This document shows positions 1 through 64,000 of a stretch of 64,000 bases of DNA, one piece after another. Under the pieces are notes generated by a model. It was not told where the DNA came from, did no database searches, and saw nothing but the letters and a program-made list of their open reading frames with translations. Source of the DNA: Branchiostoma floridae (lineage: Eukaryota; Chordata; Leptocardii; Amphioxiformes; Branchiostomatidae); contig NC_049984.1 in assembly GCF_000003815.2 (NCBI RefSeq), forward strand, positions 15,460,765-15,524,764, in the 5' to 3' direction. The translations under genes were made by a program, and so were the position numbers. The number at the start of each line of letters is the position of its first letter. Positions within the stretch are counted from its first letter, which is position 1.

Positions 1-2720
1 CAAGATCTGAATCATAAAAAATCGAAGAAAATAACAAATCAGCGACGCAGTGAACGAACGCAGCAATGCCGCAAGCGTTCCGCACGTCAAGTGAGATGGG
101 GGCCTTTACTTAGATCTTGTTGTCGCAGTCTTAAACGTTATTGTGTAGTAACCGTTATCGTAGTAACAGGTGTAGTAGCCTGCTTGTTTCTTGTTGGGTG
201 TTACCTCAAGCCTGTTGTCCACGCCTTATCGGCAGGAATGTTTATTCGGCATTTAAGGGCTCTGATTGCACAGGGTGTCGCCGCGCTGACAAGGTGGCAT
301 GCAGAGGTCACCCTCTGACGTCGTCAGCCTTGTTCCACGGCAATGCGTGGGCGTAGAGGTGCAATAAAGGGAACTGTCGTTTGATGGATTGTACGTGCCT
401 TATCTACTACATGTACAAGTTGGCGCCATGTTCAGACAAGACTCTATCTCGTTAGCGCTTCTAAATAGACCAAAGGAAACTCTAGTGGCGCTCAGTCTGC
501 CACAGGGTAGTCTTGTACTGTAAACACTGAAGAAGTTGAACCTGTACATACTAGCATACATGTACATTAGACTTTGTAATTGCATGTAGTAAGATAACTA
601 GCTCTTACTTCACGAGAACTAGTACTTGTACTCAGATTTCTCAGAACGTTACCATTGACCTGCACTTAGATTGTGAGAGCAGAAACGTACAATAAAGCTC
701 GCCTTCATTCATTCATTCATTGAATCATAATACGCTAGGATTCAAGTACGCCCAACTATATAACTGCAAGAACAAACACATAACAAAGTTTCTATTTGCA
801 TGTTGCGACCATATATCATGTTTAACCGCCAGCCGACCTCCCATGTTGCAACGTACTGGATCAAAGTTCATGGTCTTCATATCTTTTTAATTACTGAAGG
901 TTATGGTCATTAAGGAGCCCTTATCGGTTACTGTTTTCCGCTCTCAGAGACAAAGGTCTTGTGCTGTCATATCAATAAGGTACGGTTGGGGAATTAGTTC
1001 TTGGGTGGTGGTCTCTTGGCTGGTGAGTGGCGTTGGGTCTGTACAAACGTATGCGTCGCCACCCTTTCCGTCGTCTTGACGGTCAGGACGTAAACTGTTA
1101 TGACGAAGAAAAGACACTGTTGCCATGGGGCAACAAAGCGACTGATATCTCTATAATGATCACTAAGAAGGGACCAGATTCTGTGAATAATTTTATCAGG
1201 GTGGATAAACACTGGGTGACAAGGTTTTAATCATAACCAAGACACAACAAAATCATTTCGGTGACCTGAGTCACAGTGTTCTACATGTAAGTGTAATTAC
1301 ATTAGCAGTACACACGGTTAAAACATGACAGAAAAGCATATTTTTCGCAGCACTTAGGTAGGACAGAACCAAACGAAGTTAGCGTTAAGAACATCTATTT
1401 AACATTTCCCTTACTTTTATGTGCCCCTACCAAACTGTTCACACCACCCCGACCCGAATATCCCGTATCTATGTGCATTGCTATTCGAAGTTGTAGTCAA
1501 GACTTTGATAAGGAGGCAAATGTCCTAGCAAGTCTGAAGAAGGAGGTGAAATTAAGGAGTTGCCTGAAATAGTTTTATGAAAGGAATAGCATTATGAACG
1601 CTTGGTCCTTCGTTCTAAACCGTCCAATGGTTTGTTTGAGCCAGATTGGTGGATATTTCCTTTCAGGGTGTAAAGATCTAGAGAGCAACCTTTTCTTGGC
1701 ATAACCTCAGACGAAGACTATTAGAACGCCTGATGATTTCAAGGTATAAATCTGATATTCCACTCAATAACAACTACGAATCTTGTCAAGTTGAGTTCAC
1801 ATGACAGACAACATAACAATTTTCAGGAAAAACAACTGCTTTTTAATCGTGGAATCCGACGCTCTAGAAATACATCGCCAGACAAACATGTATACACGGA
1901 CAATTTATAGGGACAACAAATTCGACAGGCTGTCTTTATTTCACATGACAGACAACACAACAAGTTTCAGGAAAAAACAACTGCTTTTTAATCGCGGAAT
2001 CCGACGCCTTAGAAATACATCGCCAGACAAACATACATACACGGACAATTTACAGGGACAACAAACTCGACAGAGAGAAGGGGTGAAAGAACGTCTGCGC
2101 GATCTTTTACTGTATGCACAAGCTGTTTACCCAACAACTACATTTTGTCAGAAGTGCGTGCGGTGTTTCTCTAAATATTTGCTAGGCACACATGTCAGAA
2201 GAAAGGGTTGACAGTTGTTCCTTGTTATAACGGGTTATAGGATCAGCACATCGTCCGATTCCTAACTTTCCTTATTTGTACTATTTAGTGTAAAATCAAT
2301 ATTCAAGAATGTATGAAATATTCCAGATATTCACTTCGCACTGCTACATTTAAATCAACTCCTGATCAAGTCTTGAGAAGTAAACGTCCTTGAGACTGTT
2401 TTCCTTGGGTCGTCGCGACCTTGAAAAATCTTTCAAACACAATAAAAACATAAACATCCAGACAGTGGTTTAGAAATTGAGACTGGGGGGGTTTGTCATC
2501 CAAGTTTCCTTCATACATTTGATAAGGTATATAGTGATGTAGATCTTTTAGAACATGTTTATTTTGCGATCATATTAGTCATTGAAAATATATCCTTTTT
2601 TTCTTTTTAAATGCTCTGTATTTACAGACGTTTACCAAGTAGATTAACGTGCACAAAAATGTGTGAAAAGCAGCGAAATAAAGCTAGCTAACCAACGAGC
2701 CTTCTTTTATTCGAGATTTT
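1..2720. other. Region upstream of the giant gene, no gene seen
   Basis: No open frame here shows a recognisable domain, splice pattern or coding-like composition. A 75-codon frame at 91-318 has a hydrophobic stretch, but I see no family resemblance and no supporting exon. A short ATTC microsatellite lies near 706-722 and a tandem duplication at 1798-2077 is listed separately. The promoter and any 5' non-coding exon of the downstream gene could lie here; I could not identify a TATA box or another convincing core promoter. Confidence 0.5.
1798..2077. repeat. Two-copy tandem duplication, about 144-bp unit
   Basis: A unit starting CACATGACAGACAACA at 1798 recurs at 1942 with scattered substitutions and small indels. 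The two copies are joined by a short spacer. The 136-codon open frame spanning them is a by-product of the duplication; its two halves are in different frames and it resembles no known protein. Confidence 0.8.
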
Positions 2721-2726
2721 GTGTTT

Positions 2727-3380
2727 ATGAACTGGTTCGATGTACTTACATTGTTTTCTGTGTTGTTTTTTTTAGATTCGGGAAGAGCACAATGCGATGA
2801 GACATACAGGTCCCCGGCGGGGAGGATAGAATCGCCGGGGTACCCTGGCGACTATCCCCCGAGAGTTGACTACACGTGGTGCGTCGATGTAGAGGGAGCT
2901 ACAGGTACGTACAAAAACACAGAGGAAGAGAGAGAGAGACTGACTGCCTGACTCTGGGGAATATACAGGAATAGGGGGAAAGAGACGCATCGCCAGACAG
3001 ACAAATAAATATAATAAATGGAGGGGGTACTCGGCGGATGAGGACGAAAAAAAAATGTCATAAGCTGCCATCCTTACAATAGCAAAAAATTATAAGCATT
3101 ATAATCACATCGACTCTGATTATCATTGCAGGCATAGATGTCACTTTTCTGGGTGAGTTTCACTTGGAAATCAACGAGGATAATGACGGGACATTATCGT
3201 GTAAGGATGCCTTGGAAATAGGAGAGGGAAACGTCCCGTTCCTGGAAGGTTCCACCATCGGCATCTTCTGTGGAAACAGCACCCCGCCAGACCAGAGGAT
3301 TGACATGAAGCAGATGTGGGTCAACATGTACTCAGACAGGAATGTGGAAATGTCAGGATTCCGACTGGTATACAGATCAG
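2727..3380 (+). CDS. N-terminal exons: possible signal peptide and CUB domain 1
   Basis: Exon A ends at 2904 (ACAG|GTACGT) and exon B spans 3132-3380; the junction falls inside a glycine codon. The domain begins at Gln-Cys-Asp and has the four CUB cysteines: [15 protein letters not shown] and IFCG. The start is ambiguous. ATG 2727 gives [21 protein letters not shown], a good signal peptide with cleavage before Gln, but its Kozak context is weak. TTTTTTTTAG at 2766-2775 is an equally good acceptor and would open a phase-1 exon at 2776, with the signal peptide then coming from an unseen upstream exon. CUB domains bind proteins or carbohydrates outside the cell. Confidence 0.75.
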
Positions 3381-6300
3381 GTAGGTAGTTCATAGTCATA
3401 ACTATTACTTTAGCAAAAAAAGGAATGTTTTGGTGCTGCTTGACAATGGACAGCATACATGTAGGAGTCTGCACAAATTAAAGTCTTGTTTTGATAACTT
3501 ATCTGCAGTACCATATAATACGAATACCAATAACGATAACGATGTAAATGGCCATTCAGACAATACTGATAGTGCCAAGCACGTCACATGATGGATAAAA
3601 CTATTCACATTTGAAACCAGTACACTGACAACGTTTTGGATAAAACCTGCAGCATTTCCCATTTTTATGTAACGTTAGTAGCTGACAGTTTTCTTGACTA
3701 ACGTTTCTTCGTATCAAACCCCCTCCAGAGCTGGACGTGTGCTACAGCTCCCCCTGTACTAACGGAGGCACGTGCATGTCTGACCTGACCACCTACACGT
3801 ACACCTGCAGCTGTCCACCTGGATGGCAGGGGACTAACTGTGAAGTTGGTGAGTTTAATCTACCACTTTATATTGTTTTGATATTTCCGTAAACCAACAC
3901 ATTATTACAGCAAGATATTAGAAAATATTTCAATATACAAGATATTTAAAAATATTGAACTTCAATTGCTTCGCGATTTGACAATCCCGTTTAGTAAATC
4001 TAAGGGAATTTATTGAATCAGGGTATTGTAATATTTTATGATTATGAAATAGATTAAGTACGTTGAGTCATCAGATAAAGCATGGAAAATCGATGTCAAG
4101 AAAGCATAAATGGGTTCTTCTGCCTTTATGTGATACCCTAAATGGTGGCGATGCCCTATTACTATGGTGGATATATCATGATCATAATGATATACGCATG
4201 GGCGTCTAAGTATCCCGTCAAAATATACTTCTTAAGCGATGGTTTAAGTTTAGCCTAAATATTTTTTCTAAATTCTTTATTCTATTTCAGACGTTGATGA
4301 GTGTGTCAGCGATCCGTGTCAAAATGGCGGCGTATGCTCACACGAAGTTGGAGTTGACTTTTACCAGTGCACCTGTGAACCAGGATTCGCTGGGGTCAAC
4401 TGTGAAATAGGTGAGAAAGAAGGCTAACTTTCACAACCTAATCATCCTTGTTGTCGAGTGATAGTCCATTTCATCCCTTCTGAAACAACAAAACAAAAAA
4501 GCCAATACGAACTAACATATAAGACTGTACATATGATACACAAATGATACATTCTAAAGGAGCGCCTATGAATGCTTAGTGATAATTTGATGCATTGTGT
4601 AATGCTGTGATAACAATTTTGTGCTATTGTTAGATCCTGAATTTACTATACGTTATATCATACACTAAAAGAATACATTGATTACTACACTCAGAGATAG
4701 CACCCCTCTATACCATTTCTTCACTAGTAAAGTTGACAATTCACAACATAGCAATTAAAAAATGAGTTATCACAGCTTTTCCAAGTAGCTGTCACGTTTT
4801 CTGTCATAAAATCATTTTCAGGACTAAAAAATTGTGATAATTCGTCATAATTATTGTTTTGCTTATATTCTCTAGACATCAATGAGTGTGAGAACGTCAC
4901 CTGTCAGAACCAGGGTAGCTGTGTGGACTTGGTCAACGACTTCCTCTGCAACTGTACTGCTGGGTGGGAGGGACGGCTCTGTGAAAATGGTAAGATATAG
5001 ACATTCCACTTTTCCACGTCTACAGCTTTTTGCTCACAGTCTGTCTAAATTATGTTCTCTACAAAGAATTCTAGCAACATTAATACTAAGATAGTTTCAA
5101 CGTCTACAGCCTTTTCCTAACAGTCTGTCTATCAAGTTCTCTACAAAGACTTTTAGCAGCATTAATAGTAAGGGAGCTTCAACGTCTACAGTTTTTTTGC
5201 TAACAGTTTGTCTATCAAGTTCTCTACAAAGACTTTTAGTAGCATTAATAGTAAGGGAGCTTCAACGTCTACAGTTTTTTTGCTAACAGTTTGTCTATCA
5301 AGTTCTCTACAAAGACTTTTAGCAGCATTAATAGTAAGGGAGCTTCAACGTCTACAGCTTTTTTGCTAGCAGTCTGTCTATCAAGTTCCCTACAAAGAAT
5401 TCTAGCAACATTAATACTAATACGCCGTTTTAATTTATGATGTGTTTGATAGTCAGTTAAGATAGAAAAATGTTTTATATGATTTTCAACATCAGCATGT
5501 ACGCCTCTATTGTAAATATTGTATATAATGATGATAATGTGATCATTGTGTAAACATCAGTGCAATTCAGGTACCTGCTACCTGCAAAACTGTTGTCATG
5601 AATAAACTGAACTGAACTGAACTAAGATAGATTCAACGTCTACAGCCTTTTGCTAACAGCCTCTCTATCAACTTCTCTACTAAGATAAAATTCTTGCAAC
5701 ATTAAAACTCAGAGATGTTTATTTGCAAGTTCTTGCCCAAGGGCTAGTAGCAACATGAAACGTACAGTATATAGAAACAATATTATGTAGACAGCGCAAC
5801 ATAGCAATGGTGGCATGTGAGACAATGGGCATAAAAGAATGGGGCGTTTACCCCTTTTTTTTATCTTTATGATGTTTGGAAATTACTTTGTTTATTTGTT
5901 TATCAATAATTTATCCTCATTTTTTAACAGAGACAAACGAGTGCGAGAGTGACCCGTGTCTCAACAACGGAACCTGCATAGACCTCTTCAACAACTACAC
6001 GTGCGCATGCGCAGAAGGATGGATCGGGGACAACTGCCAACTACGTACGTTTGCACATTGTTTAGGAATTATGTAAAGTACTCGATCTTGTAAGGTAAGC
6101 TTCGTCGAATGCCCTGTTATGAGAAAAACGGTATCGACAAACACAGTTGTGCTGAGTGTAAAGTTGTGGTGCGTGCGATAGGCCTGTGTATTCCATTGAT
6201 ATTGACCTTAATTGTAGGTTGGCATACCCTTCAAAACAACGTTGACGTTACACACTGTGCCAATTACGTCTATTGTTTTTTTAAGTTAACTTAAAAGACT

Positions 6301-9300
6301 GATGAATAATGTAATTTGAGTGTCAAATCTGGAACCACAATGCTGTCCTAATTGTTATTAATCATTAACAAAACAAGGCTCGTTCAAATATCTAATGCCA
6401 TCAGCTACCTACAATGTAACGAAAAACGCTGTAAATTCATCTACACATGTTTTAAGGAGAGAAAAGAAGAAGGTTAACTATTGATCAAATTTAAGTATAG
6501 CATAGATTTCCTGTTATACGATTCATACCTAACGTACATGTACTACATACATTTATTTCCAACAAACTTCATTGTCGTTGTTTTGTTCCTCCCTAGTTAA
6601 CGGCACCACCCCCTGTGAGTCCAATCCCTGTCTGAATGGAGGCAACTGTACAGAGATAGATGAGGACTACACGTGCGTGTGCCCGCCGACTTACACAGGA
6701 GTCAACTGTGAAGAAAGTAAGCTCTTTCACCTTTTTCTTAAAGGTCGCCTCAAAAACATAACAATAACTCCAGAAAATGTACATGTTGTTGCCTTTATGC
6801 ATACCAATCAAGGGGTGAATAAAGGTTAAGTCAAGAATTTACCCATCTTGTTTTTTTGCCCTATCTCATTATTTTTGCGGTCTACACAATATGTCATCAA
6901 GTTTTTCTTTATCAAGATAAAACCAAGATAATGCTGCCCATAGAATGTACTCGCATGCTTGCATAAATGCCTTATGCATAACAATCAAGTCTTGAAAATC
7001 TTCAAATGTATTTTTGGTTCACAGGTGTGCATACTATATTTAGACATAGCGTTTCCCGTGGGAACACACAAAGTACTCTGAATCCTGTATATTCAGAAGA
7101 TGCAAGGTTTCGTTAAAGGCTGATTCATCAGAACTGTATACCAATTTTAGGTCACATATGACCTATATCCATTGCTTTTAATAACGGAACATTCAGAGAT
7201 ATAAAGTTGACAGACGTTGGTTTCAAATGGCAATATTTGCACAATTGTGACATGTGCACAATATTGCAGTTTGAAACCACCGCTGACTTGATATCCCTTA
7301 ATACCCCCCGTTTTTAAACAGAGCAAATGTGACGTTAGGTCACCCTGTGGATAACGGTAAACTAGCCTTAGGGCTTACGGATAAAGCTATTTTAGCACTC
7401 TCAGTAAATCAACTCCATACAAAGAAATCATTAGAATCTCCTCCCATCTAATAAGCCTTTAAGCCCTCTTTTTTTTACAACAAAGGTTCCAATTATTAGG
7501 TCATACGCTTGACAAATGATATTGAATGGATGAAAAGATTCGAACAATAGGGGGCGATGCTATGTACCGTCTGTGACATTTGGTTAACCTCCGATTTCTG
7601 ATGTTGGTCTTTTACGTTTATTTTTGTTTATTAGCACATATTCAGCAATTAGAAACCAGTGATATTACAGAATGGAAAGAAAACATTCAGGTCGTATAGG
7701 GGACAGCCTCTGAAAACATCCCTTAATTCGTCATGATTTGAAAACCAATTCTGTTCTTATCTGGCATTAACAAAGGTGTGAAAAAACTGATGACTGCTTG
7801 GCTACAGCTTACAGGGATGACGTCATTTGCTGTAAATTAGCGTCGATTCTGTACTATAAATAGCATTTTGACTGTGTATTCAGAGGCCACTATACAGCAA
7901 TTATCCATGAGCAAATAATTTCTAATTTCAAATTCCTTAAATTTTCCTCTTAACTGGAAGCCTCCCACTATATAACGTACGATTTGTGATAACATAGTCT
8001 TTGTGATAATGACCTTGAGGAAGATTGTAGTATGTAACACTCCCCTAAACGACCACAGCCTCTTACATATGTAACCTTTTTAAAACGTTTGTTTGAGGTT
8101 GTCAAAATTGGTAACGTCTAGATGTTTTATGACGAGGAGGGGGTGCAAACTTAGCCATGTTTGGGATTGTGTTCATTGGGATTGGGACATATAGCAGCGA
8201 GAAGCAGAGCTCCAATTAGAAGCTCCTTAGAAGATGTCTGATTGACAGACATCAAAACGCCAGCAGGTAATATTACCTTGTTGTGTAAAAGAAAACACCA
8301 CTATCCTACACTAGTGCACGTCTTGAATACATTCGATGAATGCCTTGTTGGCTGTGATGCCATTTCGTCTATGAGAGGTCTGCCCAACTCGCTATTGGCT
8401 ATTACAAAGAAAACACAATATAACTAACGATATTTTTTTTGTGTGTGCAGTCATGGGACCTTCAGCGGTGTGTATCAGCTGGGGAGATCCACACTACATC
8501 ACATTCGACGGCACAAAGGTCAACTTCCAGGGCGCGTGCACGTACAATCTCGTGCAGGCACAAGAACGAGATTCCGCGAGACCTGCCTTCCGGATCCTGG
8601 CCACCAACGAACGGAGGGGGTCCGACCGCGTGTCCTACACGGCTGGGGCAAGGATTGAGATCTACCAGCATGTTATAACTTTGGGACAAGGCCGAGTGGT
8701 GATGGTAAGATGATTTAAGTTATCAGGCCGCTTTTCGTGTTACGTGCATCATTTACGCTGAATAAACGACATAACGTTGTTTGAAGGGTCAGGGATGGGG
8801 TAGAGCATCATTAAACGTTCTTGAATTGTTCCCACTTGAGCAAACGTAATGACTTTAATTTATAGAAGCAACACAGATAAACACCCATATCCCAAATCTC
8901 ATACAATACTAGTCGGCCCAGTGGCATTGGTTGGCCTTGTGGTTAGGGCGGTAACCCCAAAGGCTAGAAGCAGTTAAACCAAACGAATAGTTAGCTCCTC
9001 TCTTTACACCACATGGCTAAAAAGAGAAGTTGTTTGAACCGATAACCGTTACTACAAATTAAGTATGTCAAATTTTTATCCCTCAGCTTGATGGAGTCCA
9101 GGTCACCCTCCCTCTCCAACTAGCGGAGGGAGTCAGTGTGCGCCTCGGCGGCAGGAACGTTATCCTCCGAACGACTTTCGGACTACGAGTGGCGTACAAC
9201 GGGAATCACCGCCTGGAAGTCAGCGTGCCACCAGCTTACACTAATAACATCCGAGGCCTGTGCGGAAACTTCAATAACGATCCACAGGATGATCTGGAAA

Positions 9301-12300
9301 AGCCGGATGGTACCACGGCCTCCAGCCACACTGAGTTTGGAAACAGCTGGGAGGTTGATGTAGACAACAGGTATGTCTTTGCACTTCATATCCTATCCTA
9401 TGAAGATGACTCGATGACAATGCATTTGTTCTTGTGCCTGAACTGCATTGGAGAAGAATTGTTTATAAATAGAATGATGATTTCAGCCGATGAAATCTAT
9501 CTTAAAGGTAATTTCTTTTTCTAACTAAACGTACTCTAGACAAATATCTTGTCTCAAATTAATGTGAAACCTTGTAAAATCATGTAGTACTTCACCATTA
9601 GGGATGTGAGCATCTGTCTGTCTGTGTGCAATTCAGAATACAATTCAGACGACATTGCTTCGATCTAAAATATAATCAATGGCGATTCTTTCTTCCCAAT
9701 AGCTGTCCCGGTGCCGTGGAGCCAGTGAATCCCGGACCAAACTGTGAGCCAGGGCTACAAGCTGTAGTGGAGAGCGAAAACTGGTGCGGCGAGATCAGAG
9801 AGACCTTCCAATCCTGCAACGACGTGGTTGACCCGACTCCGTACTTTGACGCCTGTGTCTACGACGTCTGCGAGTACCAGGGAAGTTTAGAAGTCCTCTG
9901 TCAGAGCCTAGAGGCTTACGCGGCAGCCTGTCTTGCTAATGGCGTGGAACTGGATGACTGGAGAACTTTGACGTTATGTCGTAAGTACTACATGAACTCC
10001 ATGCATTATCACTAGGGCTGCGTAATGTACATGTGTAACGGCACTGTACCATCAAAACAGATTCGGTACTAAATACTGGATCATAATGTACTGGTACTGT
10101 ACAATATAGATTTACACCAAATATATGCTTATTTGTGACTGAAGGTGCGTAAATCCTAACACACACACAAAAAAAAATTGCACTGGAAAAGATATAAAAT
10201 GTCGACCGAAACTTGAAAGCAGAATCATCTTTGAAATTGTAATATTTTAGTTTTTTTATCTCCTAACTTCATCTCCTAACGTCATGGCCTGATGCGACAC
10301 CAAAGTAGGGACGGAGTTTTAACGTAGGCAGGGAGTTTTGTTCGGATACAATAAAGGTACAGTCCTGTGCCTTAACTTCTGCACCCTTACCTGTACCTGT
10401 ACCTGATGCCAAGTTTAGGTACGCAGCCCTCACACCCTTGGAAACAAACCAGAAGTATTGCAGTAGAGTAGTGCTACATCATGTACCATGGAAAGTGTAT
10501 CATACGTTACTATTGTGTCTTCCTTCAGCGACATCATGCCCGGTACACCAACACTACACAGCCTGTGGTAGCTCGTGTCCTGCGGTGTGCACTGACTTAA
10601 CCGCTGCAGACAGCTGTAACGAACCGTGTGTCGAGGGATGTCAGTGCAACCAGGGCTTTGTTCTGAGCGGACAGGACTGCATCCCAGAGGACCAGTGCGG
10701 TTGTCTCTCGGACGGTATCTACCACGCGGTATGTCGTCTTCCTTAAGTACTTGTACTAATCAATCCATTGGCTGATGATGTCAAGCTAATTTGCATACAT
10801 TACCTTTATGTCGTAAGGTACTTCCTGAAAAAAATCAAGGTCCATGCATTATTCGAAATGGTATTTTCAGAACACCAAAAGCGCACCAGCCACCAGTCTT
10901 TAATACATTAATGTATAAATACTATTTAAAACTACTTCAACTCATCAGAAGACTTAAAATTCTTGCTCTAATGACCATCTGCTATCTGTTCCTGTTTTAA
11001 TTAAGACATCTAATTCACTTGAAGGGATAGCTACACGTTGTCCATCGTATGACGTAACGGACATATAATCTTTCTTGAAACGATTGTGTTTTGAGTATTC
11101 ATATAGAAGAATTGTGTATAGCTGTAAGTACACCATATTATCGTTATATGATAGATTTTGCAGATCGACTATCAAACTAATATCTAATATCTCTTTCAGC
11201 TGAATGAAGAATGGGGTCTGGACAATGGCCAGCAGTGCACCTGTCACAACCAAAATAACATCACCTGCAGGCAGGTGGAATGCAACGACGGCTTCGCATG
11301 GGGTTTGGAAGATGGTAAATGGGATTGCCACTGCCAGTTGGACAACAACTGTGAAGGTTGGTTGATGCTTCCGTAGGCAACTCTTCGGTTATATCCTTTA
11401 CATGAATAAATGAAGACCATAATTGTATATGTATACCCACTGGGTTGAGTATTGGGCGCAAGAGAAGAAATATAGTAATTGACAGATATATAATATACAA
11501 TGTCAACTTAACGCAAGGGTTATATCCTACTAATTTGACTTCTTGCTTCTCTGTGAATTTGACTTTTTTTCTTGCTTTTCTGTGACGGTGAAAATATAGG
11601 AACATATATGTTTTACAATCGGATGATTGTCTAAACTCATAAGGGATAAGAGTTTGTCTGCATTACTTTTTAGGTGTATGAAGTAAGGAAGCATTTATAA
11701 AACATATTGATGTGTAAACATGTCAGGATTTAAGGTCACCTAGCAACTACCATCTTGCTGTCTGACAAACATGTAGCAGTAAGACATTCTGATTTTAAAA
11801 GATGAAAACAGAAAAAATATGATACATAAAACTAAACATTTATATCTTCCTAAGGAACCCGCCCAGAAGCAGAAGGCATCTGCGTCAGCTGGGGTGATCC
11901 TCACTACCTAACCTTTGACGGAAGGAACTTGAACTACCAGGGTGCATGTACCTACATTCTTGCCAAGGCTGAGCAACAGACGGACGCCCTTCCAGCCTTT
12001 GAGATTCAGGCTACCAACGACAGAAGAGGGTCAAACCGCGTGTCATACACAGACAGCGCACGTATTGACATCAATGGACATACTGTGATCTTGGGACAGG
12101 GGCGCATTGTGACGGTAAGTTTGCATGGGCATTATCCTTTTCTTTGTCTATTGACTAATATTGAACTTAGTGCTTCAGATGCAGGGCATCATACACTGCT
12201 TATAGTTAAATGTGGGTCCTATCATCTATTGGTCTCTGCAGCTGAACGGCCTGCAGGTCACTCCTCCGGTCAACCTGGCGCAAGGCATCAACATACAATT

Positions 12301-15300
12301 TAGTGGACCCAATGTCGTGCTCAGTACTACCTTTGGACTCAGGGTGTCCTTCGACGGAAACCATCGTCTAGAAGTAGTGGTACCGCCAGCCTACTTCAAC
12401 ACTACACAGGGTATTTGTGGCAACTTCAACGATGATAGTACCGATGACCTAATGATGCCAGACGGCAATATGGCTGCCGATGCTGTCCAATTGGGCAACA
12501 GCTGGAAGACCAACACAAGGTAGGTATCATAATTGTTTTGCAGTGCACTAAAATGAAATACCTTTTATGGGGGGGGGGGGGCTCCAGAACCAACTGAAGG
12601 GAGTACGCCCAGGACAGACCGACCTATGTAGCCACTAAGCATCAGACTATGATGCCAGCGAATGATTGATTGATTGTCAGTTCGCACATGACATAAAAAC
12701 TGGGCCAGATAACTGTCATTGAATGTAAAAAAGGAATACATGGTAGTTTTGCTATCCTGTATATCATTACGTCCACATGGAGTGAAACCGTGAAACGTTA
12801 CCAAAGAAGGAAATAGTGAAAATTGAAGAATTGCTGATTATTGGTTCACAGCTGCCCTGACCAAGTGGGTCCTGTGAGCCCTAACTGTGATCCTGGACTA
12901 CAAGCCATCATCCAGAACGACGAACGGTGTGGCAAGATCATGGAAGACTTCCAGGCTTGTCACAGCGTTGTTAATCCATTAGCCTACTATGAAGCCTGCG
13001 TCTTCGACGTCTGCGAGTACCAAGGCAGTCTGGAAATGCTCTGTCAGAACTTGGAGGCTTATGTCCAAGCATGCGCCACACAAGGAATTGACTTGGGAGA
13101 TTGGAGAACACCAACAGTATGCCGTAAGTAATAGGAAGTTGACACCTACGTTGCACAGTATCATTGAATAGATGTTGTCCATAACGGCAACTACTACGTA
13201 TTTGCACCTTACATATAATATACTTTATCCATCAGCGCTGACATGTCCAGTTGTAACTTTTACGTTTTCCGTCCACCATGTCACCATTGCTAGAGGTCGA
13301 TTGATTGATTCCGATTCTCTTTGCCTTATCCATCAGCGCTGACATGTCCAGTAAACAGTCACTACACCACCTGTGCAAGTGCCTGCCCGGCTACCTGCAC
13401 CGACGTAGCGGCACCAAACCAGTGTAACCATCCTTGTAAGGAGGCGTGTGAATGTGACCACGGCTTTGTCCTTAGCGGTGAAGTCTGCGTTCCACAGGAG
13501 CAGTGTGGTTGTCTGATAGATGGAATCTATTACGCGGTGAGTGTTTTTTTTAGAGACATTCGTTTATTTCTTGCTTACCGCCCTTCTTTATTCAAATCAC
13601 AAGATTATTTAACTGATGTAAAATGAGTATACTAAGCTCTTCCATCATTAATTTTACAAATTTCTTTTAAAACTACGTCTTACTGTGTATGCGTGGGGGG
13701 GGGGAGCGGTCAACTGTAATTAGTTTTCCATGCTTAGTAAAAAAAGTCCAAATAAGCAACCTCAAAGTGAAACGTTTGAGAACGATGAAAATGATTTATT
13801 CCATTTACAACCTTTACAGCAAAAATAACTGAATTGTAGTTTTCTATTAATCTCCAACCAGATCCACGGTGTGTAATGTATAGTATTAAACTTGCTCCGG
13901 TGCCCGTATGACTCGCTTTGGCCGGCTATACTCCTTGGCCAGCTTTGATACTATCTTATGGCAACGTAGGATCTGCTTTGAGATTAGTTTTGGGCAAACT
14001 TTGAGCAAACCCTAGACATAGATTTCCCTTCCAGAGTTAAAACGAATTAACGACAAATGTCTGTTTTACAGCTGAATGAAGAGTGGGGTCTAGAAAATGG
14101 CCAGCGATGCACCTGCCGTGGAGAGAACAATAGCACATGCAGGGACGTGGAATGTAACAGCGGCTTTACATGGAGTTTAGTAGATGGACAATGGGGCTGT
14201 CACTGCCAACAGGACAACGTCTGTGGAGGTTCGCTGAAAATTTTCTCTGAGACGTTTACCGATTAACAAGTTTATGATCAAGTAACGTCTGAAAAATGCT
14301 TTCATTTTACGATTTTTCAATCAGCTTGTAACAAAAAGCCAATGCTTCTTATTCCTAGTAGACTTCTATACCTCTGAGTGTAATGATATTATTTTCATAG
14401 CTTAGTAATCCCAATGCATCCATTATCTTACTGAATGTGTATGTTAACCAGGTACAAATCCAGAGTTGGAAGGCGTATGCGTAAGCTGGGGAGACCCTCA
14501 CTACATCACCTTTGACGGAAGGAACCTGAATTACCAGGGAGCATGCACCTACATTCTCAGCAAGGCCGATCAACAAAACGACCAACTTCCAGCCTTTGAG
14601 ATTCAGGGAACCAACGACAGGAAAGGTTCAAACCGTGTATCCTGTACAGACAGCGCAAGCATAACCGTCTATCAACATACTGTGACCATAGGACAAGGGC
14701 GCGTTGTGACGGTAAGTAGGCCTGCTCAAGGACTTATCTACGACTACGGATCAATTTTTTCCATTTCTTAGCAAGTCCTTAAAAGAAAGTTGATAAACTG
14801 AAAGTCTGTCCCTTTCTTCATCTATGCAGTTGAACGGTCAACAAGTCACCACTCCGATCAACCTGGCGGAAGGCATTAACGTACGATTAAGTGGACCCAA
14901 TGTCGTGCTCAGCACTACCTTCGGACTCAGGGTGTCCTTCGACGGAAATACCCGATTAGAAATAGTCGTGCCACAAGGATACTCAAACATTACACAGGGT
15001 ATTTGTGGCAACTTCAACGGCGACGACAGTGATGATATGATCATGTCAAACGGAAGTATGGCTAGCAATGCCATCGACTGGGGCAATAGCTGGAAGACCA
15101 ACACAAGGTTGGTATAAACGTCTAACTTGATATCGTGCATGGTACTTTAAAGGACGGAATACTGTTTTTGTTAGCTGGGATACAAGCACATGGCTAATTG
15201 TGATGTAAGACCTTTGAAGTAAGACGATGTATTCTCTGCTTATCTACCTTTATACGTTTATCAACGTACGAAGAGTGGTTGATTTTCGTAATTTTTTTCA

Positions 15301-18300
15301 TTACAGCTGCCCTGATGAAATTGGTACCGTGGATCCTGTAGCTAGCTGTACTGAGGGGTTAAAAACCATTATCGAGAGCGACGAACGCTGTGGAAAGATC
15401 ATGGAAGACTTCCAGGCTTGTCACGATGCCGTTGCCCCTGAACCCTACTTTATTGCCTGTGTCTACGATGTCTGCGAGTACCAAGGCAGTTTGGAATTCC
15501 TCTGCCAAAACCTGGAGGCCTACGTGCAAGCATGCTCTGACAACGGGATAGACTTGGGCGAATGGAGAACACCAACTATATGTCGTAAGTTGACATAGTT
15601 AACAGAAAGGCTTAGGATGTTCTGTATCTTTCAGCTTGTACGTCTATCATGTCACCATTGCAAGAGGTCGCCTGATTGATTCCAATTCTTTTCGTTTTAT
15701 CCATCAGCGCTGACATGTCCAATAAACAGTCACTACACAACCTGTGCAAGTGCCTGTCCGGCTACCTGCACCGACGTGGCGGCACCAAACCAGTGCAACC
15801 ATCCTTGTAAGGAGGCCTGTGAATGTGACCTCGGCTTTGTCCTTAGCGGTGAAGTCTGCGTTCCACAGGAGCAGTGTGGTTGTCTGAAGGACGGCATCTA
15901 CTACCCGGTGAGTTATCCCTTTTTTGTTAAATCGCCTGTTACAGAGTAAGCATTGAATGGTCTCTTGCGAGATCTCTGTACAATTATCGGTCCTTTTTGT
16001 GGTAAGAATCGCTGACCGAGTGCAGAAGATATTGTTAGAGTTACAGCTGATAGAGTACGGAGACATCTGGGCGAGTTGACGATGCCAGAACATGTGCTTT
16101 TTTGTCTTGCAGTTGGGAGCCGAATGGAGCGAGGCCAACGGTCAGACTTGTAGCTGTCGTGGACAGAATGATATCAGCTGTCAACAAGTGGTCTGCGAAG
16201 ATGGCTTCTTCTGGAACCTGGAAGACGGCACCTGGGACTGTCGCTGCTTACCTGACAGAGATTGTGATGGTGGTGGGTGCTACTTTTAGACTTCTTTGCA
16301 AAAGTTCAGACCTTGATCCTCTGATCTATCTCTTGCAGTTGTAAGCAGTGACGAGATGCCCAACTTTTGCTTTCTTCCTTCCTCTCATGCAATAGAACGT
16401 GGCCCAGTCGAAGCCATTTGCGTCAGCTGGGGAGATCCTCACTACATCACCTTTGATGGAAAGAACATGAATTTCATGGGCGCATGCACCTACATTCTCA
16501 GCAAGGCCAGTCGACAGAATGACCAACTTCCAGCCTTTGAGATTCAGGCTACCAACGACAGAAGAGGCTCCGACCGTGTATCTTACACAGATAGCGCACT
16601 CATCAACATCTATCAGCATACTGTGATCTTGGGACAAGGGCGCATTGTGACGGTAAGTACTCTTACACATCGCATTTGGTACTTCTTTTCTCTTGGTAAG
16701 GTCTCTGTTTCTTAGGAAGACCGTGTTGTTTACTTGGCTAAATAAAGTTCCCCCCTCTCTTGGTCTCTGCAGCTGAACGGCCTGCAGGTCACTCCTCCAG
16801 TCAACTTGGCACAAGGCATCAACATACAAATGAGTGGACCCAACGTCGTGCTCAGCACTACCTTTGGACTCAGGGTGTCCTTCGACGGAAACCATCGTCT
16901 AGAAGTCGTGGTACCACCAACCTACTTTAACACTACACAAGGTATTTGTGGCAACTTCAATGGAGACCAAAGCGATGACACGCTCAAGTCGGACGGAAGC
17001 GTGGCTATCGATGCCAACGACTGGGGCAATAGCTGGAAGACCAACACAAGGTGAGTATTGAGCTCCTCATTTGGGAGGTACGATGCCTTCGCGTCTGTAG
17101 GGCAGAGTATGTAGATAAGTTTAGAGAAGTGTCTCCTTGCGTCTCTGCAGCAGCGGGAACGTAGGCTATGGCCTCGCTGAGCGCTAGACGAAATCGACCA
17201 ATCAATTCTTCTTATGTACTAATAAAAGTTGGGTTGATATATTCCCTCACGTCGTGACCATTGTGTTCCAGCTGTCCTGACGAGGATCAAATCGTCACGC
17301 CTGACTGTGAGCCAGGGCTACAAACCATCATCGAGAGCAACGAACGGTGCGGCAAGATCATGGAAGACTTCCAGGCTTGTCACAGCTGGGTTGATCCACA
17401 AGCCTACTATGAAGCCTGCGTCTTCGACGTCTGCGAGTACCAAGGCAGTCTGGAAATGCTCTGTCAGACCTTGGAGGCCTACGTGCAAGCATGTGCCGAA
17501 CAGGGACTAGACTTGGGCGATTGGAGAACACCAACAATATGTCGTAAGTAGACAAAGTGGACACTTTAATTTGTTATCCTTTGTAACTTTTACGTTTTCG
17601 TCCATCATGTCACCATTGCTAGACGTCGATAGATTGAAATACGATTCTCTTTCCTTTATCCCTCAGCGCTGACATGTCCAGTAAACAGCCACTACACCAC
17701 CTGCGCGAGTGCCTGTCCCGCTACCTGCACCGACGTGGCGGCACCAAACCAGTGCAACCATCCTTGTAAGGAGGCGTGTGAATGTGACCTTGGCTTTGTC
17801 CTTAGCGGTGAAGTCTGCGTTCCACAGGAGCAGTGTGGTTGTCTGAAGGACGGCATCTACTACCCGGTGAGTTATCCCTTTTTTGTTAAATCGCCTGTTA
17901 GAGAGTAAGCATTGAATGGTCTCTTGCGAGATCTCTGTACAATTATCGGTCCTTTTTGTGGTAAGAATCGCTGACCGAGTGCAGAAGGTATTGTTAGAGT
18001 TACAGCTGATAGAGTACGGAAAAATCTGGGCGAGTTGACGATGCCAGAACATGTGCTTTTGTCTTGCAGTTGGGCGCCGAATGGAGCGAGGCCAACGGTC
18101 AGACTTGTAGCTGTCGGGGACAGAATGATATCAGCTGTCAACAAGTGGTCTGCGAAGATGGCTTCTTCTGGAACTTGGAAGACGGCACCTGGGACTGTCG
18201 CTGCTTACCTGACAGAGATTGTGATGGTGGTGGGTGCTACTTTTAGACTTCTTTGCAAAAGTTTAGACCTTGATCCTCTGATCTATCTGTTGCAGTTGTA

Positions 18301-21300
18301 ATCAGTGACGAGATGCCCAACTTTTGCTTTCTTCCTTCCTCTCGTGCAATAGAACGTGGCCCAGTCGAAGCCATTTGCGTCAGCTGGGGCGATCCTCACT
18401 ACATCACCTTTGACGGAATGAACATGAATTTCATGGGCGCATGCACCTACATTCTCAGCAAGGCCAGCCGACAGAACGACCAACTTCCAGCCTTTGAGAT
18501 TCAGGCTACCAACGACAGAAGAGGCTCCGACCGTGTATCTTACACAGATAGCGCACTCATCAACATCTATCAGCATACTGTGATCTTGGGACAAGGGCGC
18601 ATTGTGACGGTAAGTACTCTTACACATCGCATTTGGCACTTCTTTTCTCTTGGTAAGGTCTCTGTTTCTTAGGAAGACCGTGTTGTTTACTTGGCTGAAT
18701 AAAGGTTCCCCCTCTCTTCGTCTCTGCAGCTGAACGGCCTGCAGGTCACTCCTCCGGTCAACTTGGCACAAGGCATCAACATACAAATGAGTGGACCCAA
18801 CGTCGTGCTCAGCACTACCTTTGGACTCAGGGTGTCCTTCGACGGAAACCATCGTCTAGAAGTCGTGGTACCACCAACCTACTTCAACACTACACAGGGC
18901 ATTTGTGGCAACTTCAACGGCGACAAAGCCGATGACATGCTCAAGTCGGACGGAATCATGGCTATCGATGCCAACGAGTGGGGCAATAGCTGGAAGACCA
19001 ACACAAGGTAAGCATTGCGCTCCTCATTTTGGAGGTACGATGCCGTCGCGTCTGTAGGGCAGAGTATGTAGATAAGTTTAGAGAAGTGTCTCCTTGCGTC
19101 TCTGCAGCAGCAGGCTCGATGAGCGCTAGACGAAATCGAACAATCATATCTTTGTATGTACATGTACGAAAGTTGGGTTGATATATTCTCACGTCGTGAC
19201 CATTGTGTTCCAGCTGTCCTGACGAGGTTCAAATCGTCACGCCTGACTGTGAGCCAGGGCTACAAACCATCATCGAAAGCAACGAACGGTGCGGCAAGAT
19301 CATGGAAGACTTCCAGGCTTGTCACAGCTGGGTTGATCCACAAGCCTACTATGAAGCCTGCGTCTTCGACGTCTGCGAGTACCAAGGCAGTCTGGAAATG
19401 CTCTGTCAGACCTTGGAGGCCTACGTGCAAGCATGTGCCGAACAGGGACTAGACTTGGGCGATTGGAGAACACCAACAATATGTCGTAAGTAGACAAAGT
19501 GGACACTTTAATTTGTTATCCTTTGTAACTTTTACGTTTTCGTCCATCATGTCACCATTGCTAGACGTCGATAGATTGAAATACGATTCTCTTTCCTTTA
19601 TCCCTCAGCGCTGACATGTCCAGTAAACAGCCACTACACCACCTGCGCGAGTGCCTGTCCCGCTACCTGCACCGACGTGGCGGCACCAAACCAGTGCAAC
19701 CATCCTTGTAAGGAGGCGTGTGAATGTGACCTCGGCTTTGTCCTTAGCGGTGAAGTCTGCGTTCCACAGGAGCAGTGTGGTTGTCTGAAGGACGGCATCT
19801 ACTACCCGGTGAGTTATCCCTTTTTTGTTAAATCGCCTGTTAGAGAGTAAGCATTGAATGGTCTCTTGCGAGATCTCTGTACAATTATCGGTCCTTTTTG
19901 TGGTAAGAATCGCTGACCGAGTGCAGAAGATATTGTTAGAGTTACAGCTGATAGAGTACGGAAAAATCTGGGCGAGTTGACGATGCCAGAACATGTGCTT
20001 TTGTCTTGCAGTTGGGCGCCGAATGGAGCGAGGCCAACGGTCAGACTTGTAGCTGTCGGGGACAGAATGATATCAGCTGTCAACAAGTGGTCTGCGAAGA
20101 TGGCTTCTTCTGGAACTTGGAAGACGGCACCTGGGACTGTCGCTGCTTACCTGACAGAGATTGTGATGGTGGTGGGTGCTACTTTTAGACTTCCTTGCAA
20201 AAGTTCAGACCTTGATCCTCTGATCTATCTGTTGCAGTTGTAATCAGTGACGAGATGCCCAACTTTTGCTTTCTTCCTTCCTCTCATGCAATAGAACGTG
20301 GCCCAGTCGAAGCCATTTGCGTCAGCTGGGGCGATCCTCACTACATCACCTTTGACGGAAAGAACATGAATTTCATGGGCGCATGCACCTACATTCTCAG
20401 CAAGGCCAGCCGACAGAACGACCAACTTCCAGCCTTTGAGATTCAGGCTACCAACGACAGAAGAGGCTCCGACCGTGTATCTTACACAGATAGCGCACTC
20501 ATCAACATCTATCAGCATACTGTGATCTTGGGACAAGGGCGCATTGTGACGGTAAGTACTCTTACACATCGCATTTGGCACTTCTTTTCTCTTGGTAAGG
20601 TCTCTGTTTCTTAGGAAGACCGTGTTGTTTACTTGGCTAAATAAAGTTCCCCCCTCTCTTGGTCTCTGCAGCTGAACGGCCTGCAGGTCACTCCTCCGGT
20701 CAACTTGGCACAAGGCATCAACATACAATTGAGTGGACCCAACGTCGTGCTCAGCACTACCTTTGGACTCAGGGTGTCCTTCGACGGAAACCATCGTCTA
20801 GAAGTCGTGGTACCACCAACCTACTTCAACACTACACAGGGCATTTGTGGCAACTTCAACGGCGACAAAGCCGATGACATGCTCAAGTCGGACGGAATCA
20901 TGGCTATCGATGCCAACGAGTGGGGCAATAGTTGGAAGACCAACACAAGGTAAGCATTGCGCTCCTCATTTTGGAGGTACGATGCCGTCGCGTCTGTAGG
21001 GCAGAGTATGTAGATAAGTTTAGAGAAGTGTCTCCTTGCGTCTCTGCAGCAGCAGGCTCGATGAGCGCTAGACGAAATCGACCAATCAATTCTTTGTATG
21101 TACATGTACGAAAGTTGGGTTGATATATTCTCACGTCGTGACCATTGTGTTCCAGCTGTCCTGACGAGGTTCAAATCGTCACGCCTGACTGTGAGCCAGG
21201 GCTACAAACCATCATCGAGAGCAACGAACGGTGCGGCAAGATCATGGAAGACTTCCAGGCTTGTCACAGCTGGGTTGATCCACAAGCCTACTATGAAGCC

Positions 21301-24300
21301 TGCGTCTTCGACGTCTGCGAGTACCAAGGCAGTCTGGAAATGCTCTGTCAGACCTTGGAGGCCTACGTGCAAGCATGTGCCGAACAGGGACTAGACTTGG
21401 GCGATTGGAGAACACCAACAATATGTCGTAAGTAGACAAAGTGGACACTTTAATTTGTTATCCTTTGTAACTTTTACGTTTTCGTCCATCATGTCACCAT
21501 TGCTAGACGTCGATAGATTGAAATACGATTCTCTTTCCTTTATCCCTCAGCGCTGACATGTCCAGTAAACAGCCACTACACCACCTGCGCGAGTGCCTGT
21601 CCCGCTACCTGCACCGACGTGGCGGCACCAAACCAGTGCAACCATCCTTGTAAGGAGGCGTGTGAATGTGACCTCGGCTTTGTCCTTAGCGGTGAAGTCT
21701 GCGTTCCACAGGAGCAGTGTGGTTGTCTGAAGGACGGCATCTACTACCCGGTGAGTTATCCCTTTTTTGTTAAATCGCCTGTTAGAGAGTAAGCATTGAA
21801 TGGTCTCTTGCGAGATCTCTGTACAATTATCGGTCCTTTTTGTGGTAAGAATCGCTGACCGAGTGCAGAAGATATTGTCAGAGTTACAGCTGATAGAGTA
21901 CGGAAAAATCTGGGCGAGTTGACGATGCCAGAACATGTGCTTTTGTCCTGCAGTTGAGCGCCGAATGGAGCGAGGCCAACGGTCAGACTTGTAGCTGTCG
22001 GGGACAGAATGATATCAGCTGTCAACAAGTGGTCTGCGAAGATGGCTTCTTCTGGAACTTGGAAGACGGCACCTGGGACTGTCGCTGCTTACCTGACAGA
22101 GATTGTGATGGTGGTGGGTGCTACTTTTAGACTTCTTTGCAAAAGTTCAGACCTTGATCCTCTGATATATGTGTTGCAGTTGTAATCAGTGACGAGATGC
22201 CCAACTTTTGCTTTCTTCCTTCCTCTCATGCAATAGAACGTGGCCCAGTCGAAGCCATTTGCGTCAGCTGGGGCGATCCTCACTACATCACCTTTGACGG
22301 AAAGAACATGAATTTCATGGGCGCATGCACCTACATTCTCAGCAAGGCCAGCCGACAGAACGACCAACTTCCAGCCTTTGAGATTCAGGCTACCAACGAC
22401 AGAAGAGGCTCCGACCGTGTATCTTACACAGATAGCGCACTCATCAACATCTATCAGCATACTGTGATCTTGGGACAAGGGCGCATTGTGACGGTAAGTA
22501 CTCTTACACATCGCATTTGGCACTTCTTTTCTCTTGGTAAGGTCTCTGTTTCTTAGGAAGACCGTGTTGTTTACTTGGCTAAATAAAGTTCCCCCCTCTC
22601 TTGGTCTCTGCAGCTGAACGGCCTGCAGGTCACTCCTCCGGTCAACTTGGCACAAGGCATCAACATACAATTGAGTGGACCCAACGTCGTGCTCAGCACT
22701 ACCTTTGGACTCAGGGTGTCCTTCGACGGAAACCATCGTCTAGAAGTCGTGGTACCACCAACCTACTTCAACACTACACAGGGCATTTGTGGCAACTTCA
22801 ACGGCGACAAAGCCGATGACATGCTCAAGTCGGACGGAATCATGGCTATCGATGCCAACGAGTGGGGCAATAGCTGGAAGACCAACACAAGGTAAGCATT
22901 GCGCTCCTCATTTTGGAGGTACGATGCCGTCGCGTCTGTAGGGCAGAGTATGTAGATAAGTTTAGAGAAGTGTCTCCTTGCGTCTCTGCAGCAGCAGGCT
23001 CGATGAGCGCTAGACGAAATCGACCAATCAATTCTTTGTATGTACATGTACGAAAGCTGGGTTGATATATTCTCACGTCGTGACCATTGTGTTCCAGCTG
23101 TCCTAACGAGGTTCAAATCGTCACGCCTGACTGTGAGCCAGGGCTACAAACCATCATCGAGAGCAACGAACGGTGCGGCAAGATCATGGAAGACTTCCAG
23201 GCTTGTCACAGCTGGGTTGATCCACAAGCCTACTATGAAGCCTGCGTCTTCGACGTCTGCGAGTACCAAGGCAGTCTGGAAATGCTCTGTCAGACCTTGG
23301 AGGCCTACGTGCAAGCATGTGCCGAACAGGGACTAGACTTGGGCGATTGGAGAACACCAACAATATGTCGTAAGTAGACAAAGTGGACACTTTAATTTGT
23401 TATCCTTTGTAACTTTTACGTTTTCGTCCATCATGTCACCATTGCTAGACGTCGATAGATTGAAATACGATTCTCTTTCCTTTATCCCTCAGCGCTGACA
23501 TGTCCAGTAAACAGCCACTACACCACCTGCGCGAGTGCCTGTCCCGCTACCTGCACCGACGTGGCGGCACCAAACCAGTGCAACCATCCTTGTAAGGAGG
23601 CGTGTGAATGTGACCTCGGCTTTGTCCTTAGCGGTGAAGTCTGCGTTCCACAGGAGCAGTGTGGTTGTCTGAAGGACGGCATCTACTACCCGGTGAGTTA
23701 TCCCTTTTTTGTTAAATCGCCTGTTAGAGAGTAAGCATTGAATGGTCTCTTGCGAGATCTCTGTACAATTATCGGTCCTTTTTGTGGTAAGAATCGCTGA
23801 CCGAGTGCAGAAGATATTGTTAGAGTTACAGCTGATAGAGTACGGAAAAATCTGGGCGAGTTGACGATGCCAGAACATGTGCTTTTGTCTTGCAGTTGGG
23901 CGCCGAATGGAGCGAGGCCAACGGTCAGACTTGTAGCTGTCGGGGACAGAATGATATCAGCTGTCAACAAGTGGTCTGCGAAGATGGCTTCTTCTGGAAC
24001 TTGGAAGACGGCACCTGGGACTGTCGCTGCTTACCTGACAGAGATTGTGATGGTGGTGGGTGCTACTTTTAGACTTCTTTGCAAAAGTTCAGACCTTGAT
24101 CCTCTGATCTATCTGTTGCAGTTGTAATCAGTGACGAGATGCCCAACTTTTGCTTTCATCCTTCCTCTCATGCAATAGAACGTGGCCCAGTCGAAGCCAT
24201 TTGCGTCAGCTGGGGCGATCCTCACTACATCACCTTTGACGGAAAGAACATGAATTTCATGGGCGCATGCACCTACATTCTCAGCAAGGCCAGCCGACAG

Positions 24301-27300
24301 AACGACCAACTTCCAGCCTTTGAGATTCAGGCTACCAACGACAGAAGAGGCTCCGACCGTGTATCTTACACAGATAGCGCACTCATCAACATCTATCAGC
24401 ATACTGTGATCTTGGGACAAGGGCGCATTGTGACGGTAAGTACTCTTACACATCGCATTTGGCACTTCTTTTCTCTTGGTAAGGTCTCTGTTTCTTAGGA
24501 AGACCGTGTTGTTTACTTGGCTAAATAAAGTTCCCCCCTCTCTTGGTCTCTGCAGCTGAACGGCCTGCAGGTCACTCCTCCGGTCAACTTGGCACAAGGC
24601 ATCAACATACAATTGAGTGGACCCAACGTCGTGCTTAGCACTACCTTTGGACTCAGGGTGTCCTTCGACGGAAACCATCGTCTAGAAGTCGTGGTACCAC
24701 CAACCTACTTCAACACTACACAGGGCATTTGTGGCAACTTCAACGGCGACAAAGCCGATGACATGCTCAAGTCGGACGGAATCATGGCTATCGATGCCAA
24801 CGAGTGGGGCAATAGCTGGAAGACCAACACAAGGTAAGCATTGCGCTCCTCATTTTGGAGGTACGATGCCGTCGCGTCTGTAGGGCAGAGTATGTAGATA
24901 AGTTTAGAGAAGTGTCTCCTTGCGTCTCTGCAGCAGCAGGCTCGATGAGCGCTAGACGAAATCGACCAATCAATTCTTTGTATGTACATGTACGAAAGTT
25001 GGGTTGATATATTCTCACGTCGTGACCATTGTGTTCCAGCTGTCCTGACGAGGTTCAAATCGTCACGCCTGACTGTGAGCCAGGGCTACAAACCATCATC
25101 GAGAGCAACGAACGGTGCGGCAAGATCATGGAAGACTTCCAGGCTTGTCACAGCTGGGTTGATCCACAAGCCTACTATGAAGCCTGCGTCTTCGACGTCT
25201 GCGAGTACCAAGGCAGTCTGGAAATGCTCTGTCAGACCTTGGAGGCCTACGTGCAAGCATGTGCCGAACAGGGACTAGACTTGGGCGATTGGAGAACACC
25301 AACAATATGTCGTAAGTAGACAAAGTGGACACTTTAATTTGTTATCCTTTGTAACTTTTACGTTTTCGTCCATCATGTCACCATTGCTAGACGTCGATAG
25401 ATTGAAATACGATTCTCTTTCCTTTATCCCTCAGCGCTGACATGTCCAGTAAACAGCCACTACACCACCTGCGCGAGTGCCTGTCCCGCTACCTGCACCG
25501 ACGTGGCGGCACCAAACCAGTGCAACCATCCTTGTAAGGAGGCGTGTGAATGTGACCTCGGCTTTGTCCTTAGCGGTGAAGTCTGCGTTCCACAGGAGCA
25601 GTGTGGTTGTCTGAAGGACGGCATCTACTACCCGGTGAGTTATCCCTTTTTTGTTAAATCGCCTGTTAGAGAGTAAGCATTGAATGGTCTCTTGCGAGAT
25701 CTCTGTACAATTATCGGTCCTTTTTGTGGTAAGAATCGCTGACCGAGTGCAGAAGATATTGTTAGAGTTACAGCTGATAGAGTACGGAAAAATCTGGGCG
25801 AGTTGACGATGCCAGAACATGTGCTTTTGTCTTGCAGTTGGGCGCCGAATGGAGCGAGGCCAACGGTCAGACTTGTAGCTGTCGGGGACAGAATGATATC
25901 AGCTGTCAACAAGTGGTCTGCGAAGATGGCTTCTTCTGGAACTTGGAAGACGGCACCTGGGACTGTCGCTGCTTACCTGACAGAGATTGTGATGGTGGTG
26001 GGTGCTACTTTTAGACTTCTTTGCAAAAGTTCAGACCTTGATCCTCTGATCTATCTGTTGCAGTTGTAATCAGTGACGAGATGCCCAACTTTTGCTTTCT
26101 TCCTTCCTCTCATGCAATAGAACGTGGCCCAGTCGAAGCCATTTGCGTCAGCTGGGGCGATCCTCACTACATCACCTTTGACGGAAAGAACATGAATTTC
26201 ATGGGCGCATGCACCTACATTCTCAGCAAGGCCAGCCGACAGAACGACCAACTTCCAGCCTTTGAGATTCAGGCTACCAACGACAGAAGAGGCTCCGACC
26301 GTGTATCTTACACAGATAGCGCACTCATCAACATCTATCAGCATACTGTGATCTTGGGACAAGGGCGCATTGTGACGGTAAGTACTCTTACACATCGCAT
26401 TTGGCACTTCTTTTCTCTTGGTAAGGTCTCTGTTTCTTAGGAAGACCGTGTTGTTTACTTGGCTAAATAAAGTTCCCCCCTCTCTTGGTCTCTGCAGCTG
26501 AACGGCCTGCAGGTCACTCCTCCGGTCAACTTGGCACAAGGCATCAACATACAATTGAGTGGACCCAACGTCGTGCTCAGCACTACCTTTGGACTCAGGG
26601 TGTCCTTCGACGGAAACCATCGTCTAGAAGTCGTGGTACCACCAACCTACTTCAACACTACACAGGGCATTTGTGGCAACTTCAACGGCGACAAAGCCGA
26701 TGACATGCTCAAGTCGGACGGAATCATGGCTATCGATGCCAACGAGTGGGGCAATAGTTGGAAGACCAACACAAGGTAAGCATTGCGCTCCTCATTTTGG
26801 AGGTACGATGCCGTCGCGTCTGTAGGGCAGAGTATGTAGATAAGTTTAGAGAAGTGTCTCCTTGCGTCTCTGCAGCAGCAGGCTCGATGAGCGCTAGACG
26901 AAATCGACCAATCAATTCTTTGTATGTACATGTACGAAAGTTGGGTTGATATATTCTCACGTCGTGACCATTGTGTTCCAGCTGTCCTGACGAGGTTCAA
27001 ATCGTCACGCCTGACTGTGAGCCAGGGCTACAAACCATCATCGAGAGCAACGAACGGTGCGGCAAGATCATGGAAGACTTCCAGGCTTGTCACAGCTGGG
27101 TTGATCCACAAGCCTACTATGAAGCCTGTGTCTTCGACGTCTGCGAGTACCAAGGCAGTCTGGAAATGCTCTGTCAGACCTTGGAGGCCTACGTGCAAGC
27201 ATGTGCCGAACAGGGACTAGACTTGGGCGATTGGAGAACACCAACAATATGTCGTAAGTAGACAAAGTGGACACTTTAATTTGTTATCCTTTGTAACTTT

Positions 27301-30300
27301 TACGTTTTCGTCCATCATGTCACCATTGCTAGACGTCGATAGATTGAAATACGATTCTCTTTCCTTTATCCCTCAGCGCTGACATGTCCAGTAAACAGCC
27401 ACTACACCACCTGCGCGAGTGCCTGTCCCGCTACCTGCACCGACGTGGCGGCACCAAACCAGTGCAACCATCCTTGTAAGGAGGCGTGTGAATGTGACCT
27501 CGGCTTTGTCCTTAGCGGTGAAGTCTGCGTTCCACAGGAGCAGTGTGGTTGTCTGAAGGACGGCATCTACTACCCGGTGAGTTATCCCTTTTTTGTTAAA
27601 TCGCCTGTTAGAGAGTAAGCATTGAATGGTCTCTTGCGAGATCTCTGTACAATTATCGGTCCTTTTTGTGGTAAGAATCGCTGACCGAGTGCAGAAGATA
27701 TTGTTAGAGTTACAGCTGATAGAGTACGGAAAAATCTGGGCGAGTTGACGATGCCAGAACATGTGCTTTTGTCCTGCAGTTGGGCGCCGAATGGAGCGAG
27801 GCCAACGGTCAGACTTGTAGCTGTCGGGGACAGAATGATATCAGCTGTCAACAAGTGGTCTGCGAAGATGGCTTCTTCTGGAACTTGGAAGACGGCACCT
27901 GGGACTGTCGCTGCTTACCTGACAGAGATTGTGATGGTGGTGGGTGCTACTTTTAGACTTCTTTGCAAAAGTTCAGACCTTGATCCTCTGATCTATCTGT
28001 TGCAGTTGTAATCAGTGACGAGATGCCCAACTTTTGCTTTCTTCCTTCCTCTCATGCAATAGAACGTGGCCCAGTCGAAGCCATTTGCGTCAGCTGGGGC
28101 GATCCTCACTACATCACCTTTGACGGAAAGAACATGAATTTCATGGGCGCATGCACCTACATTCTCAGCAAGGCCAGCCGACAGAACGACCAACTTCCAG
28201 CCTTTGAGATTCAGGCTACCAACGACAGAAGAGGCTCCGACCGTGTATCTTACACAGATAGCGCACTCATCAACATCTATCAGCATACTGTGATCTTGGG
28301 ACAAGGGCGCATTGTGACGGTAAGTACTCTTACACATCGCATTTGGCACTTCTTTTCTCTTGGTAAGGTCTCTGTTTCTTAGGAAGACCGTGTTGTTTAC
28401 TTGGCTAAATAAAGTTCCCCCCTCTCTTGGTCTCTGCAGCTGAACGGCCTGCAGGTCACTCCTCCGGTCAACTTGGCACAAGGCATCAACATACAATTGA
28501 GTGGACCCAACGTCGTGCTTAGCACTACCTTTGGACTCAGGGTGTCCTTCGACGGAAACCATCGTCTAGAAGTCGTGGTACCACCAACCTACTTCAACAC
28601 TACACAGGGCATTTGTGGCAACTTCAACGGCGACAAAGCCGATGACATGCTCAAGTCGGACGGAATCATGGCTATCGATGCCAACGAGTGGGGCAATAGC
28701 TGGAAGACCAACACAAGGTAAGCATTGCGCTCCTCATTTTGGAGGTACGATGCCGTCGCGTCTGTAGGGCAGAGTATGTAGATAAGTTTAGAGAAGTGTC
28801 TCCTTGCGTCTCTGCAGCAGCAGGCTCGATGAGCGCTAGACGAAATCGACCAATCAATTCTTTGTATGTACATGTACGAAAGTTGGGTTGATATATTCTC
28901 ACGTCGTGACCATTGTGTTCCAGCTGTCCTGACGAGGTTCAAATCGTCACGCCTGACTGTGAGCCAGGGCTACAAACCATCATCGAGAGCAACGAACGGT
29001 GCGGCAAGATCATGGAAGACTTCCAGGCTTGTCACAGCTGGGTTGATCCACAAGCCTACTATGAAGCCTGCGTCTTCGACGTCTGCGAGTACCAAGGCAG
29101 TCTGGAAATGCTCTGTCAGACCTTGGAGGCCTACGTGCAAGCATGTGCCGAACAGGGACTAGACTTGGGCGATTGGAGAACACCAACAATATGTCGTAAG
29201 TAGACAAAGTGGACACTTTAATTTGTTATCCTTTGTAACTTTTACGTTTTCGTCCATCATGTCACCATTGCTAGACGTCGATAGATTGAAATACGATTCT
29301 CTTTCCTTTATCCCTCAGCGCTGACATGTCCAGTAAACAGCCACTGCACCACCTGCGCGAGTGCCTGTCCCGCTACCTGCACCGACGTGGCGGCACCAAA
29401 CCAGTGCAACCATCCTTGTAAGGAGGCGTGTGAATGTGACCTCGGCTTTGTCCTTAGCGGTGAAGTCTGCGTTCCACAGGGGCAGTGTGGTTGTCTGAAG
29501 GACGGCATCTACTACCCGGTGAGTTATCCCTTTTTTGTTAAATCGCCTGTTAGAGAGTAAGCATTGAATGGTCTCTTGCGAGATCTCTGTACAATTATCG
29601 GTCCTTTTTGTGGTAAGAATCGCTGACCGAGTGCAAAAGATATTGTTAGAGTTACAGCTGATAGAGTACGGAAAAATCTGGGCGAGTTGACGATGCCAGA
29701 ACATGTGCTTTTGTCTTGCAGTTGGGCGCCGAATGGAGCGAGGCCAACGGTCAGACTTGTAGCTGTCGGGGACAGAATGATATCAGCTGTCAACAAGTAG
29801 TCTGCGAAGATGGCTTCTTCTGGAACTTGGAAGACGGCACCTGGGACTGTCGCTGCTTACCTGACAGAGATTGTGATGGTGGTGGGTGCTACTTTTAGAC
29901 TTCTTTGCAAAAGTTCAGACCTTGATCCTCTGATATATGTGTTGCAGTTGTAATCAGTGACGAGATGCCCAACTTTTGCTTTCTTCCTTCCTCTCATGCA
30001 ATAGAACGTGGCCCAGTCGAAGCCATTTGCGTCAGCTGGGGCGATCCTCACTACATCACCTTTGACGGAAAGAACATGAATTTCATGGGCGCATGCACCT
30101 ACATTCTCAGCAAGGCCAGCCGACAGAACGACCAACTTCCAGCCTTTGAGATTCAGGCTACCAACGACAGAAGAGGCTCCGACCGTGTATCTTACACAGA
30201 TAGCGCACTCATCAACATCTATCAGCATACTGTGATCTTGGGACAAGGGCGCATTGTGACGGTAAGTACTCTTACACATAGCATTTGGCACTTCTTTTCT

Positions 30301-33300
30301 CTTGGAAAGGTCTTTGTTTCTTAGGAAGACCGTGTTGTTTACTTGGCTAAATAAAGTTCCCCCCTCTCTTGGTCTCTGCAGCTGAACGGCCTGCAGGTCA
30401 CTCCTCCGGTCAACTTGGCACAAGGCATCAACATACAATTGAGTGGACCCAACGTCGTGCTCAGCACTACCTTTGGACTCAGGGTGTCCTTCGACGGAAA
30501 CCATCGTCTAGAAGTCGTGGTACCACCAACCTACTTCAACACTACACAGGGCATTTGTGGCAACTTCAACGGCGACAAAGCCGATGACATGCTCAAGTCG
30601 GACGGAATCATGGCTATCGATGCCAACGAGTGGGGCAATAGCTGGAAGACCAACACAAGGTAAGCATTGCGCTCCTCATTTTGGAGGTACGATGCCGTCG
30701 CGTCTGTAGGGCAGAGTATGTAGATAAGTTTAGAGAAGTGTCTCCTTGCGTCTCTGCAGCAGCAGGCTCGATGAGCGCTGGACGAAATCGACCAATCAAT
30801 TCTTTGTATGTACATGTACAAAAGCTGGGTTGATATATTCTCACGTCGTGACCATTGTGTTCCAGCTGTCCTGACGAGGTTCAAATCGTCACGCCTGACT
30901 GTGAGCCAGGGCTACAAACCATCATCGAGAGCAACGAACGGTGCGGCAAGATCATGGAAGACTTCCAGGCTTGTCACAGCTGGGTTGATCCACAAGCCTA
31001 CTATGAAGCCTGTGTCTTCGACGTCTGCGAGTACCAAGGCAGTCTGGAAATGCTCTGTCAGACCTTGGAGGCCTACGTGCAAGCATGTGCCGAACAGGGA
31101 CTAGACTTGGGCGATTGGAGAACACCAACAATATGTCGTAAGTAGACAAAGTGGACACTTTAATTTGTTATCCTTTGTAACTTTTACGTTTTCGTCCATC
31201 ATGTCACCATTGCTAGACGTCGATAGATTGAAATACGATTCTCTTTCCTTTATCCCTCAGCGCTGACATGTCCAGTAAACAGCCACTACACCACCTGCGC
31301 GAGTGCCTGTCCCGCTACCTGCACCGACGTGGCGGCACCAAACCAGTGCAACCATCCTTGTAAGGAGGCGTGTGAATGTGACCTCGGCTTTGTCCTTAGC
31401 GGTGAAGTCTGCGTTCCACAGGAGCAGTGTGGTTGTCTGAAGGACGGCATCTACTACCCGGTGAGTTATCCCTTTTTTGTTAAATCGCCTGTTAGAGAGT
31501 AAGCATTGAATGGTCTCTTGCGAGATCTCTGTACAATTATCGGTCCTTTTTGTGGTAAGAATCGCTGACCGAGTGCAGAAGATATTGTCAGAGTTACAGC
31601 TGATAGAGTACGGAAAAATCTGGGCGAGTTGACGATGCCAGAACATGTGCTTTTGTCCTGCAGTTGAGCGCCGAATGGAGCGAGGCCAACGGTCAGACTT
31701 GTAGCTGTCGGGGACAGAATGATATCAGCTGTCAACAAGTGGTCTGCGAAGATGGCTTCTTCTGGAACTTGGAAGACGGCACCTGGGACTGTCGCTGCTT
31801 ACCTGACAGAGATTGTGATGGTGGTGGGTGCTACTTTTAGACTTCTTTGCAAAAGTTCAGACCTTGATCCTCTGATATATGTGTTGCAGTTGTAATCAGT
31901 GACGAGATGCCCAACTTTTGCTTTCTTCCTTCCTCTCATGCAATAGAACGTGGCCCAGTCGAAGCCATTTGCGTCAGCTGGGGCGATCCTCACTACATCA
32001 CCTTTGACGGAAAGAACATGAATTTCATGGGCGCATGCACCTACATTCTCAGCAAGGCCAGCCGACAGAACGACCAACTTCCAGCCTTTGAGATTCAGGC
32101 TACCAACGACAGAAGAGGCTCCGACCGTGTATCTTACACAGATAGCGCACTCATCAACATCTATCAGCATACTGTGATCTTGGGACAAGGGCGCATTGTG
32201 ACGGTAAGTACTCTTACACATCGCATTTGGCACTTCTTTTCTCTTGGTAAGGTCTCTGTTTCTTAGGAAGACCGTGTTGTTTACTTGGCTAAATAAAGTT
32301 CCCCCCTCTCTTGGTCTCTGCAGCTGAACGGCCTGCAGGTCACTCCTCCGGTCAACTTGGCACAAGGCATCAACATACAATTGAGTGGACCCAACGTCGT
32401 GCTCAGCACTACCTTTGGACTCAGGGTGTCCTTCGACGGAAACCATCGTCTAGAAGTCGTGGTACCACCAACCTACTTCAACACTACACAGGGCATTTGT
32501 GGCAACTTCAACGGCGACAAAGCCGATGACATGCTCAAGTCGGACGGAATCATGGCTATCGATGCCAACGAGTGGGGCAATAGCTGGAAGACCAACACAA
32601 GGTAAGCATTGCGCTCCTCATTTTGGAGGTACGATGCCGTCGCGTCTGTAGGGCAGAGTATGTAGATAAGTTTAGAGAAGTGTCTCCTTGCGTCTCTGCA
32701 GCAGCAGGCTCGATGAGCGCTAGACGAAATCGACCAATCAATTCTTTGTATGTACATGTACGAAAGCTGGGTTGATATATTCTCACGTCGTGACCATTGT
32801 GTTCCAGCTGTCCTGACGAGGTTCAAATCGTCACGCCTGACTGTGAGCCAGGGCTACAAACCATCATCGAGAGCAACGAACGGTGCGGCAAGATCATGGA
32901 AGACTTCCAGGCTTGTCACAGCTGGGTTGATCCACAAGCCTACTATGAAGCCTGCGTCTTCGACGTCTGCGAGTACCAAGGCAGTCTGGAAATGCTCTGT
33001 CAGACCTTGGAGGCCTACGTGCAAGCATGTGCCGAACAGGGACTAGACTTGGGCGATTGGAGAACACCAACAATATGTCGTAAGTAGACAAAGTGGACAC
33101 TTTAATTTGTTATCCTTTGTAACTTTTACGTTTTCGTCCATCATGTCACCATTGCTAGACGTCGATAGATTGAAATACGATTCTTTTTCCTTTATCCCTC
33201 AGCGCTGACATGTCCAGTAAACAGCCACTACACCACCTGCGCGAGTGCCTGTCCCGCTACCTGCACCGACGTGGCGGCACCAAACCAGTGCAACCATCCT

Positions 33301-36300
33301 TGTAAGGAGGCGTGTGAATGTGACCTCGGCTTTGTCCTTAGCGGTGAAGTCTGCGTTCCACAGGAGCAGTGTGGTTGTCTGAAGGACGGCATCTACTACC
33401 CGGTGAGTTATCCCTTTTTTGTTAAATCGCCTGTTAGAGAGTAAGCATTGAATGGTCTCTTGCGAGATCTCTGTACAATTATCGGTCCTTTTTGTGGTAA
33501 GAATCGCTGACCGAGTGCAGAAGATATTGTCAGAGTTACAGCTGATAGAGTACGGAAAAATCTGGGCGAGTTGACGATGCCAGAACATGTGCTTTTGTCC
33601 TGCAGTTGGGCGCCGAATGGAGCGAGGCCAACGGTCAGACTTGTAGCTGTCGGGGACAGAATGATATCAGCTGTCAACAAGTGGTCTGCGAAGATGGCTT
33701 CTTCTGGAACTTGGAAGACGGCACCTGGGACTGTCGCTGCTTACCTGACAGAGATTGTGATGGTGGTGGGTGCTACTTTTAGACTTCTTTGCAAAAGTTC
33801 AGACCTTGATCCTCTGATATATGTGTTGCAGTTGTAATCAGTGACGAGATGCCCAACTTTTGCTTTCTTCCTTCCTCTCATGCAATAGAACGTGGCCCAG
33901 TCGAAGCCATTTGCGTCAGCTGGGGCGATCCTCACTACATCACCTTTGACGGAAAGAACATGAATTTCATGGGCGCATGCACCTACATTCTCAGCAAGGC
34001 CAGCCGACAGAACGACCAACTTCCAGCCTTTGAGATTCAGGCTACCAACGACAGAAGAGGCTCCGACCGTGTATCTTACACAGATAGCGCACTCATCAAC
34101 ATCTATCAGCATACTGTGATCTTGGGACAAGGGCGCATTGTGACGGTAAGTACTCTTACACATCGCATTTGGCACTTCTTTTCTCTTGGTAAGGTCTCTG
34201 TTTCTTAGGAAGACCGTGTTGTTTACTTGGCTAAATAAAGTTCCCCCCTCTCTTGGTCTCTGCAGCTGAACGGCCTGCAGGTCACTCCTCCGGTCAACTT
34301 GGCACAAGGCATCAACATACAATTGAGTGGACCCAACGTCGTGCTCAGCACTACCTTTGGACTCAGGGTGTCCTTCGACGGAAACCATCGTCTAGAAGTC
34401 GTGGTACCACCAACCTACTTCAACACTACACAGGGCATTTGTGGCAACTTCAACGGCGACAAAGCCGATGACATGCTCAAGTCGGACGGAATCATGGCTA
34501 TCGATGCCAACGAGTGGGGCAATAGTTGGAAGACCAACACAAGGTAAGCATTGCGCTCCTCATTTTGGAGGTACGATGCCGTCGCGTCTGTAGGGCAGAG
34601 TATGTAGATAAGTTTAGAGAAGTGTCTCCTTGCGTCTCTGCAGCAGCAGGCTCGATGAGCGCTAGACGAAATCGACCAATCAATTCTTTGTATGTACATG
34701 TACGAAAGCTGGGTTGATATATTCTCACGTCGTGACCATTGTGTTCCAGCTGTCCTGACGAGGTTCAAATCGTCACGCCTGACTGTGAGCCAGGGCTACA
34801 AACCATCATCGAGAGCAACGAACGGTGCGGCAAGATCATGGAAGACTTCCAGGCTTGTCACAGCTGGGTTGATCCACAAGCCTACTATGAAGCCTGCGTC
34901 TTCGACGTCTGCGAGTACCAAGGCAGTCTGGAAATGCTCTGTCAGACCTTGGAGGCCTACGTGCAAGCATGTGCCGAACAGGGACTAGACTTGGGCGATT
35001 GGAGAACACCAACAATATGTCGTAAGTAGACAAAGTGGACACTTTAATTTGTTATCCTTTGTAACTTTTACGTTTTCGTCCATCATGTCACCATTGCTAG
35101 ACGTCGATAGATTGAAATACGATTCTTTTTCCTTTATCCCTCAGCGCTGACATGTCCAGTAAACAGCCACTACACCACCTGCGCGAGTGCCTGTCCCGCT
35201 ACCTGCACCGACGTGGCGGCACCAAACCAGTGCAACCATCCTTGTAAGGAGGCGTGTGAATGTGACCTCGGCTTTGTCCTTAGCGGTGAAGTCTGCGTTC
35301 CACAGGAGCAGTGTGGTTGTCTGAAGGACGGCATCTACTACCCGGTGAGTTATCCCTTTTTTGTTAAATCGCACTGTTAGAGAGTAAGCATTGAATGGTC
35401 TCTTGCGAGATCTCTGTACAATTATCGGTCCTTTTTGTGGTAAGAATCGCTGACCGAGTGCAAAAGATATTGTTAGAGTTACAGCTGATAGAGTACGGAA
35501 AAATCTGGGCGAGTTGACGATGCCAGAACATGTGCTTTTGTCTTGCAGTTGGGCGCCGAATGGAGCGAGGCCAACGGTCAGACTTGTAGCTGTCGGGGAC
35601 AGAATGATATCAGCTGTCAACAAGTGGTCTGCGAAGATGGCTTCTTCTGGAACTTGGAAGACGGCACCTGGGACTGTCGCTGCTTACCTGACAGAGATTG
35701 TGATGGTGGTGGGTGCTACTTTTAGACTTCTTTGCAAACGTTCAGACCTTGATCCTCTGATATATGTGTTGCAGTTGTAATCAGTGACGAGATGCCCAAC
35801 TTTTGCTTTCTTCCTTCCTCTCATGCAATAGAACGTGGCCCAGTCGAAGCCATTTGCGTCAGCTGGGGCGATCCTCACTACATCACCTTTGACGGAAAGA
35901 ACATGAATTTCATGGGCGCATGCACCTACATTCTCAGCAAGGCCAGCCGACAGAACGACCAACTTCCAGCCTTTGAGATTCAGGCTACCAACGACAGAAG
36001 AGGCTCCGACCGTGTATCTTACACAGATAGCGCACTCATCAACATCTATCAGTATGCTGTGATCTTGGGACAAGGGCGCATTGTGACGGTAAGTACTCTT
36101 ACACATCGCATTTGGCACTTCTTTTCTCTTGGTAAGGTCTCTGTTTCTATTTAAGACTGTGTTGTTTACTTGGCTAAATAAAGTTCCCCCCTCTCTTGGT
36201 CTCTGCAGCTGAACGGCCTGCAGGTCACTCCTCCGGTCAACCTGGCGCAAGGCATCAACATACAATTGAGTGGACCCAACGTCGTGCTCAGCACTACCTT

Positions 36301-39300
36301 TGGACTCAGGGTGTCCTTCGACGGAAACCATCGTCTAGAAGTCGTGGTACCACCAACCTACTTCAACACTACACAGGGCATTTGTGGCAACTTCAACGGC
36401 GACAAAGCCGATGACATGCTCAAGTCGGACGGAATCATGGCTATCGATGCCAACGAGTGGGGCAATAGCTGGAAGACCAACACAAGGTAAGCATTGCGCT
36501 CCTCATTTTGGAGGTACGATGCCGTCGCGTCTGTAGGGCAGAGTATGTAGATAAGTTTAGAGAAGTGTCTCCTTGCGTCTCTGCAGCAGCAGGCTCGATG
36601 AGCGCTAGACGAAATCGACCAATCAATTCTTTGTATGTACATGTACGAAAGTTGGGTTGATATATTCTCACGTCGTGACCATTGTGTTCCAGCTGTCCTG
36701 ACGAGGTTCAAATCGTCACGCCTGACTGTGAGCCAGGGCTACAAACCATCATCGAGAGCAACGAACGGTGCGGCAAGATCATGGAAGACTTCCAGGCTTG
36801 TCACAGCTGGGTTGATCCACAAGCCTACTATGAAGCCTGCGTCTTCGACGTCTGCGAGTACCAAGGCAGTCTGGAAATGCTCTGTCAGACCTTGGAGGCC
36901 TACGTGCAAGCATGTGCCGAACAGGGACTAGACTTGGGCGATTGGAGAACACCAACAATATGTCGTAAGTAGACAAAGTGGACACTTTAATTTGTTATCC
37001 TTTGTAACTTTTACGTTTTCGTCCATCATGTCACCATTGCTAGACGTCGATAGATTGAAATACGATTCTCTTTCCTTTATCCCTCAGCGCTGACATGTCC
37101 AGTAAACAGCCACTACACCACCTGCGCGAGTGCCTGTCCCGCTACCTGCACCGACGTGGCGGCACCAAACCAGTGCAACCATCCTTGCAAGGAGGCGTGT
37201 GAATGTGACCTCGGCTTTGTCCTTAGCGGTGAAGTCTGCGTTCCACAGGAGCAGTGTGGTTGTCTGAAGGACGGCATCTACTACCCGGTGAGTTATCCCT
37301 TTTTTGTTAAATCGCCTGTTAGAGAGTAAGCATTGAATGGTCTCTTGCGAGATCTCTGTACAATTATCGGTCCTTTTTGTGGTAAGAATCACTGACCGAG
37401 TGCAGAAGATATTGTTAGAGTTACAGCTGATAGAGTACGGAAAAATCTGGGCGAGTTGACGATGCCAGAACATGTGCTTTTGTCTTGCAGTTGGGCGCCG
37501 AATGGAGCGAGGCCAACGGTCAGACTTGTAGCTGTCGGGGACAGAATGATATCAGCTGTCAACAAGTGGTCTGCGAAGATGGCTTCTTCTGGAACTTGGA
37601 AGACGGCACCTGGGACTGTCGCTGCTTACCTGACAGAGATTGTGATGGTGGTGGGTGCTACTTTTAGACTTCTTTGCAAAAGTTCAGACCTTGATCCTCT
37701 GATATATGTGTTGCAGTTGTAATCAGTGACGAGATGCCCAACTTTTGCTTTCTTCCTTCCTCTCATGCAATAGAACGTGGCCCAGTTGAAGCCATTTGCG
37801 TCAGCTGGGGCGATCCTCACTACATCACCTTTGACGGAAAGAACATGAATTTCATGGGCGCATGCACCTACATTCTCAGCAAGGCCAGCCGACAGAACGA
37901 CCAACTTCCAGCCTTTGAGATTCAGGCTACCAACGACAGAAGAGGCTCCGACCGTGTATCTTACACAGATAGCGCACTCATCAACATCTATCAGCATACT
38001 GTGATCTTGGGACAAGGGCGCATTGTGACGGTAAGTACTCTTACACATCGCATTTGGCACTTCTTTTCTCTTGGTAAGGTCTCTGTTTCTTAGGAAGACC
38101 GTGTTGTTTACTTGGCTAAATAAAGTTCCCCCCTCTCTTGGTCTCTGCAGCTGAACGGCCTGCAGGTCACTCCTCCGGTCAACTTGGCACAAGGCATCAA
38201 CATACAATTGAGTGGACCCAACGTCGTGCTCAGCACTACCTTTGGACTCAGGGTGTCCTTCGACGGAAACCATCGTCTAGAAGTCGTGGTACCACCAACC
38301 TACTTCAACACTACACAGGGCATTTGTGGCAACTTCAACGGCGACAAAGCCGATGACATGCTCAAGTCGGACGGAATCATGGCTATCGATGCCAACGACT
38401 GGGGCAATAGCTGGAAGACCAACACAAGGTAAGCATTGCGCTCCTCATTTTGGAGGTACGATGCCGTCGCGTCTGTAGGGCAGAGTATGTAGATAAGTTT
38501 AGAGAAGTGTCTCCTTGCGTCTCTGCAGCAGCAGGCTCGATGAGCGCTAGACGAAATCGACCAATCAATTCTTTGTATGTACATGTACGAAAGTTGGGTT
38601 GATATATTCTCACGTCGTGACCATTGTGTTCCAGCTGTCCTGACGAGGTTCAAATCGTCACGCCTGACTGTGAGCCAGGGCTACAAACCATCATCGAGAG
38701 CAACGAACGGTGCGGCAAGATCATGGAAGACTTCCAGGCTTGTCACAGCTGGGTTGATCCACAAGCCTACTATGAAGCCTGCGTCTTCGACGTCTGCGAG
38801 TACCAAGGCAGTCTGGAAATGCTCTGTCAGACCTTGGAGGCCTACGTGCAAGCATGTGCCGAACAGGGACTAGACTTGGGCGATTGGAGAACACCAACAA
38901 TATGTCGTAAGTAGACAAAGTGGACACTTTAATTTGTTATCCTTTGTAACTTTTACGTTTTCGTCCATCATGTCACCATTGCTAGACGTCGATAGATTGA
39001 AATACGATTCTCTTTCCTTTATCCCTCAGCGCTGACATGTCCAGTAAACAGCCACTGCACCACCTGCGCGAGTGCCTGTCCCGCTACCTGCACCGACGTG
39101 GCGGCACCAAACCAGTGCAACCATCCTTGTAAGGAGGCGTGTGAATGTGACCTCGGCTTTGTCCTTAGCGGTGAAGTCTGCGTTCCACAGGGGCAGTGTG
39201 GTTGTCTGAAGGACGGCATCTACTACCCGGTGAGTTATCCCTTTTTTGTTAAATCGCCTGTTAGAGAGTAAGCATTGAATGGTCTCTTGCGAGATCTCTG

Positions 39301-42300
39301 TACAATTATCGGTCCTTTTTGTGGTAAGAATCGCTGACCGAGTGCAGAAGATATTGTTAGAGTTACAGCTGATAGAGTACGGAAAAATCTGGGCGAGTTG
39401 ACGATGCCAGAACATGTGCTTTTGTCTTGCAGTTGGGCGCCGAATGGAGCGAGGCCAACGGTCAGACTTGTAGCTGTCGGGGACAGAATGATATCAGCTG
39501 TCAACAAGTAGTCTGCGAAGATGGCTTCTTCTGGAACTTGGAAGACGGCACCTGGGACTGTCGCTGCTTACCTGACAGAGATTGTGATGGTGGTGGGTGC
39601 TACTTTTAGACTTCTTTGCAAAAGTTCAGACCTTGATCCTCTGATCTATCTGTTGCAGTTGTAATCAGTGACGAGATGCCCAACTTTTGCTTTCTTCCTT
39701 CCTCTCGTGCAATAGAACGTGGCCCAGTCGAAGCCATTTGCGTCAGCTGGGGCGATCCTCACTACATCACCTTTGACGGAAAGAACATGAATTTCATGGG
39801 CGCATGCACCTACATTCTCAGCAAGGCCAGCCGACAGAACGACCAACTTCCAGCCTTTGAGATTCAGGCTACCAACGACAGAAGAGGCTCCGACCGTGTA
39901 TCTTACACAGATAGCGCACTCATCAACATCTATCAGCATACTGTGATCTTGGGACAAGGGCGCATTGTGACGGTAAGTACTCTTACACATCGCATTTGGC
40001 ACTTCTTTTCTCTTGGTAAGGTCTCTGTTTCTTAGGAAGACCGTGTTGTTTACTTGGCTAAATAAAGTTCCCCCCTCTCGTGGTCTCTGCAGCTGAACGG
40101 CCTGCAGGTCACTCCTCCGGTCAACTTGGCACAAGGCATCAACATACAATTGAGTGGACCCAACGTCGTGCTCAGCACTACCTTTGGACTCAGGGTGTCC
40201 TTCGACGGAAACCATCGTCTAGAAGTCGTGGTACCACCAACCTACTTCAACACTACACAGGGCATTTGTGGCAACTTCAACGGCGACAAAGCCGATGACA
40301 TGCTCAAGTCGGACGGAATCATGGCTATCGATGCCAACGAATGGGGCAATAGCTGGAAGACCAACACAAGGTAAGCATTGCGCTCCACCTTTTGGAGGTA
40401 CGATGCCGTCGCGTCTGTAGGGCAGAGTATGTAGATAAGTTTAGAGAAGTGTCTCCTTGCGTCTCTGCAGCAGCAGGCTCGATGAGCGCTAGACGAAATC
40501 GACCAATCAATTCTTTGTATGTACATGTACGAAAGTTGGGTTGATATATTCTCACGTCGTGACCATTGTGTTCCAGCTGTCCTGACGAGGTTCAAATCGT
40601 CACGCCTGACTGTGAGCCAGGGCTACAAACCATCATCGAGAGCAACGAACGGTGCGGCAAGATCATGGAAGACTTCCAGGCTTGTCACAGCTGGGTTGAT
40701 CCACAAGCCTACTATGAAGCCTGCGTCTTCGACGTCTGCGAGTACCAAGGCAGTCTGGAAATGCTCTGTCAGACCTTGGAGGCCTACGTGCAAGCATGTG
40801 CCGAACAGGGACTAGACTTGGGCAATTGGAGAACACCAACAGTATGCCGTAAGTAGACAAAGTTGACGCCACGGCTTTACATGTTCTGTTATCTTCTACG
40901 TTTTCCGTCCATCATGTCGCCATTGCAAGAGGTCAATTGATTGATTCCGATTTTCTTCGCTTTATCCATCAGCGCTGGCATGTCCAATAAACAGTCACTA
41001 CACCAGCTGTGCAAGTGCCTGTCCGGCTACCTGCACCGATGTGGCGGCACCAAACCAGTGTAATCATCCTTGTAAGGAGGCCTGTGAATGTGACCTTGGC
41101 TTCGTCCTTAGCGGTGAAGTCTGCGTTCCGCAGGAGCAGTGTGGTTGTCTGAAGGACGGCATCTACTACCCGGTCAGTTCTCCCTATGTTTCTTTAATCG
41201 CTTTTTCAATCGAGAGTATGCAATGCGTGGTCTTCTGCAAGACCTCTGCAAATTCACTGCATCTTTTGAGGTAGAAATCGCTAGCCGATGGATAAGAAAA
41301 CAGATATAGTTACAGCTGCTAAAAAGAGTGACGAGGTGTCTGGGCGAGTTACCGATGACAGAACATGTGTCTTTGTCTTGCAGTTGGGCGCCGAATGGAG
41401 CGAGGCCAACGGTCAGACTTGTAGCTGTCGTGGACAGAATGATATCAGCTGTCAACAAGTGGTCTGCGAAGATGGCTTCTTCTGGAACTTGGAAGACGGC
41501 ACCTGGGACTGTCGCTGTCTACCTGATAGAGATTGTGATGGTGGTGGGTACTAATTTTAGACTTCTTTGCTAGATTTCAAATCTAAAGTATTAACCCACT
41601 CTATTGTAGTTGTAATCCGTGATGAGATGTCTTACTCTTTGTATCTCCTTTCGTCTCATGCGACAGAGCGTGGCCCAGTCGAAGCCATTTGCGTCAGCTG
41701 GGGCGATCCTCACTACCTCACCTTTGACGGAAAGAACTTGAACTACCAGGGTGCGTGCACCTACATCCTCAGCAAGGCCAGTCGACAGAACGACCAACTT
41801 CCAGCCTTTGAGATTCAGGCTACCAACGACAGAAGAGGCTCCGACCGTGTATCTTACACAGACAGCGCACGCATCAACATCTATCAACATAGTGTGGTCT
41901 TGGGACAAGGGCGCGCCGTGACGGTAAGTAATCCTGCACATCGCCTTTAGAACTTCTTTCACCTTCAAAGAGATCCGTTTATTGGAGAGCCTGTGCTAAT
42001 TACTTGGTCAACTTAAGGTTTCCCCTTCTCTTGGTCTCTGCAGCTGAACGGCCTGCAGGTCACTCCTCCGGTCAACTTGGCGCAAGGCATCAACATACAA
42101 TTGAGTGGACCCAATGTCGTGCTCAGCACTACCTTTGGACTCAGAGTGTCCTTCGACGGAAACCATCGCCTAGAAGTCGTGGTACCACCAACCTACTTCA
42201 ACACTACACAGGGCATCTGTGGCAACTTCAACGGCGACCAAACCGATGACATGCTCAAGTCGGACGGAAGCATGGCTATCGATGCCGTCGAGTGGGGCAA

Positions 42301-45300
42301 TAGCTGGAAGACCAACACAAGGTGGGTATTAAGCTCTTCTTTTGGGGAGACACGATGCAGTCTTAAAGGCAAGCACATAGTATAAGGCTGGGTGCAGAGA
42401 AGTGAGCCTTTTGCAGAAGGAGGTTTGGCCTCGCAGATCGCTAGAGCACAAAGGTGACAAAGTCATTCTCTCTACTTAGGACAATCGTGTTTACATATCC
42501 TTACGTTGTGACGATTGTTTTCCAGCTGCCCTGACGAGGTTGTAGACGTCGTGCCTGACTGTGACTCTGGGCTACAAACTATCATCGAGAGCGACCAACG
42601 GTGTGGCAAGATCATGGAAGACTTCCAGGCTTGTCACAGCTGGGTTGATCCACAAGCTTACTATGATGCCTGTGTTTACGACGTCTGCGAGTACCAAGGC
42701 AGTCTGGAAATTCTCTGTCAGACCTTGGAGGCTTACGTGCAAGCATGCGCCGAACAGGGAGTAGACTTGGGCGATTGGAGAACACCAACAATATGCCGTA
42801 AGTAGACAAAGAGTTGAGACTAAGACTATGGATGTTCGGTATTTTCTACTTTTTCGTCCATCATGTCACCATTGCTAGATGTCCATTAATTGATTCTAAC
42901 ACTCTTTGCTTTATCCATCAGCGCTGGCATGCCCAATAAACAGTCACTACACCACCTGTGCAAGTGCCTGCCCGGCTACCTGCACCGACGTGGCGGCACC
43001 AAACCAGTGCAACCATCCTTGTAAGGAGGCGTGTGAATGTGACCTTGGCTTTGTCCTCAGCGGTGAAGTCTGCGTCCCATATGAGCAATGCGGTTGTGTG
43101 AAGGATGGATTCTATCATCCAGTAAGCCTATTTATCTAGATAAGAAATTACGTTATTTTTTTTGCCATTTTGCCACTCATGCTTGTGTTATTCTATTAAA
43201 AAAATTAGGAAAGAACTGGATTAAAGCACTACTTATTGTTTGCAGGTTGGAGAAGAATGGGGCGATGTGAATGGCGAGGTCTGTACTTGCCGTGGCAAGG
43301 ATGACATCCAGTGTCAAGACGTCACTTGTGATGAGGGATTCTTCTGGTCCTTACAGGACGGCCGATGGGATTGTTACTGCTTGCCTGACAGGAATTGTAC
43401 TGGTGGGTACCTTTGCTAATGTACTTGCTAATGTTAGACTCTTCAACATTCTGAATTTTTTCGTAGGCAGATTTTTACAATAGTGAAGAACAAATTTGTG
43501 TTATATATTTTTCAGAAGATGAAACCTTAGTGGAGGAAGGCATTTGCGTCAGCTGGGGCGATCCTCACTACTTAACCTTCGACGGAAGGAACTTGAACTA
43601 CCAGGGTGCATGTACGTACATACTTGCCAGGGCTGAGCAACAGACGGATGTCCTTCCAGCCTTTGAGATTCAGGCTACCAACGACAGAAGAGGCTCCGAC
43701 CGTGTATCATACACAGACAGCGCACGCATAACCGTCTTCAGACATACTGTGATCTTGGGACAATCAAGAGTTGTGACGGTAAATGTGCTTTAATATTTTG
43801 TCCATTTTGTATAATGAATTCCATGGATCCATATAATTTACCTGAATCAGATATGGGTAGATAGCCATTTTACTGACGGTTTACTTCTCTTGTAAACAAT
43901 ATGCAGCTTGACGGTCTTCATGCCACACCACCGATCAACTTGGCAGCAGGCATCAACGTGAAGCTTATTGGAACCAACGTCGTGCTCAGCACTTTTTTTG
44001 GCCTCAAGGTGTCCTTCGACGGAAACCATCGCCTAGAGATCGTCGTACCACCTGGGTACCTCAACACTACACAGGGCTTGTGTGGCAACTTCAACGGCGT
44101 TCTCGCTGATGACATGCTCAAGCCTAATGGCACCATGGCCAGTACGGTGGTTGAGTTAGGAAACAGCTGGAAGGTGGAGGATGAAAAGTAAGTACTTCCG
44201 TTGTGGTGGCAAATAGAACTTGTTAATAGAACTCGGTGGCAAATAGAGCTTTAGCATAGTAACACCATGCGCACTGCTAATTATCCGTGTTATAGGGGCT
44301 AAGCAGCAGCAGGAGCAGTAAGATAGTAGTAGAAGTAGTATAAGTCGTAGAAGAATTAGTAGTAGTCGTAGCAGCAGCAGCAGTAATAGTAGTAGCAGTA
44401 GCAGTAGAAGTAGAAGTAGTACTAGTAGAAGTAGCAGTGGTGTAGTAGCAGCAGCAGCAGAAGTAGTACTAGTAGAAGTAGCAGTGGTGTAGTAGTAGCA
44501 GCAGCAGAAGTAGTAGTAGTAGTAGCAGTAAAAGAAAAAGAAGAAGTGGACATTTTTATTTGACAAAGGTACAATTGGCTGGCCTTTTTTGACCTAGTGG
44601 TGTACATGCATTTTCCAGCTGTCCCGATGAAGTGGAAACCGTCGACCCTATCTGCGAACCAGACCTACAAGCCATCGTCCAGGGCGACCAATGGTGCGGC
44701 ATCATCCAGACCGACTTCCAGGCTTGTCACGGCGTGGTGAACTCGACTCAGTTTTACGAAAGCTGCGTCTATGACGTCTGCGCGTACGACGGCGATGTCG
44801 GGCGACTCTGTGAGAACGTAGAGGCCTACGTCGCATCCTGTAATGCGTTCGGAATCACGTTTGACTCTTGGAGGAACGAATCCTTCTGTCGTAAGTGCAT
44901 TTTCCGTTGCATTGTTCTTCATGTCTTTTCCATGACATTTGAGTATGTAAAAGTGTACATTGATATCCGATTGTTGCATGTTAATTGTTCCTGTTAGTGA
45001 TCTTCAATATCATAATACAATGTCATGGTGCACATAAGCGCGTACGTACGTCCCAAGCACGTCTTGTATATGGATGACGGCAGTGACAATTTGGTGAAAT
45101 CCGCAAACTCCTATGTCTAGAAGGCAAATTTAAATTTCCTTACCTCTCTAAAGACTGGTCGTCTTCTCTTTTACCTAGAGTAACCTAGTCAAACATAATC
45201 CTACTTTTTCGTTAGAGTTACACTCAGAAAGGACATACAATTCTCTTTGTAAGTACTCTTATAATTCTTTTTGTAAGTCCTTCTGTGGAAGACTATCCCA

Positions 45301-48300
45301 TTATTCACAGTCATTATATGACATAAAAGATAATGCAAGGAGACGTTGGAAATAAATGTTACGGTGTAACAAGGGTTGGGTCATTATCATCGTTTATGTC
45401 GGTCATCCATCAGCCGTACATATATCGACGATGTCATTTAAGGGACAAATGGTCAATTGCGTTCTACAATGAGTGTAGAAGTCATATTATGGACGGCAAG
45501 GCAAGTGTACGTCTATACAGTATGGCCATTCTGGGTCCCAAAATATTCTTGGTAATGGTGTGAATGAGAGATTGCATGTTAAAGAAGTAGTCTCCACTGC
45601 TATACCCTTTGTTTTATTATGGCAACAGTTGATGAAAGGGAATGTCAAATTGCTGTGCAAGTAAGACTATCTTAGAATCTCAAGGCCAGGCACTTAGGGC
45701 AATTCCTATCATTATAAATGCGGTCTTGAGTTGTTCGGGCACCCAAATGTTGAATTGATAAGCCATAAACTCATGACCCAAGCACATAGTTATTTCTAAT
45801 CGTTGTCGTGTGAAAGAAACGCCCTTTGCACCTATCGGCACACCCTGTCGCTTGATAAACCCACATTCTTCTTCTGCCAAGGTGCCAATTTCTGTCACAT
45901 CTTTACACCATGATTGGTTTATGCATGTATCTTAATGAGTCCTTTCGTGTCAAGAAAGCTTTTATACCCATTCTCTGACGTAGACTTGAACACGAACGCA
46001 TTGACCCTTTGCGCCACCCTAGACCACACATTCTTTACAAGACACACTGGCGGTTTTAAGGGGACACGTCAACAGTAAGGCGGTGTCGCTGTAGGCACAA
46101 CCCAAAGTCAACACATGTCCTCTTTTGTTGTAAGTTCAGCAAATACAGTACGTAGGCCGCTTTAATAAGGGCCCGCCCATGTTTGCTCTAGAAAGCACAT
46201 TTATCATGTGTCAACTAACCCCTTAGTGGGGGTACGCCCAAGACACTTGTCCGCGCTTCACAAGCGCTTTCTCGGGGACTTGGTTCGGTTGTGTTGCGGT
46301 GGGATAAGCGGACTACCAAACGGGACTTTGTTGAGGTCATAGCGGAGAAAAAAAGAGGGGGCGCCGAGTGGAATGGCTCCCCGCCTCGAGAGGTTTCTGC
46401 CGCTCCTTCTCGCTATCGCCGTTTCCAGGTTTTCTCCTTGCGCCGCGGGTGAGTTGTGTGCTATGTTAGTTAGTACATGCAGTATGCGCGCCGCCGTGTC
46501 GACTAAGAATAAACAACCTTTATCTCCGACCGATTTTTTTCAACCACGAGGCAGCAGCAGAATGAAAAATATTCATGAGTAATGTGACTATTTTATGGGT
46601 CGATTTGAGACGATTTTCTGGTATGTAAATCAAATGGAGACCAGTCTTAAACGACACATGTAAATTTGCGCGCACATTATTATTCGTACAAGTTTATCAC
46701 TTGTGATTCAACCTACATCAGACCTATCGACATGCAGTAAAGGAAAATACGTAAGCTATAGCGTATATAACATGTTCATTATGTACAACTTTGTAGGTTT
46801 TATAGAAGAAGTTGACTTACCTTGTGACGAATGTGGGTCGCATTATTCTTCATTTCCCTACGCTTGTCTCAAAAGGGTCTTGTCTTCTAAACGTAGTACA
46901 GAGAGCAATTTTGTAAAGGGACATTTTGACTCCCATCCAATAGAGGCAGGCAACAACATAGGTATTCTATATCTATAACATTTGACATGACCGAAGCTAT
47001 GCATGCATGCAAGAGTTACTTTATTTTCACCACAAATGTTTGCTTGGGAGTGAATGGTGACCCGTCATAAAAGTAAAAGTTGAAGTAGATAAACAGTAGC
47101 TTTGTAGTTGTAAACACAAATAGGTCACAAGTAGGTCGCCGTGAGACTGTCCAATGGAATTTTGTAAAGCATGCATGTAAATCTTAGATCGCCTATCAGT
47201 TTTACAACAAAATGCCTTAGCGAAAATGCTAAAAGCTTAATGTTTACTGTAAATGTATCGCTGTCACGGCAGGATCGCTAGTAAACCATCAACGTACTGT
47301 AAACTTCAACCATAGGGTCTGGCTAGGTGTCAAAATCTAGGACTTTTACAGTCCTCACTTGGCTCTGATTCTGATTTCGTCTTCTGACTAGCCTGCACGT
47401 TTTCGGGTCTTGAAAACATCTGATTAGCCGCTACTAAATGAGAAGATGTACTTTCGTTGTCTACAGATCTGCATTCTTAGATAAACACAAGCATGTCATG
47501 GGCCAATTCATTTGTTTACCCTTTCTTCTTCTTTGTATACATCTGTGACCGATGCATGCGGTGGCGGCCTTCGACGTTAACTTGGCTTTTTGTGCAGCGA
47601 CCTTGATAGTGACGGTGACACAATTCTCCAAGCAGAGGTTAGGTCTCGAAGATAGTAGTCGTCGGTTTTTTAAAGGATCACTTCACCCGACAACTACTAT
47701 CTCCGCGACCCAACCTCTGCTTGGAGAATAGGCGACACAACCATATTCTTAGAAGTCGCGTTTAAAGGGACGGTCACATATTTCGCAAAATTGTCGCACG
47801 ATTGTCGATCTCTTGTCATAATACATCTGGTGTATTATTTGCAGCCGCCGCCAGTAGGTACCCATTTTTTTTTTAAAGTAATGAGGCTGATTCAAGTGCT
47901 CGAGGCACCTCATCGAACACGGGACCCCTGTTTTACGTCCCTTCCGAGAGACGAATGCGTAAATACTTGGTCGGGCTATGTACGGCATCCAGTCTTCCTA
48001 AGTAGTAAGTTCATTGGTGGCCTTCCATCCAAGTACTGACCGGAATATCTTAAAGGCTGTCTTGGATCCTTATCAGCTGCTGGTTCTATCACAGCCTGCT
48101 TGAAAATTCTATGACATCAACAAGACCGTACGACGGCCTACGACGAATGTAACGCAGAACCATAGGAATTGGGTCATCGGCGACCGGGCACCAGCCTTAA
48201 CATTACTAACATGTCGTAAAACCAGTGTTTCTATAATATCGACTTAACCCTCACGGCATCATTGGCTTCAGTTTGTCCCTCAGTTTGTCACTATGTCAGT

Positions 48301-51300
48301 GTGTTTTGTTTTTTTTTGTTTTTTTTTCACAATAATCTTGATAGCGTTATCTTTGGCGAAGGAACTACACCGAAACACTCAGCCCAGCGTTTTTAAAACT
48401 TTGAAAGTAAACTTTGAAGAGTATAAACTAAACATAATTTTCATAATAAAAGTTGCAGGCGTACGTCCTTAGCTGTATCTGCAAAATCAATGTTTAACTC
48501 TGATAACGATCATCTACAGTCATGGGAACGGGATTATATAATTTCATAATCATAGATTACAACCGAAGATATGGAATTAACAGTGACACATGTCGCCCCC
48601 CTCCCCCAGTTGACTTTGAAATACGAAATGAAATGTGCCCCATCCCTTAGACCATTGTGGCTCACCTTCGCTTCCTTAGCACCCAACTGAGTCCGTGTGT
48701 ATACTTGGGTATGTGGGGCCGCTTCGCCTTCTTTCGATCGTGCTTGGGAGGGCGACCATGGCGTTGGACAAAGTTCCCGCTCATTTTCCATGTGCCTCGG
48801 CGATGTAAACAAACTTGGGCTATACCACTTTGATACAGGGGTGGCTATACCACTTGCATACAGGGGTGTCTTCTTTTATGATTTTATATATTGCAAATTT
48901 CAGTCAAAGGCATTCGTCACTGTTTCTGCGACCTTTTGCTGTAGAAGATGGACTTTTTGCTTATCTTTCCATTAATGCGAGTTTTCACAGATGTTGTGAA
49001 CACCGTGTAAGAAGGCCTACGTCAGATTTTACCAAACCGGGGCCCGACCGGGCAGCTTTCGGGAACGAAAAGTAGTATAACTATACAAGACGTATTGAGA
49101 ATATCCGTTGGTATAATTTGTGGATATTTCCATGTATACCTTTCAATTATTTGTTTCCAGAAACAGCCCGGCCGGGCCACGGTTTGGAAATGTGACCTAC
49201 TAGCATTACTAATTTGCCCCACAGGACTTTGACGACGCCTGATATCATTCATCATCTACCAGATTAGGGGAAAAAATTCTTGCAAGTTGCATTGATTCTC
49301 ATTACTCTTTTCTGCAGCTCTCAGCTGTGGTCCCAACAGCCACTACACCAACTGCACCACAGCCTGTCCAGCTACTTGCACCAACCTCAACCCTGTGTGC
49401 ACCCAGCCATGTGTGGAAGGGTGCGAGTGTGACGCCGGCTACATCCTCAGCGGGGAGAAGTGCGTACAGTACGAGGACTGTGGATGCTCTGACGGCTTTG
49501 GCTACCATCCGGTATGTAATACGTCTTAAATCTCACTTTTCCTCTTTGACTATAGCATGTGTAAATCGCTTACAAACTGGGCGGAATGGGACATCTTTAT
49601 GAGAGAGTCTGATACCATACGTTTAGGCATGATGTTTTGATTTCCCCGTCAATAAGAAAGCCGTCTTATCCTTCGGTCACAATTGCGCCGGCGGTGCCCG
49701 TCGAGGGTATACCTCTTCGGCTTACCTCTCGGTGTTCTGATGGCTAATACATAGTGTCTACTAATACAGCATTGTATTTATAGCCGGGCCCCGGTTTGAT
49801 TTTAGTTCTGAGTTTGAAAAAAAAACACGAAACGTCCAGAGCCCGATCGGGCCCAAATGTAGCCACAGAGTCGTTGATGTTGTACACCGGACGAGAAGGA
49901 AATTTAAGGAAGAAACGAATATATAAATCTTCAACCTCATCATCTTCCCAATGGTTTCTTCTTACAGCAAGGAGAAGAATGGGGAGATGGTAACCAGCAG
50001 AGGTGCCGCTGTGTGGGTCGGGATCAGATAGTCTGTGAGTCGGCAGTCTGTCACAACGGCCAGATCTGGAGCATCGAGAATGGCGAGTACGGCTGCCACT
50101 GCGTGCCAGGATCCAAGTGCACAGGTAAGACTTATGATCTATATCTGCTAGCATTCTTCGCAGACTTCACTGGCTTCTATCTTATGAGAGGGGCGATTCA
50201 CGAATTTCATCATGGACTAAGATTCTCTATCTAATAGATGTCGGGCCGAGCTGCAGAAAGGGTTTCCGTGCGAAAACTCCCTCTCATGGCATGAGAGAAA
50301 GCAAGCACTGAAAATCGCGAAAAATAAACCTGGTGTTTGCTAGCAATATGCAGCTTTTTAGCAAAAATCATGCTTCCTACATGTGGTAAAGGCAAATCAT
50401 AAACTCAAACCGTATGCTACCGTCACTCAGTCATCCGAACTTTAAATTGTCGCTCACCATTATTTTCCATATCAAGTTTAACATTGCAGCCATGACAACG
50501 TTGTAAGTTGCACCTCGATCTACCACATCGGGACAAAGTATTTCATTTTTTTCCGACTTAAATCTGTGCTTTTTCCATCCAGCTACGTGTGGAGACATCC
50601 GTGACGACTTCATGTCAGGATCCGTGTCGTCTCCGCTGTACCCCAGTCCTTACCCGGCAGACCAAGACTGCATGTGGATCATCAACCCCCCACCTGGTCT
50701 CATCCTCCACATCACCGTCACGTACCTGGACCTGGAGGCACAGCTGGACTACGTGCTGATTGGATGGGGCACAGACCCCGGATGTGTGACCTTCCTGACC
50801 GGCCACCACAACCCACAACCTGTGCTACCGATAATCGTCAGCGAAGAAGCATCACAAGTCTGGATCGTCTTCCACAGCGACGCTACGGTCCAGGGTACAG
50901 GCTTCAACTTGGACATCCAGGCTGTACATTCAAGTAAGTCTCAATGACTTGTAGAGTTGCATATTATCCACGAAAAAAGGAATACTATAGCCAAGGAGGT
51001 TGAAAGAGCTTTTTCAACCTCCTTGCTATAGCATATACTTCATATTCTTACGATTCCATCCCTGGACCTTGCGCACTAGAAATACCAAAAGCGGACTGCC
51101 TACTACTATCAATACAATGTACATATTATACAAGTTGACAGATTGTCAATGAGTTGCTCTTTTCCGAACATACTGTTCAGAAAACAACTATCAACTTGAA
51201 ATGATTATGTTCATGCATAGCCTCCTTTATTTATCATATTGTCCGCACTAACGGATCCATTCCTTTTTTCATTCCATTCAAGACGTAACAATACCAGTGC

Positions 51301-54300
51301 CAGTTACTCCAGAGCAAATATGGACATCTTCACCTGTCACTCAAGATCAGTCACCCGTTACTGACGAGGAGATGTGGACATCTGTTGCGGTTACAACAGA
51401 GGAAGTTCCAACAAATAGACCAAGGCCGCCAACGAACAAACCCACTACACCACCCAAACCCACCACGCCACCAAAGCCTACATCTCCACCCGGACCTATG
51501 GAACAAGGCGGTGTTGTCGTCACTTTGGAAGAGGCCACTGAGGGATTGGTAAGTCCTTTGCTAAATAAACGCTAAATGTTGAAAGCATCACCATGGTTAT
51601 CGTTGGTCACTTTCTATACATTATAACATCGATATCAGGATGCTTATTGTGTACATATATCTATAGTGTAATAGATATTACATTATTTATATTTCAATAA
51701 TATTTCAGGTGAACTTCACGGCGTTGCAAATCGCTATTGCTGAGATACTTAACGAGTTCTGTGCCCAAGAAGGCAATGACTGTGAGCTTCCAGAAAACAA
51801 CACTCAGTCTTTCAGGTAACTCAGACTTTCATACCTTTTGCCGATAATGCAGATGAAAAAGCTATTCGACCAGAACATGAAACGCATGACAAATAACGAA
51901 ATGTTAATCTTAGAGGCTCCGGATATAGGCTATAACGATTGTAGAATTTGATATGAACATACCTTCTTACAGAACAATATGCTCCGATGCTTTGTAACAG
52001 AAGACCATAACTACCAGAGATATCGTCAGCGGTAGATACTTTAAAGCTTCGAAGCTACCATCCTTTCACTTCTAGTAGCACCATTAATGACAACTAACGA
52101 AATGTTAAACTTAATTTCTAAAAGGATCCGAATGATTCCGAAGATAGTCCATAACGATTGTAGACTTTGAGAAGAACATACCTTCTTACAGAACAACATG
52201 TACAGATGCTATGTAACAAAAGAAAAATATGTCATATTGTCAGCGGTAGATACTTTAAAGCTTAGAAGCCATCATCCTTTCACCTCAAATAGCACCCTTA
52301 ATGTTTTCTACCTTCTCTCTATTCTTACTTAGACCACAAGACGTTGTTATTGGAGAAATTACCGAGACACCAGACGGTGTCGATGTACAACTGTATGTGG
52401 AGACACCGTTCGACAACGCCACTACGTCTGTTATACCTGCTCAGAATCTTGAGGCCGCGATCTTAGACAACCAGGTATATACATAGCCATAAAGCCGTAC
52501 TTTGCAATTGATGCAAAGACAACAAAGAAGCATTGGACCGGCTTCGTATTACATCTGCGATAGAATTCGATCGAAGTTAGCTATGTACCTCTGGTTTTCA
52601 TTACTGACCACTTGTTAGCATACTCTTAATCTTTTTACTTAGTAATACATTATCTCGGTTGTACATATTCATAACAAGATCCCTTTCCCGTCTTGCCGTT
52701 TTATGTTATTGGTTCATATACCTGTCACTGGTGACTTTGATGTAAACCGGATACTTGAGCACAGTACCACTGCGTATTATGTTTATCTGTGTATAAACTA
52801 ATATTGTAATAAAAAAACAAACGATAAAGACTCGAGAGCAAACTCGAGTTGTAAACCTTACACAACTCTGACGGAATTGGCGATTAAAACTTAACAATGA
52901 TATTTACTCGCGGACAGGCCTTTGGTCGGAAGAGATGGGCAAAGACAATGGTGATAGCTGCCTAGTATGCAGCACGGAAGCATTGTACTCAATGTATAAC
53001 TAATGCATTTCCCCATTGCTAACTGCATTACAGCTGGATTTGGAAGCGTCCTTGGGTACTGGGATACAAGTGGAACAGGTGGGCAACCAAGGACCAGAGG
53101 AGGTACCTAGGGAAACTGATGAAGCGCCGGCCATGGAGACCTGGGAGATCGCTCTGGTCACCGTCACAAGCGCTGCTGGTGTCTTCTTCATCGGTGTGAC
53201 CATACACGCCATCAAGGTGGAAACGGGAAAGTACGCGTATGTTCCTTTTTCTTGACCAACGTTGCATTTGCTGCATCAAATGCATGCCACTGCTTTGTTA
53301 GCTGATAACAGAAAGCTTCGGTCACAATTGCGCTGGTGCCCGTCGAGGGTGTACCTCTTGAGGGTACCTTTTGATGTTCTGACCGGTCATACACGGCGTC
53401 CACTAGTAATTGTTGCCGGGTCCCGAGTTGATTTTAATTCTGGCATGCCACTGCTTTGTTAGCTGATAACACACTGCGTGTCTAAACTATTCTCGCCAAC
53501 CGATTAGAAAATACCTTTGCGTGCGTACAGGTGAGATTCGAGAATCAGAAAGTAAAACTGGAGATTTGTACTAAATTGCAGACTGAAGTAGTGATCGTTT
53601 ATTTCGCATTCTTGGAAAATGTGTAACCATAGCCCCCAGTTATTGATGCAGTTTAACGTTTCTACGACATTTACATGTATGCAGTCAGTTGCTCAGTGGT
53701 AAAAGAAACTGACCATACTGTTATTCTGTTCACCCAGGCTTACATCAGCTGCTTTGGGATCAGCAACAAACCTGGTTGATGTGGAGATGGGAACGAACGG
53801 AGACATTCATTTTAACAACCCGGCATATCAAGGGGGCCCGGACAGTTTTGGCGGACAGAATCCTATAGACTGTAATGGAGGGACTAACCCTCCCATAACA
53901 GAGCCCACTCGACCGGTGACCAACCCCGACCCTGGTCCTTCAGGGCCGGACCCAACTGAATGTGGCCCAATCAACCCAGGCGTAGGTCCCATCCGACCAG
54001 ACGTTATCCGACCAGACCCCGTGCGACCAGACCCTATTTGTCCAGAGCCTGAGAGACCAGACCCTGAGCCCGATTGCGGTCCCGACCCACGACCACCCAC
54101 CCCATCAAACAGTTGCAATGGTGGTTCACGACCTGGCTCACGACCAGGCAGTCCAGGTGGAAGCCACGGAAGTGGATCTCGCCCAGGCTCCCGTCCCGGT
54201 TCCCGACCAGGCAGTCCAGGTGGCNNNNNNNNNNNNNNNNNNNNNNNNNNNNNNNNNNNNNNNNNNNNNNNNNNNNNNNNNNNNNNNNNNNNNNNNNNNN

Positions 54301-55729
54301 NNNNNNNNNNNNNNNNNNNNNNNNNNNNNNNNNNNNNNNNNNNNNNNNNNNNNNNNNNNNNNNNNNNNNNNNNNNNNNNNNNNNNNNNNNNNNNNNNNNN
54401 NNNNNNNNNNNNNNNNNNNNNNNNNNNNNNNNNNNNNNNNNNNNNNNNNNNNNNNNNNNNNNNNNNNNNNNNNNNNNNNNNNNNNNNNNNNNNNNNNNNN
54501 NNNNNNNNNNNNNNNNNNNNNNNNNNNNNNNNNNNNNNNNNNNNNNNNNNNNNNNNNNNNNNNNNNNNNNNNNNNNNNNNNNNNNNNNNNNNNNNNNNNN
54601 NNNNNNNNNNNNNNNNNNNNNNNNNNNNNNNNNNNNNNNNNNNNNNNNNNNNNNNNNNNNNNNNNNNNNNNNNNNNNNNNNNNNNNNNNNNNNNNNNNNN
54701 NNNNNNNNNNNNNNNNNNNNNNNNNNNNNNNNNNNNNNNNNNNNNNNNNNNNNNNNNNNNNNNNNNNNNNNNNNNNNNNNNNNNNNNNNNNNNNNNNNNN
54801 NNNNNNNNNNNNNNNNNNNNNNNNNNNNNNNNNNNNNNNNNNNNNNNNNNNNNNNNNNNNNNNNNNNNNNNNNNNNNNNNNNNNNNNNNNNNNNNNNNNN
54901 NNNNNNNNNNNNNNNNNNNNNNNNNNNNNNNNNNNNNNNNNNNNNNNNNNNNNNNNNNNNNNNNNNNNNNNNNNNNNNNNNNNNNNNNNNNNNNNNATGG
55001 AAGCGGATCTCGCCCTGGATCCCCGTCCGGGAATCTAGGCCAGGCAGTCCGGGTGGAAGCTGTGAAAGTGGATCCCGCCCAGGATCTAGGCCAGGCAGTC
55101 CAGGTGGAAGCCATGGAAGCGGATCTCGCCCTGGATCCCGTCCGGGATCTAGGCCAGGCAGTCCGGGTGGAAGCTGTGAAAGTGGATCCCGCCCGGGATC
55201 TAGGCCAGGCAGTCCAGGTGGAAGCCATGGAAGCGGATCTCGCCCTGGATCCCGTCCGGGATCTAGGCCAGGCAGTCCGGGTGGAAGCCATGGAAGTGGA
55301 TCCCGCCCGGGATCTAGACCAGGCTCTAGGCCAGGCAGTCCAGGTGGAAGCTGTGGAGGCGGATCTCGCCCAGGATCCCGTCCGGGATCTAGGCCAGGCA
55401 GTCCGGGTGGAAGCCACGGAAGTGGATCCCGCCCGGGATCTAGGCCAGGATCACGGCCAGGCAGTCCAGGTGGAAGCCATGGAAGCGGATCCCGTCCAGG
55501 TTCACGGCCAGGCTCCCGTCCAGGCAGTCCAGGTGGAAGCAGTGGACGTGGATCCCGTCCAGGGTCTCGTCCTGGGAGTCCCAGCGGAAGTGAGAGCGGA
55601 CGGTCCAGGTCTAGTTCCAGGTCTAGGTCTAGGTCTAGGTCTAGGTCCAGGTCCAGGTCCCGAAGCCCCGGGGGAAGGCGTCCAAGGGCTCCTCGAATGA
55701 ATCAAGAAAACGTCAACAGCACACTGTAA
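2727..55729 (+). CDS. Giant CUB-EGF-(VWD-C8-TIL-TILa)x18-CUB-SEA-like-TM protein, FCGBP/zonadhesin-like (spliced)
   Basis: This is an intron-rich gene whose exons, followed by phase, give one continuous reading frame up to the TAA at 55727. The domains in order are: possible signal peptide, CUB, five EGF, 18 VWD-C8-TIL-TILa modules of about 388 residues each, CUB, Thr/Pro stalk, SEA-like fold, one transmembrane helix, and a repetitive SRPG/RS cytoplasmic tail. Domain-boundary introns are phase 1; inside each module the phases run 0, 2, 1, 0, 1. VWD-C8-TIL assemblies build FCGBP, zonadhesin, tectorin and gel mucins, so I infer a large cell-surface or mucus-associated glycoprotein. The membrane anchor and the CUB/EGF flanks are unlike vertebrate FCGBP. 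Uncertain points are the first exon, the true number of modules 4-16 (near-identical repeats), the N gap in the last exon, and whether the part after 46.3 kb is a separate gene. Specific symbol not recognised. Confidence 0.8.
3729..6716 (+). CDS. Five EGF-like domains, one exon each
   Basis: Exons are 3729-3848, 4291-4410, 4876-4989, 5931-6044 and 6597-6716. All are phase 1-1 and 114 or 120 bp long. Each encodes a six-cysteine EGF repeat of the form C-x-SxPC-xNGG-xC...C-x-C-x-GWxGxxC. The second and third start with DVDEC and DINEC, the calcium-binding consensus; the fourth starts ETNEC. The fifth (TPCESNPC) lacks the acidic lead and is probably not calcium-binding. The symmetrical phases mean any EGF exon can be duplicated or skipped without a frameshift. 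These domains form a rod between CUB 1 and the VWD array. Confidence 0.9.
5017..5420. repeat. Intronic minisatellite, about 83-bp unit, five copies plus a distal copy
   Basis: The motif CGTCTACAG recurs at 5017, 5101, 5183, 5266 and 5349, followed each time by a similar tract with CTATCAAGTTCTCTACAAAG and a CATTAATA motif. A further diverged copy starts near 5637. It lies in the intron between EGF 3 and EGF 4 and has no coding signal. Confidence 0.85.
6717..8450 (+). other. Intron between EGF 5 and VWD module 1
   Basis: This 1.7-kb intron has donor GTAAGC and acceptor GTGTGTGCAG. Its only structured content is a foldback sequence at 7198-7295. No additional exon with a recognisable domain was found. 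Confidence 0.7.
7198..7295. repeat. Foldback (inverted repeat) in intron
   Basis: The arm 7198-7242 (containing TTGGTTTCAAATGGCAATAT) is an imperfect reverse complement of 7254-7295 (containing ATATTGCAGTTTGAAACC), with a loop of about 11 nt. Weaker complementarity extends outward, with AGGTCAC near 7149 and again near 7338. It looks like a small non-autonomous DNA element; no transposase is present. Confidence 0.7.
8451..11356 (+). CDS. VWD-C8-TIL-TILa module 1 (diverged)
   Basis: Exons are 8451-8704 and 9087-9370 (VWD), 9703-9980 (C8), 10529-10728 (TIL) and 11200-11356 (TILa). The VWD starts [14 protein letters not shown] and contains [14 protein letters not shown], the calcium-site region. 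The usual VWD CxxC is reduced to GLC because the first cysteine is missing, as in every module here. The C8 exon contains [14 protein letters not shown]. The TIL exon ends [13 protein letters not shown]. The introns are longer and unlike the 1,942-bp array, so this is an old copy. GDPH is the bond cleaved autocatalytically in MUC2 and FCGBP. Confidence 0.9.
11855..14228 (+). CDS. VWD-C8-TIL-TILa module 2 (diverged)
   Basis: Exons are 11855-12114, 12242-12519, 12852-13123, 13337-13536 and 14072-14228. The VWD lead is [20 protein letters not shown]. The second VWD exon has [14 protein letters not shown]. The C8 exon starts [12 protein letters not shown]. The TIL exon differs from the array at [10 protein letters not shown] and LIDGIYYA. 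The TILa exon has a weak donor (G|GTTCGC at 14228). A poly-G tract lies near 12570 and another near 13694, both in introns. Confidence 0.88.
14452..16269 (+). CDS. VWD-C8-TIL-TILa module 3 (border of the tandem array)
   Basis: Exons are 14452-14711, 14830-15107, 15307-15584, 15708-15907 and 16113-16269. The VWD and C8 parts are diverged ([10 protein letters not shown] lead; [18 protein letters not shown]). From the intron after the TIL exon (about 15908) onward the sequence becomes nearly identical to the later units, so the left edge of the homogenised array lies within this module. The TILa exon encodes [20 protein letters not shown]. Confidence 0.88.
16396..18226 (+). CDS. VWD-C8-TIL-TILa module 4 (array unit)
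   Basis: Exons are 16396-16652, 16773-17050, 17272-17543, 17667-17866 and 18070-18226. It is the most distinct of the near-identical units: the second VWD exon has QMSGPN and [17 protein letters not shown], and C8 begins [12 protein letters not shown]. The VWD/C8 intron is 15 bp longer than in later units. Confidence 0.9.
18353..20168 (+). CDS. VWD-C8-TIL-TILa module 5 (array unit)
   Basis: Exons are 18353-18609, 18730-19007, 19214-19485, 19609-19808 and 20012-20168. Private changes are FDGMNMNF (Met for Lys) after the GDPH motif, and retention of QMSGPN as in module 4. From here on the calcium-site region reads [17 protein letters not shown]. Confidence 0.9.
20295..22110 (+). CDS. VWD-C8-TIL-TILa module 6 (array unit)
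   Basis: Exons are 20295-20551, 20672-20949, 21156-21427, 21551-21750 and 21954-22110. The TILa exon starts TTGAGC (Leu-Ser) instead of TTGGGC (Leu-Gly). This is not a stop in the used frame. The same change occurs in module 11. The Ser codon before the terminal Trp of the second VWD exon carries a silent AGC to AGT shared with modules 9 and 13. Confidence 0.9.
22237..24052 (+). CDS. VWD-C8-TIL-TILa module 7 (array unit)
   Basis: Exons are 22237-22493, 22614-22891, 23098-23369, 23493-23692 and 23896-24052. C8 begins [10 protein letters not shown], Asn replacing the Asp of all sister units. The VWD/C8 intron carries the CGAAAGCTGG variant also seen in modules 12 and 13. Confidence 0.9.
24179..25994 (+). 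CDS. VWD-C8-TIL-TILa module 8 (array unit)
   Basis: Exons are 24179-24435, 24556-24833, 25040-25311, 25435-25634 and 25838-25994. The coding sequence matches the array consensus. A silent CTC to CTT in the VWD (VVLST) is shared with module 10. One change in the polypyrimidine tract (TTTCATCCTT) is private. Confidence 0.9.
26121..27936 (+). CDS. VWD-C8-TIL-TILa module 9 (array unit)
   Basis: Exons are 26121-26377, 26498-26775, 26982-27253, 27377-27576 and 27780-27936. It matches the protein consensus. A silent TGC to TGT in C8 (EACVFDV, near 27129) is shared with module 11, and AGT before the terminal Trp of the VWD with modules 6 and 13. Confidence 0.9.
28063..29878 (+). CDS. VWD-C8-TIL-TILa module 10 (array unit, extra Cys in TIL)
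   Basis: Exons are 28063-28319, 28440-28717, 28924-29195, 29319-29518 and 29722-29878. The TIL exon has two amino-acid changes: Tyr to Cys ([10 protein letters not shown] to G at 29346) and Glu to Gly (VPQGQCGC). TILa has a silent GTG to GTA. The same three changes recur together in module 15. The added cysteine would be unpaired within the usual ten-cysteine TIL fold. Confidence 0.9.
30005..31820 (+). CDS. VWD-C8-TIL-TILa module 11 (array unit)
   Basis: Exons are 30005-30261, 30382-30659, 30866-31137, 31261-31460 and 31664-31820. The TILa exon begins Leu-Ser as in module 6. The TIL/TILa intron has ATTGTCAGAG, shared with modules 6 and 12. Small private changes occur in the VWD intron (CACATAGCATT, TTGGAAAGG). 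Confidence 0.9.
31947..33762 (+). CDS. VWD-C8-TIL-TILa module 12 (array unit)
   Basis: Exons are 31947-32203, 32324-32601, 32808-33079, 33203-33402 and 33606-33762. No private amino-acid change was noticed. The C8/TIL intron carries ATTCTTTTTCC, shared only with module 13. Confidence 0.9.
33889..35705 (+). CDS. VWD-C8-TIL-TILa module 13 (array unit, 1-bp longer intron)
   Basis: Exons are 33889-34145, 34266-34543, 34750-35021, 35145-35344 and 35549-35705. The TIL/TILa intron has an extra base (TCGCACTGTTAG), which makes this unit 1,943 bp. The exons match the consensus. Confidence 0.9.
35832..37647 (+). CDS. VWD-C8-TIL-TILa module 14 (array unit)
   Basis: Exons are 35832-36088, 36209-36486, 36693-36964, 37088-37287 and 37491-37647. 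The first VWD exon ends [10 protein letters not shown] (His-Thr replaced by Tyr-Ala). The VWD intron differs (CTATTTAAGACTG), and the second VWD exon carries CCTGGCGCAA as in module 2, suggesting a patch of conversion from a diverged module. Confidence 0.9.
37774..39589 (+). CDS. VWD-C8-TIL-TILa module 15 (array unit, extra Cys in TIL)
   Basis: Exons are 37774-38030, 38151-38428, 38635-38906, 39030-39229 and 39433-39589. The TIL exon has the same Tyr to Cys (39057) and Glu to Gly changes as module 10, exactly five units upstream, and TILa the same silent GTA. The second VWD exon ends AIDANDWGN as in module 4, instead of AIDANEWGN. Confidence 0.9.
39716..41540 (+). CDS. VWD-C8-TIL-TILa module 16 (right border of the array)
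   Basis: Exons are 39716-39972, 40093-40370, 40577-40848, 40973-41172 and 41384-41540. VWD and C8 are near-identical to the array, except [10 protein letters not shown] at the end of C8. From the C8/TIL intron (about 40860) onward the sequence diverges and resembles the same interval of module 3. TIL begins [12 protein letters not shown] and its donor is GTCAGT. Confidence 0.9.
41667..43402 (+). CDS. VWD-C8-TIL-TILa module 17 (diverged)
   Basis: Exons are 41667-41923, 42044-42321, 42526-42797, 42922-43121 and 43246-43402. The VWD lead [19 protein letters not shown] is array-like, but the body reads [10 protein letters not shown] and [15 protein letters not shown]8 starts [17 protein letters not shown]. 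TILa is clearly different: [20 protein letters not shown] and CLPDRNCTG. Confidence 0.9.
43516..50124 (+). CDS. VWD-C8-TIL-TILa module 18, split by a 4.4-kb intron
   Basis: Exons are 43516-43778, 43907-44187, 44619-44890, then after a long intron 49318-49511 (TIL) and 49968-50124 (TILa). The VWD keeps GDPH and [15 protein letters not shown]8 is the most divergent ([14 protein letters not shown]). TIL starts [12 protein letters not shown] and ends [12 protein letters not shown]. TILa has [15 protein letters not shown]. The C8 donor (TGTC|GTAAGT) and the TIL acceptor (TTTTCTGCAG) are both phase 1, so they join in frame. An alternative signal-peptide exon in this intron could also feed the TIL exon. 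Confidence 0.85.
44285..44540. repeat. AGC/AGT trinucleotide microsatellite
   Basis: Interrupted AGT, AGC and GAAGT-type triplets run through the intron between the second VWD exon and C8 of module 18. The minus-strand frame reads as poly-Leu and poly-Thr and is a composition artefact. Confidence 0.95.
46373..46448 (+). CDS. Candidate alternative first exon encoding a signal peptide
   Basis: ATG 46373 sits in a strong context (GGAATGG: G at -3, G at +4). It encodes 25 residues with a charged start (MAPRLER), a hydrophobic core ([10 protein letters not shown]) and small residues before the end (SPCAA). It stops at a canonical donor, GCGG|GTGAGT, leaving phase 1. Joining to the TIL acceptor at 49317 is in frame and gives ...[13 protein letters not shown]. 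The product would be signal peptide, TIL, TILa, CUB, stalk, SEA-like, TM, tail. It could be an internal promoter of the giant gene or the true start of a separate gene. No TATA box was seen upstream. Confidence 0.6.
47623..47729. repeat. Foldback element (MITE-like)
   Basis: Arms 47623-47665 and 47686-47729 are imperfect reverse complements: ATTCTCCAAGCAGAGGTT at the left end and AACCTCTGCTTGGAGAAT at the right, with a loop of about 20 bp. The perfect outer ends are typical of a small non-autonomous inverted-repeat element. It encodes no protein. Confidence 0.8.
49032..49187. repeat. Foldback element with GC-rich arms
   Basis: CCAAACCGGGGCCCGACCGG at 49032 pairs imperfectly with CCGGCCGGGCCACGGTTTGG ending at 49187, around a spacer of about 80 bp. 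A related GGGCCCCGGTTTGAT end occurs near 49784 in a neighbouring intron, suggesting a repeat family. Confidence 0.7.
49675..49807 (+). repeat. Dispersed repeat, copy 1 (second copy at 53318-53440)
   Basis: It starts CGGTCACAATTGCGCCGG, continues with GGTGCCCGTCGAGGGT, and ends GGTTTGATTTTAGTTCTG. The intron at 53.3 kb contains the same landmarks in the same order and orientation with substitutions and length differences. It is non-coding and of unidentified family. Confidence 0.8.
50583..50933 (+). CDS. CUB domain 2 (single exon)
   Basis: One phase 1-1 exon of 351 bp encodes [20 protein letters not shown], then [11 protein letters not shown], hydrophobic strands, [18 protein letters not shown] and a closing [11 protein letters not shown]. 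Three of the four usual CUB cysteines are visible. The fourth (normally FCG) reads FLTG, so the second disulphide is probably missing. The domain lies between the last TILa and the stalk, outside the membrane. Confidence 0.85.
50986..51030. repeat. Near-perfect short hairpin in intron
   Basis: TATAGCCAAGGAGGTTGAAA at 50986-51005 pairs with TTTCAACCTCCTTGCTATA at 51012-51030, leaving a single bulged C and a loop of about 6 nt. It lies about 50 bp downstream of the CUB 2 exon, on the transcribed strand. Confidence 0.85.
51283..51548 (+). CDS. Thr/Pro-rich stalk exon and first strand of the SEA-like domain
   Basis: The exon is bounded by TTCAAG| and TTG|GTAAGT. It encodes about 60 residues of Thr/Ser/Pro-rich sequence ([17 protein letters not shown], then [18 protein letters not shown]), which suggests an O-glycosylated spacer. 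It then gives [14 protein letters not shown], the probable first beta strand of the domain that follows. Confidence 0.85.
51709..53236 (+). CDS. SEA-like domain and transmembrane segment (3 exons)
   Basis: Exons are 51709-51815, 52333-52474 and 53034-53236. With the end of the previous exon, the predicted order is strand (GVVVTLEEA), helix ([16 protein letters not shown]), strand ([10 protein letters not shown]), strand (VDVQLYVET), helix ([17 protein letters not shown]), strand (GIQVEQV). This is the beta-alpha-beta-beta-alpha-beta order of SEA/ferredoxin-like folds. There is no GSVVV-type cleavage site between strands 2 and 3. After an acidic linker comes a 24-residue hydrophobic helix ([19 protein letters not shown]...), then KVETGKYA, consistent with a type I membrane protein. 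The donor (GC|GTATGT at 53236) leaves phase 2. Confidence 0.75.
51890..52300. repeat. Two-copy intronic tandem duplication, about 205 bp
   Basis: Landmarks TAACGAAATGTTAA, ATAACGATTGTAGA, ACATACCTTCTTACAGAACA, GTCAGCGGTAGATACTTTAA and CATCCTTTCAC appear in order twice, around 51894 and 52097. It lies in an intron of the SEA-like domain and is non-coding. Confidence 0.85.
53282..53471 (+). repeat. Dispersed repeat, copy 2, flanked by 29-bp direct repeats
   Basis: CATGCCACTGCTTTGTTAGC and the bases following it occur at 53282-53310 and again at 53443-53471. They bracket a sequence (53318-53440) related to the repeat at 49675-49807. The direct repeats could be a long target duplication or part of the inserted unit. 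Confidence 0.75.
53738..55729 (+). CDS. Last exon: cytoplasmic tail with SRPG repeats, RS run and NSTL end
   Basis: The acceptor CACCCAG is at 53731-53737. The tail starts [19 protein letters not shown], then [10 protein letters not shown], which contains an NPxY motif (NPAY) of the type bound by PTB domains and clathrin adaptors. A Pro/Asp-rich block ([18 protein letters not shown]) follows, then [12 protein letters not shown] repeats interrupted by N's at 54225-54996. After the gap the same repeats continue in a different frame, which is the frame used to the end. The last part is an Arg-Ser run ([10 protein letters not shown]), [11 protein letters not shown] and a C-terminal NSTL, which fits a class I PDZ ligand (Ser at -2, Leu at 0). 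The stop TAA is at 55727-55729. The tail length is unknown because of the gap. Confidence 0.8.
54225..54996. other. Assembly gap (772 N) inside the SRPG-coding repeats
   Basis: The gap sits inside a GC-rich coding minisatellite. Coding before it is in the frame of 53754, and after it in the frame of 55729. The shift equals 772 mod 3, so the N count is not the true length. Confidence 1.
54997..55560 (+). repeat. Coding minisatellite of SRPG units, about 51-63 bp per unit
   Basis: The unit is built from GGATCCCGTCCGGGATCTAG-type blocks, each encoding SRPG two or three times, and closes with [20 protein letters not shown] or [10 protein letters not shown]. The block number per unit varies. The same repeat precedes the N gap (from about 54119). 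The units make long open frames in other phases and on the minus strand that are not genes. Confidence 0.95.
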
Positions 55730-55760
55730 ACGTCGATACTACTAACTCGTCATATCTTTA

Positions 55761-55766
55761 AATAAA
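55761..55766 (+). promoter_or_regulatory. Poly(A) signal AATAAA of the giant gene
   Basis: AATAAA starts 31 nt after the stop codon, in an A/T-rich context with an overlapping AAATAAAATAA. The 3' untranslated region would be very short for such a large transcript. Other AATAAA sites lie further downstream (for example near 56204), so an extended form is possible. Confidence 0.65.
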
Positions 55767-58432
55767 ATAAGGTTTCATTAAAACAGGTTGACCATTGTCA
55801 CTAAGATTGACATGAGATGTATAGATTTTGAGCAAAAGCCGTATTCATTCCACGAAGTTTACTTGCATGTAGCTATAGCTAGTTGTTAAGCATAAGACGA
55901 AGCAATCATTAAATGAATAAGTCAACGTGGCAACTACACCTTTATGTAAAGCCATTATGTAATGTTACTAATGTTTTTGACTTTTTTCCACTTCGAGAGT
56001 GAATACTTCTTGATTAGCTGTTGGCCAGTAATCTTGCACGTCATTAGATATTAACTTGTAGCTGTTGACCTTATTTAGTGACTTAAGTCTAACAACGTTG
56101 GGTACGTAGATGGTACAATAGCAGGGGAAAAGTTAAATTGTTGTCAAACCACGCATTGCTAAGGTCATGCATATACACATACATAGGTTGTTGTTTTTTT
56201 TTCAATAAAATTTTATGGGGTTTTGTGAACACTGCGACAAGGGATTTTGTAATGGGACAAATTTTGATACAAAACAAATAATTGACAACCGTCCAATCCT
56301 TTATTGCAAGCCAGGGTACAATCTCAAAGCTTGTTTCAGAAAGTGATGTTCTTTTTTACACATTCTATGCAAAATTCATTGTATGTTCCATGCCTGGTGT
56401 ATAAGTATACAAAAATGAAATATAATGTACCAATGTAACTAAGGTAGGATCAAATGGATACTTACGTGTTTTTACACAAAGGAAAATATTTTTGAATGGT
56501 TAACAGATTTATATATTTATTGAAAAGCTCAGGTTATTTTGCCACGTCTTATTTGAACCCCACGCAGTTGAACTGTTACTGTAGTAGTTTTGCTATGCTA
56601 TCAATAAAGAGTTGAATCATTTCCGTCTGTAAAGTGTGATATTTGTGTGTTGGAAGCAATTTATCTGTAAGAAAGCCTTAATAATATAAAGCAGCAGTCA
56701 TAGGTTACAACTATTACTATTGAGCGTGTAGTCCAATGGTTTCAGCGTGTAGATTATTATTATGTTATGTGTAGTCCAGTGGTTAGCAGCCCAACTCTGG
56801 ATGCAGAACCCATTAGTTTGATATAGGGAAGTGTCGCAGTCCTTAGGACAGGATATTACATGTAAGTCATGGTCCATTGTTCAATGCACTTGTCAAAAAG
56901 AGTTACGCACTTTTCCCTGTACAATGAACCTTCAAGTGTACATAGCGTCTGTCTTCTCTGTCAGGACTAGCGGATGAATAGCTCTTCTGTGTGTTAAACT
57001 GGTTCGATAATACTTTCTTTCACTTATATATTTCTCGAAATTCAAACACAAGAAAAGTTAACATTATGTCCAGATTGTCTCTACCTTGCAGTTAATTGCA
57101 TATTTCTAATGGGCATATAAGATGTTCAGCACCAATCGCAAGTCAAGTGGGGAGAGTAAAGAACCTCTATGATTAGGAACCTTTCAACAATAAAGATACA
57201 AATTCCAAAATGTTATTTCATTCATTTTAGATCCATCCATCCAATGACCACACTTCAAAGAAATATATTACAAAATATCAAAACTGATCATTCATCCACA
57301 CAATCATTTTGTGCCTGGCTCATAAATTGTACAATGTCTGTAGGATTCCAACGAAAAATTTCTGTCAATTCACAACAGTAATTTGCTGAGCTGCATTCAA
57401 CCTAACCATAGCTTTTTATTGTTGGAAAAACTTGGAGACCAGGGACAGTTGACAATGGAAAAAAGCTGCCAAGAAAAGTTCTGGGACAGATTCAGAATAT
57501 AACCTGTCACGAATCTTTAGTTTTCTACTTTTGAAGATAAAATATCAAGTAACAGATTCAAGCAAGATATACTGTTAGTACGGAAATTTTCACTGATTAT
57601 GACTAGTTTACGTTTTTCAATGCAAACAACACCACCGCAAGAATTATTGTAAGTCGTAAGTCTGCCTAACCCATTGTGTCAATTAGGAAATTAACAGCAA
57701 ACACTCTACCGTGGGATTAAATCCCTGCAAACTTAAATGCAGTTACACTAATCCGAGGATGTGTACAACTATTTATCTAAACTGTAGACTTATATTTTTT
57801 GTAATTACCTCATCAGACATTTCAGTGATTCAACAACGAAATAAGACAAAGAATCAGTTCATCTTGCTTAGAAATCAACCCTTCAAACTTGTATTCTGGC
57901 ACTTCACTGTCACCTTAAATTCAATATGTACAAATCGATGAAAGTTCTGAGGAAGAAGTATTTTCTTGCATTTCAAGACAATGTAAGGGATTAATCTAAT
58001 TCAATATAGAACAGCTACATATAGCTATAGCTACAATATCTCACACTAAAATACAAAAACCTTTATAAATGTAGTAGGTGATTTTTCAACTGTCAGTCTA
58101 AGTCAGGAGTTTATTTACAAGCAGTAAGCAAATATTCTTTGAGCTTATCAGTTGAAATTTTAACACCAGGGCCGCCACTGAGTCATAATTCATGAATATC
58201 AACATTACAAAAGAGAGGGTTATCAGTACAAGTTTTGCCATTCCTTATACAAAAAAATGGCTAATTTACAACAAGGAAGTAGATCTGACACAGCAAAAAT
58301 CTTGCAACCATCATGGCTGCCATTACCATGGCAACAAGCAAAACGAATGAATGGAAGAAAGTCTTGACGAAATGCAACAAGTAACATCGGCAGACAGACG
58401 GGAACATGTTCAGTCCGTCGTTAGGTCGGAGG
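55767..58432. other. Region between the two convergent genes, no gene seen
   Basis: This 2.7-kb A/T-rich stretch has only short open frames without domain resemblance. Its right part is expected to hold the 3' untranslated region of the minus-strand BANP-like gene. A candidate minus-strand AATAAA (TTTATT on the plus strand) is at 58110-58115; others lie near 57415, 56516 and 56300. I see no structured RNA or repeat of note. Confidence 0.55.
58110..58115 (-). promoter_or_regulatory. Candidate poly(A) signal of the BANP-like gene
   Basis: AATAAA on the minus strand, about 320 nt beyond the stop codon at 58433. It is the first such hexamer noticed downstream, but alternatives exist further on. 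Confidence 0.35.
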
Positions 58433-61040
58433 TCACTGGGGCATGCTGACCTCCTGACCCTCGATCTCTTGGATCTGCACCTCGTCGGGCTGTTGGATCT
58501 GCTATAGGAACACAAAACAGAAAAGGATCAGTTCAAAGGTCAAGTTAGAAATGTAAGTCCTATACTATAGTGAAAATGGTGGGGCAAACATCTGAAAAAG
58601 GCAGGCACTGCTATTCACAAGCCACTATATAACAGTCCCATACATTTTACTTTATACTTTATCTATTTTTCTATTTAATGTTTTATCAATTTTGTTTTAC
58701 TATTCTGCATTTGTGGAAGGACTGACAAAACAGACTATCACTTTTTCTAGATGTCAACCCAGAGACCAGAATGTAAGGTTTGATCTAATCACACAGGGAA
58801 GGACACCCTACTCTTTTCGATAAGTGTGGCGGGTTCTTTAAAGTGCTTGAAGTGTGGCTTACCTAGGCAACCTGACTGAAGAAAGTATTTCGAACACTGT
58901 CATCATGAAATATGACAGACCACGAGTTGTTCTTCAGAAATGTATAAATAGCTTTTAACCCTTTGACAGGAATAATTTTTCACCCTAAACAGGGATAATT
59001 TCAGCGTGAAAGCTCATCTGTGTATATGATTCATATTGAAGTTTTTCAACTGTCATTCAACACAAAATTTGCTCACCTCAAATTTTTGGTCGCGCCTATG
59101 TCAAACTTCTTCAGGAGTGATGATTCAATTACTCTGAGCCCGATACTGCCTGCCAGGCATCTATGATTCGTTACTCGAGTCACGTGCGATACCGCCTGCC
59201 AGGCATCTATGATTCGTTACTCGAGTCACGTGCAATACCGCCTGCCAGGCATCTATGATACGTTACTCGAGTCACATGCGATACTGCCTGCCAGGCATCT
59301 ATGATACGTTACTCGAGTCACATGCGATACTGCCTGCCAGGCATCTATGATTCGTTACTCGAGTCACGTGCGATACCGCCTGCCAGGCATCTATGATTCG
59401 TTACTCGAGTCACGTGTCTCCAAGTCACGTGCTCAGAGTAATTGAATCATCACACCTGAAGAAGGTTGACGTATATAGGTTCGACCGAAAATTTGAGGTG
59501 AGCAAATTTTGTGTTGTATGACAGCTGAAAAACTTCAATAGGGATAATTGCACTAGCCTTACCTGTATCTGCCCCTCCTGTATGTGGATTTCTGTAGTCT
59601 CCATCCCATGCAGGGCTGTTGGCTGGGACTCTATGGACATGGCACCTGGCTGCATGGCCACCTGCTGGATCGTCACTTCTTCACCTGGCTGAAGCACCTG
59701 GGGGATATAAAAATAGGATGCCCCGTGTTAGTAAACGGTAGTTCATAGTAGAAACTACGCAGCGAAACAGAATTAATAGACCAGTTCCATAGCAGCACCC
59801 AATTCCATCAGAAGGTAGAAATGCAAAACAAAATCTAAACATTTGACAGAATTGCAGCCACTTTTCCATTGGTCAAACCACTAATTGCACTTCTCTCATT
59901 GTTTGAACTACTAGTACTAATTGTGATGGACAGTCACTCTCAGTCTACCATAATTTGATATGGCAGTGTCAATAAAAATGTCTATAAAGAATGTAGAACT
60001 GAAGTGCAAATGTGCCTCTGTGTGAAAAGGTACAATGGTGGTAGCTATTGGTAGATATTATAAAAGAAATATTGTTTCAAAAACTGTCTTAGATGAGATA
60101 GGTTCTGATTTTTAACACATGAAGTGTTGGCCTGAGATACTTACTGCAACCTGCTGTCCGTCCGCTGTCTGTGTGATCTGCACATGGTGGACTTGTGTAC
60201 CATCTGCAACCTGCAAGCACAAATATTCAAATCTTTACTCTAAATCATCAAACTTTTACAGTATACATACTGTATATCTTATTCATTTTATCACCAATTC
60301 ATAACACAGCGAAATTCTGTCTCCAATGTATTCCTACTGTAGGAGGTAGGAGAGAAAAGGAAGATCTAAAATACTTATGTGTTATTACTGTACTTTACGT
60401 TTTAGATTTTTCTTCTCTCTCCTACCTTGAAATAAATTCACAGCAGAAGTACCGGTAAATGAATTTGCACACATTACACATACACTTAAAGCTGTCATTG
60501 GGTTCCTTATGAAATGTCAAAATTATAGCCAATAATTATAGAAAATAATATAAAAATATCCTTGACGTTATCGTTAACCGTAACATGGTGGCCGTCAGCT
60601 TGTGATATGGAGGTGGTGTACTGTGATAGGGTGGGACTTACTGTAACATGGTGGCCGTCAGCCTGTGTGATATGGAGGTGGTGTACTGTGATAGGGTGGG
60701 ACTTACTGTAACATGGTGGCCGTCAGCCTGTGTGATATGGAGGTGGTGTACTGTGTTGGGTGGGACTTACTGTAACATGGTGGCCATCAGCCTGTGTGAT
60801 ATCATATGGAGGTGGTGTACTGTGATAGGGTGGGACTTACCGTAACATGGTGGCCGTCAGCCTGTGTGATATGGAGGTGGTGTACTGTGATAGGGTGGGA
60901 CTTACCGTAACATGGTGGCCGTCAGCCTGTGTGATATGGAGGTGGTGTACTTGGTTGCCCTGAGTGACAGCTACGGTGTCGCCTGGCTGGATTGCTGTCC
61001 CCTGGATGTGAACCTCCATGTCACCCTGATTGACTGCCAA
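58433..61040 (-). CDS. BANP: BANP-like C-terminal Gln-rich exons
   Basis: The four phase-0 exons, in transcript order, are as follows. 60906-61040 begins LAVNQGDMEVHIQG and ends VHHLHITQADGHHVT. 60145-60210 begins VADGTQVHHVQITQTADG. 59563-59697 begins VLQPGEEVTIQQVAMQPG and ends EIHIQEGQIQ. 58433-58501 begins QIQQPDEVQIQEIEGQEV and ends SMPQ. The exon lengths (135, 66, 135, 69 bp) are all multiples of three, so each internal exon could be skipped in frame. Low-complexity Gln/Val/His composition suggests a flexible regulatory tail. Confidence 0.85.
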
Positions 61041-64000
61041 CTGAACAGATACATGTACAAGATGAGGTTATTCAAGGACATCCTATCAAATATGCAGCCC
61101 ATAAACTTGCAAATTTATGCTGGAAATAACCGTACATGTACATGATTGTTAAGCAGTATAGGTTTACAGGAGTTTTAATAACATTGTTATAGAAACTTGA
61201 CATTGTAGCTACTTGCACCATACATGTATGTTTTTGTAGTTGCCACCATAACTACATTGAAGATACCTAGAAGACGGTTACCACCACAGCTAACTGTGAT
61301 ATAGTTGCAACCATAGCATGTAAATTGTAAACAGAAAAGCTAATCCTAAAATAGCCTGTTTTAGGCTGTAGTAATAGTGGGTTGTTTTCCACTGTGTCTG
61401 GGCATTGTATTGCCCAAAGCCCATCGCTCTTCTTCCACCACCTTTTACCTACCTAGTCCCCAACCCAAGCCATTCCAACACCTGGGTGGAGTGAGGAAAT
61501 TTGTGTGAAGTGGCTTTCCCACAAGCACAACATTGCTGGCATGTCAGGGGATTTGAGCCAAGTACCTCTAGACTCTGGGTCAAACACTGTAATCCTGCCG
61601 ATAAACGCCACATATAAATTGTAGCTTCGAGTAAACCGCTGACCTGTGATAACTGGTCTGCCTGTGCCTCAGGATGTACTGTATGCAGCTCCTGCGCGTA
61701 CACAGTGTGCATATTGCTGGGAAGCTTGCGAGCGAAGGCCTTCACCGTGAGCGGCTGGCCCCGCTGTCTGCGCCGGAAGGACGTCCGACACTTGGAGTCG
61801 ATGTTCTGTTTGATCCTGTGCCAATCTGCGTCCGTTATCCCAAACTTACTGATCAGGTGACCTGTAGGAAGCAAAATATCATAAGACAGGAGAAATATGT
61901 CAATGCATACATATATCATACTAATTGTCATAATTCTGATAAGCCCAGTTGTAAAAGAATGGAACCCAAGGCTGTCATATATATGCAAGTTATCAATTGA
62001 CATATGAATTATGATAAATTCTTTCATCCATGCATTGTCAATATACTAGTCTAGATACCAGAGGATCCCCCATTTGTATAATACTGTAAATGCATTTAAG
62101 TTCGCGGGGATTTAATTTCGCGGTAGCGGGAAAAATGACTTGTCGCGGTGGTTTTAATTTCGCGGTAACAACATCGACTGCTGTCTAATACCTTAATAGA
62201 AAAATGTTCGCGGTGGATTTAAGTTCGCGGTAAAGTGGTCGCCGCGAAAACCGCGAACATTAATCCACCGCGAACATTTCTGCATTTACAGTATTCCAGG
62301 CATTCAATTGAAGTTCCCAGATGGAATAACAGAGAAGCAACTGTACATAGTGTATGATAAACATCGGGGTGAAATCCTATCTAAGTACATATGGCACCCA
62401 GGCTACCGGTACACCCACAGTAAACAAGTGCTTTTAAAAAAAGCTGGCGTTTCGTCTACGTTTATGAGTGTGAACTGTCTTTTTCTTGAAGTAAAATCTG
62501 TTAGAAAAAGTCACTCAAGGGCTGTTGCGTCTATAAGAAAAATTGTTATTTTGGAAAGGAGTACTGTTTAATAGCTGGTCTTGGCTTACAACTTTATTTT
62601 AAAATGTACAATAAGTTCATTATAAAATCTATTAATATACTAGTACTCAGGTACTTAAGTACACTTGAAAAAGCACCATCAGCACTGTGACAAGATTCTA
62701 TCTAAATTGACTACCAAATGTCAAACAAATATCCAAACCAATTAACAGCTACCTCATCTCTATTACACTGGTTTCCGCATTTACAACATTTCTTCCTTGT
62801 TTTCCTGGATAATTTTGCTAATATTCATGAAAATTTCCATACTTTTGTGTCGAGCGGTGTGACTTTCCACGTCCGTGTTGTCTGAAAACTTCTGAATGAA
62901 GTCGAACTGAACAATGGAGCATTTGCTACTGTAAGAAAGGATTGCTGTTTTTGATGGAGTTTCATGCAAACAACATCAAGAGCCTCTGTTTACATCATGA
63001 ATAGTAGTTTAGTGGCGAGTGTTTTGCGAGAATCATCTTACCGCGCATAGGAGCCGCTGCACGGTATTTGCCATTACCATGAACAGAAAAATTCGAATGC
63101 CGGGTTTGGAATCTATGTTCATAAGACAAAGGCCTTGCATATATATGAAATGAATACTAAAATAATAATAAAAATGATATATAAAAATATAATATCAATA
63201 AATAAATAAATAGAATATTTATATATTATCTTCAATATTTAAAAAGAAAAAAATCCACTCTCGGTTTCGAATCAGGGACTTTCGGATCCGAAGACCTGTG
63301 ACTTTACCGATTGAGCTAAGTTGTTACGTGTATTATATGTGAGTGTACATAATGCTTTAACCTCACTACATAGTATTATTTATGTCGATTTTCGGTCGCT
63401 TTCTTGATAAAATCATTTTTTCTTAAATAATAAAAAAATGATATATAAAAATATGATATCAATAAACAAATAGAATATTTGTATATTATCTTCAATATTT
63501 AAAAAGAAAAAAAATCCACTCCCGGTTTCGAACCAGGGACTTTCGGATCCGAAGACCTGTGGCTTTACCGATTGAGCTAAGTTGTTCATGTATTATACGT
63601 GAGTGTACATAATGATTTAACCTCACTACATAGTATTATTTATGTCGATTTTCGGTCGCTTTCTTCATAAAATCATTTTTTTTTCTTGTGCAATCTTGTG
63701 GAATAGATGTTATATGGCCATTTTCCAGGATATTGAAGTCCGAAACCACAATGCAATGGTATTTCCGAACAGTTGCATGCGGTCGCATGCCATGATATAA
63801 CCTCCTTGGTTGAACCAAACCAAGCATCCATTCCTTGAAGCACTGAAGGTAAAACCCATCACATTGCGTTTCGTCGCCAAGGGCGACGAAACGCAAAAAT
63901 TAGATGCACAGCTCCAATTTTGGGTCCACAAAGGTGCACGTGCCACAAGTATTACAAGCCCCATAGACTCACATCTGATGCCGTATATCATGAGGGGGTC
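58433..64000 (-). CDS. BANP: BANP-like BEN-domain nuclear protein, 3' part of gene (spliced)
   Basis: Six exons are readable on the minus strand: 63973-64000 (partial, runs off the window), 61644-61861, 60906-61040, 60145-60210, 59563-59697 and 58433-58501 (stop TGA). Joining the first two gives DPLMIYGIRC-HLISKFGIT-DADWHRIKQNIDSKCR. This matches vertebrate BANP/SMAR1 at the end of its BEN domain, as I recall that family. The C-terminal exons encode a Gln-rich region with repeated VHHxxITQxxDGxxV motifs and IQ-rich segments, as in the BANP C-terminus. BANP is a nuclear DNA-binding regulator that recognises CGCG-containing promoter elements. The N-terminal coiled coil and the start of the BEN domain lie beyond the right edge. 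Splice phases agree across all junctions. Confidence 0.9.
59035..59539. repeat. Foldback element with a minisatellite core in the last BANP intron region
   Basis: Arms 59035-59139 and 59431-59539 are reverse complements over about 105 bp, including ACACAAAATTTGCTCACCTC and TGATGATTCAATTACTCTGA. The core 59142-59417 is a tandem array listed separately. GGGATAATT occurs just outside the right arm and also about 40 bp left of the left arm, which might mark larger element ends. No transposase is encoded. Confidence 0.85.
59142..59417. repeat. Six copies of a 46-bp unit containing CTCGAG and CACGTG
   Basis: Units start at 59142, 59188, 59234, 59280, 59326 and 59372. Each has GCCTGCCAGGCATCTATGAT, then TTACTCGAGTCACGTGC. 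Some units have CACATG instead of CACGTG. The period is constant at 46 bp. CACGTG is the E-box consensus, but binding here is not shown. Confidence 0.95.
60344..60427. repeat. Hairpin-forming inverted repeat in a BANP intron
   Basis: AGGTAGGAGAGAAAAGGAAG at 60344 and the following bases up to 60371 pair with 60400-60427 (ending TTCTCTCTCCTACCT). There are one or two mismatches and a loop of about 28 nt. Confidence 0.8.
60580..60960 (-). repeat. BANP: Minisatellite duplicating the 3' end and splice donor of a BANP exon
   Basis: The junction sequence read on the plus strand as GTAACATGGTGGCCGTCAGC starts at 60580, 60643, 60708, 60772, 60842 and 60907. The last is the true end of exon 60906-61040; the five others lie in the following intron. 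Each copy carries about 44 nt of exon sequence plus the donor (TTACG|GTAAGT, or TTACA|GTAAGT). One copy has a small insertion (ATCATATGG). Confidence 0.85.
61644..61861 (-). CDS. BANP: BANP-like exon: C-terminal half of the BEN domain
   Basis: The exon starts after CTTCCTACAG, its first two bases completing a Cys codon. It encodes HLISKFGITDADWHRIKQ, then NIDSKCRTSFRRRQRGQPL and TVKAFARKLPSNMHTVYAQ. The basic RRRQRG stretch and DSKCRT are the most conserved BANP landmarks visible. The donor is GTCAGC, a weaker GT donor, leaving phase 0. Confidence 0.92.
62080..62295. mobile_element. MITE-like inverted-repeat element, 216 bp
   Basis: Perfect 15-bp ends: AATACTGTAAATGCA at 62080-62094, and its reverse complement at 62281-62295. 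The ends continue imperfectly inward through TTCGCGG. The interior repeats AATTTCGCGGTA and AAGTTCGCGGTA motifs in both orientations, so most of the element can fold back. It has no coding capacity. Sequences of this TTCGCGG-rich type are common dispersed non-autonomous elements in invertebrate genomes. Confidence 0.85.
63253..63325 (-). tRNA. tRNA-Arg(UCG)-like sequence, copy 1, probably degenerate
   Basis: Read on the minus strand it has TTAGCTCAATCGGTAAAG (A-box/D-arm region), CTTCGGA like the anticodon loop of tRNA-Arg(TCG), and GATTCGAAACC (B-box/T-arm). Acceptor pairing is imperfect and the anticodon stem pairs poorly, so a tRNA-derived repeat is more likely than a working gene. Copy 1 has a weaker T-stem than copy 2. 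Confidence 0.45.
63514..63586 (-). tRNA. tRNA-Arg(UCG)-like sequence, copy 2
   Basis: It has the same layout as the copy 261 bp away, but with a well-paired T-arm (CCTGG-TTCGAAA-CCGGG) and GCCACAGG after the D-arm. CTTCGGA matches a tRNA-Arg(TCG) anticodon loop. About five of seven acceptor pairs form by eye. No terminal T-run suited to RNA polymerase III was confirmed. It could be a pseudo-tRNA or the head of a short interspersed element. Confidence 0.5.

What the first reader, a model, noticed from the sequence alone, without database searches (positions are those of the whole stretch)
15908..40860. 25-kb array of near-identical 1,942-bp units, each one complete VWD-C8-TIL-TILa module
Introns are as conserved as exons across about 13 units, although introns should drift faster. 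This points to very recent amplification or ongoing homogenisation by unequal crossover or gene conversion. Each unit is phase-neutral, so the copy number of a 388-residue module could vary between alleles, giving surface proteins of different length.
Basis: partly seen in the sequence, partly recalled or inferred. Interest (0 to 1): 0.75.

Follow-up and report, generated by a model that had tools for sequence, protein, structure and literature searches.

The report
Homogenised VWD-module array in one gene
One very large gene, probably of an animal, carries about a dozen almost identical copies, introns included, of a building block known from mucus and clotting proteins; the copies seem to have been exchanging sequence recently, and the protein's length might differ between individuals.

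Summary
The array is real in this assembly. One predicted + strand gene (about 2.7-55.7 kb) holds 18 consecutive VWD-C8-TIL-TILa modules; 11 of them (M5-M15) are near-identical 1,942-bp units (one is 1,943), each five exons (389 codons) and five introns. The homogenised block spans about 15.76-40.85 kb. They match synonymous sites (0.95%), while nonsynonymous sites are four times lower (0.22%), so the copies are young and introns drift neutrally. Variants are mosaic: 40 of 91 informative site pairs fail the four-gamete test (simulated mean without recombination 1.0), favouring repeated exchange over a single burst. Flanking modules M1-M3, M17 and M18 fall to 59-87% protein identity. Predicted protein: CUB, five EGF, 18 D assemblies, CUB, membrane anchor, tail; all 18 modules keep the GDPH motif. 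The kind is known: human FCGBP has near-identical D assemblies, and LPA KIV-2 is an intron-bearing coding repeat. Allelic variation in unit number is plausible but untested, and a wrong unit count in the assembly is not excluded.

The parts
2727..55700 (+). predicted gene: signal-like N-terminus, CUB, 5 EGF, 18 VWD-C8-TIL-TILa modules, CUB, TM, tail; 103 exons, 8,270 codons including the N gap; 3' end uncertain because of the gap
   Evidence: home-made splice/codon Viterbi model. Its GT-AG sites and lack of internal stops are built into the method, so they are not independent evidence; independent support is the full-length gap-free exon matches and the protein matches
2727..3380 (+). signal-like N-terminus and first CUB domain (exons 2727-2904, 3132-3380)
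   Evidence: Pfam CUB E 6.8e-16; signal peptide judged by eye only
3729..6716 (+). five EGF-like domains, one exon each (3729, 4291, 4876, 5931, 6597)
   Evidence: Pfam EGF, 5 stretches, E 7.1e-36
8451..11356 (+). module M1, diverged (59% protein identity to M8)
   Evidence: Pfam VWD/C8/TIL
11855..14228 (+). module M2, diverged (79%)
14452..16272 (+). module M3 (82%); its TIL and TILa exons are already near array type
15760..40850 (+). homogenised block, about 12.9 units of 1,942 bp (edges approximate)
   Evidence: identity to consensus in 100-bp steps; edge alignment
16396..18229 (+). module M4 (97.9% protein); patch of lower identity about 16,955-17,254
18353..39592 (+). core modules M5-M15 (11 units; VWD exon a starts 18353, 20295, 22237, 24179, 26121, 28063, 30005, 31947, 33889, 35832, 37774)
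20295..20551 (+). example unit M6: VWD exon a, 257 nt, holds WGDPHY
20672..20949 (+). example unit M6: VWD exon b, 278 nt, holds CGNFNG
21156..21427 (+). example unit M6: C8 exon, 272 nt
21551..21750 (+). example unit M6: TIL exon, 200 nt
21954..22113 (+). example unit M6: TILa exon, 160 nt
   Evidence: TILa name from sub-threshold matches of M18 and M1
39716..41543 (+). module M16 (98.7% protein); array-type up to the end of C8, then diverged
41667..43402 (+). module M17 (87%)
43516..50124 (+). module M18 (59%), split by a long C8-TIL intron 44,891-49,317
50583..50933 (+). second CUB domain
   Evidence: Pfam E 1.2e-13
53148..53204 (+). predicted transmembrane segment (19 residues, Kyte-Doolittle mean 2.18); the 7 windows above 1.6 in the model all overlap it
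   Evidence: coordinates counted by hand from the ORF
53738..55700 (+). predicted tail rich in P, G, S and R, interrupted by 772 N (54,225-54,996); reading frame after the gap uncertain

Best explanation
The feature is an intragenic tandem array of D-assembly modules kept alike by concerted evolution. Units of 1,942 bp, each a whole module with its introns, have misaligned and exchanged sequence (unequal crossing over, gene conversion or both), so derived variants spread among units and old differences were lost inside the block but kept at its edges. Selection removes amino-acid changes, leaving introns and synonymous sites to vary alike. Because every core unit has the same exon lengths and 389 whole codons, gain or loss of a unit keeps the frame. 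The product is most likely a giant membrane-anchored surface protein whose stalk is a string of 18 D assemblies between CUB/EGF and CUB/TM parts. Shown: array, exon structure, neutral-rate equality, mosaic variants. Predicted from sequence: gene model, membrane anchor. Inferred from FCGBP: cleavage at each GDPH with fragments held by disulfides. Inferred only: adhesive or mucus-like function, and variation in unit number between alleles.
For: Core M5-M15: pS 0.95%, intron 0.93%, pN 0.22%; nonsynonymous 9 of 922 sites against intron 29 of 775, P 0.0002. 40 of 91 informative pairs are four-gamete incompatible; simulated trees without recombination gave mean 1.0, and 1 of 2,000 reached 40; pairs within 400 columns are less incompatible than under shuffled order, P 0.0034. 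Private variants are clustered in M11 and M14 (P 0.005, 0.016), not significantly in M5 (P 0.11), the three units tested, as conversion tracts would be. Some minor alleles equal the flanking modules (for example M5 at column 355 and M14 at 416, both as in M3 and M17), as if derived alleles had spread past a few hold-outs. Outside the core M3 differs from M8 by 27% in introns and 24% at synonymous sites, M17 by 38% and 21%. All 18 modules of the model keep C.SWGDPHY and CGNFN. The best-scoring solved structures are FCGBP.
Against: Neighbouring units are not clearly more alike than distant ones (Mantel r 0.26, P 0.065; shared minor alleles by lag, global P 0.82), so simple neighbour-to-neighbour unequal exchange is not demonstrated. 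Only 14 sites are informative, two of them (1920, 1924) perfectly linked, and the simulation assumes a constant-size coalescent and a set rate of repeat hits. One assembly, no reads, no second individual, no transcript. Introns are not uniform: the two flanking VWD exon a vary most (pi 1.82% and 1.48%), the C8-TIL intron least (0.27%). At the edge, M4 differs from M8 less in introns (2.1%) than at synonymous sites (4.9%), M16 the other way round (15.4%, 7.3%).
Confidence: 0.77

Rival explanations
1. Assembly artefact: the true array is shorter or longer, units having been falsely duplicated, collapsed or joined from two haplotypes.
For: The window holds a 772-N gap at 54,225 next to another repeat. 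Exact repeats reach 1,801 bp, and the longest lies exactly five units apart (21,304 and 31,014), with further five-unit matches of 947 and 900 bp, as a joined second haplotype might give. Intron changes are 14 transitions and 15 transversions, which does not speak for natural mutation.
Against: All 55 pairs among the 11 core units differ, by 4 to 24 positions. Exon differences are filtered by selection (9 synonymous and 9 nonsynonymous over 245 and 922 sites, P 0.006), 15 of 18 exon changes are transitions, and the core has one 1-base indel only; random sequencing error would not give this. Sharing at lag 5 is not above chance over the array (P 0.24).
Confidence: 0.13
2. One recent burst: a single unit was amplified quickly and copies have since only diverged, with no further exchange.
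For: Low divergence; 33 of 47 biallelic variable sites are private to one unit.
Against: 40 of 91 informative site pairs are incompatible with any one tree; 1 of 2,000 simulated trees without recombination reached that. Flank-type alleles kept in single units need several founder types or later spread.
Confidence: 0.1
3. Introns are conserved because they carry function (splicing or regulatory elements), not because copies are young.
For: The C8-TIL intron varies at only 1 of 123 positions in the core.
Against: Introns taken together vary like synonymous sites in the core, and in M3 and M17 differ from M8 by 27% and 38% of aligned columns.
Confidence: 0.02
4. The protein is a secreted gel or glue protein rather than a membrane-anchored receptor, the TM exon being mis-assigned.
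For: D assemblies are best known in secreted mucins, VWF and FCGBP, and vWD-C8-TIL occurs in invertebrate glue proteins; the gene model is computed only.
Against: The 7 windows above the hydropathy cut-off in the 8,270-codon model all overlap one segment, after the second CUB and before the tail.
Confidence: 0.2

Closest known systems
Human FCGBP (IgG Fc-binding protein)
   Same: Many tandem D assemblies, three blocks of three almost identical (studied segment at least 99% identical to D4, D7 and D10), GDPH motifs with a cysteine that tethers the first strand (PMC10880436, passages); FCGBP chain 8rde is the best PDB match of the unit, seven stretches.
   Different: The human repeat period is three assemblies, here one; here CUB and EGF domains and a predicted membrane anchor.
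LPA kringle IV type 2 repeat
   Same: Coding tandem repeat with introns inside one gene; 5.5-kb units, two exons, little sequence variation, and flanking introns that diverge from those of the repeat (PMC4378929, start of abstract and passages).
   Different: Kringle, not VWD; copy number there is known to range from 1 to over 40, here only suspected to vary.
Zonadhesin (mouse D3p cassettes; zebrafish zan blocks)
   Same: VWD expansion inside one gene for a protein with a TM domain; zebrafish ~5-kb blocks of phase-symmetric exons, possibly a population variant (PMC1325057, passages); mouse has 20 extra partial VWD domains of two exons each (PMC9275260, passages).
   Different: Zebrafish blocks are 85-87% identical; zonadhesin has MAM and mucin domains, and no MAM was found here in the parts scanned.
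Macrostomum adhesive proteins ap1/ap2
   Same: Giant invertebrate adhesion protein (ap2) with vWD, C8 and TIL domains and long repeats that short reads fail to assemble (PMC8621496, passages).
   Different: Its long repeats are other motifs (RP-1, RP-2), not described as D assemblies; secreted glue.

Membership tests
VWD D assembly (VWD-C8-TIL-E/TILa) | VWD, C8 and TIL domains in order | tested here: met
   Pfam on the core unit and on M1; ordered exon matches in all 18 modules
VWD D assembly (VWD-C8-TIL-E/TILa) | TILa/E domain after TIL | tested here: inconclusive
   M18 and M1 match PF12714 at 2.6e-4 and 3.2e-4, under the cut-off; core unit not listed
VWD D assembly (VWD-C8-TIL-E/TILa) | GDPH autocleavage motif with tethering cysteine (optional feature) | tested here: met
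   18 of 18 modules in the model; cleavage itself not testable
FCGBP ortholog | no CUB/EGF/membrane anchor; Fc-binding N-terminal region (recalled) | tested here: not met
   N-terminal region gives CUB and EGF in Pfam; TM predicted
Zonadhesin | MAM, mucin, then tandem VWD domains (criteria in PMC9275260) | tested here: not met
   No MAM in the N- and C-terminal parts scanned; synteny not tested
Intron-bearing coding copy-number repeat (LPA KIV-2 type) | tandem, frame-neutral, near-identical multi-exon units | tested here: met
Intron-bearing coding copy-number repeat (LPA KIV-2 type) | unit number differs between alleles | not testable with these tools
   one assembly, no reads
Concerted evolution | within-array sharing by exchange (mosaic variants) | tested here: met
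   four-gamete and proximity tests
Concerted evolution | units more alike within than between species | not testable with these tools
   the collections scanned hold prokaryotes and viruses and gave no relative

The most novel reading that the evidence does not exclude
The array is a length-hypervariable surface protein: unit number turns over fast enough that individuals carry different stalk lengths and combinations of module variants (for example the extra-cysteine modules M10 and M15), serving as a self/non-self or adhesion polymorphism in an invertebrate.
Probability: 0.12. Interest if true: 0.72.

Novelty: new member of a known kind. Interest (0 to 1): 0.4.

Why it matters
It is a clean natural test of how whole intron-bearing modules stay identical: the same gene holds both a homogenised block and decayed flanking copies, so exchange and selection can be separated within one locus. 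If unit number varies between individuals, it would be a VWD counterpart of LPA KIV-2, in which a giant surface protein changes length in steps of one whole D assembly.

Tried and rejected
Five-unit higher-order repeat or joined haplotypes: the longest exact repeats are five units apart, but sharing at lag 5 is not above permutation (P 0.24). Neighbour similarity: weak, P 0.065. Relatives in prokaryotes or viruses: none confirmed in genome contigs (33 pattern matches) or viral contigs (2); a single protein was the query, which reaches close relatives only. No NCBIfam match of the unit at E up to 0.001; no Rfam match at gathering scores; ARAGORN, bacterial code, none. A SEA domain before the TM segment was suspected from memory; Pfam listed none. 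Relatives of the unit elsewhere in the same genome could not be sought (genome search did not complete). The organism was not identified; that it is an animal is inferred from domains and introns. Structure prediction was not tried, because the spliced protein is not contiguous in the DNA.
Full report
What was checked. The window region 15-41 kb was compared with itself at offsets 200-5,999; 1,942 is the sharp maximum. BLAST of one unit and of its five exons placed the copies. A protein-level search and a home-made gene model placed the most diverged exons. There are 18 modules on the + strand, numbered M1-M18. M5-M15 are the near-identical core; M4 and M16 are near-identical over most of their length; M1-M3, M17 and M18 are diverged.

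Unit anatomy. The unit (example M6) has exons of 257, 278, 272, 200 and 160 nt, each bounded by AG and GT, in total 1,167 nt or 389 codons. Start phases printed for M1 and the start of M2 are 1, 0, 2, 1, 0 around the module, so any whole number of units keeps the frame. Pfam gives VWD, C8 and TIL; TILa rests on sub-threshold matches of the homologous exons of M18 and M1.

Exons against introns. In M5-M15, 18 of 1,167 exon positions and 29 of 775 ungapped intron positions vary. Exons are thus clearly more conserved (P 0.0024), contrary to the finding's wording. The 18 exon changes are 9 synonymous and 9 nonsynonymous. Per site the synonymous rate (9/245) equals the intron rate (29/775; P 1.0), and the nonsynonymous rate (9/922) is about a quarter. 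Pairwise means say the same: 0.95%, 0.93%, 0.22%. Introns are therefore at the neutral level of a young set of copies. Dropping any single unit leaves exon counts of 13-18 and intron counts of 21-29.

Edges. Against M8, M3 differs by 24% at synonymous sites, 12.5% at nonsynonymous sites and 27% in introns; M17 by 21%, 8.4% and 38%; M4 by 4.9%, 1.0% and 2.1%; M16 by 7.3%, 0.5% and 15.4% (raw proportions, dependent on the alignment). M4, with introns closer than synonymous sites, does not follow the rule of the other three. M1 and M18 have 59% protein identity to M8. Identity rises within the TIL exon of M3 and falls at the end of C8 of M16, so both edges lie near the same C8-TIL point of the unit. 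Decay at the edges with uniformity inside is what exchange among misaligned copies is expected to give (established reasoning, recalled).

Burst or exchange. Of 47 biallelic variable sites in the core, 14 are informative; 40 of their 91 pairs show all four combinations. In 2,000 simulated coalescent trees without recombination the mean was 1.0 and the largest 44; P 0.0005. Pairs within 400 columns (41 pairs) are less often incompatible than under shuffled order, P 0.0034. Two of the 14 sites are perfectly linked and count twice. M10 and M15, five units apart, share three variants in TIL-TILa including an extra cysteine; M6, M11 and M12 share others. Private variants are clustered in M11 and M14 but not significantly in M5, the three units tested. 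Exchange is thus supported; whether by crossover or conversion is open, since neighbour similarity is weak (P 0.065) and no lag stands out (global P 0.82 for lags 1-6).

Is it an assembly artefact? No two core units are the same in DNA (minimum 4 differences), though only 7 distinct module proteins occur among the 11. Exact repeats reach 1,801 bp. The exon changes are synonymous-rich and transition-rich, and the core has a single 1-base indel, which looks biological; intron changes, 14 transitions and 15 transversions, are less clear-cut. Unit count remains unproven.

The protein. The model reads, in order, a hydrophobic N-terminus, CUB, five EGF, 18 modules, CUB, a poorly modelled threonine/proline-rich stretch, one predicted TM segment and a proline/glycine/serine/arginine-rich tail broken by the 772-N gap. 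GT-AG sites and the absence of internal stops are imposed by the model and prove nothing alone; that the exons of M4-M16 match the M6 exons without gaps, nearly all over their full length, and that the modules read out at 389-395 residues, does support it. All 18 modules keep C.SWGDPHY and CGNFN; modules have 30 cysteines except M3, M10 and M15 with 31. In human FCGBP such motifs are cut between Asp and Pro and the pieces stay joined by a disulfide (PMC10880436, passages). By analogy this protein may be cut in 18 places while staying in one piece; this is inference.

Comparison. The unit's best solved relatives are FCGBP chains, then VWF and mucins, and last a luciferase (33 distinct sequences at E up to 0.001). 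Near-identical D assemblies in one gene are already known in human FCGBP, VWD expansions in zonadhesin, and an intron-bearing coding copy-number repeat in LPA. So the kind is known; the present case adds a long run with a single-module period and a CUB/EGF membrane setting. I do not claim that this architecture is unpublished: ten searches of one open-access library were made. Passages were read of five papers (PMC10880436, PMC1325057, PMC9275260, PMC4378929, PMC8621496); the others were seen only as titles and abstract beginnings.

Noticed in passing
M10 and M15 (TIL exon, 29319-29518 and 39030-39229), M3 (VWD exon a): These three modules carry a 31st cysteine (Tyr to Cys in M10 and M15), an odd number that could leave a free thiol for bonding between modules or chains.
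   Followed up: partly
5012-5420: 83-bp tandem repeat, 4.9 copies, in the intron between the third and fourth EGF exons of the model.
   Followed up: no
44308-44530: AGC/AGT-type trinucleotide repeat with a 47-bp higher-order period, in the VWD-C8 intron of M18.
   Followed up: no
54225-55577: 772-N gap beside a repeat with 63/126-bp periods that can code for Gly-Ser-Arg-Pro runs; reading frame across the gap is uncertain.
   Followed up: partly
63157-63684, minus strand: Tandem pair of a 260-bp AT-rich element holding a tRNA-like stretch with a B-box-like GGTTCGAAACC in one copy (motif recalled); ARAGORN called no tRNA. Possibly a tRNA-derived SINE.
   Followed up: partly
59026-59548 and 59141-59416: 46-bp tandem repeat, six copies, inside a large imperfect inverted repeat (73% identity).
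   Followed up: no
60577-60951: 65-bp tandem repeat, 5.7 copies, 93% matches, partly covered by an open minus-strand frame (60840-61067) with no Pfam family at its cut-off.
   Followed up: partly
47623-47729, 50982-51034, 62202-62279: Short self-complementary inverted repeats (77-89% identity), as in small non-autonomous DNA transposons (recalled).
   Followed up: no
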